The position numbers and the translations under genes were made by a program. DNA of 64,000 bases from Antrihabitans cavernicola (lineage in GTDB: Bacteria; Actinomycetota; Actinomycetes; Mycobacteriales; Mycobacteriaceae): NCBI RefSeq assembly GCF_008297975.1, contig NZ_VLNY01000008.1, positions 62,001 to 126,000 on the forward strand, given 5' to 3'. How positions within the stretch are numbered: the stretch's first letter is position 1; each line of letters begins with the position of its first letter. This document shows, in pieces, positions 1 through 64,000 of the stretch. The notes under the pieces were generated by a model, which saw only the letters and a program-made list of their open reading frames with translations, had not been told where the DNA came from and ran no database searches.

Positions 1-458
1 GTAAGTCCACCATCGCGGCGCTCCTCGCAGGCAGCATCGGCTGGCAGCTCGTCGAGGGCGACGATCTGCACCCCCCGACCAACATCGCGAAGATGTCGGC
101 CGGGATCGCGTTGACCGACGCCGACCGAGACCCCTGGCTCGACCTGATCGCGCAACGCATCGGCAGTGCCACGAGCCCGCTCGTGCTGACCTGCTCGGCG
201 CTCACCCGCCGCGCCCGCGACCGGATATACCGGCCAGGGGTCGTGTTCGTGCACCTGCAGGGTGACAGAGTGCTCATCGAACGGCGACTGCGGTCCCGAC
301 TGGATCACTTCATGCCCGCGTCACTGCTTTTATCACAGCTCGCCACCCTCGAACCGCCGAATCCCGACGAGCCACACATCACGGTCGACGTCGGCGGCGA
401 TCCCGCTGACATCACCGCCGCGATCAGACGCACACTCGACCTTTCACCGACACGCTAA
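1..458 (+). CDS. gntK: Gluconokinase, 5'-truncated by the window edge
   Basis: The ATP-dependent kinase phosphorylates D-gluconate to 6-phosphogluconate and feeds the pentose phosphate route. The reading frame is open from the first bases, where the tail of a Walker A motif (GKST) is cut by the window start. It is followed by EGDDLHP, the acid-rich substrate segment typical of GntK, then a CSAL segment and an RL-rich lid with LDHFMP. It ends with a TAA. The N-terminal few residues lie outside the window. About 150 residues are visible, close to the usual 160-175, so little is missing. An IclR regulator follows on the same strand, a common partner of sugar-acid genes. The family assignment is firm; the link to the regulator is inferred. 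Confidence 0.85.
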   Translation, partial: KSTIAALLAGSIGWQLVEGDDLHPPTNIAKMSAGIALTDADRDPWLDLIAQRIGSATSPLVLTCSALTRRARDRIYRPGVVFVHLQGDRVLIERRLRSRLDHFMPASLLLSQLATLEPPNPDEPHITVDVGGDPADITAAIRRTLDLSPTR

Positions 459-516
459 CCTGTGCATATACCGCACACGACGCGGTGATTGCGCACACGA
501 AGGGACGCCCAGCCCT

Positions 517-1317
517 ATGGCCCAAACAGTCCAGCGCGCCATCGACATCCTCGAGTTCTGCAGCGTCAAGCCCCGCACCCTTCGCGAGATCAGCGACATG
601 TGCGGGGTCCACCGCACGACCGCCCTTCGCCTGCTGCAAACCCTCGAACCCTGCGGATTCGTCCGCAAGAACCAGCACGGCCGCTACGGCGTCGGATTTC
701 GCCTCGCCGCACTCGCCGAATCCGCCCTGCGCCAATTCGACCTACGCACAGTGGTGCACGACCACATCGAGGAACTCAGCGAAAAGGTCGGACACACAAT
801 CCAATTCGCAGTAGTCCAGGACGACCACATCGTTTACGTCGACAAGATCGAGCCCGCCGACTCGATCCACCTCGACACCCGCATCGGTGGGCACGTCGTC
901 GTCCACACCGCTGGCGTGGCCAAAGCCATTCTGGCGAACTCCAGCGACGAGATACGCGCCCGCATCCTCGACCGCAGCGGCTTCCAGCATTACACCGACA
1001 ACACGCTCACCAGCCGCACAGCATACGACGCCCGCCTCGCCGAGACCCGCCGTACCGGCTGGGCGTACGACGACGGCGAGTACGAAGACATCTCCAACTG
1101 CATCGCAGCACCGGTCTACGACTACGCCGGCGACGTCGCCGGCGCGATCAGCATCACCGCACTCAAACCGCAACACGACATCGCCGCACTCGAGGCCTTG
1201 CTGCCCGACCTGCTCGCCACCACCGACAGCGTCTCGCACGCGCTCGGCTATATGCCGTCCACCGGGCGCACGGCTACCCGCGGAACCGACCACAACGTGG
1301 TGTCACCGGTGACGTGA
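517..1317 (+). CDS. IclR-family transcriptional regulator
   Basis: A 266-residue protein with the IclR layout: an N-terminal winged helix (about residues 1-65; VQRAIDILEF, then LREISDMCGVHRTTALRLLQTLE) and a C-terminal effector domain with VYVDKIEP and a late CIAAPVYDYAGDVAGAIS segment, where IclR proteins bind small acids. I chose the ATG at 517 because the HTH starts at once after it and an AAGGGA lies about 11 bases upstream; an upstream open extension is not IclR-like. It lies 58 bases after the gluconokinase, so gluconate or a related sugar acid is a plausible effector. That is inference from position only. Confidence 0.85.
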   Translation: MAQTVQRAIDILEFCSVKPRTLREISDMCGVHRTTALRLLQTLEPCGFVRKNQHGRYGVGFRLAALAESALRQFDLRTVVHDHIEELSEKVGHTIQFAVVQDDHIVYVDKIEPADSIHLDTRIGGHVVVHTAGVAKAILANSSDEIRARILDRSGFQHYTDNTLTSRTAYDARLAETRRTGWAYDDGEYEDISNCIAAPVYDYAGDVAGAISITALKPQHDIAALEALLPDLLATTDSVSHALGYMPSTGRTATRGTDHNVVSPVT

Positions 1318-1448
1318 CCACTGTCGGTCCTCGACGAGGTCGCTGCCCGGCGGAGTTGCAGGCTGAGCTATCGAGATCGAACTGACAGTCCGGTGGGCAA
1401 ACCAACAGTATTCGCCAGTTCCGCTTCTGACGTGTGTCACCTGTTCGG

Positions 1449-1622
1449 TTATCGGGCGAGGCTGAACTGCATGATGTCGATGTAGCCGTTGCGGAAGAAC
1501 TCGGCACACCCGGTCATGTATTTCATGTAGGTGTCGTAGGTGGCTTCGTAGGCAATGTCGATCGCCTCGGCTCGTCGACGCTGCAGCGCGGCCGCCCAAT
1601 GGTCGAGCGTGCGCGCGTAATG
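1449..1622 (-). pseudogene. Remnant (C-terminus) of a mycolic acid cyclopropane synthase-type methyltransferase
   Basis: Reading leftwards from 1622 this frame gives 57 residues that begin HYARTLDHWAAAL and run through YEATYDTYMKYMTGCAEFF to the end FSLAR and a TAA stop. This is the recognisable C-terminal end of SAM-dependent cyclopropane or mycolic acid synthases (CmaA/MmaA/UmaA type), which modify meromycolate chains. The codon immediately upstream in frame is TAG (1623-1625), and no further part of the roughly 290-residue enzyme is present before the lipase gene. It is therefore a truncated fossil. It supports a mycolic-acid producing host and shows that DNA was lost between here and the lipase. 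Confidence 0.72.
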
Positions 1623-1744
1623 CTATGCGCGCCCTGCCGCGCTGCAAGCTCGGGAATCGTAGTCTTCGCAACCCGGGCTCGGCACTCCGTTGCGCCGTGT
1701 TTAACTGGGGTGCACGCTCGGGGCGTTCTGGCGGGAAGTTGGAT

Positions 1745-2980
1745 ATGAAAAGTCGTTCGGCATGTGCGGTCATCGCGTTCGCCGCGGCCCTGGTGGTCGG
1801 TTCGGGATTGACGGCGCAGGCGGATCCGATCTCCGATCTGATCAACCCCAGCCACGATCCCGCTGCGTATCTGCCGACGCCGCTGGGTGATCCATGGTTC
1901 GACCCGCCCGCGGGCTTCGAGAACCTGGCTCCTGGGACAGTTCTGAACACCCGCTCGGTCACGGTGCCACGCATCGCCACACCGGCGACCACGACGCAGC
2001 TGCTATTCCGCTCCACCGATTCCAAGAACCGTCCGATCGCGGCCGCCACCAGCGTCATCGTCCCGACCGCGCCATGGACCGGTGCCGGTCCGCGACCGAT
2101 CGCGTCGTACAACATCGCCATCGACTCGCTCGGCAACACCTGTGCGCCGTCGTACACGCTGCCGCGCGGCACCGCAGGCGAGATGGACTCGATCAGCGAC
2201 TTGGTGGCCCGCAACTTCGCCGTCGTCGTCACCGACTACGAAGGTCCGCGGCAGGCATACTCGGCCGGGCTGGTTTCCGGGCACACCGTCCTCGATTCGG
2301 TGCGCGCCGCCGAGAACCACGCCGAGTTGGGGCTGTCGAAGTCGTCGCCAGTCGGGATCACCGGGTATTCGGGTGGCGCGATCGCCTCCGGTTGGGCTGC
2401 CCAGTTGGCCCCGACGTACGCGCCGGAACTGAACATCGTCGGCGTCGCGTTCGGTGGGGCACCCACCGACTACAACCTGCTGCACAGCTCGCTCAACGGA
2501 CATATCGGATCTGGCTTGTACCTGGCCGCGACCGCCGGGCTCACCCGCGAGTACCCGGAGTTGGGTCAGTTCAACAACGACAACGGACGCCGCTACGGCC
2601 TGCTGCAGAAGGACCAATGCGCCGACGTGCTGTCCTACGCAGGCATCTTCATGTTGTCGCAGGAGCAACTGTCGGAGAGTCCGAACTCGTTCACCAACCC
2701 CATCGTGCAGAAGGTCATCGCCGAAAACCGCATGGGCGGTGCAGCTCCGAAGGCGCCGATCTTCATCTACCAAGGCATCCAAGACGTGTGGATCCCGAAG
2801 GAAGGTGCGGAAGCCGTGTACGACGAGTGGTGCGCCAAGGGTGCGTCCGTCCGGCTCGAAGAGACGCCAGGCGACCACACGACCATCGGAAACACCGCGC
2901 GGCCGGGCGCCATCGCCTGGCTGGCGCAGCGCCTGAACGGTCAACCTGCGCAACCGGGCTGCAGCAGCATCGGTCGCTAG
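1745..2980 (+). CDS. Secretory lipase (LIP family, alpha/beta hydrolase)
   Basis: A 411-residue exported esterase or lipase. Residues 1-27 are a signal peptide (basic start, hydrophobic core, cleavage near AQA-DP). The nucleophile elbow is GYSGG in the context VGITGYSGGAIASGW, as in secretory lipases of the LIP family common in Nocardia, Rhodococcus and fungi. A late IYQGIQDVWIP segment and PGDHTTIG supply the probable acidic and His residues of the triad. The ATG at 1745 gives a complete signal peptide; an upstream GGGAAG can serve as ribosome site. It probably acts outside the cell on acyl esters. It stands alone, next to a mycolate-enzyme remnant and a fatty-acid-CoA ligase. Confidence 0.88.
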   Translation: MKSRSACAVIAFAAALVVGSGLTAQADPISDLINPSHDPAAYLPTPLGDPWFDPPAGFENLAPGTVLNTRSVTVPRIATPATTTQLLFRSTDSKNRPIAAATSVIVPTAPWTGAGPRPIASYNIAIDSLGNTCAPSYTLPRGTAGEMDSISDLVARNFAVVVTDYEGPRQAYSAGLVSGHTVLDSVRAAENHAELGLSKSSPVGITGYSGGAIASGWAAQLAPTYAPELNIVGVAFGGAPTDYNLLHSSLNGHIGSGLYLAATAGLTREYPELGQFNNDNGRRYGLLQKDQCADVLSYAGIFMLSQEQLSESPNSFTNPIVQKVIAENRMGGAAPKAPIFIYQGIQDVWIPKEGAEAVYDEWCAKGASVRLEETPGDHTTIGNTARPGAIAWLAQRLNGQPAQPGCSSIGR

Positions 2981-3014
2981 ATCGCCGGACTGTGACGCCG
3001 GTTACGGTATCGGT

Positions 3015-4573
3015 ATGAGTGAACTGCTCGGCCAGCCGATGCGATCCCGACGCAATACCTGGAACAACCAGGTTGCGATTCATGCGCAGACCAAGCCGAC
3101 CGATCCAGCGTTGCGATTCGTCGGTCAGGACACCTCGTGGCAACAGCTCCACGATCGGTCCGAGGCACTCGGTGATGCGCTTGCCCGGCGCGGTGTGAGT
3201 GCCGGCGACCGAGTGCTGATCGTGCTGCTGAACCACGCCGAATACATCGAAGCGGTGTTGGGTATCAACACAATCGGTGCGATTGCGGTTCCCGTCAACT
3301 TTCGGCTCACACCGCCGGAGCTGGCGTACATCGTCGCCGACAGTGGTGCAACCACGGTCCTGACCGAGCCCGCGTTGGCCCCGCTGATCGCGGCTGTGCG
3401 GCAGCAGGCAACAGCACTGGACACGGTCATCGTGCTCGGCGACACGGCCGACGACGGCAACCTGAGCTACGGCGACCTGATCGCCGAACAGGGCGATCCG
3501 CACCCTGAAATCGACGTGCGCGAAGATTCCCCTGCGCTCATCATGTACACCTCGGGCACGACGGGGCGGCCGAAGGGTGCGGTGCTGTCCTACGGCAACA
3601 TGAACGGCCAAGCGCTGACGATCATTCACGCGCAACAGATTCCAGCCGGCGACGTTGTTTTCGTGACGGCGCCGCTGTTCCACATCGCCGGACTCGGTGG
3701 CATCGCGGCCAACCTGGTGGTCGGGACGCTCACGGTGATTCACCCGCTCGGCGCCTTCAATGCCGCTGAGCTGCTGGACGCATGGGAACGTGAACGGGCC
3801 ACCTCCGCGTTCTGGTGCCGGTGCAGTGGCAGGCTGTCTGCGCCGAACCCGGTGTGCGAGAGCGCGATCTGGCGCTGCGCGTGATCAGTTGGGGCGCGGC
3901 ACCCGCGTCCGATACCGTGCTGCGCGCGATGTCCGACACGTTCCCGGACGCGACCAACATCGCGGTGTTTGGGCAAACCGAGATGTCGCCCATCACCTGC
4001 GTGCTGGAGGGCAAGGACGCATTGCGCAAGATCGGATCGGTCGGCAAGCCGATTCCGACCATCGCAACCCGCATCGTCGACGACGAGATGAACGACGTTG
4101 CCCAAGGTGAGGTCGGCGAGATCGTCTACCGGGGTCCGACGATGATGCAGGAGTACTGGAACAAGCCTGCCGAGACGGCGGATGCGTTCCACGGCGGGTG
4201 GTTCCATTCCGGTGATCTCGTGCGCCAGGACGAGGAAGGCTTCATCTACGTCGTCGATCGCAAGAAGGACATGATCATCTCCGGCGGCGAGAACATCTAC
4301 TGCGCCGAGGTGGAGAACGTTCTCTACGCGCATCCGAAGATTCGCGAGGCCGCGGTGATCGGGCGACCCGACGACAAGTGGGGCGAGGTGCCCGTCGCGG
4401 TCATCGCATTGGCGGGTGACGACGACGTCACGCTCGACGAACTGACGCCGTTTCTGAACGACAACCTGGCTCGCTACAAGCACCCGAAGGACCTCGTCGT
4501 CGTTGCCGAGCTGCCCCGCAACGCCAGCGGCAAGGTCCTGAAACATACGCTCAGAAAGCCGCTTGCGGAGTAG
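3015..4573 (+). pseudogene. Fatty-acid-CoA ligase (FadD-type AMP-binding enzyme) split by a -1 frameshift
   Basis: Two frames together make one ANL-superfamily acyl-CoA ligase of about 520 residues. The first frame (3015-3884) carries the AMP/ATP loop MYTSGTTGRPKGA. The second (sense from about 3812 to 4573) carries FGQTEMSP, the hinge region VDRKKDMIISGGENIY and the C-terminal lysine motif NASGKVLKHTLR. At 3810-3812 the DNA reads TTCTGGTG where TTCCTGGTG would join ...ATSAF to LVPVQWQ without loss, so one C is missing. If real, the product is cut after about 265 correct residues and lacks the adenylate-forming core. A sequencing error is equally possible. The intact enzyme would activate fatty acids with CoA. 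Confidence 0.85.
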
Positions 4574-4610
4574 CGTCGATGGTGAGGCTTTCTATAAGAG
4601 GGTGAGCTGC

Positions 4611-4853
4611 ATGGCTACTGATTCAACCAAGGAATTCCCGTCGAGGACGCCCATCATCGGCATGTTCATGGTTTTTGCGGCCATGGCGATCGTGGCGGTC
4701 ACGGCGTACCAACATGCGGGCTGGTTCTCGATCATCGGCTACGCGATCGCCCTGGTGGTCGCGGTGTTCGGTTTCTGGTTCACCTTCCGCGATCTGTCCG
4801 ATCCGGACGCGCTGCCCCGCCAGCCGGGTCCGCAGGACCGTCGGGTTCCTTGA
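4611..4853 (+). CDS. Small membrane protein, unknown function
   Basis: An 80-residue protein with two predicted transmembrane helices (about residues 15-32, IIGMFMVFAAMAIVAVTA, and 38-55) separated by a short loop, then a charged tail FRDLSDPDALPRQPGPQDRR. The ATG at 4611 is preceded by AGAGGGTGAG, and it lies 38 bases after the acyl-CoA ligase stop. Its TGA overlaps the TTG start of the next gene (TTGA), so it is probably co-translated with the SGNH hydrolase. I do not recognise a family with a known role. Confidence 0.65.
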   Translation: MATDSTKEFPSRTPIIGMFMVFAAMAIVAVTAYQHAGWFSIIGYAIALVVAVFGFWFTFRDLSDPDALPRQPGPQDRRVP

Positions 4854-5752
4854 TCGGCGTGCGCGCACGATCGATCGGCGCCCTTGTCCTGGCTGCCGCC
4901 GCCGCGGGTGGATTCGGCACGCAAGCGTCGGCAGCACCCGCGTACAGCGAGTACGTCGCGCTGGGCGACTCGTGGTCGGCCGATGTGTCGGTGTTGAACG
5001 CGACCACGCGATTCACGCCTATTGCCTGCGCGCAGAGCAACGCGAACTACCCGAAGCAGGTTGCGGCGGCTCTCGGGGTCGCAGTGTTTCGTGATGCGAC
5101 GTGCGGAGGTGCGACCACCGCTGACATGACGTCGCCGCAGCAGATTTCGCAGGTAGGTGGATTGCTCGCCGGTGTGAATCCGGCGCAGTTCGATCGACTC
5201 ACTCCGACAACCGATTTGGTGACTGTCGGCATCGGCGGCAACGATGTGGGCTTGGCCGACGCGATCATGGGGTGCACCAGCAACGTCGACGTCGGGACGC
5301 CGTGCAAGGACCGTTTCTTCAAGGGCGGAGTCGACACGATTTCGGTGAAGACCCGCGAGACCGAAGCCAAGATCGTCGACGTGATCGCCGGGATACGGGC
5401 TCGATCGCCGAAAGCGAAGATCGAGCTGGTCGGATATCTCGACGGCGTGCCGACCCAGCGCGGCTGCTTTGCGACGATCCCCATCACCGACGGCGACATC
5501 ACCTGGATCGGCCAGAAGCTGGTCGAACTCGATGGCGTGATGCGGAGTGCCGCGGCAACCGCGGGCGCGAATTACGTCGATACGTACAGCACCAGCATCG
5601 GACACGACGCCTGTCAGGCACCCGGCGTGCGCTGGGTCGAAGGACTCGTTCCGTTCTCCAGCGATCCGCCTGGGCCTGCGGTTCCGTTCCACCCCAACCA
5701 ACTCGGAGCCGACCATCAAGCGCGCGCAGTCCTCACGGCTCTCGGACGCTGA
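4850..5752 (+). CDS. Secreted SGNH/GDSL-type hydrolase (esterase or lipase)
   Basis: A roughly 300-residue exported serine esterase. An Ala-rich signal peptide ends near QASA-AP. Block I is VALGDSW with the nucleophilic Ser, block III is GIGGNDVG with the oxyanion Asn, and block V is FHPNQLGADH with catalytic His. Paired Cys residues (for example CAQS, ATCGG, GCTS, PCKD, RGC, HDAC, with a spacing typical of secreted forms) suggest disulfides. The start is either the TTG at 4850, which overlaps the previous stop, or the GTG at 4859; both keep the signal peptide. Similar enzymes in mycolata hydrolyse lipids or short esters outside the cell. The substrate is unknown. Confidence 0.82.
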   Translation: MIGVRARSIGALVLAAAAAGGFGTQASAAPAYSEYVALGDSWSADVSVLNATTRFTPIACAQSNANYPKQVAAALGVAVFRDATCGGATTADMTSPQQISQVGGLLAGVNPAQFDRLTPTTDLVTVGIGGNDVGLADAIMGCTSNVDVGTPCKDRFFKGGVDTISVKTRETEAKIVDVIAGIRARSPKAKIELVGYLDGVPTQRGCFATIPITDGDITWIGQKLVELDGVMRSAAATAGANYVDTYSTSIGHDACQAPGVRWVEGLVPFSSDPPGPAVPFHPNQLGADHQARAVLTALGR

Positions 5753-5781
5753 TCGGAAACTCGGTTGCCAGCTTAACCTAA

Positions 5782-5795
5782 TTACCCTAGGGTAA
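5782..5795. promoter_or_regulatory. Perfect 14-bp palindrome, likely operator of the adjacent TetR regulator
   Basis: TTACCCTAGGGTAA reads the same on both strands and lies 30 bases before the TetR start codon in an AT-richer spacer. An AACTAGGGA half-site follows it. Position and symmetry fit autorepression by the TetR protein and control of the coupled SDR. No binding has been shown. Confidence 0.6.
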
Positions 5796-5824
5796 AAACT
5801 AGGGATATTAGGAAGGGCATTCCC

Positions 5825-6400
5825 GTGGCACGGGCTGGACTGACTCAGATCAAATTGGTGACCGCTGCCGGTGACCTTGCGGATCGCATCGGATTCGACA
5901 ACGTCACCATCGCGGCGCTGGCGCGCGGATTCGGTATCAAGGACGCCAGCATCTACTCGCACATCAAGAATCTGCATGATCTGCGCGTGCAGGTGGCGTT
6001 GTCCGCCGCCCAGGATTTCGCCGACCGGATCGGTGCGGCGGTGGCGGGACGATCCGGCAAGGATGCGTTGGTCGCATTCGCCGACGCGTACCGGGAATTC
6101 GCCGTTCACCATCCCGGTCGCTACGCCGCGACGCAGATGCAACTCGACGCCACGACGGCGGAATCGTCACCGGCGTATCGGCGAATTCTCGACACCACCT
6201 ACGCGCTCTTTCACGGCTACGGATTGACAGAGCCGGATCTCACCGATGCAGTCCGGTTGCTGCGCAGCTTCTTTCACGGCTTTGCCGCTCTCGAGGCCTC
6301 GGGCGGATTCGGCCATCCACGCGGGCTGGCGACGTCGTGGCAGCGCGACCTCGATGCCCTCGATTTCACGTTACGACACTGGAGCAGTACTCATGACTGA
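5825..6400 (+). CDS. TetR-family transcriptional regulator
   Basis: A 191-residue one-component regulator. The N-terminal HTH is clear (about residues 10-56: GFDNVTIAALARGFGIKDASIYSHIKN). The C-terminal ligand domain has a WHG-like region (REFAVHHPGRYA) seen in many actinobacterial TetR proteins. The GTG start at 5825 has GGAAGGG 6-7 bases upstream. The stop overlaps the SDR start by 8 bases (ATGACTGA), so both are co-translated. The palindrome at 5782-5795 is the likely operator. The ligand is unknown; the SDR substrate or product is the natural guess. Confidence 0.88.
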   Translation: MARAGLTQIKLVTAAGDLADRIGFDNVTIAALARGFGIKDASIYSHIKNLHDLRVQVALSAAQDFADRIGAAVAGRSGKDALVAFADAYREFAVHHPGRYAATQMQLDATTAESSPAYRRILDTTYALFHGYGLTEPDLTDAVRLLRSFFHGFAALEASGGFGHPRGLATSWQRDLDALDFTLRHWSSTHD

Positions 6401-7226
6401 TCGCGTTTGGTTGATTACCGGCAGCAGCTCGGGCCTCGGCCGCGCACTTGCCGAAACCGTTGTCGCCCGCGGTGATTCGGTCGCAGCCACCGCGCGTGAT
6501 GTCACCGCCCTCGCCGGCCTGGCCGACCTCGACGGGGTCGGGACGTATCGGCTCGACGTTACCGATCGCGCGTCCATCGAAGCGGCAGTGGCGGCGGCCG
6601 AACACGACTTCGGCCGCATCGACGTACTGGTCAACAACGCAGGTTATGCCCTGCTCGGTGCGTACGAGGAAATCGGCGACGCGGAATTGCGGACGCAGTT
6701 CGATACCAACGTGTTCGGAGCGATGAACGTCGCACGCGCGGTTCTGCCCGGTATGCGCCGCAGGCGCGACGGATGCATCGTGCAGATGTCCTCGTTGAAC
6801 GGTGTGGTTCCCGGGGCGGGCGGCAGCGCGTACGTGGGATCGAAGTTCGCGTTGGAGGGCATGTCCGAGGCATTGGCCGCCGAGACAGCGCACCTCGGCA
6901 TCAAGGTGGTGATCACCGAAGCTGGGCCGTTCCGAACGGATTTCGGCGGAAAGTCGCTGCACTGGGGAACGCCGATGGACGACTACGATGACGTCATCGG
7001 GCCTGCCCGTGCTGCATTCGAGGCGTCGCACGGCAGCCAGCCCGGTGACCCGCACCGGGCCGCGCAAGCCATCGTCGACGCCGTCGATCTGGCCGACCCA
7101 CCACTGCGCCTGCCTCTCGGCGGTGAGGCATTCGAGCTGATCGAGCAGTATTTGAGCGCGCGCTTGACGGAACTTCCCGCCGCAGCCGCGATCGGCGCGG
7201 ACACCGCCTACCGCGAGCTGGTCTGA
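6393..7226 (+). CDS. Short-chain dehydrogenase/reductase (SDR)
   Basis: A 277-residue classical SDR. It has the Rossmann motif TGSSSGLG near residue 9, NNAG near residue 85, a catalytic Ser in QMSSLNG and the YxxxK pair in YVGSKFALEG. The PGPFRTDF-type segment here reads AGPFRTDF. It reduces or oxidises a carbonyl or alcohol with NAD(P)H; the substrate cannot be read from sequence. It is translationally coupled to the TetR gene upstream, which probably controls it. Its 3' end overlaps the convergent AraC gene by 19 bases. Confidence 0.88.
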   Translation: MTDRVWLITGSSSGLGRALAETVVARGDSVAATARDVTALAGLADLDGVGTYRLDVTDRASIEAAVAAAEHDFGRIDVLVNNAGYALLGAYEEIGDAELRTQFDTNVFGAMNVARAVLPGMRRRRDGCIVQMSSLNGVVPGAGGSAYVGSKFALEGMSEALAAETAHLGIKVVITEAGPFRTDFGGKSLHWGTPMDDYDDVIGPARAAFEASHGSQPGDPHRAAQAIVDAVDLADPPLRLPLGGEAFELIEQYLSARLTELPAAAAIGADTAYRELV

Positions 7227-8266
7227 CGGCTATCGGCCGCACGGTGGCGAGCCAACGGTGTCTCGCCGAACCAGCGCTTGAACGCGTAGATGAAGCTGGA
7301 CGATTCCGCATAGCCGAGCCGAACTGCGACGTCTTCGACCGACAGCACACCCGTGTCGAGCATCTCTACCGCCAGCGTCGCCAGCACCTCGTCGCGCAGG
7401 GCGCGAAAGCTGGTGCCCGCGTCATCGAGTCGTCTGCGCATGGTGCGACTGCTCATGCCCAGTTCCGCTGCGACACTGTCCATATCGACCGTGGCGTCGC
7501 CGATCCGTGTCAACTCGTCACGAACCGATCCGGCGATACCCGATCGCTTTCGCCGCCGAGCCACCAGTTCACGACACTGCGCTTCGCACAGCGCGACCGT
7601 GTTGCGATTGCCCTGTCTCAGTGGTCGATCGAGATAGGCGATATCGAACGTGCTGATGTTCGACGCCGCGTCGAAGGTCGGTGTGCTGCCGAACAATTCT
7701 TCGTAGCGGATCGTCGACGGTGGCGCGCTCTGGCGAAACATCATGCGATGCAACAGAATCGGTGAACCCAGCAGATCGTTCATGACGGTGACGATCGCCG
7801 CGAGATCGCGGTCCACCAAGAAATCGCGGACATCCTCGGGTACGGAACGGTCGTGCAACTCCATCCGGATCTCGTCGGACGCAAGTTCGACTGTCGGCGT
7901 GCAGAAGGCGAAGCTCAGATCCAGGTAACGGAGTGCGAGTGCGATGGCGTCACGCAGCGTTGGACTGCTCAAGCATGCGAAGCCGAAGATTCCGAACGTC
8001 GTCACGTTGTACCTGCAGCCGACGTCGAGTCCGAGCGATGGTCGCTCGCCCAACGCTCGCGTCAGGTTGCGGACGACGACCAGTTCCTGCTGGGCGGTCA
8101 CCTGCAGGGCGGGATCGGTGAGATCGTCGATAGCGAGGCCGGACGCGCTCAATAGATCTTCCGCGGGCACTCCCTCGGCTGCGCCGAACTCGACGAGCAG
8201 TGCGATGCTCGCGATGCCGCGCGGGAAGTTCCAGTTCCGCACCGCGGGCATCGCAACTTCCGGCAT
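7208..8266 (-). CDS. AraC-family regulator with arabinose-binding-like N-terminal domain
   Basis: A 352-residue regulator. The C-terminal pair of HTH motifs (about residues 250-345) includes ATVDMDSVAAELGMSSRTMRRRLDDAG and VEDVAVRLGYAESSSFIYAFKRWFG. The N-terminal half has the long helical effector domain of the OruR/ArgR-like AraC proteins, which sense hydrophobic ligands in mycolata. It is divergent from the Baeyer-Villiger monooxygenase gene with a 90-base spacer, so it probably activates that operon. The ligand is likely the operon substrate; this is inference from gene order. Confidence 0.88.
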   Translation of the reverse strand: MPEVAMPAVRNWNFPRGIASIALLVEFGAAEGVPAEDLLSASGLAIDDLTDPALQVTAQQELVVVRNLTRALGERPSLGLDVGCRYNVTTFGIFGFACLSSPTLRDAIALALRYLDLSFAFCTPTVELASDEIRMELHDRSVPEDVRDFLVDRDLAAIVTVMNDLLGSPILLHRMMFRQSAPPSTIRYEELFGSTPTFDAASNISTFDIAYLDRPLRQGNRNTVALCEAQCRELVARRRKRSGIAGSVRDELTRIGDATVDMDSVAAELGMSSRTMRRRLDDAGTSFRALRDEVLATLAVEMLDTGVLSVEDVAVRLGYAESSSFIYAFKRWFGETPLARHRAADSRQTSSR

Positions 8267-8356
8267 GGTCAGAGTCTTCCCGTTCTGGCCGAATATCTCA
8301 ATTTTCTGTCCGAACGTACCTTCCGTCGTGGCCGCAGACAGGAATAGCCTGGCGTC

Positions 8357-9841
8357 ATGTCGTCAGCACAGCCTTCCGTCATCATCATCGGCGCGGGATT
8401 CGGTGGTCTCGCGATGGCGCTGCAATTGCAGCGGTCCGGCTTCGACCGATTCACCATCCTCGAGAAGGGTGAGTCGGTTGGCGGTGTATGGCGCGAGAAC
8501 ACGTATCCGGGCGCGGGCTGCGACATTCCGTCGCCGCTGTACTCGTTCTCCTATGAGCCGAACCCGGTGTGGCCCAAGCGGTTTTCGATGCAGCCCGATA
8601 TCCTCCAGTACCTGAAGGACGTCTCGGGCAAGCGTGGCGTGACTCCGAAGATTCGATTCGGGACGGAGGTGACCAGCGCCGAGTTCGACGCGGGCGCTGC
8701 GCATTGGCGCGTCTATACCGCTGACGGCGTCGAGCATCACGCGGACGTGTTGGTCAACGCCGTCGGGCAACTGTCGCGACCGGCCATGCCGAATATCCCG
8801 GGCGTCGAGTCGTTCGCCGGAGCGTCGTTTCACTCCGCCGAGTGGGACCACAGCGTCGATCTCACCGGCAAGCGGGTCGCCGTCATCGGGACCGGTGCCA
8901 GTGCGATCCAGTTGGTGCCTGCGATTCAGCCGGACGTCGAGCAACTGACATTGTTTCAGCGTTCCGCCGCGTGGGTGGTGCCCAAGCCGGATGTCGAATA
9001 CAAGCCGTGGCACCACGCCATGTTCCGGATGGTTCCGCCGACCCGGTTGTTCGAGCGGTTCGCGATCTGGGGATTTTGCGAAATGATGTCGCTGGGCCTC
9101 GTCGATGTCCCTGCCATCAGGCCGCTGGTGGCACGAGCGGCGACTCATCATCTGCACAAGCAGGTGACCGATCCGGCTCTGCGCGAGGCGCTCACTCCCG
9201 ACTATGCGCCGGGCTGCAAACGCGCGCTGTTCTCCAACGACTACTTCCCAGCGTTGGCTCAACCCAACGCTGCGGTGATCACTGAGTCGATAGCTGAAAT
9301 CACGCCGACGGGTGTCCGCACCGCCGACGGGACTGTGCACGAGGCTGACGTGATCGTCTACAGCACCGGCTTCAAGACCAACGAGTTTCTCGCGCCGATG
9401 ACGATCGTCGGGACGGACGGCGCGGCATTGGCGGACGAGTGGCGTGGCGGAGCGCGCGCCTATCTCGGAATGACGGTCCCCAAATTCCCCAACATGTTCG
9501 TGATGTACGGCCCCAACACCAATCTGGGTGTCGGGTCGATCGTCTACATGCTGGAGTCGCAGGCGCGCTACATCGCCGAGTTGGTAAAGGAGTTGGCCGA
9601 ACGGCCGGGCACGTATATCGATGTCAAAGCCGACGTAGAAGAGCGGTTCGACGCCGAAATACAAAGGCGGCTGGGCAAATCCGTGTGGACGCTCTGCTCG
9701 AGTTGGTATCGCGACGCGGCAGGCCGGATTCCGAACAACTGGCCAGGCACTGTGACGTCCTATCGTCGCCGAACCCGCAAGCCCGATCTCGGCGACTTCG
9801 CGATCCATTCCAAGCACGAGCACCGGGGAGCGCTACGGTGA
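8357..9841 (+). CDS. Flavin-containing Baeyer-Villiger-type monooxygenase
   Basis: A 494-residue FAD and NADPH enzyme that would insert oxygen next to a ketone to give an ester or lactone. The FAD Rossmann motif GAGFGGLA is at residues 11-18, the family fingerprint reads FAGASFHSAEWD (FxGxxxHxxxW followed by Asp), and the NADPH motif is GTGASAIQ near residue 180. VNAVGQLSRP and the late IVYSTGF ATG-like motif are also present. The length is usual for type I enzymes of the EthA/CHMO group. It is the first gene of a coupled set with a GMC oxidoreductase and a decarboxylase-like protein, behind an AraC regulator. A role in ketone or steroid-like substrate breakdown is inferred. Confidence 0.9.
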   Translation: MSSAQPSVIIIGAGFGGLAMALQLQRSGFDRFTILEKGESVGGVWRENTYPGAGCDIPSPLYSFSYEPNPVWPKRFSMQPDILQYLKDVSGKRGVTPKIRFGTEVTSAEFDAGAAHWRVYTADGVEHHADVLVNAVGQLSRPAMPNIPGVESFAGASFHSAEWDHSVDLTGKRVAVIGTGASAIQLVPAIQPDVEQLTLFQRSAAWVVPKPDVEYKPWHHAMFRMVPPTRLFERFAIWGFCEMMSLGLVDVPAIRPLVARAATHHLHKQVTDPALREALTPDYAPGCKRALFSNDYFPALAQPNAAVITESIAEITPTGVRTADGTVHEADVIVYSTGFKTNEFLAPMTIVGTDGAALADEWRGGARAYLGMTVPKFPNMFVMYGPNTNLGVGSIVYMLESQARYIAELVKELAERPGTYIDVKADVEERFDAEIQRRLGKSVWTLCSSWYRDAAGRIPNNWPGTVTSYRRRTRKPDLGDFAIHSKHEHRGALR

Positions 9842-11571
9842 CCTCGTTCGACTACGACGTCGTAGTAGTCGGCTCGGGATTCGGCGGCAGCGTCAGCGCG
9901 TTGCGCCTGACCGAAAAAGGTTATCGGATAGGTGTTCTGGAGAGCGGACGGCGATTCGCGGACAGCGAGTTCGCGAAGAACTCCTGGCATCTGCGTGAGT
10001 ATCTGTGGGCACCGAGGTTGGGATGCTTCGGAATTCAGCGGCTGACTTTGCTGAAGAACACCTTCGTCATGAGCGGATCAGGTGTCGGTGGCGGGTCTCT
10101 CGTCTACGCCAACACGCTGTACGAACCGCCGGAGTCGTTCTACCGGGACAAACAGTGGGCGCACATCACCAACTGGCGAGACGAATTGGCCCCGCACTAC
10201 GACCAGGCCAAAAGGATGCTCGGCGTGACCACCAATCCAGCGACCACCCCGGCGGATCGGGTCATGCTCGAGGTGGCTCGCGACCTGGGCATCGAAGGTA
10301 CGTATCGTCGTACTCCGGTCGGCGTGTTCTTCGGAGCGGACGGTGTGAAACCCGGAACGGATGCGCCTGATCCCTACTTCGGCGGCGCAGGCCCGGCCCG
10401 GCGATCGTGCACACACTGCGGCGAGTGCATGTCGGGCTGCAGGCACAATGCGAAGAACACCTTGGTGAAGAACTATCTGTACCTCGCGGAACAGGCTGGT
10501 GCACAGGTGCATCCGCTGACCACCGTCGTCGATGTCCGTGCCCTGGCCGGCGGCGGCTACGAGATACATACGGTCCGAACCGGTCGTTGGGGGCGCAAGG
10601 ACCGCGTCGTCTACACAGCCGAGCAGGTGGTGTTCGCCGCGGCATCCCTCGGTACCCAGCGCCTGCTGCACCGGCTCCGCGACAAGGGTTCACTGCCTGA
10701 CATCTCGCCACGACTCGGTCTGCTGAGCCGCACCAACTCCGAGGCCGTGCTTGCCGTCAAATCTCGCAACGCCGGCAGCGACTTCACCCGTGGGGTGGCA
10801 ATCACGTCGTCGATTCATCCCGACGACCACACGCATATCGAGCCGGTGCGCTACGGCAAGGACAGCAACGCGATGGGCCTCCTGACCACGGTGTTGGTCG
10901 ATGCCGAAACAGGCAAGCGGCGGTGGGCGCTCGGGCTGCGCGAGATGCGACGAAACTGGCGGGAACTGCCGCGTATGCACAATCCTCGGCATTGGTCCGA
11001 GCGCACGATCGGGCTGCTGGTGATGCAATCCGCGGACAACTCGATCACCACGTTCACCAAGCGTGGACTGTTCGGGAAGAAGATGACCACCAAACAGGGT
11101 GTCGGCGAACCGAATCCGGAATGGATTCCAGTGGGCCACGATGTCGCGCGCAGGCTTGCCGCCAAGATCGACGGCAACCCGATGGGAGCCTGGAACGACC
11201 TCGCGAACATCCCGGTGACCGGACACTTCATCGGTGGCTGCGCCATCGGTGACTCTCCCGATACCGGCGTCGTCGATCCGTACCATCGGCTCTTCGGCTA
11301 CGACGGATTGCACGTGATCGACGGTTCGACTATCTCCGCGAACCTGGGCGTCAACCCGTCGCTCACCATCAGCGCGCAGGCCGAGCGGGCAATTTCGCTG
11401 TGGCCCAACAAAGGCGAGCACGACTCTCGGCCGTCTATCGGCGCGCCGTACGCGCGGGTGTCGCCGATTCCACCGATAGCGCCGGTGGTCCCCGCACATG
11501 CGGTGGGCGCTCTGCGGCTCCCGATATTTCCACTCACCGACGTAAGGACGACCCATGACCACAGCGCGTGA
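9838..11571 (+). CDS. GMC oxidoreductase of the ChoD (cholesterol oxidase-like) type
   Basis: A 577-residue FAD enzyme. GSGFGGSVSALRL near residue 11 binds FAD, and the C-terminal GMC signature ends with NPSLTISAQAE. A Cys-rich segment CTHCGECMSGCRHNAKNT (around residue 190) matches the mycobacterial ChoD branch and could hold a metal or disulfides. The GTG start overlaps the BVMO stop (GTGA), so they are co-translated. ChoD-like proteins have been linked to sterol or alcohol oxidation, but many do not use cholesterol; the substrate here is open. The 3' end overlaps the next gene by 17 bases. Confidence 0.87.
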   Translation: MTSFDYDVVVVGSGFGGSVSALRLTEKGYRIGVLESGRRFADSEFAKNSWHLREYLWAPRLGCFGIQRLTLLKNTFVMSGSGVGGGSLVYANTLYEPPESFYRDKQWAHITNWRDELAPHYDQAKRMLGVTTNPATTPADRVMLEVARDLGIEGTYRRTPVGVFFGADGVKPGTDAPDPYFGGAGPARRSCTHCGECMSGCRHNAKNTLVKNYLYLAEQAGAQVHPLTTVVDVRALAGGGYEIHTVRTGRWGRKDRVVYTAEQVVFAAASLGTQRLLHRLRDKGSLPDISPRLGLLSRTNSEAVLAVKSRNAGSDFTRGVAITSSIHPDDHTHIEPVRYGKDSNAMGLLTTVLVDAETGKRRWALGLREMRRNWRELPRMHNPRHWSERTIGLLVMQSADNSITTFTKRGLFGKKMTTKQGVGEPNPEWIPVGHDVARRLAAKIDGNPMGAWNDLANIPVTGHFIGGCAIGDSPDTGVVDPYHRLFGYDGLHVIDGSTISANLGVNPSLTISAQAERAISLWPNKGEHDSRPSIGAPYARVSPIPPIAPVVPAHAVGALRLPIFPLTDVRTTHDHSA

Positions 11572-12259
11572 CGAACTGACCGGCGTCGCCGGTGTCGTCG
11601 AAACCATGCTGGATCAGGCGCTGGTCGACACACTGCCCGCCAACGACGCTCCGGCACCGTGGACGGTGACCTGTTCGGCACTGGTGTGGAATACGTTGGG
11701 CGGCAAAGCCGCCACTGCAGCGCTGCCGTCCGGGCTTCGCGACGATGTGTCAGCGTTGAACGTGACCGGTGGCGTAGTGCGGTATCAGGACACGCCGGTC
11801 GGAACCTACGACGAGGTGTTCGGGGCGGTCGGCTTTCGGCAGGGCCTGGGGATTCGCGCATCGGTCACGTTCATGGCCGTCGACTCGCCTGCCAGTTTGG
11901 TCGGCGGACGGACCAACTGGGCGATGCCGAAGACGCTGGCGCAGTTCGGTGGATCCATCGAATCCGGTTCGACGATGACGGCAGACAGCGCCGCAGGAAC
12001 GGCGTGGCACGTGGAAGCGAAGCCGCGAGCCTTCGGTCCAGCGATCCCCCTCATATCCGCTTTCACTGTGCTGCAGCAATTTCCGAGCGGCGAGGTCAAG
12101 GCCTCGAAGATGAATGCTCGTGGCAGAGGGCGAGCGGCATTGATCGACGTCGGCGTCAGCGCCGACACCTCGCTGCCCACCTGGCTGCGCTCCGGCAAGC
12201 ACCTCGGGATGTTGGTGGAGACGATGACCTTCACTCTCGGCGAGCCGCGCGCGGTGTGA
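11555..12259 (+). CDS. Acetoacetate decarboxylase-like protein
   Basis: A 234-residue protein of the acetoacetate decarboxylase fold. The segments GTYDEVFGAVGFR, SLVGGRTNWAMPKTLAQF and the Lys in KTLAQF resemble the active-site region, where classical enzymes use a Schiff-base Lys. Many relatives in actinobacteria are not decarboxylases. It is the third gene of the AraC-BVMO-GMC set and overlaps the GMC gene, so it probably acts on the same substrate chain. It ends 3 bases from the convergent MFS gene. Confidence 0.72.
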   Translation: MTTARDELTGVAGVVETMLDQALVDTLPANDAPAPWTVTCSALVWNTLGGKAATAALPSGLRDDVSALNVTGGVVRYQDTPVGTYDEVFGAVGFRQGLGIRASVTFMAVDSPASLVGGRTNWAMPKTLAQFGGSIESGSTMTADSAAGTAWHVEAKPRAFGPAIPLISAFTVLQQFPSGEVKASKMNARGRGRAALIDVGVSADTSLPTWLRSGKHLGMLVETMTFTLGEPRAV

Positions 12260-12262
12260 CCG

Positions 12263-13531
12263 TCACGTCGGTGCGGCCGCCAGCGCAGTGTCCTGCGTCC
12301 CGAATTGGATTCCTTTGCGTTCCTTGCCGAATGCGGTCAGCACGATCACACAGATCAAGACTGGGATGATGGTCGCGGCGAGCGCGAACGGGTAGCCGTG
12401 CGATTGGGCGAGCGATTCCTGGATCGGAAGGTTGAAGGCCGCAAGGCAATTGCCGAGTTGATACGTGACGCCGGGATAGAACCCGCGGATCTCGTCGGGA
12501 GACAATTCGGTGAGGTGTGCGGGAATGATGCCCCACGCGCCCTGCACCATCACCTGCATCAGGAACGACCCGAGAATCACCATGCCCAGCGCCGTCGAAT
12601 AGGCGAACAACGGAACGATCGGCAAGGCGATGATGGCGCAACCGATGATCAACGTTTTGCGCCCGTACTTCTCGGACATCCCACCCGCGATGATGCCGCC
12701 GATGATCGCGCCGATGTTGTAGATCACGGCCACCCACGTCGCGGTGCTCTTAGCCAGCCCCAGCCCGCCGTCGCCGGCCTCCTTGAGGAAGGTGGGATAC
12801 ACGTCCTGCGTGCCGTGGCTCATCCAGTTGAACGCCGTCATCAACAGGATGAGGAAGACGAAGCGACGCCAGATGGTGGGGTTGGAGAAGATGGTTCGGA
12901 CGCTCGTCTCGGTGAGCTTGACCCGCTCCTTCGCCGACTTCCAGACCTCGGACTCCTCGACCCGCGAGCGGATGATCAGGCTGATCAGCGCGGGGACGAT
13001 GGACAGCGCGAACATCCAGCGCCAGCTCAGGCCCCACCAGGTGTTGACGACGAGGAACGCGAGCGACGCGAGCAGGTATCCCATCGAGTAGCCGCTCTGC
13101 AGCAGCCCGGAGAAGAAGCCGCGTCGCTCCGCGGGGATCTTCTCCATCGCCAGCGCGGCGCCGAGTCCCCATTCTCCGCCCATGCCGAGGCCGTAGAGCA
13201 TGCGCAGGATGATCAGGACGGTGAAGTTGGGCGCGAAGGCGCAGAGAAATCCGACGATGCTGTAGAACACGACGTCGGTCATCAGCGGGATGCGTCTGCC
13301 GACCCGATCCGCCCACAACCCGAAGATGAACGCCCCGACCGGACGCATGATCAGAGTCATCGTCGTGATCAGGGTCATCCGCGGCAGCGATACTCCGAAA
13401 TCCTTTGCGATATCGGCATAGATCAGGACAACGAGAAAATAGTCGAACGCATCCATTGCCCAACCGAGATAGGCGGCGGCAAACGAATTCCGTTGATCGG
13501 ATGTGAGCGGCGCATGCGTCTTGGCTGGCAT
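12263..13531 (-). CDS. MFS transporter, SHS-like (organic acid:H+ symporter type)
   Basis: A 422-residue permease with about 12 transmembrane helices. The cytoplasmic loop-2 motif reads GLWADRVGRRIP and the loop-8 partner reads GGMSEKYGRKT. The segments GWAMDAFDYF and LYGLGMGGEWGLGAAL are typical of the sialate/lactate SHS branch, which imports carboxylates with protons. AAGGGG lies 8 bases before the ATG. It runs in the same direction as the type I PKS genes and starts 104 bases after the second one stops, so cotranscription is possible. Its family is one of importers, so I do not treat it as the cluster's exporter. Confidence 0.85.
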   Translation of the reverse strand: MPAKTHAPLTSDQRNSFAAAYLGWAMDAFDYFLVVLIYADIAKDFGVSLPRMTLITTMTLIMRPVGAFIFGLWADRVGRRIPLMTDVVFYSIVGFLCAFAPNFTVLIILRMLYGLGMGGEWGLGAALAMEKIPAERRGFFSGLLQSGYSMGYLLASLAFLVVNTWWGLSWRWMFALSIVPALISLIIRSRVEESEVWKSAKERVKLTETSVRTIFSNPTIWRRFVFLILLMTAFNWMSHGTQDVYPTFLKEAGDGGLGLAKSTATWVAVIYNIGAIIGGIIAGGMSEKYGRKTLIIGCAIIALPIVPLFAYSTALGMVILGSFLMQVMVQGAWGIIPAHLTELSPDEIRGFYPGVTYQLGNCLAAFNLPIQESLAQSHGYPFALAATIIPVLICVIVLTAFGKERKGIQFGTQDTALAAAPT

Positions 13532-13635
13532 CGACGTGACCCCTTCCGTGCAAACACTCTTTAGTCAGGCTAAGACTCTGGAGTGCGGCAGGGAAGATGA
13601 ATCGGGCATCGGATCTACAGCAATGCACTTGCAGA

Positions 13636-16600
13636 TCAACGCATTTCGGGCAAAGCCGACACGACTCGCTCGGTCGGTGCGCCTCCGGTGAGAGCCGCTG
13701 CCAACAACCTGGGTGTGGGGTTGTCGAAAACGATTCCCGGCGGAAGTTTGCGACCGAGGAATTTCGTTAGATCGTTGCGCAGTTCCAGGCTGGTCAGTGA
13801 GTCGAATCCCGCGTCTCGAAACTGCTCGTCCGCCGCCATCAGGGCTTTTCTGTCGAGAATCTGCGCTGCGGTCACGCTGATCTTTTCGAGCAGGTCAGGC
13901 TCGGGGCTCTCCGTCGTGGTCGGCGTATCGACCACAGTTTCGGTGCGGTGGCCATGGTCGACGCGCGGTTCCGATCCGCCGCGGGTCGTGCTGAGGATGT
14001 CAGGCAACATGGTGGTGTCCGCGGCGAATTTCACTGCGGCAACGCATCGATCGGTGGGGGACGCCACCACACGATCGAACAGCGCGAGTGCTTCGGCGTT
14101 GCTCAACGGTTGCAGTCCTGCGTCCTCCATTCGCTTGAAATCGGAGTCCCGCAGGTGGCCGGTCATTCCGCTCGCTTCTTTCCACACGCCCCAGGCGATG
14201 GAAATGCGGCTGTAGTAGCTCGATTGCCCACCAGCTGTATCGGCCCGATGCTCGTCGCAGACGCTGTCGAGATAGGTGTTCGCTCCGGCGTAATTTGCCT
14301 GACCGAGCTCTCCGACCACACCGGAGATCGACGAGAAATGAACACACGCGGTTACTCCGTGTCGATCACACAACTCCGAAAGATGCACGGCTGGTATTGC
14401 TTTCGATGCGAATACTGTCGACAGCATCGACGATCCCATCATCTCGAGGGTGCCATCAGCCAGTACGCCGGCGGCATGCAGGACCACATCGGGTCGAAAG
14501 TCTGAGAACACATCGGACAGGCTGTCGTAGTCGCCGACGTCGCATCCCACGTACTCGATCGTCGAACCGGCGACGGTTTCGGGTGAATTCGTTGCAGCAG
14601 AACGTGATACGCAGCAGATCGCAGCAGGACCGTAGGTGTGTGCGATGTGCGCGCTCACCCGCCGACCGATACCGCCCGCTCCGCCGGTGACGAGAACGCG
14701 GGTGCCGGGTCCGATGAGGGGGCGTGTCGAGAAGATGTGCTTGCCGATCGTTGCGCCGTCCTTGAATTTCGCCACCGTGCGATCGAACCGGGCCAGCGGT
14801 GCGACCGACACCTGCAGCGACGGTCGATCTCCGAACGTGGTGAAGTGGTTCACCAGATCGCGCAAGGCCGTTGCGATTTCGGTGGTGTCTAGTGCCATCA
14901 GGTTGTAATGATGGAAATCGACGCCGTACTTCTCGGCGATGTCCGGCCGAACATCCGTCTTGCCGATTTCGACGAAGGCCCCGTCGCGTGCCAGCAGACT
15001 TGCGCCCGCGGTGATCTTGTCTCCGGTCAGGCTGTTGAGAACGCAGTCGAAAGGTCTTTTGCCCAAGAGCGACTCGAACTGCTCGACAAACGACGTCGAT
15101 CGTGAATCGGCGATTCGTTCCCAAGGAACACCGGCGGCGTGGACGGCACCGCGCTTGTCGCTGCTGGCAGTGGTGTAGACCTCGGCACCGAGATGGCGCG
15201 CGATCTGAATCGCAGCCATGCCGACTCCGCCTGCTCCGGCATGGATCAGCACCTTCATCCCGGGCCTGATCCGCGCGATCCCCGCCAGGCACTGTAATGC
15301 GGTCACATAGACGATCGGAACGGCTGCGGCCAATTGCATCGACCAGTTCCGCGGCACCACTGTTGCTCGCTCTGCGGGCATCCGCAGCACAGGAGCCAGA
15401 GCGCCGCCGGACAGAATGCCCATCACGCGATCGCCGGGTCGCAGGGTGTCGACCGCACTGCCGGTATCGGTGACTATGCCTGCGAACTCGATTCCCACAC
15501 CCGACTCGCCGTCGACCATCCCGAGATCGATTACCACATCGCGAAAGTTGAGTCCGCCGTAGTAGTTGGCGACTTCGATTTCGTTGGGCGCCAGGTTGTT
15601 ACCGAATGGTGGAGTCGGATGGTTCGACGGCGCTGGTTCGTCGTCCGGCACGTATCGGGGTACGTGAAGGCCGACGCCGTCGACCAGGATCTCGTCAGCG
15701 GGGTGACGCGCAGCGGCGTATACAGCTGCGATGGCGCTGCCGTCGGATCGGTGAATGATCTGGAACCGATCGGGGTGTTCCCGAAACGCGGTACGGAGCA
15801 TGCCGATGGCGGCACCGAACTGTGGACGGTGCGGGAGGACGACGCTGCTTCGGGTCACCACCGGCGAGTCGAGGATGGCGCGGATGATGCCGAGCGTTTC
15901 GGAGGCAAGTGCCAATGGATCGTTCTCGTCCGCCGAGCCCATGACGTAGACGCGGGGTCCGGGTGTCGCAAGCCACCGATCGAACGGCATCACCGACGTC
16001 GACGGCAATATCGACGTGTCGCCTGTGCTGGGCACCGACGATCCCACGGCTGCCGGAGACGCAATGGGTTCCCACGTCTTTCGCAGCAGGTCGCCGGACG
16101 GTGGTGGCGAGAATTCCGAGAAGCGAAGTGCTCCAATGGTCAAGAAGTGCTCACCATCGGCGCCGTAGCCCTCGATCGTGGCCGTCAGCGGCGCGGTCTC
16201 GACGACAACGAATCGGGCGGTCGGACCGACGACGACGTCCGTGTCGACGACGATGTCCTCGAAGGTGAACGGCACCACCATGGCGGCAGCGCCACCTTGC
16301 CTGCCAAGGGTGTGATCGATGAACGCGTGCAGGGCACCATCGACACCTGCGGGTGAAAACGGCAGCCCCGCAGCATGATCGGCGGGCATCTGCACGTCGA
16401 CGACGACGCTGTCGCCGATCACGCTGTACGACAGCACCGTTCGAAACGTCGGGCCGTACGCGTAGCCTGCAGCGGCCAGTCGCGCGTACATGTCGTCGCC
16501 GGTGACGCACTCGTCGCCAGATCGCGAGTCCGGAATCGGCGGCGACACGGCTCGGTCCGCCGCGCGTAACGGGCTCGGCGTCGCGCGCCCCAGTTCTCGA

Positions 16601-18180
16601 CCGGAACCGGATTGAAGAACCAGCGACCCTTCTTCGGCGATGCCACGCAGCGCGTCGTCGTCACCTTCGGGAAGCCAGGGGTCGAGAACGCACAGATCGT
16701 CGAGCCGAATCACTCCTCGCGTAGCGAGGCCGGCCATTGTCATCGCGACGATGTGCACGGCGGCGACAATCACTCGGTCGGCGATCACGTGGTCGGCTAC
16801 CGAGTCGAGATCCAGTGCTATCTCGAAGGATTGCTCGTTCGCGCCCATTGCGGACCCTATGTTGTCGGCCACGCCGGGGGTAGGGATCCAGAGGTGGTCG
16901 TAGTCGAATGCGTATCCCGGCAGATCGTCGATCGGGTACGCGCCACCGGTACGGGACGCGGCGAACGGCCGGGTCGCTGCGACGTCGACGACCGCGTGGA
17001 CAAAGTGGTCGAGACTGCCCTCATTTCGGCGGATCGTGGGAAAGGCGCGAGCAGCCAAGCCGATCCTGTCGAGGTCGGCGGTGATCGGTCGATGGAGGAC
17101 GGGATGCGGACTGACCTCGATGAACCGTCTGCCACCGTCGTCGCACGCGCTCTCGACGGCGCTCGAAAACTCCACGGGCCGGACGAGATTGCTCGCCCAG
17201 TAGTCCGGATCGAGTGCATCGATGGGCTTGCCCGGATGGGTCGTCGAGTACGTTCGCACCGTTCGCGCCGAGCCGGGCTGCAACGGTGCCCGCCGCAGCT
17301 CGTCCGCCATGCGGGCCGCAATCGAAACCAGTGCGCTCGAGTGGGCGGGGTAGCCGACCTCCACCCTGTGGGTTTCGATTTCGATCTCTGCGAACAGTGC
17401 TTCGGCGGAACGAATGTCGGGCACCGTGCCCGAGATCACCACGGCGGCAGCGGCGTTGATCGCAGCAAGTGAACATCCGGTTCGTTCGACGATGTCGAGG
17501 GTCTGTGCGCGACCCGCGTCGACTGCCAGCATGGCGCCGGCTGGCGCGTGATCGTGGATGAGATCAGCGCGCAGGGTGACCAGTCGTATTGCGGAATCCA
17601 GATCGAGTAGGCCTGCGAAATGAGCCGCCGCGATCTCGCCCTGAGAGTGGCCGATCACGCCCTCCGGTAGGCAATCGAATCCGGCCCAGAGCTCGGCAAG
17701 GCCGACCATGACCGACAGCAACGCGGGTTGCACTCGCGCCGTGCTGGTGAGCGCACCACCGCGCAACTCGGCAATGAGGTCCCACCCCGAGTGCTGCTCT
17801 ATCAAGGCGGCGCAGCGATCTATCACGCCGGCAAAATCGGCGCTGTCGTCCATGAGCGCCGATGCCATGCCGACCCATTGTGAGCCCTGGCCGGGGAAGA
17901 CGAAAATGTCTGTGCCGTCGATGATTCGCCCGCGTGAGAGCCACCCCGATCGCTGATCCAGCGCGTCGCGGACTTCGCGGGCAGTCCGACCGGCTGCGAC
18001 GGCCTGGTGCTGGTGCCCGACCTGGGCGTCGGCTGCGGCGCCGATGGCGTTGGGGAGGTCGTGCTCCGCGATGTTGCCCAACCACTGTTTGTGAGCGTCG
18101 ACGGTCAGTTCGAGCGAGTTCTCGGTCTTCGCGTACAGATGCAGGTAGCGCAGGGCGTCCGAATCGGCTGCTGAACTCAC
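13636..18180 (-). CDS. Type I polyketide synthase, second half: AT-DH-ER-KR-ACP
   Basis: A 1514-residue protein that begins directly with an acyltransferase, so its module lacks its own KS. AT about 91-380: active Ser179 in GHSQGE, substrate motif YPAH at 277-280 instead of HAFH or YASH. DH about 450-700: His464 and Asp614 with His618 are kept, but the HxxxGxxxxP signature reads HxxxDxxxxA. ER about 860-1150: GAGGVGMAA at 982-990. KR about 1155-1340: TGGAGGIG, Lys1260, Ser1284 or Ser1286 and Tyr1297. ACP: Ser1461 in GFDSL. The start is GTG with a perfect GAGGAGG five bases upstream, overlapping the previous TAG by one base (TAGTG). Together with the preceding KS it would elongate and reduce the starter acyl chain. 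Confidence 0.93.
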   Translation of the reverse strand: MSSAADSDALRYLHLYAKTENSLELTVDAHKQWLGNIAEHDLPNAIGAAADAQVGHQHQAVAAGRTAREVRDALDQRSGWLSRGRIIDGTDIFVFPGQGSQWVGMASALMDDSADFAGVIDRCAALIEQHSGWDLIAELRGGALTSTARVQPALLSVMVGLAELWAGFDCLPEGVIGHSQGEIAAAHFAGLLDLDSAIRLVTLRADLIHDHAPAGAMLAVDAGRAQTLDIVERTGCSLAAINAAAAVVISGTVPDIRSAEALFAEIEIETHRVEVGYPAHSSALVSIAARMADELRRAPLQPGSARTVRTYSTTHPGKPIDALDPDYWASNLVRPVEFSSAVESACDDGGRRFIEVSPHPVLHRPITADLDRIGLAARAFPTIRRNEGSLDHFVHAVVDVAATRPFAASRTGGAYPIDDLPGYAFDYDHLWIPTPGVADNIGSAMGANEQSFEIALDLDSVADHVIADRVIVAAVHIVAMTMAGLATRGVIRLDDLCVLDPWLPEGDDDALRGIAEEGSLVLQSGSGRELGRATPSPLRAADRAVSPPIPDSRSGDECVTGDDMYARLAAAGYAYGPTFRTVLSYSVIGDSVVVDVQMPADHAAGLPFSPAGVDGALHAFIDHTLGRQGGAAAMVVPFTFEDIVVDTDVVVGPTARFVVVETAPLTATIEGYGADGEHFLTIGALRFSEFSPPPSGDLLRKTWEPIASPAAVGSSVPSTGDTSILPSTSVMPFDRWLATPGPRVYVMGSADENDPLALASETLGIIRAILDSPVVTRSSVVLPHRPQFGAAIGMLRTAFREHPDRFQIIHRSDGSAIAAVYAAARHPADEILVDGVGLHVPRYVPDDEPAPSNHPTPPFGNNLAPNEIEVANYYGGLNFRDVVIDLGMVDGESGVGIEFAGIVTDTGSAVDTLRPGDRVMGILSGGALAPVLRMPAERATVVPRNWSMQLAAAVPIVYVTALQCLAGIARIRPGMKVLIHAGAGGVGMAAIQIARHLGAEVYTTASSDKRGAVHAAGVPWERIADSRSTSFVEQFESLLGKRPFDCVLNSLTGDKITAGASLLARDGAFVEIGKTDVRPDIAEKYGVDFHHYNLMALDTTEIATALRDLVNHFTTFGDRPSLQVSVAPLARFDRTVAKFKDGATIGKHIFSTRPLIGPGTRVLVTGGAGGIGRRVSAHIAHTYGPAAICCVSRSAATNSPETVAGSTIEYVGCDVGDYDSLSDVFSDFRPDVVLHAAGVLADGTLEMMGSSMLSTVFASKAIPAVHLSELCDRHGVTACVHFSSISGVVGELGQANYAGANTYLDSVCDEHRADTAGGQSSYYSRISIAWGVWKEASGMTGHLRDSDFKRMEDAGLQPLSNAEALALFDRVVASPTDRCVAAVKFAADTTMLPDILSTTRGGSEPRVDHGHRTETVVDTPTTTESPEPDLLEKISVTAAQILDRKALMAADEQFRDAGFDSLTSLELRNDLTKFLGRKLPPGIVFDNPTPRLLAAALTGGAPTERVVSALPEMR

Positions 18181-21100
18181 TAGTCCTCCTCGACGATCAT
18201 GTGGCAGTTGGTCCCGCTGATCCCGAAGGCCGACACGGCGCCGATTCGCCGCGTGCGGTGCCGCTCCCAGGCGGTGTTTCGTTGCGGCAGAGTGATATTG
18301 GATGCCCGCCAATCGATCATGGTTGTCGGTGTGTCGGCAAAGAGGGTTTTCGGGATGGTGCTGTGGCGCATCGCGAGCAAGACCTTCAGCAATCCCGCGG
18401 CGCCTGCGGCAGCCTGGGTGTGTCCGAGATTGGACTTGACGGATCCGAGGTGCAGCGGACGGTGCGGGTCGCGGTGCTGCCCGTAGGTGTTGGCGACAGC
18501 GGTTGCCTCGATGGGGTCACCGAGCCGCGTTCCGGTGCCGTGCGCCTCGACGAGGTCCACGTCGCGCGGATCGACTCGGGCTGCTCCGAGCGCTGCACCG
18601 ATCGCCTCCTCTTGCGAGCGCCCGTTCGGCGCGGTCAGTCCGTTGGATTTGCCGTCCTGAGTCACCGCGCTTCCGCTGATGTAGCCCAACACTTTTCGCC
18701 CTCGTGCCTTGGCGACAGATTCCAGCTCGAGAAGGAAGTAGACCGCGCCTTCCGCCCATGCTGTGCCATCTGCGTTGTCGGCGAACGGTTTGCAGCGTCC
18801 GTCCGGTGCGAGGCCGTGTTGCGCACTGAACTCGACGAACATGCCGGGGGTCGCCATGACGGTGACACCGCCCGCAATCGCGGCGTCGCAATCTCCGCCG
18901 CGCAGTGCGTCGGCTGCCGTGTGCAACGCGACCAGCGACGACGAGCACGCTGTGTCGACCGAGAGTGCCGGTCCGGTCAAACCGTGGTGGTAGGCGACGC
19001 GACCGGAGATGACGCTCGGCGTGGTGCCGGTGAGGCGATGGCCTTGGTGCTCGGGGATTCCGGACTCGTAGAGCCGGGCACCGTAGTCGTTGGATGTCGC
19101 TCCGACGTAGACGCCGGTGCGAGTCGGCAGCGATCCGCGCGAGGCCTCGACGAGGCGCTGAGACAGCTCGAGCGTGGCCCGCTGCTGGGGATCCATAGCC
19201 GTTGCCTCGCGGTTCGACAGGTCGAAGAACTGCGGATCGAACGATCCGGCGGATTCGAGGAATCCCCCTGATCGGACGTAGGTCTTGCAGGGCGTTCCAG
19301 GGGTGGGGTCGAAGAGTTGCGTGACGTTCCAGCCCCGATCCGTGGGAAAGTCGCCGATGACACAACGCTGCCGTTGCACGGTCGCCCACAGATCTGCGGG
19401 TGTCTCGATGCCCCCGGGCAGTTTGCAGGACGCGGCGACGATTGCGATCCGCTCGGAGTGTCGCCGGCGCCGTCGTATCCGGGGTCCAACGGATGCGCGG
19501 TCGCTCACGCCTGATTGCCCACCGAGGAAGTCCGCGAGCAACGCCGGTGTCGAATGCCGGTAGACGACGGTGTCTGCGATCCGGGTGCCGACGGTCGTCG
19601 TCAATGTCTCCGCGAGTTGCACTGCGCCACGTGAATCGAGCCCGAGATCCGAGAAGCTTCTGTGCGTATCGATCGGCCCGGCACCGGGAATCAGGCGTGC
19701 CAGCGCATCCACGACGGTGCTGAGCAGCCCGGACTCGTCTGCCTCAGAGCGGTTCTCTGTAGAGGCCGGTACGGGCGCCGAAGGCTGTCGCAGAAAAACT
19801 GTCTTCGGCAGTGGAAACGGTGCCGGTGCGGTGTGCGGCTGACGGTCGAGGATCGAGGGATCCGCACCCCACGTGAACAGCGTTGCGGCGGTCTCGTCGA
19901 TGGCAGACGCTTCTGAAGGAGACTTCGGTGACATTGCATGACTGCGTACCGGTGCCGTTTGCGCGACGAAGGTGCTGAGTGCGCGTCCTGGGCCGACTTC
20001 CACGAATTTGGTTGTGCCTGCGGCGATTGCAACCTGCACGGCATCGTGGAAGTGCACAGTGCCGGATGCGTTGGTCATCAGGAATCTGTCGGGCAGTGCT
20101 GCCATGGGAGCAAGCTCCGCACCTGTCGATGTCGAGATGACCCGCGTGTGTGGTGCTCTGAGCCGCAGGCGATTCTGCAACTCGATCATGCGGTCGCCGA
20201 CGGGATCGATGAGCGGCGAGTGAAAAGCATGACTCACCTGCAGTCGTTGCGATTTGAGTCTGTTGCGCTCGCACCAGTCCGAGACATGTTGCAGCGCTTC
20301 GTCGGTCCCGGCCACCACCGTTGCCTCGGGCGAGTTGAGCGCAGCAAATCTGACGCTGGCGCTCAGGTTTTCGATCGCAGGCGCCAGTGCCGTTGCTCCG
20401 GTGCGGACCGCGAGCATGCCGCCGGTCCGTGGGAGGTCGGCCATCGCCGCCGCGCGAGACGTGACGACCTCGGCAGCATCGGCGAGCGAAAGGTAGCCCG
20501 CGCAGTACAGAGCGGTGATCTCGCCGATCGAATGACCGATGAGGATGTCCGGTCGGAATCCGCGGCCGCACAGCGAGTGAAAGAGGCTGGCCTCGAAAGC
20601 GAACAGTGCAGGTTGGGTGTAACGCGTGTCGTGAATGGAATCGTCTTCGGTCCCCCACATCACCGATTGGATGGGCTCGTCCAGGTGGACGTTCAGGGCC
20701 GCGCAGATCTCCTCGAACTTCCATGCGAACTCGGCGTCTCTGTCGATCAGGCTGGCCCCCATACCTTTCCGCTGGCTGCCTTGCCCGGGAAAGACGCACG
20801 CGGTCAGGCCGGCCACCGATTCGCCCTGAATGGTCGACCGCGCGGTCTTCGTACCGCCCGCGACCGCGCGGAGTTCCTCGGCCAGTTCGTCCGCGGTGGC
20901 CGCCAGCACCGTGGTGCGAAAGTCGCCGAAGTCGCGGGTGTGTGCGGTAGCGGCAATATCGCGGATCGCTACCTGCTCGGGGCAATCGTCGATGAGTTGT
21001 GCGATGGTCGCGGCCTGGGCTCGCGCATGCTCCGGACTTGCCGAGCAGAGACCTATGCGGGTAGGTGAATCGTCGGAACGCGCAGCAGTAGTTGGTATTT

Positions 21101-22334
21101 CGGGCCGAGGAGTCGGACTCGCCAGGATGAGATGGCAGTTGGTTCCGCCCAAACCGAACGAGGAGAGGCCGACGTGCCGCAGTCCCGATTCGGCTCCGAC
21201 CAGAACGCGTGGGGCTTTGTCGAGAACGAGCGAATCCTGTTCTGCAAGAACAGCAAGCGGTTGGTCGACGATGGCTCCGGGGGCAACCCCGTGCTCGAGA
21301 ATGTGCAAAGCCTTGATCAGGCTCGCGGCCCCCGCAGCGCTTTCGAGGTGCCCGATGGTCTGCTTCGCCGAGCCGACGGGCAGTGGCCGGTTCCGCTCGG
21401 CGAAGGTCGCGATCATTGCCGCTGCTTCCGACGCGTCCCCGACGCGCGTACCGGTGCCGTGCAATTCGAGGTAGTCGAGATCGTTCGGGGAAAGACCTGC
21501 TCGCTGTAGTGCGGACTCGACTACCGCCTGCTGTGCACGACTGTCCGGGGCCGTGAGCCGACGCCCCTGGCGTCCGCAATTGGTCGCGCTTCCTGCGATC
21601 GCGGCGTGCTCGACCAGCCCGTGCTCCACCGCAGTAGACCTGCGGCACAACAACACCAACGCTCCACCTTCGCCACGCAGGTAGCCGTCGCTGCGTGTCG
21701 AGAACAAGCGGGGTTCGCCGGATACGGACAACACTCCGGCGGCATCGACCATCGATGTCGACAACGCACTGCCGTTGAGCTGGACGCCACCCGCGAGCGC
21801 GTAGTCGCATTCGCCGGAACGCACCTTGATCGCTGCTTCGTGGACAGCCATCAACGACGACGACTGTCCGGTGTCGATGACGACACTGGTACCGGAGAGG
21901 CCCAGCGTCTGTGACACCCGGTTCGCGATGAAACTCGTGGACGTGCCGGTCAAGGAATACGGAGTGGGATCGAACTGTGCCTCGGAATCGCGGAAGTCGC
22001 AGGCCATCGCGCCCAGCGTGACGCACGTCGTTGCCGATCGGAGCGTGCCGAAGCCGACGCCGGCGTCCTCGACGGCATGCACCGCGAGCTCCATGGCAAG
22101 TAGCTGTTGTGGGTCGGTTGCCGCCGCCTCGTCCTCGCCGAGTCCGAAAGCCGCTGCGTCCCAAGCGTACGAGTCGATTTTCGCAGACCGACGCACCCCG
22201 CGTCCCTGGTCGGTGAACGCCGTTCTGCCTGCCAGCATGGTCTCCCAGAAGGTGTCGTCCTCGGCCGCTCGTGGCAACCGAAACGAGTAGCCGACGATCA
22301 CGACAGGATCGTCCTGATACGCGTACGAAGTCAT
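18180..22334 (-). CDS. Type I polyketide synthase, first half: KSQ-AT-ACP-KS
   Basis: A 1384-residue protein. The first KS (about 1-430) has Gln157 in DTGQSSS where Cys is usual, with His292 and His329 kept: a KSQ loading domain that decarboxylates malonyl- to acetyl-ACP. AT about 515-800: Ser602 in GHSIGE and a HAFH motif (702-705), predicting malonyl. ACP: Ser901 in GLDSR. A basic linker RIRRRRRHSE leads to a second KS (about 960-1384) with canonical Cys1130 (DTACSSS) and AHGTGT. The protein stops right after this KS, so the AT of the same module is on the next protein. The start ATG at 22332-22334 begins the KS domain directly; no strong ribosome site is visible and upstream starts exist. 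Divergent from the KSIII gene. Confidence 0.93.
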   Translation of the reverse strand: MTSYAYQDDPVVIVGYSFRLPRAAEDDTFWETMLAGRTAFTDQGRGVRRSAKIDSYAWDAAAFGLGEDEAAATDPQQLLAMELAVHAVEDAGVGFGTLRSATTCVTLGAMACDFRDSEAQFDPTPYSLTGTSTSFIANRVSQTLGLSGTSVVIDTGQSSSLMAVHEAAIKVRSGECDYALAGGVQLNGSALSTSMVDAAGVLSVSGEPRLFSTRSDGYLRGEGGALVLLCRRSTAVEHGLVEHAAIAGSATNCGRQGRRLTAPDSRAQQAVVESALQRAGLSPNDLDYLELHGTGTRVGDASEAAAMIATFAERNRPLPVGSAKQTIGHLESAAGAASLIKALHILEHGVAPGAIVDQPLAVLAEQDSLVLDKAPRVLVGAESGLRHVGLSSFGLGGTNCHLILASPTPRPEIPTTAARSDDSPTRIGLCSASPEHARAQAATIAQLIDDCPEQVAIRDIAATAHTRDFGDFRTTVLAATADELAEELRAVAGGTKTARSTIQGESVAGLTACVFPGQGSQRKGMGASLIDRDAEFAWKFEEICAALNVHLDEPIQSVMWGTEDDSIHDTRYTQPALFAFEASLFHSLCGRGFRPDILIGHSIGEITALYCAGYLSLADAAEVVTSRAAAMADLPRTGGMLAVRTGATALAPAIENLSASVRFAALNSPEATVVAGTDEALQHVSDWCERNRLKSQRLQVSHAFHSPLIDPVGDRMIELQNRLRLRAPHTRVISTSTGAELAPMAALPDRFLMTNASGTVHFHDAVQVAIAAGTTKFVEVGPGRALSTFVAQTAPVRSHAMSPKSPSEASAIDETAATLFTWGADPSILDRQPHTAPAPFPLPKTVFLRQPSAPVPASTENRSEADESGLLSTVVDALARLIPGAGPIDTHRSFSDLGLDSRGAVQLAETLTTTVGTRIADTVVYRHSTPALLADFLGGQSGVSDRASVGPRIRRRRRHSERIAIVAASCKLPGGIETPADLWATVQRQRCVIGDFPTDRGWNVTQLFDPTPGTPCKTYVRSGGFLESAGSFDPQFFDLSNREATAMDPQQRATLELSQRLVEASRGSLPTRTGVYVGATSNDYGARLYESGIPEHQGHRLTGTTPSVISGRVAYHHGLTGPALSVDTACSSSLVALHTAADALRGGDCDAAIAGGVTVMATPGMFVEFSAQHGLAPDGRCKPFADNADGTAWAEGAVYFLLELESVAKARGRKVLGYISGSAVTQDGKSNGLTAPNGRSQEEAIGAALGAARVDPRDVDLVEAHGTGTRLGDPIEATAVANTYGQHRDPHRPLHLGSVKSNLGHTQAAAGAAGLLKVLLAMRHSTIPKTLFADTPTTMIDWRASNITLPQRNTAWERHRTRRIGAVSAFGISGTNCHMIVEED

Positions 22335-22396
22335 GATTGCGATGGTGTCATTCGGCATCCATTGCATTGCTGGAGTGTGGCTAGACCCCGGCAGAG

Positions 22397-22425
22397 TGAA
22401 CCGCAGCTCGACCGTTTCTCGACCG
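22397..22425 (+). promoter_or_regulatory. Three heptamers at 11-bp pitch: probable SARP binding site
   Basis: TGAACCG (22397-22403), TCGACCG (22408-22414) and TCGACCG (22419-22425) are direct repeats whose starts are exactly 11 bases apart. SARP activators bind such heptamer arrays near the -35 position. An AAATAT that could serve as -10 lies five bases downstream (22431-22436), facing the KSIII gene. The site is in the divergent spacer between both type I PKS genes and the KSIII gene, and a SARP gene lies 2 kb away. Confidence 0.65.
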
Positions 22426-22499
22426 CGCCGAAATATCGTGGGTTCGCACGGGTCCCGAAGAGGGATGGCCACATGTCGAAAACGAGGGGATCGATCTGT

Positions 22500-23507
22500 A
22501 TGCGCGCACGCCAGGATGTTGTCGCGGACGTGAGCATCGCAGGGTTGGGTGCTTGTCTCCCTGAGCAATTGAGCACGGCCGATGCAATTGCGGCGGGCAG
22601 ATGCAGCGAGGCGGATGTTCGGCGCACAGGAATCACGAGCGTGTGCATCGCGGCCAACACCGACGGACCGGCTCTTGCGGTGCGAGCCGCCCGGCAGGCC
22701 ATCGACGATGCGGAAATTGCGGCGCAGGATATCGATTTGCTGTTATACGTGCGCAATCATGATGAGGGACAGCTACTTTGGCCTGTCGGATCGTTCGTGC
22801 AGAACGAAATCGGTGCGCACAGAGCGAAATCCGTCGAGGTGCGGCAGATGTCGAACGGCGGGCTGGCGGCGATCGGACTCGCGCTACCGCACGTGCAGAG
22901 TGGGAAGACGGTGCTGGTGGTCACCGCGGACACCTTCCCCGCGCCACAGTTCAATCGGTGGTCGAGCGATCCGGGCACTGTGTATGCCGACGGTGCTGCC
23001 GCGGTGGTGCTGCGCCCTGGTAGCGGTGGACGCGGATCGATACTGAGCCTGGCCGAGACCGCCGCGCCCGAGTTGGAGCTGATGTCGCGCCCGCAGCGAG
23101 ACCAGCCCGATCGGTGGCCGCTGGACCTTCGGTCGCCGACCCAACGGGGCACCGAGACCATCGGTTTGGGCCGTGTCGTCGAAACACTCGAAAGCCGTCA
23201 GGCGGACGCGTTGGAACGGGCGCTCGAAGGTGCAGGCACAGCCTCCTCGGACATCTCGCTCTTCATTCTGCCGAACCTGGGAAAGGCCCGGCTGTCGGCG
23301 CAGATCGTCGGGCCCAGCGAACTGGAGTGGGACAACACCCTGTGGTCGTGGGGTCGCACGGTGGGGCACCTGGGCGCCGGCGATCAGATTGCCGGTCTGC
23401 ACCATGCGATCGCAGGCGGACGAGTGGCACCGGGCGACACCGTATGCGCGCTAGGGGTCGGTGGCGGGTTCAGCTGGTCGGTCATGGTCGTGCAGATCGG
23501 CAACTAG
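22500..23507 (+). CDS. KSIII-like starter acyltransferase/ketosynthase with Ser-His-Asp triad (DpsC type)
   Basis: A 335-residue member of the FabH/KSIII family. The position of the catalytic Cys is occupied by Ser118 (RQMSNGG). The FabH His and Asn motifs are replaced: the late segment GHLGAGD gives His290 and Asp295. In the daunorubicin priming enzyme DpsC the working triad is Ser-His-Asp with the same spacing, and such proteins pass an unusual starter acyl group to the type II system. I chose the ATG at 22500 (GAGGGGA nine bases upstream); 22473 is an alternative. It is divergent from the type I PKS genes and behind the SARP-like repeats, so it probably hands the type I product to the minimal PKS. 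Confidence 0.85.
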   Translation: MRARQDVVADVSIAGLGACLPEQLSTADAIAAGRCSEADVRRTGITSVCIAANTDGPALAVRAARQAIDDAEIAAQDIDLLLYVRNHDEGQLLWPVGSFVQNEIGAHRAKSVEVRQMSNGGLAAIGLALPHVQSGKTVLVVTADTFPAPQFNRWSSDPGTVYADGAAAVVLRPGSGGRGSILSLAETAAPELELMSRPQRDQPDRWPLDLRSPTQRGTETIGLGRVVETLESRQADALERALEGAGTASSDISLFILPNLGKARLSAQIVGPSELEWDNTLWSWGRTVGHLGAGDQIAGLHHAIAGGRVAPGDTVCALGVGGGFSWSVMVVQIGN

Positions 23508-23929
23508 CTCTCGTCGACGTAGTCGGTCTCGAGAGCTTCGACCAGGAATCGCAGCGCTGCGTCGTCCTCGGTCGAACCGAGCCGGTACTCGACGTTGCTC
23601 AGGCCGATGCGGTCGGCAACAGCCCGGTAGCGCTGATCGAGCAGCGCGCGGCGCTGCTGCGCGTCGGGTGCGGTGTTGGCGAAGTACGACGTATCGACTT
23701 CGAAGACCGCAGCGAGCGCCTCCAGCGTCTTTTTCGAAGGATTCGTGACTCGAGCACTGCGCAGTTCCGACAGCGATGCTTCGGACAATGTATAGCCCAG
23801 CGCCTTGGCCTGTGCGACGACGGCTCGGCCCGTCCAGGGTTTTCCGTTCTGGTCGCGCGTGTTGACGAACAGCGCACGTATGCGGTCGGCGAGAGTATCG
23901 AGTCTGTCACCGGCGGTATCGACGTCCAT
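23504..23929 (-). CDS. EspR-like helix-turn-helix regulator
   Basis: A 141-residue protein. The N-terminal 80 residues hold an XRE-like HTH with SEASLSELRSARVTNPSKKT and then LEALAAVFEVDTSYF, the layout of mycobacterial EspR, a nucleoid-associated activator of ESX-1 genes. Close relatives are often present near specialised loci in mycolata. The ATG has AGGAG five bases upstream. Its stop overlaps the convergent KSIII gene by 4 bases. Inside this cluster it may help the SARP control the PKS genes; that is inferred from position. Confidence 0.75.
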   Translation of the reverse strand: MDVDTAGDRLDTLADRIRALFVNTRDQNGKPWTGRAVVAQAKALGYTLSEASLSELRSARVTNPSKKTLEALAAVFEVDTSYFANTAPDAQQRRALLDQRYRAVADRIGLSNVEYRLGSTEDDAALRFLVEALETDYVDES

Positions 23930-24005
23930 GGTTGCTCCTGTATGAAGTAACCCCCGCCAAATTGTCGCACGGCGTATTTCGGCGCCACATTGCGCCGTCG
24001 CGATC

Positions 24006-24830
24006 TCACATGGTCGAAACCAGAGACGCGCGTGGAGCCCAATGAATCACGTGATTGAAGGAGTCGAGTTCCTCGCTGCGCTGCAGAACCGCGCTGAACA
24101 AATTTTGGCAGATCGGTCCGGGATCGATGCCCAATTCCGTCGCGAGTTGATCCTTCAGGTTGTGAAATGCGGAAATGGATTGCGCGGCGCAACCGGAGCG
24201 ATATGCGGCAAGCATGTACAACGCGCAGAAGTTTTCGTTCAACGGATCGGTTCGGATCAACGCTTGCAATTCTGCGATGGCCGCGGGCAAATTGTTCAAC
24301 ATGATGTCCGCATTGATCTTCTGTTCCAGTGCTGCTACTCGCTCCGCCTCGACGCGCACTGCTTCGATGGCGAGCACTTCACCTTTCCGGACGTCCTGAA
24401 AAGCAGGCCCGGACCAGGTGTTCAGTGCCAGTTCCAGCTGGTCCGACGCACGTTCGAAGTCGCCGCGGTTGAACGCGAGGGTGCCTTCCTGGGAATGGTG
24501 CCGAAATATTTCCAGATCGATCGACCATGCGTTGCCCGCAATGTCGAGCGAATATCCACCTGAACGGGTTACCAGCACGCCTTTGCCAGACGTCTTCTCC
24601 CCTGTCGAGTCGATGATCTTTCGCAGCTTCATCACGTAGGTCTGAATGGTCGTTGGAGCGCTCGACGGAACTCGATCACCCCAAAGTTCGTCGATCAGTG
24701 TTTCGTGTGTGACGATGCTGCTCCGACGCAATGCGAGCAGTGTGAGCAATTGGCGTGGCTTCGGTGCGGACGGCACAATCGACCGCCCATCGAGGTCCGC
24801 AGCGAATGGGCCGAGCACTTTGACATCCAT
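24006..24830 (-). CDS. SARP-family activator (winged helix plus BTAD)
   Basis: A 274-residue Streptomyces-antibiotic-regulatory-type protein. Residues 1-100 form an OmpR-like winged helix (KPRQLLTLLALRRSSIVTHETLIDELWGD, TIQTYVMKLRK). Residues 110-260 form the bacterial transcriptional activation domain (LALNTWSGPAFQDV, NENFCALYMLAAYRSG, PGPICQNLF). SARPs activate pathway genes by binding heptamer repeats; a fitting site is at 22397-22425. I prefer the ATG at 24830 because GGAGGA is nine bases upstream; the ATG at 24836 is only 2-3 bases from it. It lies between the EspR-like gene and the polyketide cyclase gene and has its own AT-rich leader. Confidence 0.9.
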   Translation of the reverse strand: MDVKVLGPFAADLDGRSIVPSAPKPRQLLTLLALRRSSIVTHETLIDELWGDRVPSSAPTTIQTYVMKLRKIIDSTGEKTSGKGVLVTRSGGYSLDIAGNAWSIDLEIFRHHSQEGTLAFNRGDFERASDQLELALNTWSGPAFQDVRKGEVLAIEAVRVEAERVAALEQKINADIMLNNLPAAIAELQALIRTDPLNENFCALYMLAAYRSGCAAQSISAFHNLKDQLATELGIDPGPICQNLFSAVLQRSEELDSFNHVIHWAPRASLVSTM

Positions 24831-24871
24831 TTCCATCGTCCTCCGTTGGTCTGCATCGACAAAGCGAATTA

Positions 24872-24885
24872 TTCGTTCCAACGAA
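24872..24885. promoter_or_regulatory. 14-bp inverted repeat upstream of the SARP gene
   Basis: TTCGTTCCAACGAA is a perfect 6-2-6 inverted repeat 42 bases upstream of the chosen SARP start, in the AT-richer leader (24837-25024). It could be an operator for a cluster regulator such as the MarR or EspR-like protein. The leader otherwise holds no gene. Confidence 0.4.
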
Positions 24886-25024
24886 GAAGAACACAGCACG
24901 ACCGGGCGCGCAACCACGGTAGAAATGGCGAAACGGTACTCGATTCAATTACGCTGTCTATTAGGCACTTTCGGCTTATCTAGTTGCCGTAAGGGCAGTA
25001 AATTGTCAGAAGAAAGAGGGGCTG

Positions 25025-25999
25025 TCACATACTCTGGAGATGGCCGACTGCGGCGGTCATGGTTACCAGACTGTTACCGCCGAGAGCGCCGCGAACGGCT
25101 CGCTTCATCTCGTCTATTCCCGCCTCGGGCGAGCCGAGAAGTTCGCGGCAGTGTTCGATGTCGACCAGTACACCGTGCCACGATCGCAGGGACCATTGCT
25201 CGGCTTCCTTCGTGCTCGGAGCGATCGACCAGCGACCCGCATGCGCGACAAGCGCGGGCGGGAGCGTTGTCTGCTTGTAGGCGATGGTGGGGTGGCGGTC
25301 CGCGTCGAGCCGAACCCGGTAGGACATCGTCTCGTGCTCTTTGCTGTCGGCGGTCCGTGTGGTCATCGCGAGGTGTTGCACGTCGTCCTGCAGCGAGGTG
25401 AGCGTGACGTCCGCGACGTGCGGCAGGCGTTCGGGCCAGCGCGCACCGTCCCAGATGAAGTCGAGCGGTGCCGTCGGGTTGCCTCCGGCGAAATCGACCT
25501 CGTCGACGAACTCGTAGAGAAAGCAATCGCCGTCGCCTCCGGTCGCGCGGCGAAGTGCGGCGAGCTCTTTGGTGCTGTTGGTGTCGACCGCCTTGCGCAC
25601 ATACTCCAGATCCGCGTCGTTGTCCGATCGCAGCCGGAAGGTGTGATTCAGGATCACCTCGCAGCCGGATGCACCGTCCTGAGAATCGACGACGTGCCAA
25701 CTCCCGGACATGGCTGCAAGCGGCTCAGGTGAGACGACTTGCTGGAAATCGACGGTTCGAGCGGCGTCGTCGACGTTGCGAATCGATTTCCAGCTGTGGA
25801 CGGTGTCATGTGCGATCGCCCAGATCGTCATGTCCTGTCTGGTTCGCGCACCGTCGCTGCCTGCTTCGACCGCGTCCATGTGCACGGTGGGACCGAAGAT
25901 CACCGGCCACGCTGTGACGTCTCGAACGAGGGCGAACACCTCGTCCGCCGGCGCCGAACATGCAGTGCGGTGAACCATGGTGTGCTTGGTGGTCGTCAT
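25025..25999 (-). CDS. Didomain polyketide aromatase/cyclase
   Basis: A 324-residue protein with two START/SRPBCC polyketide-cyclase domains (about 1-150 and 165-320), as in ActVII-type enzymes. Typical segments are SAPADEVFALVRDVTAWPVIFGPTVH in the first domain and FIWDGARWPERLPHVADV in the second. Such didomain enzymes aromatise the first ring of polyketides that have been reduced at C-9, which fits the ketoreductase in this cluster. GGAG lies six bases before the ATG. It is the last gene of the run KS-alpha, KS-beta, ACP, AT, cyclase. Confidence 0.9.
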   Translation of the reverse strand: MTTTKHTMVHRTACSAPADEVFALVRDVTAWPVIFGPTVHMDAVEAGSDGARTRQDMTIWAIAHDTVHSWKSIRNVDDAARTVDFQQVVSPEPLAAMSGSWHVVDSQDGASGCEVILNHTFRLRSDNDADLEYVRKAVDTNSTKELAALRRATGGDGDCFLYEFVDEVDFAGGNPTAPLDFIWDGARWPERLPHVADVTLTSLQDDVQHLAMTTRTADSKEHETMSYRVRLDADRHPTIAYKQTTLPPALVAHAGRWSIAPSTKEAEQWSLRSWHGVLVDIEHCRELLGSPEAGIDEMKRAVRGALGGNSLVTMTAAVGHLQSM

Positions 26000-26068
26000 A
26001 GGGTGCTCCGTTTCGGTTCCAGGCGTGGCAACGCCGGTGACATGAGAATTCGGTTGGGGCCGTGTGCT

Positions 26069-27058
26069 TTACGCGGAGACGCCCTCCGCCGCCGATCGAT
26101 GATCTGCGCGTGCCCGAAGTGTGCGTAGGTGTTCGAGCGTGTCGGACCCCGGTCCGCTCATGCTGGTGAGCACGAGGGGCGGTCGGTGGGTCCCGGGCGA
26201 CGATCGCGCGGCGCGTCGTGCGATCGTCGAAAGCGTTGTGCCGGGGCCGATCTCGATGACACAGTCGAACAACGTGTTCGACAGGGCAGATCTGATCGCA
26301 TCCCAGTACCGGACGGGAGCGGCCATATGGTTCGCCCAGTATTCGGGGCGACAGTACTGCGTGGCAGCGATGGTTGTGCCGGCATATCCGGAGACGAACT
26401 CGATCGGCGACGGCACGAAACTCAACGAGGTCGCGTTCATTCGCACCATGTCCTGCTTGTCGGACATGAGGGAGTGATGGAACGGCCGTGTGCTCGCAAG
26501 GTCGACGTAGGTGACACAGTTCTCGTCGAGAATCGAGCGCGCGCGCCGCAACGATTCCGTCGGACCGGACACCATTGTTTGCCGTGGTGCGTTGACACCC
26601 GCAATCTCGGTGTCCGGCGGCAAGATTGCGTGCAGGGTCTCCGGCGTTGCCCCGACGGCCAACATTCCGCCGGCGGGACACTCGAGCGAGTGCGCGGCGC
26701 GCGCTTCCAGCATCAGACACGCGTCGTCCAACGACAACACGTCCGCGATCACTGCTGCCGCGAGCTCACCCGCACTGTGACCGAGGACCGCTGTGGGTTC
26801 GATACCCCAACTGCTCAGCAGCCGATGTAGCCCGTATTCGACTGCGAGCAGCAGCGGCTGCGTGACGCTCGGGTCCGCCGGATCGTCCTCGCCGTCCAGC
26901 CACCGTTGCTTGACAGCTGGAAAGTACGTGGACAGTCGGCTCAGGGTGTCCAGCACTTCGTCGACCGCAGTCGCGAACTGCGTGCTGGTTCGGTACAGCT
27001 CCACGCCCATTCCCCGATACTGCGCGCCCTGGCCCGGCAGTAGATACAGGATTCCCAT
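26069..27058 (-). CDS. Discrete acyl-CoA:ACP acyltransferase (DpsD/ZhuC-like)
   Basis: A 329-residue stand-alone AT. The N-terminal LPGQGAQYRGMG motif, Ser95 in GHSAGE, and a PFHHS motif in place of HAFHS are visible. Dedicated ATs sit in type II clusters with non-acetate starters (DpsD in daunorubicin, ZhuC in R1128). They either move acyl groups or remove wrong acetyl primers. The start at 27058 gives a typical AT N-terminus, with AGGGGG nine bases upstream and 13 bases after the ACP stop. Together with the KSIII-like protein it probably transfers or edits the type I-made starter. The exact reaction is inferred. Confidence 0.85.
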   Translation of the reverse strand: MGILYLLPGQGAQYRGMGVELYRTSTQFATAVDEVLDTLSRLSTYFPAVKQRWLDGEDDPADPSVTQPLLLAVEYGLHRLLSSWGIEPTAVLGHSAGELAAAVIADVLSLDDACLMLEARAAHSLECPAGGMLAVGATPETLHAILPPDTEIAGVNAPRQTMVSGPTESLRRARSILDENCVTYVDLASTRPFHHSLMSDKQDMVRMNATSLSFVPSPIEFVSGYAGTTIAATQYCRPEYWANHMAAPVRYWDAIRSALSNTLFDCVIEIGPGTTLSTIARRAARSSPGTHRPPLVLTSMSGPGSDTLEHLRTLRARADHRSAAEGVSA

Positions 27059-27071
27059 TCCGAGTCGCCCC

Positions 27072-27338
27072 CTAAGCGGCGTTCTCGCGCAGGTACTCGT
27101 TGGCGATGTCCAGCAGGTCGCGCGGCGTCTCGACCGCATCGACAACGCCTGCGTCCAAGGCGATTTCGAGCTCACGCTTCATCAGCGACAGGCATTCCAT
27201 GATCGCGAGCGAGTCCAGGCCGACGTCCTCGAACGAATCGTCGATGTTGTCGACCGTGAAGGGGATTTCGTCGTCGTCGCCCGCGCTACGCAAAATGACG
27301 TCGACCAGATCGTTCTCGGTGAAGACTGTTGTTCCCAT
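27072..27338 (-). CDS. Type II acyl carrier protein
   Basis: An 88-residue acidic ACP. Ser43 in GLDSL is the phosphopantetheine site, preceded by FEDVG and followed by AIMECLSLMKRELEI. It carries the growing aromatic polyketide chain on KS-alpha/KS-beta. AGGAGAAAG precedes the ATG. It follows the KS-beta gene by 14 bases. No phosphopantetheinyl transferase is encoded in the window, so activation must come from elsewhere in the genome. Confidence 0.93.
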   Translation of the reverse strand: MGTTVFTENDLVDVILRSAGDDDEIPFTVDNIDDSFEDVGLDSLAIMECLSLMKRELEIALDAGVVDAVETPRDLLDIANEYLRENAA

Positions 27339-27352
27339 GATTGCTTTCTCCT

Positions 27353-28423
27353 TTACGTACCGGTGATCACGGCTGCCGAACAGAAGCCGCCTATTCCTCT
27401 GGCCACCACGAGAACCGCCAACTTGTCGAGCTGACGGGGAGCGTCGGTGACCAAGTCGATGTTGTGCAGGTGTTCCGTCACGCCGGGCGTGGGCGGAATC
27501 GTCTTGTTGACGATGATCTGGCAGGCAGTCAAGACATCGACTGCACCTGCGCCGGCCAGTAGCCGCCCGTATCCAGCCTTGGGGGCGGTGACCGGAACTT
27601 GTTGCGCGCCGAACACATCCGCGAGTGCTGCTGCTTCGCTCGCGTCCTCGTCGCGCTGCCCCGCCGCGTCCGCCAGTACGACGCCGATGTCTGCCGGTGC
27701 AAGACCGGCGTCGTCGAGTGCGCGTCGGATCGTCGCCGCCAGCGCCGAGCCGTCGGTGCGGCTCTGCTCTGTCGGCCCGAATCCGGTTGCGGTGCCTGCC
27801 AGCTCGGCAAGTGGTGCAGGCCCGCCACGGCGTTCGAGGGATTCCTCCGTCTCGGCCACCAGCAGTGCTCCGCCTTCACCGAGCACCGCACCGGTCGCGT
27901 CGGGTGAGAACGGCAGATAGGCAGAGTCCGGTCGAACCGAAGACGACAACCGCCCCGACGCAATGTTCGGCGCCCACGCCCACGGACAAATCGGCCCGTC
28001 GACGCCGCCGACGACCACCGCGGAAGTCCCTGCGGCAAGCAGGCTTTTGGCCTTGCCGAATACGTCGAGCCCGCCGGCGTGGTCGGCGACCACCACGCAG
28101 CTCGGTCCCTTGAACTTGTGTCGAATCGAGATCTGCCCGGTGTTCACCGCATAGAACCACGCATACGACTGATAAGCGCTGACGTGCTCTTTGCCCTTTG
28201 CCCACAGGTTCTGCAGTTCACGTTGCCCGAATTCGACGGCGCCGCGGAAGTCGTGCGGTACCACCGCGGCCAGGGTCGCCGCGTACTCGTCGACGACGAA
28301 TCGTTCGGCAGGCACCTTGCCGATGTGATTGGTACCGGATGCCATTGATTTCCAATGTGTTTCGGGATCTGTCCCGGATGGTGCAACAATGCCGGCTCCG
28401 GTCAGAAATACTTTGTTACTCAC
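27353..28423 (-). CDS. Ketosynthase beta / chain length factor, with an internal deletion
   Basis: The partner of KS-alpha that sets chain length. The N-terminus (VFLTGAGIVAP), the AWFYAVNTGQISIRH block and the C-terminus are typical of CLFs. Two things are not. First, the protein is 356 residues against the usual 400-415: the segment that normally joins the PATLA...DF part to EFGQRELQNLW, including the LLPQTD...R helix and the following strand, is missing, about 46-50 residues, with no frameshift. Second, the residue aligned with the KS Cys is His115 (ADHAGG), where CLFs usually have Gln. The GTG start overlaps the KS-alpha TGA (GTGA) behind a GGAGG, the usual coupling. Function may be altered or lost. 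Confidence 0.88.
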   Translation of the reverse strand: MSNKVFLTGAGIVAPSGTDPETHWKSMASGTNHIGKVPAERFVVDEYAATLAAVVPHDFRGAVEFGQRELQNLWAKGKEHVSAYQSYAWFYAVNTGQISIRHKFKGPSCVVVADHAGGLDVFGKAKSLLAAGTSAVVVGGVDGPICPWAWAPNIASGRLSSSVRPDSAYLPFSPDATGAVLGEGGALLVAETEESLERRGGPAPLAELAGTATGFGPTEQSRTDGSALAATIRRALDDAGLAPADIGVVLADAAGQRDEDASEAAALADVFGAQQVPVTAPKAGYGRLLAGAGAVDVLTACQIIVNKTIPPTPGVTEHLHNIDLVTDAPRQLDKLAVLVVARGIGGFCSAAVITGT

Positions 28424-29667
28424 ACCGCCTCCATCGTCATCGCGCTCTGAAATCCACCGAATCCGCTGCCGACCGTCAAGGCCGCGGTAACGTTCGCTTC
28501 TCTTGCGACGTTGGGCACGTAATCCAAGTCGCAGCTGGGGTCCGGTTCCGTGTAATTGACGGTCGGCGGCACCACGTTGTGCCGCATGGCGAGCAGGCAC
28601 GCGACGGTCTCGAGTGCGCCGATCGCGCCGAGCGAATGCCCGATCACGGATTTGATCGAGCTCATCGGCACCTGGTACGCGTGATCGCCGAGTGCGTGTT
28701 TCACCGCACCGGTCTCGTGAATGTCGTTCATCTTGGTGCCCGAACCATGGGCATTGACGTAGCCGATCGACTCCGCGGCCAAGGTCGACTGCGACAGTGC
28801 GGCGGTGATGGCCGCTGCCATTTCCGAGCCGTCCGGGGTCAAGCCGGTCATGTGGTGGGCGTTGCAGCGAGATGCGTAGCCACCGATCTTTGCGTAGATG
28901 GTGGCTCCTCGCGCACGCGCATGTTCGTACTCTTCGACGATCAGAACCGCCGCACCTTCGCCGAGCACCAGACCGTCGCGGTCGCCCGAGAATGGACGAC
29001 ATGCGCTGTCCGCCTGATCGTTACGAGTGCTGGTCGCATGAATGGCGTCGAAGCACGCGTAGGTGATGGGCGAGATCGGTGCCTCGGCGCCACCGGATAC
29101 CACGACGTCGGCGGCGCCGGTGCGGATGAGATCCACGGCGTGACCGATGGCGTCGATCCCCGATGTGCACCCGGTGGACACCATCGCGCACGCACCCGAT
29201 GCGCCGACCCTGACCGCAACCTCGCTGACCAGCGAGCTGGGTACGAAGTGATCGTAGAGTCGAGGAGTTGCGAAGCGCTGCTCCACTTCCCAGCGAGAAC
29301 CGCTGTCGCTCATCACAGCGTATTCCTTCTCCAGGCTGGTGGTGAGGCCGACTGCGCATCCCAGCTGAACCGAAATACGTTCGGATGGAACGTCCTCCAT
29401 TGCGATTCCGGAGTCTTCCAGCGCCTGCCCCAAAGCGGCGACGGCAAACTGCGTTGCCCGATCCAAGGTCTGCTCCCGCGGCGTCAATCCGAATGCATTG
29501 GGATCGAACCTGCATTCCGCAGCGATTCGGGAGTCGAACTGTCGGGCGTCGAAGGCGGTGACCAATCCGGTGGCGGACCGGCCGGACGTCAGGAGCGACC
29601 AGTATTCGTCGACCGAATTAGATTGGGGAGCAACGACTCCGAGTCCCGTGATAACGGCTTGTTTCAT
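28420..29667 (-). CDS. Ketosynthase alpha of the type II minimal PKS
   Basis: A 415-residue ketosynthase that condenses malonyl units on the ACP. Cys167 in STGCTSG is the nucleophile; His in NAHGSGT and Lys/His in KSVIGHS complete the site. GVVAP at the N-terminus and GSGFGGFQS at the C-terminus are typical. I prefer the ATG at 29667, preceded by GGTGGAGAGA; a GTG three codons earlier is possible. It is coupled to KS-beta and divergent from the ketoreductase. All condensing residues are present, so this half of the heterodimer looks intact, unlike its partner. Confidence 0.95.
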   Translation of the reverse strand: MKQAVITGLGVVAPQSNSVDEYWSLLTSGRSATGLVTAFDARQFDSRIAAECRFDPNAFGLTPREQTLDRATQFAVAALGQALEDSGIAMEDVPSERISVQLGCAVGLTTSLEKEYAVMSDSGSRWEVEQRFATPRLYDHFVPSSLVSEVAVRVGASGACAMVSTGCTSGIDAIGHAVDLIRTGAADVVVSGGAEAPISPITYACFDAIHATSTRNDQADSACRPFSGDRDGLVLGEGAAVLIVEEYEHARARGATIYAKIGGYASRCNAHHMTGLTPDGSEMAAAITAALSQSTLAAESIGYVNAHGSGTKMNDIHETGAVKHALGDHAYQVPMSSIKSVIGHSLGAIGALETVACLLAMRHNVVPPTVNYTEPDPSCDLDYVPNVAREANVTAALTVGSGFGGFQSAMTMEAV

Positions 29668-29849
29668 TCTCTCCACCCATCTGTGTTGCTCTGCGCGGTC
29701 ATGTTTCGATACTCGACCCTTGTCCTCGAGAAAGCCTCACGCCGAAGAAGGGCGGCTCTATAGCTGCCGTGGACCACGCGAGTAGGCGACAGAGCGAGAC
29801 TTCGCTGGAACGACCGAACGAGTCCCGACCAGAAAGGTGCGTGCAAATC
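29668..29849. promoter_or_regulatory. Divergent promoter region between KS-alpha and ketoreductase
   Basis: This 182-base spacer must hold the promoters for the minimal PKS run on the left and the ketoreductase on the right. TCGA-containing units (for example near 29707-29733) recur but not at an 11-base pitch, so I cannot call a SARP site here. No open frame in it looks like a gene. Confidence 0.4.
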
Positions 29850-30635
29850 ATGTCGGAAAGAACAGCATTCATTACCGGAGGCACCAGCGGAATCGGGCGT
29901 GCCTGCGCCGAGTCGTTTATCCAGCAGGGCATTTCGGTGTTCGTGATGTCCCGGCGCCAAGAAGCCGTCGACGACACGGTTACGGCGCTCAACGCCGCGA
30001 GCACGTCGGGCGCGAAGGCCGCGGGCGCCGTCGGCGATGTGACTGTGGTGAGCGATATCGACGATGCGGTCGCTGCGTGCGTCGATACGTTCGGCGGTAT
30101 CGACATTTTGGTCAACAACGCCGGTCGCGGCGGTGGCGGGCCGATCACTGCGATATCGGATGAGCTGTGGGACAACATCATCGAGACCAATCTCAACAGC
30201 GTGTTCCGCGTGACCCGGTCGGTGTTGAAGTCGGGAAAGATGGTCGACGACGGCTGGGGCCGGATCATCAACATCGCGTCGACCGGAGGGAAGCAGGGTG
30301 TCGCGCTCGCGACGCCGTATTCCGCATCGAAGAACGGTGTCATCGGTATGACGAAGGCGCTGGGGCTGGAGTTGGCGACAACGGGGGTGACAGTCAACGC
30401 TGTGTGTCCCGGATTCGTGGAAACGCCTATGGCCGAGCAGGTTCGGCTGGGTCACGCGCAGCATTTCGGCCGACCGGAGGCCGAGATCAAGAAGGAATTC
30501 GAGAGCCGGATTCCGATAGGGCGATACACGACCACGGCGGAGGCCGCGGCGATGGTGACCTACCTGGCGTCGGATGGTGCCGGCGCAGTCACCTGCCAGG
30601 CAATGAACGTGTGTGGCGGTCTCGGCCGGTACTGA
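29850..30635 (+). CDS. Polyketide ketoreductase (ActIII-type SDR)
   Basis: A 261-residue SDR that would reduce the C-9 ketone of the nascent polyketide with NADPH. The motifs are TGGTSGIG at residues 10-17, NNAGRGGGG, NIASTGGKQG with the catalytic Ser, and YSASK. The PGFVETPM segment is typical of the ActIII group. The ATG at 29850 follows GAAAGGTG. It pairs logically with the didomain aromatase, which needs a C-9-reduced substrate. Confidence 0.92.
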   Translation: MSERTAFITGGTSGIGRACAESFIQQGISVFVMSRRQEAVDDTVTALNAASTSGAKAAGAVGDVTVVSDIDDAVAACVDTFGGIDILVNNAGRGGGGPITAISDELWDNIIETNLNSVFRVTRSVLKSGKMVDDGWGRIINIASTGGKQGVALATPYSASKNGVIGMTKALGLELATTGVTVNAVCPGFVETPMAEQVRLGHAQHFGRPEAEIKKEFESRIPIGRYTTTAEAAAMVTYLASDGAGAVTCQAMNVCGGLGRY

Positions 30636-30948
30636 GAGAACTGCCGACCGGGCAAACCAGGATAGCCCTTAGCGGGTGTCGATTACAGGCGTTACTGCCC
30701 GTTGGACTAGTTCGTGGTCGCCTATCCCCGATAACTCAAATGCACCCGCGTGGCGTTTTATGAACGATCACATATGGGCCCTTGTCGAGATACTGCAAAT
30801 TTCGTGCGCCGCGTAGCCGCGCAGGCTATGCGATCTCGAATAGGCGCCATGCGAGGGCGCGGGTGTCGATCGAATAGGGGATATCGTCACCCAGTTCGGC
30901 GTGGTTGGCTTTGGTTCCTCCATCTGCGATTCACGAAGGGCCTGAACA
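30636..30948. other. Intergenic stretch without a recognisable gene
   Basis: These 313 bases contain stops in all frames and no frame with a known motif. The G+C content seems lower than in the flanking genes. It separates the ketoreductase from an unrelated secreted protein gene, so a promoter for the latter is likely near its right end. Confidence 0.5.
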
Positions 30949-31707
30949 TTGCGGATTTCCACTCGAACGGTGGGCGTAATGGCCGCCGCTACGGCAATGA
31001 CCACCGTCGCTGTTCTTTTTCCCCCGGCATCTGCGTCGGCTGATTCCATCTGGCCGTACACACCAGGACCGTACTCAAGCGGTGCTCGAGCCACGCTATC
31101 CACATTGCCCGGCGGATTCATCAATGCCGTCGTAACCGGTGCAACTCACGGTAATGATGGATGCGTCCTTTCGGCCGGGTTGTACAACGGGTACGCCCAA
31201 GACGGTTCCGTGTTTACACAAGAGTTCGATTTCCCAACGGTTTTCGGAGCGGGAACGGGTGTGGTCGGCCCTCTGGCACCCGGGGAATATGTCGTTGACG
31301 TCAGCTGCGACGGTGAGGGAACTATGGTCTGGGGCGTAGACGGGCCTGGGCAGGACAATAGCCAGACGACGATGGTCACTATCGGCGGAGATGGGGGGCC
31401 AGTTCAGCCTGCACCGCCCCCAAATCAGGGGAAGATTCTTCCAGGTCAGTTGGGTTGCCCGGCGCCAGATCCAAATGCGGGACTCTCGCCGGAGTTGACG
31501 AGCCTGTTGCCCGGATTGGGCACACAACTTGACCTCGCCCACAGCCTGATTAAGAACGACCCGGTTCGCGCCATCGAAGGACTCAATGCCTACTTCGGTG
31601 TGGTCGTGACGAAATATGGGTTAAAACTGCTACCCGTCGTCGGTCAGCTCGCAAACATATATGAAGTGATCGACCGACTATTTATCGACGTCCCAAACGC
31701 ATGTTAG
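30949..31707 (+). CDS. Secreted protein of unknown function
   Basis: A 252-residue protein with an N-terminal signal peptide (about residues 1-31, cleavage after SASA). The mature part has a Gly/Pro-rich middle (GGDGGPVQPAPPPNQGK) and a helical C-terminal section (DLAHSLIKNDPVRAIEGLNAYFGVV). At least four Cys residues could form disulfides. The start is TTG with GAAGGG eight to nine bases upstream; an in-frame GTG ten codons later is possible. I do not recognise a family. It interrupts the polyketide genes, is less GC-rich than they are, and may not belong to the pathway. Confidence 0.6.
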   Translation: MRISTRTVGVMAAATAMTTVAVLFPPASASADSIWPYTPGPYSSGARATLSTLPGGFINAVVTGATHGNDGCVLSAGLYNGYAQDGSVFTQEFDFPTVFGAGTGVVGPLAPGEYVVDVSCDGEGTMVWGVDGPGQDNSQTTMVTIGGDGGPVQPAPPPNQGKILPGQLGCPAPDPNAGLSPELTSLLPGLGTQLDLAHSLIKNDPVRAIEGLNAYFGVVVTKYGLKLLPVVGQLANIYEVIDRLFIDVPNAC

Positions 31708-32047
31708 TTGCATGAGGCCATGACGTTGGTTATGCCGACCGATGCTTGAGCGGCTCGGGGCTTGCCGTCGGCAAATGCAAGCGATTCGCGTGGCCGACAC
31801 ACCTGGCCCGCCCGGTAGGCCACATACGTACCGAAACCATGTGCCGAAAGTGGCCATCGCGCAGCCGGTCCCACGAACGATCGTCTTCGGGACGGGTAGA
31901 TCGGCCAAGCGCCCCCTCCGGCTTCCAGCTGTGGCGGGAATTCGGCCGCGGATCGTTTCATTGCCTGCACCCCCTGGGACAGCAGTGCACGGACGAGGCC
32001 GAAGACCCGATCTCTTGCGTCACCGACGCAGTGGACTTCTCGGTAGG
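31708..32047. other. Intergenic stretch without a recognisable gene
   Basis: This 340-base gap between a rightward and a leftward gene holds only short frames without motifs. An 88-codon leftward frame (31704-31970) has no ribosome site and no resemblance to a family I know. It could contain terminators for the two converging genes, but no stem with a T-run is visible. Confidence 0.5.
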
Positions 32048-32728
32048 TTATCGAGTCCCCGCAGTGCTTTCGCTGTATGCCACGCGCTGCGCGAACAGCG
32101 GCTTAGCTTGCAGGCCGCTAATGGTGAGTCGCGCAGTGACGTTGCGGTAGAAGCTCGGCCGCAGTACCTGATTGGCCATGAATCGCAGCACGGTGCCGGG
32201 GACGACCACGTAGTTCGCGATGACGAACGGGGTGCCCGGTTCGAACTCCAGCAGCGTCGAGTTGGTCACCTTCAGCACCGACTCGTACCATTGGCTGATC
32301 TCTTTCCATGCCTCGGTCGCAACCTGCGGCGACGCCTCGCCGACAAAGTGGTTGAGCAGCACGGGTCCATCGGTGTCGTCGGTGTCGCCGAATCGCGCCG
32401 CATTGCGTGCCGCAGCAACGAATTCCGGTTTCGGAACGTCGTGACGTGACCTCGCCGACTCGAAGTCGTCTCGAACGGACCCCTCCGAATCGATCAGGAG
32501 GACGACGTCGAACTGTGGCTTGTTGGGAAGCGGCGGAATGAAAGTGGACTCGAAGAGGCGAACGCGGTGCACGCTGCCGAGCTCGTCGAGCTCGCGAGCA
32601 ACCCGGCGCAGGCCCTCGAGCGCCGCCTCGCGAGTGCGGCTGCCTTTGACGAACGGTCCGATCGTGTGCAGGTCGATGTTCCAGCCGTAGTACGTGAACT
32701 CGGTCGGAATGGTTTCGGCGAATTGCAT
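32048..32728 (-). CDS. Unknown 226-residue protein of the polyketide cluster
   Basis: The ATG at 32728 has AAAGGA seven bases upstream, 47 bases after the MarR stop, so it is a real, probably co-transcribed gene. The protein starts with MQFAETIPTEFTYYGWNIDL, has no signal peptide or membrane helix, and contains STFIPPLPNKPQFDVVLLID, HFVGEASP and a C-terminal part rich in aromatic and basic residues. I cannot place it in a named family with confidence. Its place behind the MarR gene and a FAD hydroxylase suggests a tailoring role or a role in handling a toxic product, which remains inference. Confidence 0.7.
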   Translation of the reverse strand: MQFAETIPTEFTYYGWNIDLHTIGPFVKGSRTREAALEGLRRVARELDELGSVHRVRLFESTFIPPLPNKPQFDVVLLIDSEGSVRDDFESARSRHDVPKPEFVAAARNAARFGDTDDTDGPVLLNHFVGEASPQVATEAWKEISQWYESVLKVTNSTLLEFEPGTPFVIANYVVVPGTVLRFMANQVLRPSFYRNVTARLTISGLQAKPLFAQRVAYSESTAGTR

Positions 32729-32775
32729 CGTCGTGTCCTTTCTTGTTGATGTTTTCGGCCGTGCAATCCGGACGC

Positions 32776-33243
32776 CTAAGTGAGTGCGCTCGGGATGTCG
32801 GCGCTCATGTCGCGCAGTGAGTAGGCAAGGGTGCGGAGGTACCACATGACTGCGCTGCGGTACTCCGGAACGACGTCGTTGAAGACCCGCTGAACCGAAC
32901 CGCCCGCATCTTGGTACAGCGATCGCACCTGCTCGAAGCGTTCGGTCGAGGCCACCCTCGCGGAGCGGCCATCTTTGGGATCGGTTGATCTGGTTATCCA
33001 GCCGTCATCTTCGAGTCTGGCGAGAACCCCGGTCAAGGTGGCGGCCCGCATCCCGGTACGTGCGGCCAGGTGGCCCGGTGTGCACGCTCCTTCGCGATCG
33101 ATCACGTCCAGCAGGTCGAGGTCTCGTGGTTTGATCCCTGCCGCAGCGGCGACTCGGTCGTTGACGATGCGCAGTTCTATGCGCAAGACACGGAACGCGT
33201 CGATGAGTTCCTGGTCTTGGTGTTCTGTATTTGCGTCAACCAC
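32776..33243 (-). CDS. MarR-family transcriptional regulator
   Basis: A protein of about 155 residues. The winged helix is clear: LDLLDVIDREGACTPGHLAARTGMRAATLTGVLARLEDDGWITR, then DPKDGRSARV in the wing. The start is uncertain. The open frame reaches GTG 33279, but neither this nor the GTG at 33243 has a good ribosome site; I use 33243 because it leaves the symmetrical sequence at 33255-33273 just upstream of the gene. It lies downstream of a FAD hydroxylase on the same strand. MarR proteins in aromatic polyketide clusters often sense the product or an intermediate; that fits here but is inferred. Confidence 0.8.
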   Translation of the reverse strand: MVDANTEHQDQELIDAFRVLRIELRIVNDRVAAAAGIKPRDLDLLDVIDREGACTPGHLAARTGMRAATLTGVLARLEDDGWITRSTDPKDGRSARVASTERFEQVRSLYQDAGGSVQRVFNDVVPEYRSAVMWYLRTLAYSLRDMSADIPSALT

Positions 33244-33254
33244 GTCTTCCAAAC

Positions 33255-33273
33255 TAGTACGAATTTCGTAATA
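33255..33273. promoter_or_regulatory. Inverted repeat at the MarR gene start, likely operator
   Basis: The core TACGAATTTCGTA (33258-33270) is a perfect 6-1-6 palindrome and extends to 19 bases with a single mismatched pair. It lies in the 73-base stretch between the hydroxylase stop and the MarR start. Size, symmetry and place fit autoregulation by a dimeric MarR protein. Confidence 0.6.
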
Positions 33274-33316
33274 TCGCACGTAAAACGACGAACTGCCAGC
33301 TCAGGATATATTTCGG

Positions 33317-34807
33317 TCAGGTCGCAGCTGCAGACTTTGCGGGCGAATGCGCCCGCGACCCCGGTGTGCCGTCGGCGATTGCTCGCATCAGCGACGGCGA
33401 ATTCGGCGCGCCCGCCCACGCGATATACCCGTCGGGTCGGACGAGCAGCGCCTGATCGCGGACGGTCTCGCTGTGCACAACGGCGACGGCTCCCGAACGG
33501 CTTGCCGCACGGGTGACGTTCGTGGCCCACGGTGTTGCCAGCACGAATTGGCCTGCGCCGAGCGTATTTCGAGCGTCGGCATCGGTCACCGAACCGCTCC
33601 AGAACGCGCCGACATCGCCAGATCCGGTCCCGCCGCATCGGGCGCGTACCCCGGCCAGCGACATGGCGATCCCCTGCGCGAACCGACGCCCGAGCGGCCC
33701 CGAATTGTTCGCCACGGCCAGAATGCCCCAGCGCACGGCCGCTGGAATCGAGCTCATCCGCATTGCCGCCCGCACCATGTTCCCCGAATCGACCAGCGCC
33801 TTTGCTCCGATCGGGCGCATCTCCGCCTCGTAGTCGTCGAGAAAGCGAGGTTCGCCGGTGCGCAGTGCGGCGTCGAGACGCCACGACAGGTTTGCCACAT
33901 CTTGGATTCCGACGTTCATTCCGAGCCCGCCCGCCGGCGAATGCACGTGTGCCGCGTCTCCGACGAGAAACGCGCGGCCTTCTCGATACTGCGTCGCCTG
34001 GCGCTCGTCGCTGTGGAAGCGCGAAATCCATCGCGGCGAATGCAGTCCCATCTCGCGCTCGAACACCGCGTCGCACAGATCGCGTAAGTCGGCGAAGTCG
34101 ACGTCGTTGTTGACATGCTCACGCGTACCGCTGTTCCACGCCAGTACGCGGTAGTACCCGTCTTCGATGGGGCAGATGAACGAGAAACCGTGACCGTTCG
34201 CTTCGATGGCCAGTCCCTTGTCGGGAGGAAAGTCGACTTTTGCGTCCGCAATGATCACCGACGACAAGACGGCCTCGCCGGGAAAGTCGATGCCGAGCGA
34301 ATTTCGCACAGTGCTGTGGAGCCCGTCCGCGCCGACGACGTACGACGCTGTCACCTCGCCCTGCTGCTGATCGCCGTCGAGCGTGTGTACGTATCGCACG
34401 ACGACGCCGTCCGAATTCTGTTGCAAAGAAACCACTTCGGCTTCGTAGTCGAATTCAGCACCTGCGGCTACGGCGCGCGCCTCGAGTACGCGTTCCACGG
34501 CGAACTGCGGAGTAACCAACATGAAGGGAAACGGCGTATCGAGCTTGCTGAACTCGACGTCGAGCGCACCGACGAGCGGAAGCGACTTCATCGGCTCGCC
34601 TGATGCGATGATCTCCGGTGCCAGCCCCCGAATCGCCAGGTGGTCGAGTGCTCGGGCGTGCACCGAGAACGCCCTGGTGAGATTCGAGTTGGTCTTCGCT
34701 CGCTTCTCGAGGACGACGACCCTGTGCCCCTTGCCCGCAAGGTCTCCGGCCAACATCAGCCCGGTCGGCCCCGCGCCGACGACGATGACATCTACTTCCG
34801 TGCTCAC
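33317..34807 (-). CDS. FAD-dependent aromatic polyketide hydroxylase 1 (PgaE/RdmE type)
   Basis: A 496-residue class A flavoprotein monooxygenase. VIVVGAGPTGLMLAGDL at the N-terminus binds FAD, and GDAAHVHSPAGGLGMNVGIQDV near residue 290 is the second FAD motif of aromatic hydroxylases. The C-terminal thioredoxin-like tail ends with VRPDGYIAWAG. The GTG start at 34807 has GGAGGA seven bases upstream. Relatives hydroxylate or rearrange angucycline and anthracycline rings with NADPH and oxygen. It heads a leftward unit with MarR and the 226-residue protein and is divergent from hydroxylase 2. Confidence 0.92.
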   Translation of the reverse strand: MSTEVDVIVVGAGPTGLMLAGDLAGKGHRVVVLEKRAKTNSNLTRAFSVHARALDHLAIRGLAPEIIASGEPMKSLPLVGALDVEFSKLDTPFPFMLVTPQFAVERVLEARAVAAGAEFDYEAEVVSLQQNSDGVVVRYVHTLDGDQQQGEVTASYVVGADGLHSTVRNSLGIDFPGEAVLSSVIIADAKVDFPPDKGLAIEANGHGFSFICPIEDGYYRVLAWNSGTREHVNNDVDFADLRDLCDAVFEREMGLHSPRWISRFHSDERQATQYREGRAFLVGDAAHVHSPAGGLGMNVGIQDVANLSWRLDAALRTGEPRFLDDYEAEMRPIGAKALVDSGNMVRAAMRMSSIPAAVRWGILAVANNSGPLGRRFAQGIAMSLAGVRARCGGTGSGDVGAFWSGSVTDADARNTLGAGQFVLATPWATNVTRAASRSGAVAVVHSETVRDQALLVRPDGYIAWAGAPNSPSLMRAIADGTPGSRAHSPAKSAAAT

Positions 34808-34972
34808 AACGATTTCCTCCTTCGATTCCGCACCACGGCGCAGCAACCGACATCGGTCTGCGCACCCTTTTCCAGGGTGGCAATCAGCCCTAGTCGTCCG
34901 GTCCACCGAAGCTATAGAGACGCCATTTGTCGGCGTGAGGGATATTCGAGGTCGGGCGCCGACACTCGTGTT
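34808..34972. promoter_or_regulatory. Divergent promoter region between FAD hydroxylases 1 and 2
   Basis: This 165-base spacer separates two divergent tailoring units. It contains a TATAGA that could be a -10 for the rightward unit (34914-34919) and a short inverted repeat ACGCC...GGCGT around 34921-34936 that could be an operator. No clear heptamer array was found. Confidence 0.4.
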
Positions 34973-36460
34973 GTGACCGAATCAACGAGTGCCGCAACAA
35001 CATCTGATCACCGCGCCGGCGTCGACGTGCCGGTCGTCATCGTTGGGATGGGTCCGACGGGCCTCATGTTGGCCGGTGAGCTTCGGCTGCGGGGTATCGA
35101 CTGCCTGGTGATCGGTTCGTCGAGCACGCCCGACACGGAGTCACGGGCATTGGGTTTCACGTCCAGCACCCAGGAGATCTTCGCGCACCGCGACATGCTC
35201 CACGAATTCGGGGAGCTGGAACGCGTTGCTGCCGTGCACTTTGCGGGGATCGTGATCTCTTCGGATCATCTCTCGTCGCCCTACTTACCGGTGATGCGAT
35301 TCCCGCAGTACAAGACCGAGGGCGTCTTGCACGCGAGGGCGCAGCGTTTGGGTGCCGACATCAAGCGCGGCTGTACGGTCACCGAAATTGTGGAGTCCGA
35401 CGAGTATCTGGAAACTGTCGCCAAGGGTCCGACCGGGGAATTTCGCGTGCGCTCGCGTTACGTCGTGGGATGCGACGGCGCCCACAGCGCGGTGCGCGGC
35501 TTTGCGTCCCTTGACTACTCGCTCAGCCCGCCGAACGTTCAGATGCTGCTCGCAGATATCGAGCACGCCGGGCTGCCGAACAACCCCTTTGGGAAGCGGA
35601 CGTCGACCGGCATGGTGATGTCGGGTCCACTGAGCGACGACGTGGACCGGTTGATCGTCTGTGATTTCCACGCGGAACCGCTCGAACGAGGTGTGCGGGT
35701 CGAGGAAAAACACCTGCAAGCGGCGTACAAGAACATCACCGGCGACGATCTTCCGCAGGGAAAGATCCGATGGGCCAGCTACTTCAACGATGCATCCGGA
35801 ATGGCGCCGTCGTTCCGCAAGGGTCGCATCTTCTTGGCGGGCGACGCTGCCCACACTCACCTGCCCGCAGGCGGGCAGGGCATGAACGTGTCGCTGCAGG
35901 ACGCGGTGAACCTCGGCTGGAAGCTCGCCGCGGACATTCAGGGCTGGGCGCCTGCGGACCTGCTGGACAGCTACGACGCCGAGCGTGGGCGCGCAGCCGC
36001 CGAACTCCTTGCCGACACTCGCGCACAGGGCCAGTTGTTCCTCGGCGGCCGCGAGGTGGAGCCGGTACGAGATCTGGTGACGCGCCTGGCCGCTACCGCA
36101 GGCGCCGCGGAAGTTCTTGCGGACGAGGTCACCGGGATGGCCTTGCGATACGACTTCGCCGGTGACACGCCCGAGCCGATCGGACGCCTGCTACCCACCA
36201 AACACCTTCGCGTGTCGGGCGAAGACACCCCGCCGCGCGGACTGCTGCGAGACGGGCGCGGACTTTTTCTTGCGTCGGGTGGCGCCGCGACCAGCGCAGC
36301 TGTGCTCGAACGGTGGCGCGACCGTGTGCAGGTCGAAGAGATCTCGACACCGACGGGGGCGGAGGCGCTGGTCCGTCCGGACGGCTACGTGGCGTGGACA
36401 TCGGACGCCGACGAATCACTGTCCTGTGCGCTCGAACGTTGGTTCGGCGCAGCAAGTTAG
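34973..36460 (+). CDS. FAD-dependent aromatic polyketide hydroxylase 2
   Basis: A 495-residue class A monooxygenase. VIVGMGPTGLMLAGEL near residue 20 and GDAAHTHLPAGGQGMNVSLQDAVNLGWKL near residue 290 are the FAD motifs; the tail holds LVRPDGYVAWTS. The GTG start leaves a short N-terminal extension rich in Thr and Ala; no strong ribosome site is visible. It leads a rightward unit: hydroxylase 2, TcmI-like cyclase, hydroxylase 3, carboxylase beta, epsilon. In angucycline pathways such enzymes hydroxylate C-12/C-12b or drive ring changes; the exact position here is unknown. Confidence 0.92.
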   Translation: MTESTSAATTSDHRAGVDVPVVIVGMGPTGLMLAGELRLRGIDCLVIGSSSTPDTESRALGFTSSTQEIFAHRDMLHEFGELERVAAVHFAGIVISSDHLSSPYLPVMRFPQYKTEGVLHARAQRLGADIKRGCTVTEIVESDEYLETVAKGPTGEFRVRSRYVVGCDGAHSAVRGFASLDYSLSPPNVQMLLADIEHAGLPNNPFGKRTSTGMVMSGPLSDDVDRLIVCDFHAEPLERGVRVEEKHLQAAYKNITGDDLPQGKIRWASYFNDASGMAPSFRKGRIFLAGDAAHTHLPAGGQGMNVSLQDAVNLGWKLAADIQGWAPADLLDSYDAERGRAAAELLADTRAQGQLFLGGREVEPVRDLVTRLAATAGAAEVLADEVTGMALRYDFAGDTPEPIGRLLPTKHLRVSGEDTPPRGLLRDGRGLFLASGGAATSAAVLERWRDRVQVEEISTPTGAEALVRPDGYVAWTSDADESLSCALERWFGAAS

Positions 36461-36489
36461 AAGAAATCACCGCAACGAAAGGGATCGAC

Positions 36490-36810
36490 ATGTTCTCCAC
36501 CCTGATCATCGCCAAATTCGAGCAGCCCGAGCTGAATTCGATCGCCGACATCTTCGGCGAGTTCGACAGAAGCGATATGCCCGAGCGGATGGGCACCATG
36601 CGGCGGCAGCTGTTCAAGTACCACGACCTCTACATCCACGCCCAGGATTTTGCCGAAGATCATGGGCCGGATCAGGTCGAGAAGGCTCGGACCGACCCGC
36701 GATTCGTCAAGATCAGCGACGATCTTCGCCCCTTCTTCAACGCATACGACCCGAACTGGTCCGGGCCGAAAGACGCGATGGCACAGTGCTTCTACCGGTG
36801 GCAGCGGTGA
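36490..36810 (+). CDS. TcmI-family polyketide cyclase
   Basis: A 106-residue dimeric ferredoxin-fold cyclase. The signature stretch reads RRQLFKYHDLYIHAQDF, then KARTDPRFVKISDDLRPFFNAYDP and a final CFYRW, closely like TcmI and the JadI/UrdF/LanF group that closes the last ring. AAAGGG lies six bases before the ATG. It starts 29 bases after hydroxylase 2 and its TGA overlaps the next GTG (GTGA). In combination with the ketoreductase and didomain aromatase it points to a four-ring, angucycline-like product. Confidence 0.92.
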   Translation: MFSTLIIAKFEQPELNSIADIFGEFDRSDMPERMGTMRRQLFKYHDLYIHAQDFAEDHGPDQVEKARTDPRFVKISDDLRPFFNAYDPNWSGPKDAMAQCFYRWQR

Positions 36811-38201
36811 CGGGTGGACAATGGGACGTCGTAGTCGTCGGTGCCGGTCCGGCGGGGAGTCTGCTCGCCGGATCCCTCGCCGGTCGCGGCGCATCGGTGC
36901 TGCTGCTCGAACGTGACGACGCAATCTCCGAGCAGACTCGGGCCAGCACGCTGAATTCTCGTTCCATGGAGATCATGTCGTCGGTGGGCGTGCCCGGACT
37001 CGCCGACAATCCGCGATCGATGTTCGGCCATTACGGGGGCGTCCCGGTCAGCCTCGAGCAGGTCGACAGTCCGTGGGCCGGCCTGTGGTCGATTCCGCAG
37101 CCGAGTCTGGTTCGCATGCTGCGGGATTGGGCGGTCGACAACGGTGCGGTCCTGAAGACCGGATCAACCTTCGTCGGTGCCGATGCCGCACGGTCGGCAG
37201 TGGTGTCGCGGACAGCCACGGGCGAAAGGTACGAAAGCAGAACCCTTGTCGGCGCGGACGGCTGCGACAGCGTGGTTCGCGACAGCCTGGGGTTCACGCT
37301 CACCGGTACCGCGGCCAGTCGCCATATGATTCGATGCGACGTTGCAGGAATCAGCGTCGCGCGACGCAGATTCGAGCGGCACGGCGACATGATTGTCACG
37401 TCCGGCGCGATCTCACCGCGCACCACGCGGCTGATGCTCCACTCCCCCCGCTACAGCGCGGCTGCGACGCCCGGGTTCGACGACGTCTGCAGCGACTGGC
37501 TCGAGGCGACCGGCGAACAGGTGCACGAGGGTGAGTGCGTGTGGCTGGACACGTTCTCCAACGGTTGCTCGGCCGTCGAGCAATGGCGCGTGGGACCGGT
37601 GTATCTCGTCGGCGACGCCGCGCATGACCAACCTCCCGTCGGTGGCAGTTCGCTCAATGCCAGTGTGCAGGATGTCTACAACCTGGCGTGGAAGCTGTCG
37701 GCCGTATACAGCGGCGCGCCAACGGCTTTGCTGGATACCTACGGTTCCGAACGTGCCGAGGCGACGGCGGTGATGCAGCAGGACGTTCGCGTCCAGGAGT
37801 CGCTGGTGTTCGGCGCAGACCTCGGGAAAGTTCAGCTCGTGCGGGATCGCCTGGCCGAGTCCGAGCCGTATCGGCAGAGGATCGCGCGATCGGTTGCCGG
37901 AGTCGACACGGACTATGCGGCAAGCACCGAAACGGGTTCGCGTGTCTCGCCCGCTGCGCTTGCTCGCATGCTCGGACGGGCACCGCAACCCGACGAAGCC
38001 GCACTGCTCGGCCGAGAGGCCATCGTGGTGGCGGGTGCTCACCGCGACGACGTGCTCTGCGTGATTCGTCCAGATGGACACGCGGCGTGGGAGCCGGCGA
38101 ACTCGAGCGTCGAATCGAAAGCGGCGATCGCTCGATGGTTCGGGGACGCAATCGATCCCATGGTCCTGAGCGCCGATCACTACGCTCACACATCGAGTTG
38201 A
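36807..38201 (+). CDS. FAD-dependent aromatic polyketide hydroxylase 3
   Basis: A 464-residue class A monooxygenase. VVVVGAGPAGSLLAGSL at the N-terminus and GDAAHDQPPVGGSSLNASVQDVYNLAWKL near residue 270 are the FAD motifs. The second motif deviates from the usual HxPxGGQGMN (here PPVGGSSLN), so this is a more distant branch than hydroxylases 1 and 2. It is also about 30 residues shorter. Its GTG overlaps the cyclase stop, so the two are co-translated. Confidence 0.88.
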   Translation: MTGGQWDVVVVGAGPAGSLLAGSLAGRGASVLLLERDDAISEQTRASTLNSRSMEIMSSVGVPGLADNPRSMFGHYGGVPVSLEQVDSPWAGLWSIPQPSLVRMLRDWAVDNGAVLKTGSTFVGADAARSAVVSRTATGERYESRTLVGADGCDSVVRDSLGFTLTGTAASRHMIRCDVAGISVARRRFERHGDMIVTSGAISPRTTRLMLHSPRYSAAATPGFDDVCSDWLEATGEQVHEGECVWLDTFSNGCSAVEQWRVGPVYLVGDAAHDQPPVGGSSLNASVQDVYNLAWKLSAVYSGAPTALLDTYGSERAEATAVMQQDVRVQESLVFGADLGKVQLVRDRLAESEPYRQRIARSVAGVDTDYAASTETGSRVSPAALARMLGRAPQPDEAALLGREAIVVAGAHRDDVLCVIRPDGHAAWEPANSSVESKAAIARWFGDAIDPMVLSADHYAHTSS

Positions 38202-38211
38202 TTCGGGGGCA

Positions 38212-39759
38212 ATGATGAGGCAGAGCGTCGAGGAGCTGAGGGGAGTCAAGCAGTTCGTCGCCGACGGATCGGATCGGGCCGCGACCGAGCGTCAGCATGC
38301 CAAGGGCAAACTGACTGTGCGCGAACGCATTGCGCTGCTGCTGGATCCGGGCTCGTTTCAAGAAGTGGATGCGTTGCGGAGGCATCGCGCAACGGGCTTC
38401 GGTCTGGAGAACAGCAGGCCACCGACGGACGGCGTGGTCACCGGCTGGGGAACTGTGTTCGGACGCACCGTTTTTGTCTACGCACAGGACTTTCGAATCA
38501 TGGGAGGCGCACTCGGAGAGGCGCATTCGCAGAAGATTCACAAGATCATGGATATGGCGATCGCGGCCGGTGCACCTCTGGTGGGCCTCAACGACGGTGC
38601 GGGCGCCCGGATCCAGGAGGGCGTGAGTGCGCTCGCCGGGTTCGGTGGGATCTTTCAACGAAATACGAAGGCATCGGGTGCGATTCCGCAGATCAGCGTG
38701 ATGCTGGGTCCATGTGCGGGCGGTGCGGCCTACAGCCCCGCGCTCACCGACTTCGTGTTCATGGTGCGAAATATCTCGCAGATGTTCATAACCGGACCCG
38801 ACGTCATCGAGACGGTGACCGGTGAACGGGTCAGCATGGACGAACTCGGCGGTGCGGATGTGCACGCCGGGACGTCCGGTGTCGCGCACGTGGTGCACGA
38901 CGACGAAGAAGCCTGCCTGCACGACGTGCGGGTGTTGCTGTCGATGTTGCCTGCCAACAACCGCGAACAGCCACCGGTGCACGCGAGCGCGGATCCGATC
39001 GAGCGGCGTAGTGAGGCGTTGTACGACCTGGTGCCGTCGGACGTCAGCCGTCCATACGACATGCGATCGGTGATCGAGGAGGTCGTCGACGATCGGGCGT
39101 TCTTCGAGGTGCACGAACAGTGGGCGCCCAACGTCGTATGCATGCTGGCACGGCTGGACGGGAACGTGGTCGGGATTGTGGCGAATCAACCGAATTCCCT
39201 TGCGGGAGTGCTCGACATCGCTGCTTCGGAGAAGGCTGCCGGATTCGTCCAGACCTGCGACTCGTTCAACATCCCGCTGGTGACCCTGGTGGATGTGCCC
39301 GGCTTTCTGCCCGGTGTGGGACAGGAACACAGCGGGATCATCAGACACGGCGCGAAGCTGCTCTACGCGTACTGCAACGCCACCGTGCCACGTATTTCGG
39401 TGGTCCTCCGCAAGGCGTACGGCGGCGCCTACATCGTGATGGATTCGCGTTCGATAGGCGCGGACCTGGCGTTTGCCTGGCCCACGAACGAGATCGCTGT
39501 GATGGGAGCCGACGGCGCGGCCAACGTCATCTTCCGCCGCGAGATCGCTGCTGCCGACGATCCTGTCGCGACCCGCTCGCAGAAGGTCGAGGAGTACCGA
39601 AGCGAACTGATCCACCCGTACTACGCCGCGGAACGCGGCTTGGTGGACGACGTGATCGATCCGGCCGCCACCCGAGAAGTGCTGATTCGAAGCTTGGCGA
39701 TGCTCAAAGGCAAGCACGCGGACATTCCCATGCGGAAACACGGAAACCCACCTCAGTAG
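38212..39759 (+). CDS. Acyl-CoA carboxylase carboxyltransferase (beta) subunit
   Basis: A 515-residue biotin-dependent carboxyltransferase. KGKLTVRERIALLLDPGSF at the N-terminus, the GGALGEAH and GPCAGGAAYSP oxyanion loops, and DVPGFLPG are visible. At the position that sets specificity in Streptomyces enzymes (Asp in PccB, Ile in AccB) this protein has Ile408 in GGAYIVM, favouring acetyl-CoA and so malonyl-CoA supply. It lies 10 bases after hydroxylase 3 and 11 bases before the epsilon subunit. The alpha (biotin) subunit is not in the window. It probably feeds the PKS. Confidence 0.92.
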   Translation: MMRQSVEELRGVKQFVADGSDRAATERQHAKGKLTVRERIALLLDPGSFQEVDALRRHRATGFGLENSRPPTDGVVTGWGTVFGRTVFVYAQDFRIMGGALGEAHSQKIHKIMDMAIAAGAPLVGLNDGAGARIQEGVSALAGFGGIFQRNTKASGAIPQISVMLGPCAGGAAYSPALTDFVFMVRNISQMFITGPDVIETVTGERVSMDELGGADVHAGTSGVAHVVHDDEEACLHDVRVLLSMLPANNREQPPVHASADPIERRSEALYDLVPSDVSRPYDMRSVIEEVVDDRAFFEVHEQWAPNVVCMLARLDGNVVGIVANQPNSLAGVLDIAASEKAAGFVQTCDSFNIPLVTLVDVPGFLPGVGQEHSGIIRHGAKLLYAYCNATVPRISVVLRKAYGGAYIVMDSRSIGADLAFAWPTNEIAVMGADGAANVIFRREIAAADDPVATRSQKVEEYRSELIHPYYAAERGLVDDVIDPAATREVLIRSLAMLKGKHADIPMRKHGNPPQ

Positions 39760-39770
39760 GAGCCCCGAAC

Positions 39771-39959
39771 ATGACAGCTGAACCGTTCTTGCGCATCGAA
39801 CGTGGCACTCTCACCGACGACGAGATCGTTGCGCTCACCATCGTTCTCGCCGCGGCCGTTGCAGACGATGCTCCCAATCAGGAACGAGCACAGGTTCATT
39901 GGCTGCCGCTCGGTCGCCGTCCCGCATTCGTTCCACAGCTCAGTTGGCGGGCGGCCTGA
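39771..39959 (+). CDS. Acyl-CoA carboxylase epsilon subunit
   Basis: A 62-residue protein directly after the beta subunit. Actinobacterial epsilon subunits are short, variable, and bridge alpha and beta subunits. This one has the usual start (FLRIERGTLTDDEIVALT) and the usual end (FVPQLSWRAA, near the conserved W). TAGGAG lies eight bases before the ATG. It is the last gene I assign to the polyketide cluster. Confidence 0.85.
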   Translation: MTAEPFLRIERGTLTDDEIVALTIVLAAAVADDAPNQERAQVHWLPLGRRPAFVPQLSWRAA

Positions 39960-40080
39960 CCCAAGATCCTACCTGTGCACAGCTCGCTCGTCTGTCGGTC
40001 GTACGACGGATAACCACTGCCGAGTCGGAGGGCGCACGCTCCTAGCTGCGGGGGTCCTTGGCGACGGTGGGGAGATCCTG

Positions 40081-41628
40081 GTGGTTGATTCTTCGGTGTC
40101 TCGTGTCGGCACCCGATTCGGCGCGTACGAGCTGAGGTCGCTGCTCGGCGAAGGCGGAATGGGCGAGGTCTACGAGGCCTACGACACCGGCAAGGATCGC
40201 ACCGTTGCACTGAAGCTGCTGTCTGATCGGCTGGCGAAGAATCCGACCTACCAAGAACGCTTTCGTCGCGAATCGCATGCCGCCGCAAGGCTTCAGGAAC
40301 CACACGTCATCCCAATTCACGACTGGGGCGAGATCGACGGCACCCTCTACATCGATATGCGGCTGGTCCCGGGCCGAGACTTGCGAGCATTGCTGAAGAA
40401 CTACGGTCCGATGACTCCTGCTCGTGCCGTCACCATCGTCAGCCAGATTGCGTCAGCGCTCGATGCCGCTCACGCAGATGCGCTGATACATCGAGACATC
40501 AAGCCCGAGAACGTTCTGGTCACCCATGGGAATGACTTCGCCTACCTGGTCGACTTCGGAATTGCGCATTCCGGCGCCGACTCGCAGCTCACCGAGCTGG
40601 GCACCGCGATCGGTTCCTATGGCTACATGGCACCAGAGCGGTTCGACAAAGATCCGGTAACCAATCGTGCCGACATCTATTCGCTTGCATGCGTTTTGAA
40701 CGAATGTCTCACAGGTATGCCGCCGTTCCCCGTCGCTACTGTCAGCCAGTTGATCAAAGCCCATCTGACAACGTCGCCGCCCCGACCGAGTATGACGCGA
40801 CCCGGGGTTCCGGCAGCTTTCGATGGCGTCATCTCACGTGGCATGGCGAAGCGGCCCGAAGACCGCTTTGCGACTGCCGGCGATCTCGCTCGGGCAGCTC
40901 GCGACGCGCTCACTGGACCGCAACAGGACGAGGCGACTGCCATGATCCGCAGGGCCGCTGACGCGACAACGGTCAATCCCGTCGGCGATGTTCCGGAGTA
41001 CCAACCGACGATGGTGCGACCAGTCGCCGAAATGTCCACCGGCGCCGGCGGTGCGGTTCCATTCAGCAGCGTGCCGTACATGAGCGTTCCGTATGGCAGC
41101 GTGCCGTACATGAGCGTTCCGTATGGCAGCGTTCCGTACGGCAGCGTTCCGTACGGGGCGCCGCCGCCGGTGAAGAAATCGACAGCGATGCCCGTATTGC
41201 TCACGCTCTTGGTTGTCGCGCTCTTGGCGATCGGCGGTGTCGTAGCGTGGCTGGTGATTTCGGAGTCCAAGTCGGATACCGCCGCATCGGCTCCGACATC
41301 GAGCACACTTCCCGCGTCGCCGGCGGCTATCGCGCCCGCTGCGCCGGCACCGGTTACGGCGTTGCCTTCTGAGGCTCAACCGTGCAGCTCGGTCTTCGGC
41401 ACCACAGGCGCCTACCGAACCTCGGCCGCAGGCAACGACGTCACGTCCTGCCCGTTCTCCGAGGAGGTCCGTCGTGCCTATGCCGCATCCGGTTCGCCCA
41501 CCCCGCAGCCACGTTCGGTTGTCGCGACCAGTCCGGTGACCGGACTGACGTACACCATGACGTGCACCGCAAATGGCGCTCTCGCGACGTGCACCGGTGG
41601 CGACGGCGCGGTCGTCTATGTGTACTAG
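40081..41628 (+). CDS. Transmembrane Ser/Thr protein kinase (PknB/PknF type), paralogue 1
   Basis: A 515-residue receptor-like kinase. The kinase domain (about 10-270) has GEGGMGEVYEAYD, Lys in VALKLL, HRDIKPENVLV, DFGIAHS and APERF. A proline-tyrosine repeat linker (VPYMS/VPYGS units) precedes the single membrane helix (about MPVLLTLLVVALLAIGGVVA). The extracellular part is Ala/Pro-rich, then a small Cys-containing domain. GTG 40081 has GGGGAG six bases upstream. It is highly similar to the kinase at 50608-52164 and lies 121 bases after the epsilon subunit. It probably senses an external signal; whether it affects the PKS cluster is open. Confidence 0.92.
   Translation: MVDSSVSRVGTRFGAYELRSLLGEGGMGEVYEAYDTGKDRTVALKLLSDRLAKNPTYQERFRRESHAAARLQEPHVIPIHDWGEIDGTLYIDMRLVPGRDLRALLKNYGPMTPARAVTIVSQIASALDAAHADALIHRDIKPENVLVTHGNDFAYLVDFGIAHSGADSQLTELGTAIGSYGYMAPERFDKDPVTNRADIYSLACVLNECLTGMPPFPVATVSQLIKAHLTTSPPRPSMTRPGVPAAFDGVISRGMAKRPEDRFATAGDLARAARDALTGPQQDEATAMIRRAADATTVNPVGDVPEYQPTMVRPVAEMSTGAGGAVPFSSVPYMSVPYGSVPYMSVPYGSVPYGSVPYGAPPPVKKSTAMPVLLTLLVVALLAIGGVVAWLVISESKSDTAASAPTSSTLPASPAAIAPAAPAPVTALPSEAQPCSSVFGTTGAYRTSAAGNDVTSCPFSEEVRRAYAASGSPTPQPRSVVATSPVTGLTYTMTCTANGALATCTGGDGAVVYVY
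41071..41160 (+). repeat. Six 15-bp tandem repeats coding VPYxS in the kinase linker
   Basis: Six in-frame 15-base units encode VPYMS, VPYGS, VPYMS, VPYGS, VPYGS and VPYGA. The first 30 bases (41071-41100) recur exactly at 41101-41130. This is an unstable minisatellite in the juxtamembrane linker; the paralogous kinase has only one VPYS unit. Repeat number may vary between strains. Confidence 0.9.
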
Positions 41629-42499
41629 TCGGGCCGCGGCGGTCGTTGCAGGCGTGGTGATTCTCGCGCTGTCCGCGTGCACCATCGACAGGGGGAAGGC
41701 GCAGGTCGCCACGCAGTCGCCGATTGCGGTGACCACCACTTCGCAAGTGGGTGCGGCGACGCCTACTGCGAGCGCGGTGCCTGCGGCGTCCGATCTCGCC
41801 ACCGAGTTCGCTGCCTTCGAGCAGACGCTGCCGGGCAAAGTTGGTATGGCGGTGGTGCCTGTCGGCGGGAGTTCCGTCCAGGTAATGGGCGGCTGGACGA
41901 CCGGCGTCGCCTGGTCCACGATCAAGGTGCCGTTGGCAATCTCGGCAATTCGCGAATCGGGTGCGGCAGCTGTCCCCTTTGCGGGCCCTGCCATCTCCCG
42001 ATCGGACAACGCAGCAGCCGAACAGCTTTGGTCTCTCCTCGGGACGCCTGCCCAAGCTGCCGACGCAGTTCAGTCCGTCCTTGCCGAGGGAACGGACACA
42101 TCCACTCTGGTGCAAGATCGACGGGTCAGGGCAGGCTTCACGGCATTCGGCCAGACGAATTGGTCGCTCGAAGATCAAGCTCGTTTCGCCGCTCACTTGC
42201 CGTGTCTGCCGAACTCGACGAAAGTGCTCGACCTGATGTCGAACCTCGAAGCCGATCAACAATGGGGGCTCGCCCGAATCGACGGAACAGAGAGCAAAGC
42301 CGGGTGGGGGCCGGACGAGGCGGGCGCATACCTGGTGCGGCAGTTGGGGATTGTCACGACGCCAGCCGGACAGACTGCGATCACGCTGGCCGCCGAACCG
42401 ACGTCGGGGACATTCGATGCCGGCATCGCAGTCTTGAATCAGATGACTGCGTGGATCCAAGCGAGAGTTGCGAAACTCCCAGGCGGACGATGCCACTGA
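41618..42499 (+). CDS. Class A beta-lactamase-like lipoprotein (serine hydrolase)
   Basis: A 293-residue lipoprotein. Residues 1-21 form a lipoprotein signal with lipobox LSAC. The mature domain keeps the order of class A beta-lactamases and related peptidases: STIK (SxxK), SDN, and a late KAG where KTG is usual. The ATG at 41618 lies inside the end of the kinase gene (11-base overlap), so the two are co-translated. It may bind or cut cell-wall peptides or lactams outside the membrane. With the altered KAG and no evident Glu166-type loop, true beta-lactamase activity is doubtful. Confidence 0.75.
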   Translation: MCTSRAAAVVAGVVILALSACTIDRGKAQVATQSPIAVTTTSQVGAATPTASAVPAASDLATEFAAFEQTLPGKVGMAVVPVGGSSVQVMGGWTTGVAWSTIKVPLAISAIRESGAAAVPFAGPAISRSDNAAAEQLWSLLGTPAQAADAVQSVLAEGTDTSTLVQDRRVRAGFTAFGQTNWSLEDQARFAAHLPCLPNSTKVLDLMSNLEADQQWGLARIDGTESKAGWGPDEAGAYLVRQLGIVTTPAGQTAITLAAEPTSGTFDAGIAVLNQMTAWIQARVAKLPGGRCH

Positions 42500-42503
42500 G
42501 GTC

Positions 42504-44000
42504 TCACACTCTGCTGAGCGACTCCTTGGCCGTCGCATACAACTCGGTTGCTTCTTCCTGTGTATCCACCTGCGGCGGAGAGCCTTCCAGCGGTTGATTC
42601 GCCGACTCGCGGAGATAGAACACCGCAACCAAGCCGACGATGCCGCTGACGATCAGATAGAAGGCCGGTACCAGGTTGACGCCGGTGGAGCTGACCAATG
42701 CAGATGTGACCAAGGGTGTCGTGCCACCGAACAGCGATACCGCGATGTTGAAGCCGATCGACAACGCGCCGTAGCGCACAGCGGTCGGAAACAGTGCGGG
42801 CAGCGTCGATGCTGTCGGTGCGGCGAAACAGGCGAGGAGCAGTCCGAGGACTATGCAACCGATTGCGGGCAGCACGAATCCGTCACGCTCGACCAGGATG
42901 AAACATGGGACAGCGAGCACGATTTGGCCGACAGCGCCGAAGGCGAAGATCGGTTTTCGCCCGACCCGATCGCTGAGCCTGCCGATGGCGACGATCACCA
43001 GAACGACCACCAGCATCGACAACAGCACCAGCATGTCGGCGCTGCCCTGACTGCGTCCGAGCACATCCGTGAAGTAGGTCGGCAGGTATGCCGTCACCAT
43101 GTAGTTCGTGACGTTGTAGAGAATTACCAAACCCATGCAGATCAGCAGTGCGCGCCAGTACTTGGCGAAGATCTTGCGGATCTCACGCCCGCCGCTCTCG
43201 GTCTGTTTGACCTTGGCCTCGTGGTCGTCGAGTTGCTTACGGAAGGCGGGAGTGTCCTCGAGCTTCAGTCGCAGATACAGGCCGATCAGACCCATCGGGC
43301 CCGCGATGAAGAACGGTATGCGCCAACCCCATTCGACCATCGAGTCTTCGCCGAGCCAGAGATTGAGAATCGTCACCATTCCGGAGCCGAGCGAGTACCC
43401 GATGAACGTACCGAAATCCAGCCAGCTGCCGAGGAATCCGCGCCTGCTGTCGGGCGAGTACTCCGCGATGAACGTCGTCGCACCGCCGTATTCGCCACCG
43501 GTCGAAAATCCCTGAACCAATCTCGCGACGAGCAGCAGGACGGGTGCCCACAGCCCGATGCTGCTGTAGCTCGGAATCAATCCGACGGCGAACGTTCCCG
43601 CCGACATCATGATCATGGTGGCGGCCAACACTTTCTGCCTGCCGATGCGGTCGCCGAGAGGGCCGAAGAACATGCCGCCGAGCGGGCGCACCAGGAAGGC
43701 GGCGGCAAACGTGGCGAAGGTCGCCAAGAGCTGCGCCGTCGACGATGCCGACGGGTAGAAAACCTTGCCAAGCGTGGCAGCGAGGTAGCCGTAGACACCG
43801 AAGTCGAACCACTCCATCGTGTTGCCCAGCGCCGCGGCCGTGATCGCTCTCTTGAGCATCGGCTGATCGACCACCGTGATCGATTCTTCGGTCAGCGGCG
43901 GCTTGCGGCGCATCAGTTTGCCGAGTACCCGGCGGTGGAGTGCCTCGACGTGGGAGTGGCCCCAGGAATCTCTTGACGGAGTCGTACGCAAAGTCGACAT
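42504..44000 (-). CDS. MFS transporter, MHS family (ProP-like)
   Basis: A 498-residue permease with about 12 membrane helices. NTMEWFDFGVYGYLA, GPLGDRIGRQKVLA, VQGFSTGGEYGGA and RLSDRVGRKP are the metabolite:H+ symporter signatures, near ProP and other osmolyte or carboxylate importers. A basic N-terminal extension of about 50 residues precedes helix 1; a later start is possible. It is divergent from a TetR gene, with a 20-base inverted repeat in the spacer, so the TetR protein probably controls it. Confidence 0.88.
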   Translation of the reverse strand: MSTLRTTPSRDSWGHSHVEALHRRVLGKLMRRKPPLTEESITVVDQPMLKRAITAAALGNTMEWFDFGVYGYLAATLGKVFYPSASSTAQLLATFATFAAAFLVRPLGGMFFGPLGDRIGRQKVLAATMIMMSAGTFAVGLIPSYSSIGLWAPVLLLVARLVQGFSTGGEYGGATTFIAEYSPDSRRGFLGSWLDFGTFIGYSLGSGMVTILNLWLGEDSMVEWGWRIPFFIAGPMGLIGLYLRLKLEDTPAFRKQLDDHEAKVKQTESGGREIRKIFAKYWRALLICMGLVILYNVTNYMVTAYLPTYFTDVLGRSQGSADMLVLLSMLVVVLVIVAIGRLSDRVGRKPIFAFGAVGQIVLAVPCFILVERDGFVLPAIGCIVLGLLLACFAAPTASTLPALFPTAVRYGALSIGFNIAVSLFGGTTPLVTSALVSSTGVNLVPAFYLIVSGIVGLVAVFYLRESANQPLEGSPPQVDTQEEATELYATAKESLSRV

Positions 44001-44084
44001 ATATCGTTACCTTAGGAAACGGATCTCGATTTGGCTAAACGCGCAGAGTGGATACCCGGCGCTTGCCGGGAGCAAACACCCCCC

Positions 44085-44104
44085 ATTTCCCATGTATGGG
44101 AAAT
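44085..44104. promoter_or_regulatory. 20-bp perfect inverted repeat, likely TetR operator
   Basis: ATTTCCCATGTATGGGAAAT is a 9-2-9 perfect inverted repeat, 29 bases before the TetR ATG and 85 bases before the divergent permease start. It is placed to control both genes at once. Confidence 0.7.
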
Positions 44105-44132
44105 AATTGCCTTTGCTGCTAACGTCGATGTC

Positions 44133-44738
44133 ATGACGGCTCGAGCAGCGGAAACCGAAGACCGCACCTTCGTGCAGGACGCTAGGAGATCGCAGCTGGT
44201 CGGATGCGCAATCGAAGTGATCGCAGAGGTCGGGGTCGAGAAAGCATCGATGGTCCGCATTGCCGAACGGGCCGGTGTGAGCCGCGGCGTCATCGCTTAT
44301 CACTTCGACGATCGTGACGACCTGTTCGGCGGCGTCGTGGAAGCCGTCTATGCGTTGGCGACGACCGAACTGGGTCCCGACGTCGCGGCGGAGGTGAGTC
44401 CGCCCGCCGCCCTGAAACGCTTCATCGGCGGCAGTGTGGCGTTCTACGCAGCGCATCCGCAGCACATGCTCGCGTTGTCGGCGATTTTCGCGTCGGGCCA
44501 CAAGGTTCGGGAGCGCCGGGGCGAGCACACCGCCGAGATGCTCGAGGTCGAGTCGATTCTCGCCGCAGGCCAGCGCGAAGGATTCTTTCGCGTCTTCGAC
44601 ACGACGATCATGGCTTCGACGATTCGAGCGGCGCTGGACGTCGCGTTGCGGCGCATCATCGCAGGCGATTCGGCGGACCTGCTCGCCCATGAGTTGGTGG
44701 CGACGTTCGACGCTGCGACAACGGTGGAGTCCCGATGA
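44133..44738 (+). CDS. TetR-family transcriptional regulator
   Basis: A 201-residue repressor. The HTH spans about residues 15-65 (VEKASMVRIAERAGVSRGVIAYHFDDRDDLF), and the C-terminal domain is all-helical. I chose the ATG at 44133 since it gives the normal short lead to the HTH and leaves the operator at 44085-44104 outside the gene. Its stop overlaps the next start (ATGA), so it is co-translated with the carboxylesterase, which may act on the effector. It probably also represses the divergent permease. Confidence 0.87.
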   Translation: MTARAAETEDRTFVQDARRSQLVGCAIEVIAEVGVEKASMVRIAERAGVSRGVIAYHFDDRDDLFGGVVEAVYALATTELGPDVAAEVSPPAALKRFIGGSVAFYAAHPQHMLALSAIFASGHKVRERRGEHTAEMLEVESILAAGQREGFFRVFDTTIMASTIRAALDVALRRIIAGDSADLLAHELVATFDAATTVESR

Positions 44739-46330
44739 CGTCCGCGCGGATCCTTGCCGTCGTCATTGTCGCTATTGCTGCCCTGACAGGGTGTGGCTCC
44801 GGCGAATCGGAGCATCCGGCTGTCGATGCACCGATCGATGTGACGACCACGACGGGCACGGTGCACGGCACGGCGACGGATGCGGTCCGCATTTTTCGTG
44901 GGATCCGATACGCGCAGCCGCCGATCGGCGAACGTAGGTGGACTGTGCCCCAACCGCTTCCGACTTCGAGTGCGAACGTCGATGCAACCAAGGACGGCTC
45001 GCCGTGCCCACAGACGGCGATGATTCCCGGAACGCCGCCGAAGACGGACGAGGACTGCCTGTTTCTGAACGTCACGACACCGCGTAAGCAATCGCCGAAT
45101 GGCGCTCTGCCCGTGATGGTCTGGTGGCACGGCGGTGGCTACACCAACGGCTCCGGTGCCGACTACGACCCGCAGAAGTTGGCCGACAAGGGCAACGTGA
45201 TCGTGGTGACGGTGAATTACCGGCTCGGGATCTTCGGGTACTTCGGGCTGCCGGGACTCGCGGGTTCGGGGAACTTCGGCTTCGCCGACCAAATCGCATC
45301 GTTGCAATGGGTGAAGGCAAACGCGAACGCGTTCGGCGGCGATGCACACAACGTGACGGTGTTCGGCCAGTCGGCGGGCGGCATGTCCGCATGCGCCTTG
45401 CTCACCGCGCCATCGGCGGCAGGACTTTTCGACAAGGCAGCCGTGATGTCAGGATCGTGTCTGCTGGATTGGCATGCGGGAGGACTGTTTCCGTCCGCGC
45501 CTGCCGCGAAGCCCTACACCGATGCAACGACGAATCAGGCGTCCGGTGCGTCGGCGGCGGACGGACTCGGTTGCGCGGGACCTGGTCGGCTCGCGTGCAT
45601 GCGGGCAAAACCGGCAGCCGATCTGATCGATCTGAACGCCGACTTCTCGGACAACCTTGCGTACGGGACGGAGCTGCTGCCGACGGATCCTGCGCAGGCA
45701 GTCGAGGCCGGACACGTCGCACATGTTCCGATTCTGTCCGGTGGCACTGCCGACGAAGCGAGGTCGTTCGTCGCGGGTGCTATGCGCTACGACCCGAATT
45801 CGGTTACCCCGCAAACCTATCCGTCGCTACTGTCAGCCGCGTTTGGCAACGCCGCGCCCGCGGTCGCCGATCGCTACCCGTTGGCGAAGTATCCTTCGGC
45901 CGGTCTGGCATGGGCGAGCGTCGTGACAGATTCGGCGTGGGCGTGCCCCACCGATCGCGGCAACCGGGTGATGGCGGCGCAGACGTCCGTGTACCCGTAC
46001 GAGTTCGCCGAACCCAACCCGCCGGATGTCAACGGCGTCGCCTCGGCGGGAATGCCGACGGGAGCAACGCACGCGACCGATCTGCCGTTCCTGTTTCAGC
46101 TCGCGCACAAAGACCTGCTGCACGGCGATGCGCAACATGCGTTGTCGGACAGAATGATCGAGTATTGGTCGACGTTCGCCCGCACCGGTAACCCGAACTC
46201 GGATCGGACACCGAACTGGAATCCGGCGACACCGGATTCGTCCACCGTTCAACGGCTCTCGTCGGAAGGGGCTGGAACTGTGGATGCGGCGGCGGAGCAT
46301 CAGTGCCAGTTCTGGAGCACTGTCCGATGA
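44735..46330 (+). CDS. Type B carboxylesterase, lipoprotein
   Basis: A 531-residue serine esterase. A lipoprotein signal ends at LTGC. Diagnostic segments are EDCLFLNV, the oxyanion stretch WWHGGGYTNGSG, the nucleophile elbow GQSAGGMSAC and a late HATDLPFLF with the catalytic His. It would hydrolyse carboxylic esters at the outer face of the membrane. Both ends overlap neighbours by 4 bases (ATGA), which places it in an operon with the TetR gene and a tiny downstream frame. Confidence 0.9.
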   Translation: MTSARILAVVIVAIAALTGCGSGESEHPAVDAPIDVTTTTGTVHGTATDAVRIFRGIRYAQPPIGERRWTVPQPLPTSSANVDATKDGSPCPQTAMIPGTPPKTDEDCLFLNVTTPRKQSPNGALPVMVWWHGGGYTNGSGADYDPQKLADKGNVIVVTVNYRLGIFGYFGLPGLAGSGNFGFADQIASLQWVKANANAFGGDAHNVTVFGQSAGGMSACALLTAPSAAGLFDKAAVMSGSCLLDWHAGGLFPSAPAAKPYTDATTNQASGASAADGLGCAGPGRLACMRAKPAADLIDLNADFSDNLAYGTELLPTDPAQAVEAGHVAHVPILSGGTADEARSFVAGAMRYDPNSVTPQTYPSLLSAAFGNAAPAVADRYPLAKYPSAGLAWASVVTDSAWACPTDRGNRVMAAQTSVYPYEFAEPNPPDVNGVASAGMPTGATHATDLPFLFQLAHKDLLHGDAQHALSDRMIEYWSTFARTGNPNSDRTPNWNPATPDSSTVQRLSSEGAGTVDAAAEHQCQFWSTVR

Positions 46331-46437
46331 GGATCGACGGGCCGGGGATCGGCGCTCTGCCACCCGAGGGCGTGTGGGTGAGCAGGAAAGGCGACAAGAG
46401 TTACGTCTACGACCTGCGATTCGTCAGCCGCGAGTAG
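46327..46437 (+). CDS. Possible 36-residue small protein coupled to the carboxylesterase
   Basis: The frame starts inside the esterase stop (ATGA) and reads MRIDGPGIGALPPEGVWVSR and then a charged tail ending DLRFVSRE before TAG. There is no family resemblance. The exact stop/start coupling and the sensible amino-acid composition suggest it may be translated. It could also be chance. Confidence 0.4.
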   Translation: MRIDGPGIGALPPEGVWVSRKGDKSYVYDLRFVSRE

Positions 46438-46470
46438 GGTCGCGGACCTCGAGCGTGGCAGGGTGGATAT

Positions 46471-47223
46471 GTGCACGCATCTGGACTGAGCGACCTGCTG
46501 ACCGGCTCCGGTCAGGGTCTTCGCCAGATCACCGAGTTGCTCACCGCGTTCGTGCTCTCCGCGCTGATCGGGCTCGAGCGCGAAATTCGGGGCAAGAGCG
46601 CCGGCCTTCGAACGCAGACGATCGTGGGAACGTCGTCGGCGCTGATCCTGCTGGTGAGCAAGTACGGCTTCGACGACGTGTTGAATTCCGGACTGGTGAT
46701 CCTCGACCCGTCCCGCGTCGCCGCGCAGATCGTGTCCGGGATCGGATTTCTCGGTGCAGGTCTGATCATCACCCGACAGGGTGCTGTGCGTGGTCTGACC
46801 ACAGCGGCCGCAGTGTGGGAGACCGCGGCGATCGGGATGGCGGCTGCGGGCGGCTTGGTATTGCTGGCGATGGTGGTGACGCTGCTGCATTTCTTCATCG
46901 TCTTGGGCTTCGCGCCGTTGGTCAGCCGGTTCTCCAATCGGTTCACGCGCTCGATTCGCATTCACGTCACGTATGAAGACGGCCGCGGTGTGCTGCGCCA
47001 GCTCTTGAATACCTGCAGTGAGCACGGCTGGTCGTTGACGTCGCTGGCCGCGGATCCACCGAACGGCAACCGCGACCTACTGGAAAACCTCAGCCCCGCG
47101 GTACCCGGTCACGTCGGCGTGATGGTCACGCTCGCCGGGACCGGGATCCGCGATGCCTCCGTCGTGCTCGCCGCCGTCGACGGCGTTGTCACCATCGACC
47201 TGATGGACGACGAGTCCGAGTAG
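46471..47223 (+). CDS. MgtC/SapB-family membrane protein
   Basis: A 250-residue protein. Four to five membrane helices (about residues 20-155) carry the MgtC signatures LSALIGLEREIRGKSAGLRT, GIGFLGAGLII and VRGLTTAAAVWETAAIGMA. The C-terminal part (about 165-250) is an ACT-like soluble domain. MgtC proteins help with magnesium limitation and survival in macrophages by acting on ATP synthase or other membrane proteins. GTG at 46471 is the apparent start. It appears to be monocistronic. Confidence 0.88.
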   Translation: MHASGLSDLLTGSGQGLRQITELLTAFVLSALIGLEREIRGKSAGLRTQTIVGTSSALILLVSKYGFDDVLNSGLVILDPSRVAAQIVSGIGFLGAGLIITRQGAVRGLTTAAAVWETAAIGMAAAGGLVLLAMVVTLLHFFIVLGFAPLVSRFSNRFTRSIRIHVTYEDGRGVLRQLLNTCSEHGWSLTSLAADPPNGNRDLLENLSPAVPGHVGVMVTLAGTGIRDASVVLAAVDGVVTIDLMDDESE

Positions 47224-47226
47224 CAG

Positions 47227-47481
47227 TTACCAGGGCAGCGGAATCCAGTTGTTGAAGAGCCAGAAGCCGTGCGCCGCGGGCTGCGGAGCCTGTTGCTGCT
47301 GGTGATCGCGGTTCTGGTCGTGGTTCTGGTTCTGCTGCCACTGCTGGTTCTGCCACTGCTGCGACTGCTGGTCCTGCCCATGATTGTGGGCAGGTTCGGC
47401 ACTGGCGACGCCTGCGCCGATCCCGATCACGCCCAGCGTGATGGCTCCGGCGGTCGCTACTTTCGCCACGGTCTTGCGCAT
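47227..47481 (-). CDS. Small secreted Gln/Asn-rich protein
   Basis: An 84-residue precursor. Residues 1-28 are a signal peptide (cleavage after ASA). The mature peptide is dominated by Gln, Asn and His (QWQNQQWQQNQNHDQ and similar) and ends with a hydrophobic aromatic tail GFWLFNNWIPLPW. AGGAG precedes the ATG. No catalytic motif is present. Such low-complexity exported peptides are common in mycolata and are of unknown use; the tail may insert into lipid. Convergent with the MgtC gene, 4 bases apart. Confidence 0.75.
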   Translation of the reverse strand: MRKTVAKVATAGAITLGVIGIGAGVASAEPAHNHGQDQQSQQWQNQQWQQNQNHDQNRDHQQQQAPQPAAHGFWLFNNWIPLPW

Positions 47482-47688
47482 CGATTTTCTCCTTGTTCGT
47501 ATCGAATCGGGGTACGTCGTCAATGCTGTTGCGCCGGGATGGGTCTCGGCTTTACCGAGCCTGTGCGGGCCATGTGAAAGTCGGCGGTCTTCGTCGTACA
47601 GGCGTTTCACAGGCTCGGCGCAGGGTATAAACAAGGTGACGGGCAACGATGAAGGTTGTCGTTGACCTCAGCAGTGAAAGGGTGTTCG

Positions 47689-48516
47689 TTGATCGACACC
47701 GTGTCCAAGATCGGTAGTCGGGCGTTCGCGATGATGCGACGCACGCCGGTTGCTCTCGGCTACCTGATCGCGCTCGCCAGCGTCTCCGTGTTCGTTGCGA
47801 CGCTCGGCTCGGGAGCGCGGACTCACCTGATCTCACGCGCAAGCACCAATCTTCACAATCTGACCGATGGCCGCCTGTCTGTGCTGTTCAGCAGTGCTTT
47901 TCTCTCCGACGGCGGACCGGATTGGATCGTCTATCCCCTGCTTGCAGGCGTACTGATCGCTGCCGAGGTACTGGCAGGTCGTCGTCGTCTGATCGGCGTG
48001 TTCGCGGTCGGGCATCTGGGTGCGACCTTGATCGTCGCTGCTGGACTGTTGGTCGCGGTGCGGTCCGGTTGGATCTCGTCGGCCGTGATGACCGATCCTG
48101 ACGTCGGTGTCAGTTACGGAGCAGCCGCTGTGCTCGGCGCGATGACCGGTGCGTTACCGGTTCGATGGCGGGCGACGTGGTCGGTTGCCATGGTGGTCGG
48201 AGCTGTGTCCGGTGTGATCTTCGGGCAGACGTTCACCAATGTCGGCCATCTGATCGCACTGTCGATCGGTCTGGTCATCGCGATGTCGATTCCGCATCGC
48301 AGCCCGCTGAAGCCGATCGGAATCGGGACCATCGCGATGTTAGCGGTTGCCGTCGTTTTCGCACTCGCGATCTTCGGTGGCGATGTGCAGCCAGGTTGGG
48401 CAACGCCCGTGCTTGCCGTCACCGCGGCAGCGACTGTCGCGACGGCGACCCGGGTGACCGTCCGGGCAGCGGACTGGACGGCGGGAACCGCGGCGTTCGC
48501 TCGCGTCAGCGCGTAA
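47689..48516 (+). CDS. Rhomboid-like membrane protein
   Basis: A 275-residue protein with about six membrane helices. NLTDGRLSVLFSSAFLSDGG in the first loop and HLGATLIVAAGL followed by DVGVSYGAAAVLGA resemble actinobacterial rhomboid-like proteins. The usual GxSG serine motif reads VSYGA, and a His in a late helix (NVGHLIALSIG) is kept, so a Ser/His dyad is possible but not certain. The start is TTG with GAAAGGG six bases upstream. It overlaps the convergent TetR gene by 11 bases. Confidence 0.75.
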   Translation: MIDTVSKIGSRAFAMMRRTPVALGYLIALASVSVFVATLGSGARTHLISRASTNLHNLTDGRLSVLFSSAFLSDGGPDWIVYPLLAGVLIAAEVLAGRRRLIGVFAVGHLGATLIVAAGLLVAVRSGWISSAVMTDPDVGVSYGAAAVLGAMTGALPVRWRATWSVAMVVGAVSGVIFGQTFTNVGHLIALSIGLVIAMSIPHRSPLKPIGIGTIAMLAVAVVFALAIFGGDVQPGWATPVLAVTAAATVATATRVTVRAADWTAGTAAFARVSA

Positions 48517-49066
48517 GTCGACGTACCTGCTCACCCAGCTCGGTGGCGACCAATTCGAACGGTTCCATGCTGCGCTCGGCCCGGCTGAACACCACGGCGC
48601 CCTCCGTCGATGCGATCAACAGCGCAGCGAATCGCCCTGCGGGCTCGCCTGCGATTCCGCCCTGTTCGAACAAGGCCGCGAGCTGCTGTCGCCACGCGCG
48701 AAATATCGTCGCTGTCGCGTCGAGTAGGTCGTCGGAATCGGTGTCGACGGTGACAGCGAGAACTGCGCAGCCTGCCGACAACTTCGACATTTCCAGCACG
48801 GTCCGCCACAGCGCCAAGAACCGCTCGGTGACCTGCACGGGCGACGATCCGGCCATGTCCTCCAGCGCACCGATCGCGCGTGCGCCTGCCAATTCGATTG
48901 CTGCATGGATCATTTGATCCTTGCCGCCCGGAAAGTGGTGATACAGCGATCCTCGCGGGGCGCCGGTCAGCTCGAGGACGGTCGAGAACGACGTCCCTGC
49001 CAACCCGCGCTGAGCGAGCAGGCGCGCGGCACCTGCCGCCATCTCGTGTCGGACATCGCGCGCCAC
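48506..49066 (-). CDS. TetR-family regulator (LmrA/YxaF-like)
   Basis: A 186-residue repressor. The HTH is GTSFSTVLELTGAPRGSLYHHFPGGKDQM and the C-terminal domain contains FRAWRQQLAALFEQGGIAGEPAGRFAALLIASTEGAV, as in the LmrA/YxaF branch that answers to drugs or flavonoid-like aromatics. Two operator-like inverted repeats lie between it and the divergent tautomerase gene, so it probably represses itself and that gene. Confidence 0.87.
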   Translation of the reverse strand: MARDVRHEMAAGAARLLAQRGLAGTSFSTVLELTGAPRGSLYHHFPGGKDQMIHAAIELAGARAIGALEDMAGSSPVQVTERFLALWRTVLEMSKLSAGCAVLAVTVDTDSDDLLDATATIFRAWRQQLAALFEQGGIAGEPAGRFAALLIASTEGAVVFSRAERSMEPFELVATELGEQVRRLTR

Positions 49067-49082
49067 GCAATCACCTCTTGAC

Positions 49083-49126
49083 TATGAAGGTCGTCATACC
49101 TAATCTTGCTATGACAGTCATCATAG
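49083..49126. promoter_or_regulatory. Two TATGA-N6-TCATA operators
   Basis: TATGA-N6-TCATA at 49083-49098 and CTATGA-N6-TCATAG at 49109-49126 are two copies of the same inverted repeat, 27 bases apart, in the 88-base spacer between the TetR gene and the tautomerase gene. A pair of sites in phase on the helix would allow cooperative repression of both genes. Confidence 0.72.
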
Positions 49127-49154
49127 TTTGCACATCCAGAGAAAGCTCACGACC

Positions 49155-49583
49155 ATGCCGATGATCGACGTATACGCGCCTGCTGATCTGTTCCCGCCTG
49201 ATGCCGATGCCACGCTCGGGACCGAGCTCACGCACGCGGTCCTGCGCGCCGAGGGCGTCGCCACTCCCGGCGCGTTTCATCTGGAGAACACCGCCGCGTT
49301 CGTGCACCGGCTACCGGCGTCGGCGATCAGTACCGCAAGCTCGACGCCGGCACGCGTCGTTCGCGTTCAAATCGTCACTCCGCCAGGATCTCTCGATCGA
49401 GACGGGCAACGGCAGATCACGAAGGAAGCTACGGCGATCGTCGCCGAGCTAGCCGGCGATCCCACCCAAGCCCAGCGGACGTGGGTGATCTTGACGGAGG
49501 CGGCAGAAGGTGGCTGGGGCATCAACGGCACCGCGTTCGGTGTCGAGGAGTTCGGGGCTCTTGCGCGGGCCGCGGCGCAATAG
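49155..49583 (+). CDS. Tautomerase-superfamily protein
   Basis: A 142-residue protein whose Met is followed by Pro (MPMIDVYAPADLFP). In the 4-oxalocrotonate tautomerase superfamily the N-terminal Pro, exposed after Met removal, is the catalytic base. The C-terminal WVILTEAAEGGWGINGTAFG segment also fits. I chose the ATG at 49155 for this reason. It is divergent from the LmrA-like TetR gene and behind its operators. The last 135 bases overlap a convergent gene. The substrate is unknown. Confidence 0.78.
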   Translation: MPMIDVYAPADLFPPDADATLGTELTHAVLRAEGVATPGAFHLENTAAFVHRLPASAISTASSTPARVVRVQIVTPPGSLDRDGQRQITKEATAIVAELAGDPTQAQRTWVILTEAAEGGWGINGTAFGVEEFGALARAAAQ

Positions 49584-50018
49584 CCGCGAGACCAGGCCTG
49601 CGCCTGTTGTCGAGGGCTCGGAATCCGGAACCCACGCTCGCGGATAGCGCGTAGCCAATGCGGCGCGCATGTCGAAGCCGGTGGTCTTCTCTACCCGATC
49701 GCATTGGTAGGCAAAGCTTTCCAGTACGGCCTGGTTGGTGGATCCGATCTCGAGCAACGCACGATAGCCGGGATGGATTTCGGCGAGGCGATCCCAGGTG
49801 GTCGCGATATCGGGTTCGCCCTGCATCTCGAATTCGGCGTCGAGCAGCGAATAGAACGCCGTGTACCAGCGGGCGCCGACATGTCCCAGTAGTCCGTCGA
49901 CGTCGCCGAAGACCGACTCGATGTCGGTGTTCCAGGTTTCGAAAGCAGTTGGGCCACAGAGCAGTGCGTCCGCCGCGACGGCCTGTGCGAGTTCGTGGCG
50001 AGTATGAGCATCGGACAT
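49449..50018 (-). CDS. Protein of unknown function behind a strong palindromic operator
   Basis: A 189-residue cytoplasmic protein with Trp-rich helices (FETWNTDIESVFGDVDGLLGHVGARWYTAFYSLLDAEF). I do not recognise a family. Its last 45 codons run antisense to the end of the tautomerase gene, so the true C-terminus could be shorter by divergence, but no earlier stop exists. Two adjacent palindromes lie 15-42 bases upstream of its ATG, showing tight control by a regulator not next to it. Confidence 0.6.
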   Translation of the reverse strand: MSDAHTRHELAQAVAADALLCGPTAFETWNTDIESVFGDVDGLLGHVGARWYTAFYSLLDAEFEMQGEPDIATTWDRLAEIHPGYRALLEIGSTNQAVLESFAYQCDRVEKTTGFDMRAALATRYPRAWVPDSEPSTTGAGLVSRLLRRGPRKSPELLDTERGAVDAPATFCRLRQDHPRPLGLGGIAG

Positions 50019-50032
50019 CGGAGTTACCTACT

Positions 50033-50060
50033 TTCAGTACTGAACATACTGTCAGTATGT
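50033..50060. promoter_or_regulatory. Paired palindromes TTCAGTACTGAA and ACATACTGTCAGTATGT
   Basis: TTCAGTACTGAA (50033-50044) is a perfect 12-base palindrome and touches a perfect 8-1-8 inverted repeat (50044-50060). Both contain CAGTA/TACTG arms typical of TetR-family operators. They lie just upstream of the leftward gene at 49449-50018. Confidence 0.65.
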
Positions 50061-50108
50061 AACTGTACCCTCGGTCGGCGTTTCGTCAAGGTGGTAATGC
50101 TGAAGCGT

Positions 50109-50438
50109 TCAGCCGAAGACCGCGTGCACTCCGTAATAGGCGACGAAAACGGCGAAGACCACCACGGCCGTCGCGATCAATACCGTCCGTCCGTACGCGC
50201 GGACCGGCTCGATGAATCTGCACACGAGGAAGATGACAGCCGAAAGTACCAGCGGCACAACGGCGCCGCGCACAACGAGATTGGTCGAATCGGGCAGCAC
50301 GCTGGTGCTCGAGAAGAACAGCACGACTGCGGTGGCTATTCCGGCAATCAGCTGAATCGCGACTGCAAGCTGGCGTCGGTCGTCGGCAGTCATTCGCATC
50401 GCCGACGCGCGTGTCGGTCGGCGGTGGCGCTCGGTCAT
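50109..50438 (-). CDS. Small membrane protein, unknown function
   Basis: A 109-residue protein with a basic N-terminus (MTERHRRPTRASAMRM) and three predicted membrane helices, about residues 25-45, 58-76 and 84-105. A start at an internal ATG (codon 14 or 16) is also possible. No motif or family is recognised. It is not evidently in an operon. Confidence 0.6.
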   Translation of the reverse strand: MTERHRRPTRASAMRMTADDRRQLAVAIQLIAGIATAVVLFFSSTSVLPDSTNLVVRGAVVPLVLSAVIFLVCRFIEPVRAYGRTVLIATAVVVFAVFVAYYGVHAVFG

Positions 50439-50607
50439 CCCCTGGGCTCCCCATGCTCGAGTTGTGATCGACCGATCGTCTGAAACGACGTGGCGTCACC
50501 GTCAGTATGCCTGGTCACGCGCGTGTAGCGCCGGTCGAGTATTCCTGGCAGTCGGCGTAAATTGATCCGCGATTGTCGTCGGTCACGCGGCACCAGAATG
50601 CAGGGGG

Positions 50608-52164
50608 ATGCGAGCAGTGGACGCAACTGCGCCCGGGTCGCGGGTCGGAACACAGTTCGGTCGCTATCAGTTGCGCTCGTTGCTGGGGAGCGGCGGGATG
50701 GGCGAGGTCTACGAGGCCTACGACACCAGCAAAGATCGCGTCGTCGCCTTGAAGCTTCTCTACGATCACCTGGCCAAGGACACCACGTATCAAGAGCGCT
50801 TCCGCCGTGAATCGCACGCCGCCGCTCGTTTGCAAGAGCCGCACGTCATCCCGATTCACGACTGGGGTGAGATCGACGGTGTCCTCTACATCGACATGCG
50901 ACTCGTTGTGGGCCACAACCTTCGGTCGTTGTTGAAGAGCTACGGTCCGATGGATCCGGCGCGAGCGGTCGCGGTGATCAGTCAGGTTGCATCGGCATTG
51001 GACGCCGCGCACGCGGACACGTTGATCCACCGAGACGTCAAACCCGAGAACGTTTTGGTGACGCGTGACGATTTCGCGTACCTCGTCGACTTCGGAATCG
51101 TGCACTCGGACGCCGATACCCGGCTCACTCAGCTCGGTTCGGCGATCGGGTCGTACAGCTACATGGCTCCGGAGCGATTCGACGACGGTCCCGAAACCAA
51201 TCGGGTCGATGTCTATGCGCTCGCCTGTGTGCTGCACGAATGCCTGACGGGATCCGCACCGTTTCGCGCGTCCAGCGTCAGCGGGCTGATCAGGGCGCAC
51301 GTGCTGACGCCGCCACCACAACCCAGTGTGTTGCGGCCCGGTGTGCCGAGCGGATTCGACGCGGTGATCGCCACGGGACTGGCGAAAGATCCGGCCCACA
51401 GATACCCGACAGCAGGCGACCTCGCCCGAGGAGCGCAGAATGCGCTGACGAGACCGGATCGCGACGCTGCCGCGGCCATCGTCGACCGGGCGATCGGCAC
51501 CACGCGCGTCGACAACCCCGAACCCGTTGTCACACAGCTTGCTCCGTGGCAGACAGGTCCACCGCCGAACGTTCCGTATTCGGTCGTCGCGCCGGAGCCG
51601 AAACGATCGACTGCGCTGCCCGTTCTCATCACGCTGCTGGTGGTAGGTGTGCTGGCATTGGCGGGAGTGGTCGGGTGGCTCCTGCTGTCGTCGTCGAAGT
51701 CGGATGTGACCGCGGCCCCAGTGACCGTGACCGTCGCGCCGCCGACCACGGCACCGACTGCGGTCACGACGACGATCGAAGCAACAACCGAGGAACCGTC
51801 GTCGACCACCCGTTCTGCGCCACCCGCAACTTCGGTCGGGGTCGCGGGTGCGGACAGTCGTGGCTTCACGGGCATCGCTGCCGCACGATGCAACGCTGCC
51901 GACCCCGCTGTGGTCGTGGGTCGGACCACGGATTCTCTTGTGGTCATCTGTCAGACGCCGGCCGCGCGCTACTACTACAAAGGCGTGCGGACCAGCGACG
52001 GAGCTGATATCGAACTCGACGATCCACGCCCGACGCCGGATGGCTTTGCCGTGACCAACAGTGTCGACGGCACCCAGTATCGGGTGACGTCCGATGCCTT
52101 GACCATCCTCGCCAACGGCCAGGTGGCTGCACAGGAATCGATGGTCGACTACTGGTCGCGCTGA
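50608..52164 (+). CDS. Transmembrane Ser/Thr protein kinase (PknB/PknF type), paralogue 2
   Basis: A 518-residue receptor-like kinase: GSGGMGEVYEAYD, Lys in VALKLL, HRDVKPENVLV, DFGIVHS and APERF in the kinase domain (about 18-280), one membrane helix (ALPVLITLLVVGVLALAGVV) and an extracellular part with a Thr/Val/Pro-rich stalk and a C-terminal domain of about 110 residues. Within the kinase domain it is near-identical in long runs to the kinase at 40081-41628, but the extracellular domains differ, so the two likely sense different signals. Start ATG 50608 or GTG 50617; AGGGGG suits the latter. A 13-base inverted repeat overlaps its stop. Confidence 0.92.
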   Translation: MRAVDATAPGSRVGTQFGRYQLRSLLGSGGMGEVYEAYDTSKDRVVALKLLYDHLAKDTTYQERFRRESHAAARLQEPHVIPIHDWGEIDGVLYIDMRLVVGHNLRSLLKSYGPMDPARAVAVISQVASALDAAHADTLIHRDVKPENVLVTRDDFAYLVDFGIVHSDADTRLTQLGSAIGSYSYMAPERFDDGPETNRVDVYALACVLHECLTGSAPFRASSVSGLIRAHVLTPPPQPSVLRPGVPSGFDAVIATGLAKDPAHRYPTAGDLARGAQNALTRPDRDAAAAIVDRAIGTTRVDNPEPVVTQLAPWQTGPPPNVPYSVVAPEPKRSTALPVLITLLVVGVLALAGVVGWLLLSSSKSDVTAAPVTVTVAPPTTAPTAVTTTIEATTEEPSSTTRSAPPATSVGVAGADSRGFTGIAAARCNAADPAVVVGRTTDSLVVICQTPAARYYYKGVRTSDGADIELDDPRPTPDGFAVTNSVDGTQYRVTSDALTILANGQVAAQESMVDYWSR

Positions 52165-52222
52165 TCACGGACTTACTGACGCATCGGCCGAGACGGCGCG
52201 CACAGAAACTCCGTGATCAGCG
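52159..52222. terminator. 13-bp perfect inverted repeat at the end of the kinase gene
   Basis: CGCTGATCACGGA (52159-52171) and TCCGTGATCAGCG (52210-52222) are exact complements separated by 38 bases. The left arm includes the kinase TGA stop. A stem of this length could stop transcription before the TetR gene, though no T-run follows. It could instead be a two-site operator. Confidence 0.45.
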
Positions 52223-52258
52223 AGTGTGGGGTGGTGCGACCTGGCCGTTGGTGCTAAA

Positions 52259-52278
52259 TTCTGACCATGCGGCCAGAA
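52259..52278. promoter_or_regulatory. TetR operator overlapping the start codon
   Basis: TTCTGACC-ATGC-GGCCAGAA is an 8-4-8 inverted repeat with one mismatch, and its centre contains the ATG at 52267. The upstream CTAAAT could be a -10, which would make a nearly leaderless transcript. Binding of the TetR product here would block its own start. If ATG 52282 is the true start, the operator is just upstream. Confidence 0.6.
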
Positions 52279-52893
52279 AATATGACGGATGGCCAGAAGG
52301 GGTCGTTCATCGAGGAAGCCAGGCGACGCCAGATCATCGCGTCAGCGGTGGAGGTGATTGCCGAAACCGGTTATGCCGGTGCGACTCTGGCGCGCATCGC
52401 GAAGCATGCAGGCATTTCGAAGGGTGTCATTTCCTACCATTTCGACGGTAAGGACGACCTGATGACCCAGTTGGTCGTCCAACTGTTCGTCTCGGGTGCC
52501 GAGTACATGGGACCGCTGATCGCGCAGGCCGAGGGCTCCCGGAACCAGCTGATGGTCTACATCCAGTCGAATCTCGACTTCATCGCCACCAACAAGAAGT
52601 ACGTGGCTGCATTGAACAACGTCGTGCTGAACCTGCGCGTCCCCGACGGCAGGCTCAAGTTCGTGGCCGAGAGCGACGAGGCCGCGATCATCGGTCCGCT
52701 GATCGACATGCTGGAGCGTGGCCAGAAAGACGGCTCCTTCGGCGACTTCGACGCGCGGATCATGGCGATGCTCATCAGGGACGCGGTCGACGGCATCGCC
52801 CATCGGGTCTCGCGCGACCTCGGGTTCGATATCTCGCTTTACACCGAGCAGATGAAACGCGTCTTCGACTTCGCAACCAGGCGGGAGGCCTGA
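52267..52893 (+). CDS. TetR-family transcriptional regulator
   Basis: A 208-residue repressor. The HTH is GATLARIAKHAGISKGVISYHFDGKDDLM (about residues 38-66). The C-terminal domain is helical with a long amphipathic stretch. The start may be 52267 (leaderless) or 52282. It is one base from the glycosyltransferase gene downstream, so the two are cotranscribed. Its own operator lies over the start region. Confidence 0.87.
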   Translation: MRPENMTDGQKGSFIEEARRRQIIASAVEVIAETGYAGATLARIAKHAGISKGVISYHFDGKDDLMTQLVVQLFVSGAEYMGPLIAQAEGSRNQLMVYIQSNLDFIATNKKYVAALNNVVLNLRVPDGRLKFVAESDEAAIIGPLIDMLERGQKDGSFGDFDARIMAMLIRDAVDGIAHRVSRDLGFDISLYTEQMKRVFDFATRREA

Positions 52894-52894
52894 C

Positions 52895-54412
52895 ATGACC
52901 ACGACTGTGGAAACAACTACCCGACAACATGATTCGACAAGCCTGCCACCCTTTGCAACAGCCGGGGTTTCGGTGATCGCGGCGGTGTCCGCGTTGGCAT
53001 TGCTGCTCACCATGGGCAATTACGGGTATTTCGGCGACGAGCTGTACTTCCTCGCCGGTGGCCGCCGACTCGCGTTCGGCTACGCCGATCAGGGTCCGGC
53101 ACTCCCGCTGATCGCGCATGTGATGGACCTGCTCGCGCCGGATTCGTACTTCGCGCTGCGTATTCCAGCAACGATCGCCACCATCGCCTGTGTGGTCGTC
53201 AGCGCGTTGATCGCCCGCGAGCTCGACGGTGGCCGCGGTGCCCAGCTGCTCACCGCGGGCGCGTACGCGACGTCGCCGTTCCTGCTCGTGCAAGGCACGT
53301 CCTTCGCGACCAATACCTTCGACACCGCGCTCTGGGTGCTGATCACCTGGCTGCTGATCCGCTGGGTGCGTACTCGATCGGACGTCCTGCTGATCTGGGC
53401 CGGCGTCGCTACCGCAGCGGACATGCAGGTCAAGTGGCTGATCCCGTTCCTCTGGATCTGTCTCGGCATCAGCGTGCTCGCCTTCGGTCCACGTGATCTG
53501 CTTCGACGGCCGCAGCTGTGGATCGGTGCGGCGATCGCCGTGGTGGTGACGATTCCCAGCCTGCTGTGGCAAGCCGACCACGACTGGCCACAGCTGGCGA
53601 TGGCGGGAGTGGTGAGCGGCGAGCAGCAGTACACCGGCGGTCGTGGGGTCTTCGTTCCGCTCGCGATCGCGCTCGCCGGACTGCTCGGCGCGATTCTGCT
53701 GATCTACGGCACCTGGCGTCTGTTTCGCGCAGAAGCGTTGCGGCCGTATCGATTTCTCGGCTTGACGCTGATCCTGCTCGTCCTCGCGTTCATCGTGACG
53801 GGTGGGCGCGCGTACTACGCCGCAGGCATGTACGCGGCCATCATGGCGGCCGGAGCTGTCGAACTGACGCGACGCGACGCCAAGAGCTGGGCGAAGTGGC
53901 TACTGGCACCCGTTGCCGCGATCTCGGTTGCCATCGTCGTCTGGTCGCTGCCCTGGCAACCGGAGTCGAAGATCCCGCCGACCGCGGACACTGCCGAGGA
54001 GGCAGGCGCCGACCTCGTGCTGTACGGCCATTTCGGCTGGCCTGAGTTGGTATCCGGCGTCGCCGACGCCTACCGACAGCTCACGCCCGCGGAGCAGACG
54101 AAGGCCGTGATCGTCACGGACTCGTACTGGAAGGCCGCCGCCGTCGACCAACTCGGCGGTAAATACGATCTACCGCGCGTCTACAGCCCCATCCGTGGCT
54201 TCGGCTACTTCGGCACACCACCTGATTCGGCGACCACCGTCGTCTACGTCGGCGACAACCCCGGCGACATCTGCCGCACTGTGCAGAAGCTCGGCCGCGT
54301 GGATGCGCGGCTCGGATTTCCTGGCGCCACCAAGGGCGTCGATATCTGGAAGTGTTCGAACCTGACGGAGCCGTGGTCGCAGGCGTGGCCCGGCATGTTG
54401 AAAATGAGCTGA
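52895..54412 (+). CDS. Membrane glycosyltransferase, GT39/PMT-like (ArnT superfamily)
   Basis: A 505-residue protein with about 10-11 membrane helices. The first outer loop has GYFGDELYFLAGGRRLAFGYADQGP, with the acidic pair typical of polyprenyl-phosphate-dependent transferases. A C-terminal soluble part (about 360-505) follows. Such enzymes move mannose or other sugars from a polyprenyl carrier to proteins, lipids or cell-wall polymers at the outer face. It is cotranscribed with the TetR gene upstream. The sugar and the acceptor cannot be read from the sequence. Confidence 0.82.
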   Translation: MTTTVETTTRQHDSTSLPPFATAGVSVIAAVSALALLLTMGNYGYFGDELYFLAGGRRLAFGYADQGPALPLIAHVMDLLAPDSYFALRIPATIATIACVVVSALIARELDGGRGAQLLTAGAYATSPFLLVQGTSFATNTFDTALWVLITWLLIRWVRTRSDVLLIWAGVATAADMQVKWLIPFLWICLGISVLAFGPRDLLRRPQLWIGAAIAVVVTIPSLLWQADHDWPQLAMAGVVSGEQQYTGGRGVFVPLAIALAGLLGAILLIYGTWRLFRAEALRPYRFLGLTLILLVLAFIVTGGRAYYAAGMYAAIMAAGAVELTRRDAKSWAKWLLAPVAAISVAIVVWSLPWQPESKIPPTADTAEEAGADLVLYGHFGWPELVSGVADAYRQLTPAEQTKAVIVTDSYWKAAAVDQLGGKYDLPRVYSPIRGFGYFGTPPDSATTVVYVGDNPGDICRTVQKLGRVDARLGFPGATKGVDIWKCSNLTEPWSQAWPGMLKMS

Positions 54413-54459
54413 GGTCTGACCCTCTACTACTTCACGAATGTCGGGCACGTGCGAAAACT

Positions 54460-54597
54460 CTAGAGGACGTGCGTCGGAACCCTGGGCTTGCTGTCGGCGC
54501 GCTGGACGGTGACCAGCGATTCCGGCGCCTTGGCGGCGATGGCACCCGAGAGCGCCATCACGACCAGCGCGCCGAACGTAATCGTCATGGTGAGCAT
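54460..54597 (-). CDS. 45-residue small membrane protein
   Basis: The ATG at 54597 has AAGGAG eight bases upstream, one of the best ribosome sites in the window. The product starts MLTMTITFGALVVMALSGAI, one membrane helix, and ends with a short basic tail (TVQRADSKPRVPTHVL). No family is recognised. It lies between the glycosyltransferase (convergent) and the ABC permease (same strand, upstream). Confidence 0.6.
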   Translation of the reverse strand: MLTMTITFGALVVMALSGAIAAKAPESLVTVQRADSKPRVPTHVL

Positions 54598-54688
54598 GAT
54601 CTGCACTCCTTCTGTTGATGCGATAGGTCCAGTCTCGCGACCGGATGTGGCACCTTGCTGAGCGCAAAGCATGAAAACCCTGTGAATG

Positions 54689-55531
54689 TCAGCGCACCAG
54701 CCTGCCGAGTAGCGACGACGCCGTTGCGATCCCGATTCCCGCGGCAAGGACGAGCACGCCGAAGTCCAGCAGAAGGTGCGACGACGTGCCGATCAGCAGT
54801 CCGCGCAGCGCGTCAACCTCGTAGCTGAGTGGGTTGACGTGGCTGATCACCTTCAACCAACCGGGCATCAAATCGATCGGGTACAACGCGTTCGAGGCGA
54901 AGAACAGCGGCATGGTGATGGCCTGCCCGATGCCCATCAGCCGGTCACGCATGCGGACCAGTCCGGCGATCGTCATCGACAGGCAGGCGAAGAACGCCGC
55001 GCCGAGCATCACCGCAACGATTGCGGCGAGAATCTTCAGCGGATTCAACGTCATCCCGACACCCATCAGCAACGACACGACGACGATCACCAACACCTGC
55101 GCGATCGAACGCAGCCCTGCCGCAAACGATTTACCGGTGATCAGCGCAGAGCGTGGCGTGGGTGTCACCAACAGCTTGTTGAGGATGCCTGCGTCGCGAT
55201 CCCAGATGATCTGGATGCCGTAGAAGATTGCGATGAACAGTGCGGACTGGGCGATGATGCCTGGCGCGAGGAAGTCGAGGTACGGCACCGAACCGGTGGG
55301 AATGGTGTGCAACCGCGAGAACGTGGTTCCGAAGATCACCATCCACAGCACGGGTTGCACTGCGCGCGTGACCAGTTCGGTGCGGTCGTGTCGCAACTTC
55401 TGTAGTTCGACGATCGAGAACGTGACGATTCGAGACGCAAGCGCTTTCGCGCGTTGGGCGCCTCGCGGCGCACGCATCAGCGGTGCGGGTTCAGCCCATG
55501 CGTTGGGCCGACCGGCGAGTGCTTCTGACAC
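54689..55531 (-). CDS. ABC-2 type permease of a drug-type exporter
   Basis: A 280-residue protein with six predicted membrane helices. PTPRSALITGKSFAAGLRSIAQV and the final NPLSYEVDALRGLL are typical of DrrB-like ABC-2 permeases. The GTG at 55531 follows a perfect AAGGAGG eight bases upstream and lies inside the end of the ATPase gene (41-base overlap). It pairs with the ATPase upstream and is controlled by the MarR gene at the head of the operon. The cargo may be a drug or lipid. Confidence 0.88.
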   Translation of the reverse strand: MSEALAGRPNAWAEPAPLMRAPRGAQRAKALASRIVTFSIVELQKLRHDRTELVTRAVQPVLWMVIFGTTFSRLHTIPTGSVPYLDFLAPGIIAQSALFIAIFYGIQIIWDRDAGILNKLLVTPTPRSALITGKSFAAGLRSIAQVLVIVVVSLLMGVGMTLNPLKILAAIVAVMLGAAFFACLSMTIAGLVRMRDRLMGIGQAITMPLFFASNALYPIDLMPGWLKVISHVNPLSYEVDALRGLLIGTSSHLLLDFGVLVLAAGIGIATASSLLGRLVR

Positions 55532-56297
55532 CGCGTAGACCTCCTTCGTTGCTCTGTTCGGCGAGGTCTGCGCCCGCGTAGTGGCGGAACACATCCTCGA
55601 GGCTGGCGTCGGGGCCGATTGCGGACTTCAATTCGCTTGGGGCACCGACTGTTTGCAGCACGCCCTTGTGCAGCAGTGCGACGCGGTCGCACAGGATGTC
55701 CGCTTCTTCCATGTAGTGCGTGGTGAGAAGCACTGTCATGCCATAGGTTTCACGCATGTCCTGCACGCGCTCCCACACGCTGTCGCGAGCGATCGGGTCA
55801 AGGCCGACGGTGGGCTCGTCGAGAACAAGCAGGGCAGGCCTGTTCACCAGCGCCTGCGCCAATTCGAGCCTGCGGACCATGCCCCCGGAGTACGTTCCGG
55901 CGAGTTCGTCGGCGACGTCGAGCAAGTTCATCGCACCGAGTGCGTCGTCGACGCGTGCCTTGCGTTCGTTGCGCGGGACGTCGAAGAGCCGAGCGAACCA
56001 GGCGACGTTCTGCCGACCGGTCAGAGCGGCCTCGATGGAAAGCTGTTGCGGCACATAGCCCAGGTTGTAGCGGACATCCATGGCCTGGGTGGTCACGTCG
56101 AATCCGAAGATCTGCACCGAGCCGGTCTGGACGGGCATCAGCGTGTTCAACAGGCGGATAGTGGTGGTCTTGCCCGCACCGTTCGGACCGAGCAGGCCGA
56201 ACACTTCGCCGCGCTCGATGGTGAGGGTGAGATCGGCCACGACGGTGTGATCGCCGTAGGCGTGGGTGAGGTTGCGACACTCGACGGCCGGTGTCAT
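55491..56297 (-). CDS. ABC transporter ATPase (DrrA-like)
   Basis: A 268-residue nucleotide-binding protein. Walker A is GPNGAGKTT, the Q-loop is YVPQQ, the signature reads YSGGMVRRLELA, Walker B is LLVLDEPTVGLDP and the switch His is in LTTHYMEEAD. The long C-terminal tail is like that of the DrrA group, which powers export of anthracycline-type drugs. Its ATG overlaps the MarR TGA (ATGA). It forms an exporter with the downstream permease. A role in exporting the polyketide, 15 kb away, is only a possibility. Confidence 0.92.
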   Translation of the reverse strand: MTPAVECRNLTHAYGDHTVVADLTLTIERGEVFGLLGPNGAGKTTTIRLLNTLMPVQTGSVQIFGFDVTTQAMDVRYNLGYVPQQLSIEAALTGRQNVAWFARLFDVPRNERKARVDDALGAMNLLDVADELAGTYSGGMVRRLELAQALVNRPALLVLDEPTVGLDPIARDSVWERVQDMRETYGMTVLLTTHYMEEADILCDRVALLHKGVLQTVGAPSELKSAIGPDASLEDVFRHYAGADLAEQSNEGGLRGVRSTRRSAQRMG

Positions 56298-56761
56298 TTT
56301 TCGCTCTCTTCCTGTTCGTGAAGGATGTCGGTCAGCTTGGCCAGCACGCGAACGCCGCGATCCAAGTCGGAGCGCTCGTCCTCGGACAGTGAGTTCAAGG
56401 CGAACGACAACAGTTCGTGGCGGCGTTGCCGTGTTTCGTCGGCGACGCGCTGGGCGTCGACGGTGAGGGTGAGGCGCCCCACCCGTCGGTCGTCCGGATC
56501 TTTCTGCCTGACAAGCAGATCGGCGCCTGCGAGGGTGGTCACGAAGGTGGACACACTGTTGGCGACGAGGCCCAACTCGGCGGCTGCCTCCTTCACGGAG
56601 ATGCCGGGATTGCGACCGATCAGCCGCAGAAACTCGGCCTGCGAGCCACTGAGATTCGACTGTTCGAACGAGCCCCCGGCCAGTCTGCGCACCTGACGGC
56701 GAAACCGACCGAGCGATCCGAACAGATTGCTGATCAGATCGCCGTGCTGGAGTTCGGGCAT
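56294..56761 (-). CDS. MarR-family regulator of the ABC exporter operon
   Basis: A 155-residue protein. The winged helix is GISVKEAAAELGLVANSVSTFVTTLAGADLLVRQKDPDDRRVG. It is the first gene of the MarR-ATPase-permease operon and overlaps the ATPase start by 4 bases, so it is the likely repressor that answers to the exported compound. Divergent from the TauE-like gene. Confidence 0.88.
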   Translation of the reverse strand: MPELQHGDLISNLFGSLGRFRRQVRRLAGGSFEQSNLSGSQAEFLRLIGRNPGISVKEAAAELGLVANSVSTFVTTLAGADLLVRQKDPDDRRVGRLTLTVDAQRVADETRQRRHELLSFALNSLSEDERSDLDRGVRVLAKLTDILHEQEESEK

Positions 56762-56827
56762 GATTCGACAATAGCTCTGTTACAGAGGTAATTGCAACGA
56801 ATGGGCTGCTACCTGTACGTTTTGCCC

Positions 56828-57565
56828 ATGTCCCTCCTCGACTTTCTGCTCATTGTCGTCGCGGGATTCTTCGCAGGCCTGATCGGATTCATCACCGGAA
56901 TGGCGTCGCTGGTGTCGTATCCGGCGCTGTTGGCGATCGGGCTCGGACCGGTCGCCGCAAACGTGACCAACACGGTCGGCATGGTTGCGGTCGGCCTCGG
57001 CGCGCTTGCCAACTCGGGTCGCGCCCTTGCCGACACCGGGCCCAAGCTCCGGCGCTGGGCCGCCGCCGCTGCACTGGGCGGCGTGGTGGGAGCCGTCCTG
57101 TTGCTGGTCGGTTCGGATGGCGCCTTCGAGGCGATCGTGCCGTACCTCGTCGCCATGGCGGCCATCGCCGTTCTGCTGCAACCGAAGCTCCGCGCGCTTG
57201 CGGGCGAAGCAGAGTTCGCTAGAGCGGTCCCCATCGGTGTGTTCGCGGTTGCGGTGTACGGCGGCTATTTCGGGGCAGGTGCAGGAGTGATCTTTCTGGC
57301 GCTGTTCCTGATCAGCACGTCCGAGAGCATGTGGCGCGCGTCGATCTTGAAGAGCTTTCTGCTCGGCATCGCCAATCTGGTTGCCGCGATCGGATTCGCG
57401 ATATTCGGACCCGTGCACTGGTTGGCGGCGCTGGCCATGGCGATCGGGGCGTTCGCAGGTGGCTGGTGCGGGCCACCGACAGTCAAAGTGATTCCGCCAC
57501 AAGTGCTCCGGATCAGCGTCGGCATCCTCGGCCTCGGGTTGGCCGGCTGGCTCGGCCTGCACTGA
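56828..57565 (+). CDS. TauE/SafE-family membrane transporter
   Basis: A 245-residue protein with about eight membrane helices in two repeats (GFFAGLIGFITGMASLVSYPALLAIG and, in the second half, YGGYFGAGAGVIFLALFLI). The family exports or imports sulfite and sulfonates or other anions. The ATG at 56828 begins directly at the first helix; 56801 is an upstream alternative. The S4-domain gene follows 17 bases later on the same strand, so they are probably transcribed together. Confidence 0.88.
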   Translation: MSLLDFLLIVVAGFFAGLIGFITGMASLVSYPALLAIGLGPVAANVTNTVGMVAVGLGALANSGRALADTGPKLRRWAAAAALGGVVGAVLLLVGSDGAFEAIVPYLVAMAAIAVLLQPKLRALAGEAEFARAVPIGVFAVAVYGGYFGAGAGVIFLALFLISTSESMWRASILKSFLLGIANLVAAIGFAIFGPVHWLAALAMAIGAFAGGWCGPPTVKVIPPQVLRISVGILGLGLAGWLGLH

Positions 57566-57582
57566 CGGCTATCCTCGAACGG

Positions 57583-57969
57583 ATGAGCCCGGCAGCAGAT
57601 CCGACCAGCGCGCGTGTCGACGCGTGGACCTGGGCGGTCCGCTTGTTCAAGACCCGGTCCGCTGCCGCGACGGCGTGCCGCGCCGGTCATGTTCGGGTCA
57701 ACGGGGTGTCGGTGAAGGCGGCTCATCCAGTGCGACCGGGCGACGAGATTCGCATGCGGATCGGCGGGCTGGAGCGGATCGTCGTTGTGGAGAAGCTGGT
57801 CACCAAACGCGTCGGGGCTGTGATCGCGGCCGGTTGCCTGATCGACAAGAGTCCGCCGCCGCCGTCCAAGGAGGTGCTCGCGTCGATTCCGCAGCGCGAT
57901 CGTGGCGCAGGGCGGCCGACCAAGCGGGATCGGCGTGAGATCGATCGGTTGCGCGGAACGCTCGAGTGA
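57583..57969 (+). CDS. S4-domain RNA-binding protein (Hsp15-like)
   Basis: A 128-residue protein. The S4 fold (about residues 10-75) reads RVDAWTWAVRLFKTRSAAATACRAGHVRVNGVSVKAAHPVRPGDEI. A basic tail (RDRGAGRPTKRDRREIDRLRG) follows. Hsp15-type proteins bind stalled 50S subunits that carry peptidyl-tRNA. The ATG at 57583 gives the typical short N-terminus. It lies 17 bases after the TauE gene. Confidence 0.88.
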   Translation: MSPAADPTSARVDAWTWAVRLFKTRSAAATACRAGHVRVNGVSVKAAHPVRPGDEIRMRIGGLERIVVVEKLVTKRVGAVIAAGCLIDKSPPPPSKEVLASIPQRDRGAGRPTKRDRREIDRLRGTLE

Positions 57970-57998
57970 CTGTGCGCACGCACAAAGCGTGCGCACGC

Positions 57999-59186
57999 TT
58001 ACGAGGGCAGCAGCTGCACCGCTCGCAGGCCGACGTACAGCTCGGCGGAATGCACCGGATCGGCGAAGTCGCGACCGGTCAGGTCATGGATCCGGCGCAG
58101 CCGATAGAGCACCGTGTTGCGGTGGAAATGCAGCTCGTCGGCCGCTGCAGCGGTCGATCCATGGCAGCGAAACCACGCGTCGAGGGTGGTCAGCAGGCTC
58201 TGCTGCTCGTCGGCCTGCAACGCGAGGACGGGCCCGAGGACCTGCTGGGCAGCCTGGCGTCCGGCCTCGCTCTGCTGAACGAGCAGCAGCGGCACGGGTG
58301 CCGTCTCGAACCGGGTGGCTCGGTTCGACCCTGGGGGCGCGCAGCGCAGCGCGAGCCGCGCTTGGTCGACGGCGGGCGCGGTGTCGACCGGTCTGCGAAA
58401 GATCGAACTGACCCCGATTCGCCCGACGTACAACTTGCCGAGCACCGCGATCGCGGTGGCGACGTCCATGGTTCCCGGCAGGCACAGCAATCCGATGTGC
58501 CCATCGATCTGGGTGTCCCACATCGATCGGATCCCAACGGCGAGCAGCGCATCACGCGTGTTGTCCGACAACGCCGTTCGCGGTGCCGATACTTCGGCAG
58601 ACACCACGACGAAGGTGCCGTGCTCGGGAAGTTGAAAGGCGCGCAACGCATCCCGCACGCGGACGGCATCCGGTTTGTGATCCTCGAAGAGCGTGCGCAC
58701 CAACTGGCGCAGCGATTCGGCGTCTTCGCGGGCGCGATTGTCGGCGGTTTCGCGGTACGACTCGGCCGCCACGTCCGAACACAGATCCACGAGGTCCCAC
58801 AGCTCGGCGGCGGTGTCGAGGAGGGCATGAGTGCCGTTGCCGTCTGCCCGCTGCATCAGGTGTTCCCAGATCAGCCGTCCGCCCAGTCGAAAAGCATGCA
58901 GGAGAGCGGCCAGCGGAACGCCACGCTCGGCCTTCAACCGACCCGCCGCCTTAGCTGCGTCGAGTTGTAGCGGCACAGTTCCGGCCAGGCGGCCAAGCAT
59001 GGCGGCGAGGTTGTCGTGGCAGGTCGTGTAAAGCTGCTCCTTGGTGAGCAGGGTCGATTTCAGGTACAGGCTCTCGGCGACGACGATGCGCTCGGTGAGC
59101 TCTTCGCTGAGCTCCGGCAACGATCGCAGCAGGTCGGCGGCCAGTTCGGCCGGTGAGAGCGCCTCGTGCTGGGCCGTCGTCGACAT
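57999..59186 (-). CDS. PucR/CdaR-family transcriptional regulator
   Basis: A 395-residue regulator. The N-terminal half is the helical RsbRD-like sensor ([21 protein letters not shown]). The middle resembles a GGDEF-like PucR domain. The C-terminal HTH reads [38 protein letters not shown], the PucR signature. The ATG at 59186 is chosen because the conserved N-terminus starts soon after. It is divergent from the aldehyde dehydrogenase gene and has inverted repeats in the spacer, so it probably controls the alcohol/aldehyde oxidation unit. Confidence 0.88.
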
Positions 59187-59230
59187 AGCCGAAGGATAGC
59201 CCACCTTCGGTGACCCACACCACAGCGCGA

Positions 59231-59246
59231 TTGTGCCGCTGCACAA
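59231..59246. promoter_or_regulatory. Inverted repeat TTGTGC-N4-GCACAA in the PucR/aldehyde dehydrogenase spacer
   Basis: A perfect 6-4-6 inverted repeat, 45 bases upstream of the PucR start and about 100 bases before the aldehyde dehydrogenase. A second one, CCGAAGG-N8-CCTTCGG (59189-59210), is right upstream of the PucR start. Both are candidates for PucR binding. Confidence 0.55.
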
Positions 59247-59344
59247 CTATCGCGCGCGCATCGTCAGCGTGCGCCTATGGCTCAGCCCACTCGAATGCGA
59301 CGAGAATCGAAAGTCACACCGATGTGTACCGAGTGGAGAAGACA

Positions 59345-61084
59345 GTGACTGCCAACGAAAAGTTCGCTCCCGCGACCGACGAACCAGCGACCAACGCCGA
59401 AGTCGACGCGGCTCTCGCCGACTTGGTCGAGGGCGAGAAGCGGTGGGCGGCCCTGCCACTGCCCGGCCGCATCGCGCTGCTGAACCAAGTGCACCAGTTG
59501 ATCGTCGAGAATGCCCAGGCCTGGGTCGATGCCGCGATAGTTATCAAGCGGCTCGACAAGGATTCAGCGCTGGTGGGTGAGGAATGGATCTCGGGTCCGT
59601 ACTCGACGGCCGGTGGTGCGGGCGCACTGTCCGCAAGCCTCGCGAAACTCGTTGCCGGTGAGAGCCCGCTCGGAAAAGCCCGCTTCGGCACGACGCCCAG
59701 CAACGGCACGTCCGTTCGGGTGCTGCCGTCCAACATCTTCGATTCGCTCCTGCTCAGCGGATTCACCGCCGATGTGTGGCTGCAACCGGGCATCGATTCG
59801 GCGACCGCCATCCGCGATGCCGGCTTGGGTCAGCGGGATCCGTCGGCGACGCAGGGCATCGGCGTCGTGCTCGGGGCCGGCAACATCACCTCGATCGCAC
59901 CGCTCGACACCCTCTACGAGTTGTTCGCGCAGAACCGTGTTGTCGCGCTCAAGTTGAACCCGGTGACCGACCCGCTGCTGCCGGTGCTGACCAAGGTGTT
60001 CGCACCGTTCATTTCGATCGGAGCGGTGCGCATCCTCACCGGTGGCGCCGAGGTCGGCACCTATCTGGTGAATCACAAGCTGGTCGACCACGTTCACATG
60101 ACCGGCAGCTCGATCACACACGACGCCATCGTTTTCGGGCCGGGTGAAGAGGGCGCGCGCCGCAAAGCCGCCAACCAGCCGATCCTCGACAAGCCGATGA
60201 CCAGCGAACTCGGCGGCGTCTCGCCCGTCATCGTCGTCCCGGGCAAGTGGAGCGCCGCCGATATCAAGTTCCAGGCCGAACATGTTGCGACACAACGACT
60301 CCACAATGGCGGCTACAACTGCGTTGCGGCACAGGTTGCGGTGATCTCGTCGGACTGGGATCAGAAGCAGGAATTTCTCGACGCCCTCCGCAACGCGATC
60401 GACTCTGCGCCGGAACGGCCCGCGTATTACCCCGGCAGTGATCAGCGGGTGGCGAGTGCGCGCGATTCTTTCCCGGCCGCCGAACAGTTGGGTGCGCACG
60501 ACGAGCGGGTACTGGTCTGCGGCCTGAACCCCGGTGAGTACGCGCCGCTGCTCGAGACCGAGTACTTCTCGCCCGTATTCGGCGTCATCGAGCTGCCGAA
60601 CAGCGGCGCCGACTTCCTCGCCAAGGCCGTCGACGTTGCCAACGACGAGTTCGTCGGCACGCTGGGCGTCAACATCATCGCCCACCCGCGCACCATCAAG
60701 ACCCTTGGCGGAGCACTGGATTCGGCGATCGAGAAGCTGCGCTACGGCACCGTTGCGGTCAACGCCTGGACAGCGGTCGGCTACCTCACACCGTCGGCTA
60801 CCTGGGGTGCGTTCCCCGGCCACACCATCGACGACGTGCAGAGCGGAATCGGCGTGGTGCACAACGCGCTGCTGATCGATCGCCCGGAACGCACTGTGGT
60901 GCGTGGGCCGTTCCGGCCTGCTCCGCGCTCGGTGCTGAACGGCGAGATGACGCTGACGCCGAAACCGCCGTGGTTCGTCAACAACCGCACTGCCGCCAAG
61001 ACCGGCAAGCTGCTGACCCGGTTCGCGGGCAAGCCGTCCTGGGCCAAGCTGCCCGCCATTTTCGCGTCCGCGCTGCGCGGCTGA
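59345..61084 (+). CDS. Aldehyde dehydrogenase family protein
   Basis: A 579-residue NAD(P)-dependent dehydrogenase, longer than the usual 480-500. GAGNITSIAPLDTLYELFAQN and HMTGSSITHDAIVFG surround the cofactor site, ELGGVSPVIVVPG carries the general base Glu, and the catalytic Cys is in NGGYNCVAAQV. GTG 59345 has GGAG six bases upstream; GTG 59333 is also in frame. The next gene, a GMC alcohol oxidoreductase, starts 15 bases later, so together they would oxidise an alcohol through the aldehyde to the acid. Confidence 0.87.
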   Translation: MTANEKFAPATDEPATNAEVDAALADLVEGEKRWAALPLPGRIALLNQVHQLIVENAQAWVDAAIVIKRLDKDSALVGEEWISGPYSTAGGAGALSASLAKLVAGESPLGKARFGTTPSNGTSVRVLPSNIFDSLLLSGFTADVWLQPGIDSATAIRDAGLGQRDPSATQGIGVVLGAGNITSIAPLDTLYELFAQNRVVALKLNPVTDPLLPVLTKVFAPFISIGAVRILTGGAEVGTYLVNHKLVDHVHMTGSSITHDAIVFGPGEEGARRKAANQPILDKPMTSELGGVSPVIVVPGKWSAADIKFQAEHVATQRLHNGGYNCVAAQVAVISSDWDQKQEFLDALRNAIDSAPERPAYYPGSDQRVASARDSFPAAEQLGAHDERVLVCGLNPGEYAPLLETEYFSPVFGVIELPNSGADFLAKAVDVANDEFVGTLGVNIIAHPRTIKTLGGALDSAIEKLRYGTVAVNAWTAVGYLTPSATWGAFPGHTIDDVQSGIGVVHNALLIDRPERTVVRGPFRPAPRSVLNGEMTLTPKPPWFVNNRTAAKTGKLLTRFAGKPSWAKLPAIFASALRG

Positions 61085-61098
61085 AGGAAGCAACTTTC

Positions 61099-62691
61099 AT
61101 GACAAACGATGTGACGGTCGCAGATTACGTTGTCGTCGGAACCGGTTCTGCTGGTTCGGTTCTCGCGGGCAGGCTCAGTGAGGACGCTTCGCAGGAAGTG
61201 GTGGTTCTCGAGGCCGGACCAGAGGACAAGAACAAGTTCGTCCACATCCCCGCGGGCTTTGCGCAGCTGTTCCGCAGCGACGTCGACTGGGACTACCTGA
61301 CCGAGCCGCAAGCCCAACTCGGAGGACGTTCGATCTATTGGCCGCGGGGAAAGATGCTCGGCGGATCGTCGTCGATGAACGCGATGATGTGGGTGCGCGG
61401 TTACGCCGCCGACTACGACGAGTGGGCCGAGCACGCCGGCGAGGACTGGTCGTTTCCCGAGGTGGCAAAGTACTTCGCCAAGATCGAAACCATCGAGGGC
61501 GCAACAGAATCCGACGAAGGTACTTCCGGGCCGTTGCAGGTCAGTGCGCAGCGCAGCCCGCGCCGTATCACCGATCATTACCTCAAAGCCGCTGCCGAAG
61601 TGGGTTACCCGGGTGAGCGCGCCAACAAGCCGCAGCCCGAAGGCTTCACGCAGACAATGGTCACCCAGAAGCGCGGCTCCCGGTGGAGCGCCGCGGACGC
61701 GTACCTGAAGCCGGCCCGCAAGCGCTCCAATCTGACGGTCCTCACCGAAGCCCTTGCCACCCGGGTGATCTTCGAGGGCTCGCGGGCCGTCGGCGTCGAG
61801 TACCGCCGCAATGGCGCGGTGCATACGGTCCGCGCTCGCAAGGAGATCGTGCTTTCCGGTGGCGCGATCAATTCGCCGCAGTTGTTGATGCTCTCCGGTA
61901 TCGGCGATCAGGAGCAGTTGAAGCAGCACGGAATCGCCGTGCAGCACCACCTGCCCGCCGTCGGTGAAAACCTGCTCGATCACTTGGTGTCGCTGCTGGG
62001 TTACAGCGTCGAATCCGACTCGCTCTTCGCTGCCGAGAAGATTCCGGAGCTGGTCAACTATCTGGCCCGGCGCCGCGGGATGCTGACGTCGAATGTCGGC
62101 GAGGCATACGGATTCGTCCGCAGCCGTGCGGATTTGGCGTTCCCCGACCTGGAATTGATCTTCGCGCCTGCCCCGTTCTTCGACGAAGGCCTGATTCCGC
62201 ACCCGGCGCACGCGGTCGGATTGGGAACGATCCTGTTGAAGCCGGAGAGCACGGGCAAGATTTCGTTGCGATCGGCGGACCCAACCGACAAGCCGATCAT
62301 CGACCCGCGCTACCTCAGCGATTCGGGTGGCGTCGACCGCGCTGCGATGTTGGAGGGGCTGCGAATCTGTACCACCATCGCGTCGGCTCCCTCGTTGAAG
62401 AAAGAGCTGGGAGATCTTGTGCGCCCGGCTGTCTCGCCGCAGACGTCCGCCGAAGACATGCTGGCCGAGGCGTTGGAGAAGTTGTCGCACACGCTCTATC
62501 ACCCGGTCGGAACCTGCCGAATGGGCACCGACCCCGCCAGCGTCGTCACGCCCGAGTTGCGGGTACGCGGAGTGGAAGGTCTTCGCGTCGCGGATGCCTC
62601 CGTGATGCCGACGATCATCCGCGGCCACACCCATGCGCCGTCGATGGTGATCGGAGCCAAGGCGGCAGATCTGATCGCCCGCTCGCGTTAG
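61099..62691 (+). CDS. GMC-family alcohol/choline dehydrogenase
   Basis: A 530-residue FAD enzyme. YVVVGTGSAGSVLAGRL near residue 10 is the FAD motif, GKMLGGSSSMNAMMWVRG is GMC signature 1, GGAINSPQLLMLSGIG signature 2, and the catalytic His-x(n)-His is in HPVGTCRMG and GHTHAPS. AAGGAAG lies eight bases before the ATG. It matches the BetA/AlkJ group that oxidises primary alcohols, in line with the aldehyde dehydrogenase upstream. The substrate is unknown. Confidence 0.92.
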   Translation: MTNDVTVADYVVVGTGSAGSVLAGRLSEDASQEVVVLEAGPEDKNKFVHIPAGFAQLFRSDVDWDYLTEPQAQLGGRSIYWPRGKMLGGSSSMNAMMWVRGYAADYDEWAEHAGEDWSFPEVAKYFAKIETIEGATESDEGTSGPLQVSAQRSPRRITDHYLKAAAEVGYPGERANKPQPEGFTQTMVTQKRGSRWSAADAYLKPARKRSNLTVLTEALATRVIFEGSRAVGVEYRRNGAVHTVRARKEIVLSGGAINSPQLLMLSGIGDQEQLKQHGIAVQHHLPAVGENLLDHLVSLLGYSVESDSLFAAEKIPELVNYLARRRGMLTSNVGEAYGFVRSRADLAFPDLELIFAPAPFFDEGLIPHPAHAVGLGTILLKPESTGKISLRSADPTDKPIIDPRYLSDSGGVDRAAMLEGLRICTTIASAPSLKKELGDLVRPAVSPQTSAEDMLAEALEKLSHTLYHPVGTCRMGTDPASVVTPELRVRGVEGLRVADASVMPTIIRGHTHAPSMVIGAKAADLIARSR

Positions 62692-62702
62692 AGTTGTCGG
62701 CG

Positions 62703-63167
62703 ATGACCGCCGATCAGAATCTCGTCACTGTGCAGCGGACGATCGCTGCGCCGCCGGACGCCATCTTCGCTCTGCTGGTCGATCCACGACGGCATCGCGA
62801 GTTCGATGGCTCCGGCGCTGTGCGCTCGCCCAAGGGCGCCTCGACGCCGCTCACGCTCGGCAGCCGCTTCGGCATGTCGATGTACGCCGGTGTGCCCTAC
62901 TCGATGGTGAGCACCGTGGTGGAGTTCGAGCTGGACCGCACCATCGCCTGGCAAACCAACGGACCGACTGCGTTCGGTAAATTCGTTGCAGGTCGCATCT
63001 GGCGGTATCGGCTGGAGCCTGTCGCGGGTGGCACCGCGGTCAGTGAAACTTGGGACATCTCGCAGGAATCACGGCTGACCAAGCCGATCATCAGAGGTCA
63101 GGGGCCTCAGCGCGCCAAAGATATGGCCGCCACGCTGGAGCGAATCGAATCAATCGTGACGCGCTGA
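62703..63167 (+). CDS. SRPBCC-family protein
   Basis: A 154-residue START-like protein (VQRTIAAPPDAIFALLVDPRRHREFDGSGAV; late GGTAVSETWDIS). The fold binds hydrophobic ligands. It lies 11 bases after the GMC gene and is probably the third gene of the unit. I chose the ATG at 62703; an upstream ATG at 62694 overlaps no gene and is possible. The ligand is unknown. Confidence 0.8.
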   Translation: MTADQNLVTVQRTIAAPPDAIFALLVDPRRHREFDGSGAVRSPKGASTPLTLGSRFGMSMYAGVPYSMVSTVVEFELDRTIAWQTNGPTAFGKFVAGRIWRYRLEPVAGGTAVSETWDISQESRLTKPIIRGQGPQRAKDMAATLERIESIVTR

Positions 63168-63286
63168 CCGCGTCGTTGTCGCTCGACTGCGCCATCCGCG
63201 ATCAATCAGCTATCATCAAAACCAACCACGAGTTCGATTAAACGGTTGCTTTCCACATGGATGATTGTTTAGGCTTCCAGAACAGG

Positions 63287-63349
63287 TTGCCTGGTTTTAA
63301 AGGAAAGTAGCTCATCAGTTGAAATATCAACTTTTTGAGTGCCAGGCAA
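63287..63349. promoter_or_regulatory. Inverted repeats in the AT-rich leader of the right-edge regulator
   Basis: The spacer 63168-63406 is much richer in A+T than its surroundings. TTGCCTGG (63287-63294) and CCAGGCAA (63342-63349) are exact complements, and between them AGTTGA-AATA-TCAACT (63317-63332) is a perfect 6-4-6 inverted repeat. This nested symmetry could be an operator for the following regulator or an RNA hairpin in its leader. Confidence 0.45.
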
Positions 63350-63406
63350 TCGGCTGATCGGCTGTCAACTGTTCTCCAACAAGGATATTCGCGGGAGGGG
63401 TACACC

Positions 63407-64000
63407 ATTTCGTCGGAATCTTGGCCACGACGTCGACTGCTGGCGCTCCTGCGTGGAGCTGATCATCCGCTCGGCGCACAAGAACTGGCCGAATTGACAG
63501 GTCAGCACGTCACCACCGTTCGGTTCCACCTGGACGTGCTGACGAAGGACTCGCTGGTCCGCCAGCTCCAGCAACCACCGCGCGGTCGTGGTCGACCGCG
63601 TATCGGTTACACGGCGATTCAGCGGTCCGTCGGGTACCAAGAACTCGCTCAGGTACTCGCGGAGCGCCTCGGTGCCGATCCGCGCCGTCGCCTCGACGCT
63701 TCTGTCACCGCAGGTCGGGCGTGGGGAGCGAAGGTAGACGATTGCGAACGTCCGGTCGAGACGCTCGACGACGCCCGCGAAGTGGCGACGACGCTGTCCG
63801 CGGAACTTGGCTTCGCGCCGGAGCAGGGCGGCATCACGTCCGACGAGGACGAGACCGCCACCATTCGGTTCACCGCGTGCCCGCTGCGCGAGTTGGCCCG
63901 GACGCACTCCGAAGTGGTGTGCGGTGTGCACCTCGGCATGCTGCGCGAGGTGCTGGATCGTTCGGGTAAGCCGGGCGCCATCACGGCAAGCCTGCACCCG
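63407..64000 (+). CDS. COG2345/ArsR-like transcriptional regulator, 3'-truncated
   Basis: The frame runs to the end of the window (about 198 residues visible). The N-terminal winged helix is RRRLLALLRGADHPLGAQELAELTGQHVTTVRFHLDVLT. The C-terminal part has CPLRELARTHSEVVCGVHLGMLRE, two Cys in a context seen in SufR-like relatives, where Cys hold an Fe-S cluster. The start is a puzzle: no ATG or GTG is in frame; the ATT at 63407 has a perfect GGGAGGGG six bases upstream, and the only classical alternative is TTG at 63335 without a ribosome site. I list the ATT. Confidence 0.7.
   Translation, partial: MSSESWPRRRLLALLRGADHPLGAQELAELTGQHVTTVRFHLDVLTKDSLVRQLQQPPRGRGRPRIGYTAIQRSVGYQELAQVLAERLGADPRRRLDASVTAGRAWGAKVDDCERPVETLDDAREVATTLSAELGFAPEQGGITSDEDETATIRFTACPLRELARTHSEVVCGVHLGMLREVLDRSGKPGAITASLHP

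Follow-up and report, generated by a model that had tools for sequence, protein, structure and literature searches.

The gene set at positions 13636-39759 of the DNA analysed here (the window, a stretch of 64,000 nucleotides from Antrihabitans cavernicola) is best read, with a probability of roughly 0.7, as a hybrid cluster of the hedamycin/kidamycin type, in which a type II aromatic PKS would be primed with the product of a type I PKS. The domain content and motifs of the genes favour this reading, and two other loci, one in Streptomyces sp. ISL-1 and one in a genome of the same class (G455), independently show a matching logic. Counted against it are a deletion in the CLF (KS-beta), the long branch and changed positions of the KS-alpha, a degenerate DH domain, the rarity with which type I and type II genes are found side by side, the lack of KSIII and discrete acyltransferase (AT) matches in the ISL-1 locus, and the product-class gene families missing from the scanned ORFs. 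If correct, it would mean that hedamycin/kidamycin-style priming is not confined to Streptomyces-type bacteria but also occurs in a mycolic-acid actinobacterium, with a strongly divergent set of sequences. What sets the cluster apart is a module divided between KS and AT, a CLF that has lost a segment, a KS-alpha on a very long branch, and a host family in which no close relative was found. The cluster is a divergent one built on a scheme already known from Streptomyces, and is to that extent less new than the original prediction held.

The gene set and its type I PKS pair

The source is a 5.66 Mb draft genome in 41 contigs, and the parts list (Table 1) was built from ORFs, codon-use gene calls and Pfam scans (50 entries, one ORF appearing twice). 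By ORFs and Pfam/PDB searches the genes stop at 39759, short of the cluster end first given (39959). The searches back the KS-alpha, ACP, aromatase/cyclase (ARO/CYC), TcmI-like cyclase, type II ketoreductase (KR), three FAD monooxygenases and the acyl-CoA carboxylase (ACCase) beta subunit, so that the type II set, predicted to be complete, falls short only in its CLF, which lacks 50 residues. They agree with the predicted KSIII-like protein and discrete AT and, together with motifs, with a two-protein type I PKS reading KSQ-AT-ACP-KS and AT-DH-ER-KR-ACP. Each cluster gene is a single uninterrupted reading frame (ORF and Pfam analysis). A codon-use gene caller omitted the KS-beta, ACP, 226-aa, cyclase and FAD3 genes, the coding scores of which resemble the rest under a model trained on the other cluster genes. 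Scans of the window with Rfam (gathering threshold) and for tRNA returned nothing. The anticipated mycolic-acid type of the host is supported by a Pks13 match in its genome that exceeds the cut-off (2618.8 bits, cut-off 2100).

Table 1. Features of the gene set, with positions in the window
Feature	Position	Strand	Evidence
PKS2, 1514 aa: KS-AT linker, AT, DH, ER, KR, ACP	13636..18180	-	Pfam scan and motifs
PKS1, 1392 aa: KSQ-AT-ACP-KS	18180..22358	-	Pfam scan and motifs
DpsC-like KSIII acyltransferase, Ser-His-Asp triad	22500..23507	+	Pfam, PDB search, alignment
Possible HTH regulator	23504..23929	-	HTH_3, 22 bits, slightly below cut-off 23
SARP-type pathway activator	24006..24836	-	Trans_reg_C and BTAD
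Two-domain aromatase/cyclase	25025..25999	-	Best PDB match BexL (4xrw)
Discrete acyltransferase	26069..27058	-	Pfam Acyl_transf_1; GHSAG and PFH
Type II ACP	27072..27338	-	GLDSL
KS-beta/CLF, 356 aa, 50-residue in-frame deletion, Gln to His (DHAGG)	27353..28423	-	Alignment
KS-alpha, active-site residues kept	28420..29667	-	Stop overlaps KS-beta start (GTGA)
Type II ketoreductase	29850..30635	+	Best PDB matches 3sju and actinorhodin KR
226-aa protein, no known family	32048..32728	-	0 Pfam matches
MarR-type regulator	32776..33243	-	Pfam scan
FAD-dependent aromatic hydroxylase 1	33317..34807	-	Pfam scan
FAD-dependent aromatic hydroxylase 2	35027..36460	+	Pfam scan
TcmI-like polyketide cyclase	36490..36810	+	PF04673, E 9.8e-37
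FAD-dependent aromatic hydroxylase 3	36807..38201	+	GTG start overlaps cyclase stop
Acyl-CoA carboxylase beta subunit	38212..39759	+	GGAYIVM motif; PDB match 7w5u

The type I pair contains the two modules of a hedamycin/kidamycin-type starter line: a loading module, in the form of a type I KSQ protein (PKS1) beside the type II PKS, and a reducing extension module (KR and DH, with an ER in kid), in the form of the AT-DH-ER-KR-ACP of PKS2. The KSQ of PKS1 carries the motif DTGQSSS and its second KS the motif DTACSSS. The TAG stop of PKS1 and the GTG start of PKS2 share one G, with GGAGG just upstream; the split is therefore real in this sequence, and the arrangement suggests that the two genes are translationally coupled. 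Near its N-terminus, from about residue 32 onward, PKS2 aligns with the pre-AT stretch of DEBS modules, which we take to be the KS-AT linker, and the module split therefore falls between KS and AT. A thioesterase domain was sought in PKS2 by Pfam scan and none was found.

The AT of PKS1 carries GHSIG and HAFH, and that of PKS2 carries GHSQG and YPAH. In PDB searches the PKS2 AT is matched best by the ATs of modular PKSs, among them Lsd14, DEBS and PikA1, which prefer methylmalonyl; its YPAH aligns with the YASH of DEBS. According to PMC10646177, HAFH denotes malonyl and YASH methylmalonyl, and YPAH is not among the motifs given. The loading AT looks malonyl-type by its motif, and for the PKS2 AT a methylmalonyl type is likelier, if not certain, because of the YPAH/YASH alignment and the modular-AT matches. 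The cofactor motifs of the PKS2 ER and KR are intact. The PKS2 DH retains the His and Asp of the dyad in a degenerate HxxxGxxxxP motif from which both G and P are gone; in the ISL-1 DH the G of the first motif is gone and the P retained.

Priming proteins and the proposed route

The best PDB match of the KSIII is DpsC (E 5.5e-60), with which its RQMSNGG and GHLGAGD motifs align, and its triad is Ser-His-Asp where others have Cys-His-Asn. An ordinary FabH-type KSIII was dropped as a candidate, the active-site residue being Ser and not Cys. According to a review (PMC12664062), DpsC has the triad S118-H297-D302 and is able to transfer acyl groups to its ACP, HedS is grouped with DpsC, and ZhuC strips short acyl groups, thereby lowering acetate priming. 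Given the Ser-His-Asp triad of DpsC, the KSIII of the window most plausibly acts in priming, by acyl transfer, and its company with a discrete AT is that of the hedamycin/kidamycin type. Among 100 loci, in which certain genomes are represented twice, matches at E 1e-20 number 17 for the KSIII and 30 for the discrete AT; the Ser motif was found by pattern in 15 of the 17 KSIII matches and GHLGxxD in all 17. The genome itself holds a second, weaker DpsC-type KSIII match (31%, G000:C12:555871-556878), on a contig that also bears large modular PKS frames.

The carboxylase beta subunit has an Ile in GGAYIVM, which we take to mark the acetyl-CoA type. A methylmalonyl-forming carboxylase was dropped, as this Ile stands at a place that we take to be Asp in wild-type PccB, the meaning of the Asp being likewise our assumption; two PccB chains aligned with the carboxylase carry Ile and Val there.

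From the genes, motifs and split read directly in the DNA, we infer every reaction of the following route and its product. The AT of PKS1 would load malonyl, which the KSQ would decarboxylate to acetyl-ACP; the C-terminal KS of PKS1 and the AT of PKS2 would then carry out one extension with methylmalonyl, and the KR, DH and ER, if active, would reduce the chain to 2-methylbutyryl-ACP, or, with a weak ER or DH, leave it as the enoyl or hydroxy form. As PKS2 has no release domain, the DpsC-like KSIII is proposed to pass the acyl chain on to either the type II ACP or KS-alpha/CLF, and the discrete AT probably clears wrongly loaded acetyl groups or aids loading. KS-alpha/CLF would elongate the chain with malonyl from the ACCase, the KR, ARO/CYC and TcmI-like cyclase would fold it, and the FAD enzymes would oxidise it to a quinone-type aromatic bearing a sec-butyl or butenyl side chain. 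If active, the cluster is thus predicted to make an aromatic compound whose side chain is a branched C4 unit.

Butyryl and 2-methylbutyryl had both been put forward as starters; 2-methylbutyryl is the likelier because the second AT appears to be methylmalonyl-type, and butyryl was dropped as the favoured starter on the same ground. A saturated starter had been predicted from the ER, which is indeed present, but saturation is a guess and the ER no proof of it, because the kidamycin side chain retains a C=C although Kid14 has an ER (PMC10646177). By analogy with the closest parallels, an anthrapyran nucleus would be at least as consistent as an angucycline-like one; the kind of cyclase is not by itself enough to predict an angular tetracyclic product.

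The shortened CLF and the state of the cluster

The KS-alpha (Cys167, His307, Lys339 and His344 present) and the ACP are intact, and it is the CLF that breaks the intact KS-alpha/CLF/ACP set of the hedamycin/kidamycin type. The 50-residue segment that it misses occurs in every CLF matched across 100 loci (98 of 98), and the deletion is also evident against the actinorhodin CLF and nine CLFs of the family. At the position of a Gln linked to acetate self-priming, 90 of the 98 CLFs have Q and eight have A, E, G or D; the window has H. A frameshift was dropped as the cause of the short CLF, since the missing residues were looked for in three frames at the gap and occur in none; poor coding quality of KS-beta was dropped as well, its codon scores being like those of neighbouring cluster genes.

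In other CLFs, as we understand it, the lost stretch contributes a helix to the thiolase fold, so the CLF fold is probably harmed, and without this conserved segment the cluster may be inactive. We put the chance that the line still runs in its present form somewhat below even. Val, Gly and Leu occupy what we take to be the chain-length positions of the CLF, presumably Phe, Thr and Phe in the actinorhodin CLF; this could hint at a pocket bigger than octaketide, to which we give no weight because of the deletion.

Nearly an even chance is given to a decaying cluster, that is, a hybrid pathway selected until recently that has lost its CLF core and now makes no aromatic product. Decay does not conflict with a type I line built to make a primer, a reading about the original role of the genes rather than their present state. 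The deletion, unique to the window among 99 CLF rows, and the Gln to His change argue for it, and so does the distribution of the ARO/CYC gene, found in one of the four genomes of the genus (the window's own) and in none of the three congeners, which gives no sign of recent maintenance. The ranking of rows by changed near-invariant positions points the same way, the window coming 1st of 96 for KS-alpha, 1st of 64 for KR, 3rd of 18 for KSIII and 4th of 96 for KS-beta. Near-invariant positions are nevertheless mostly retained, in KS-alpha (122/131), KR (77/84), ARO/CYC (47/49), KSIII (26/32), TcmI (9/10), carboxylase (224/228) and KS-beta outside the gap (58/61), which speaks against decay, as do the open frame of every cluster gene and the persisting GTGA overlap of KS-alpha and KS-beta. 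These counts rest on 96 rows for KS-alpha, 96 for KS-beta, 64 for KR, 77 for ARO/CYC, 18 for KSIII, 17 for TcmI and 13 for the carboxylase, with rows left out that fell below identity/length limits, contained stops or duplicated another row. A shorter CLF, of 211 residues, is moreover described from an aryl polyene system of Xenorhabdus (PMC12664062). In a 98-row tree the KS-alpha has the longest branch (1.45; median 0.16) and groups with eight Streptomycetaceae rows, one of them L055 (support 99/95), a placement that the tree tool warns is unsure.

It is unlikely that the short CLF is an assembly or sequencing artefact limited to this gene, in which case the strain would have a full-length CLF and a complete cluster: the loss is exactly in frame with the remainder of the gene intact, and the genome is a draft of 41 contigs, but no direct repeat of at least 12 bases that might explain a collapse was found in 28000-28600. 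An active cluster with a naturally trimmed CLF that also does without the Gln tied to acetate self-priming, its KS-alpha/CLF therefore wholly dependent on primer from the split type I line, is distinctly improbable; it would mean that a type II synthase has evolved to take only a delivered starter, in a family where our searches turned up no hybrid I/II aromatic cluster. The locus offers a natural test of whether an extension module can be split between KS and AT, and of how much of the CLF is dispensable.

Distribution and related systems

ARO/CYC occurs in 25 of 401 family genomes, the window's own included, the best other identity among the matches listed being 43%; the 20 stretches retrieved from the family, each 6 to 20 kb long, contain no type I KS motif. 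In the best-listed 80 loci of a contig search, the top KS-alpha identity is 64% (Streptomyces lushanensis); three of these loci (L055, L064 and L127) have, by motif, a type I ORF with KS and AT within about 10 kb, and a fourth, L101, has a type I-like KS alone. By these searches, type I genes adjoining type II genes appear rare. The DpsC-like KSIII was detected at E 1e-30 in 34 of 394 class genomes, own included. Around the 16 strongest of 51 listed KSIII matches outside the own genome, a type II KS-alpha (at least 57%) was found in eight cases, a type I-like ORF (by motif) in three, and both in a single one, G455.

These low counts (one of the 16 KSIII loci, three of the 80 contig-search loci and none of the 20 family loci) favour an alternative in which the type I pair forms a short pathway of its own that happens to adjoin an acetate- or propionate-primed type II cluster. 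We consider this quite unlikely, since PKS2 lacks a release domain with the KSIII acyltransferase adjoining, and since type I and type II genes are also adjacent in ISL-1, G455 and kid. The G455 stretch (L145, G455:C1:4910200-4930100) encodes a KS-alpha, KS-beta, carboxylase beta subunit, KSIII, discrete AT and ARO/CYC together with a KSQ-ACP protein without its own AT and a KS-AT-DH-ER-KR-ACP protein; it bears O-methyltransferase and nucleotidyl transferase genes too. In ISL-1, KSQ-AT-ACP and KS-AT-DH-ER-KR-ACP lie beside ACP, ARO/CYC, KS-alpha and KS-beta; the ISL-1 stretch searched gave no match to either the KSIII or the discrete AT. Both place the KS of the extension module on the second protein, unlike the window. 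Judged by these two loci, the window's parts list is of a recurring kind, consistent with a type I line that supplies the primer.

Among known systems, the KR points to hedamycin, its best PDB match being 3sju, which we take to be the hedamycin KR. The daunorubicin DpsC/DpsD system likewise has a Ser-His-Asp KSIII with an AT in the cluster and, to our knowledge, no type I PKS. Its primer is propionate (PMC12664062). Hedamycin (HedT, HedU, HedS, HedF), likened here by partial published description, combines two type I proteins, a DpsC-like KSIII, a discrete AT and a type II PKS. In published accounts (PMC10646177, PMC9570651, PMC6560455), HedU has a malonyl-type AT and no ER (that of Kid14 being called additional), its proposed iteration giving a hexadienyl primer, and the cluster has two C-glycosyltransferases.

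The hedamycin parallel originally drawn therefore holds for primer building, the reading that we prefer, but kidamycin, with an ER and a methylmalonyl AT in Kid14, is closer, and the ER is not new because Kid14 already has one. The kidamycin/rubiflavinone cluster of Streptomyces sp. W2061 is the nearest published parallel, likened by its published description and not by Kid sequences: a type II PKS is accompanied by KSQ loading and the Kid14 module, and the products were lost once kid13 had been disrupted (PMC10646177). As described there, Kid13 is AT-KSQ-AT-ACP and ends at the ACP, with Kid14 as the second module, whereas the window splits after the KS; the window also differs in its short CLF, its mycolic-acid host and the lack of sugar or C-glycosyltransferase genes in the scanned stretch. 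The pluramycin class was dropped, its C-glycosyltransferase, aminosugar and P450 genes being absent among the ORFs checked for product-class families (those between 12263 and 43913); as no glycosyltransferase, deoxysugar or P450 family occurs among these ORFs, this is not a full pluramycin cluster. The brasiliquinone B cluster of Nocardia brasiliensis is also a type II PKS of a mycolic-acid actinobacterium, likened by its partial description (PMC11762266), and in trioxacarcin the same 2-methylbutyryl starter has a different source, isoleucine (PMC9570651 / PMC6560455). Our searches of the open-access literature listed no publication on this cluster or on hybrid I/II aromatic clusters of the family.

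Flank comparison with three congeners revealed no insertion border: the left-flank oxidoreductase has several paralogues, and a search of all three at E 1e-60 found no counterpart of the right-flank esterase. The 226-aa protein has one weak relative (28%) across 60 other genomes and no match at E 1e-6 in the best-listed 80 loci of the contig search; lying within the cluster, it may represent a new family of tailoring or cyclisation enzymes. Between the KR and the regulators, 30949-31707 (+) encodes a protein with a signal-peptide-like start and no Pfam family, probably outside the pathway. To the left of the cluster, at 7208-12259, lie genes for an AraC regulator, a flavin monooxygenase, a GMC oxidoreductase and an acetoacetate-decarboxylase-like protein, likely a separate catabolic set. 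Finally, in Kitasatospora sp. CB01950 (L055 and L133), type I PKS genes that give three KS matches, and one product of which begins with an AMP-binding loading domain, adjoin a KSIII-KSa-KSb-ACP-AT-KR-ARO/CYC set, a possible hybrid with a ligase-loaded primer.
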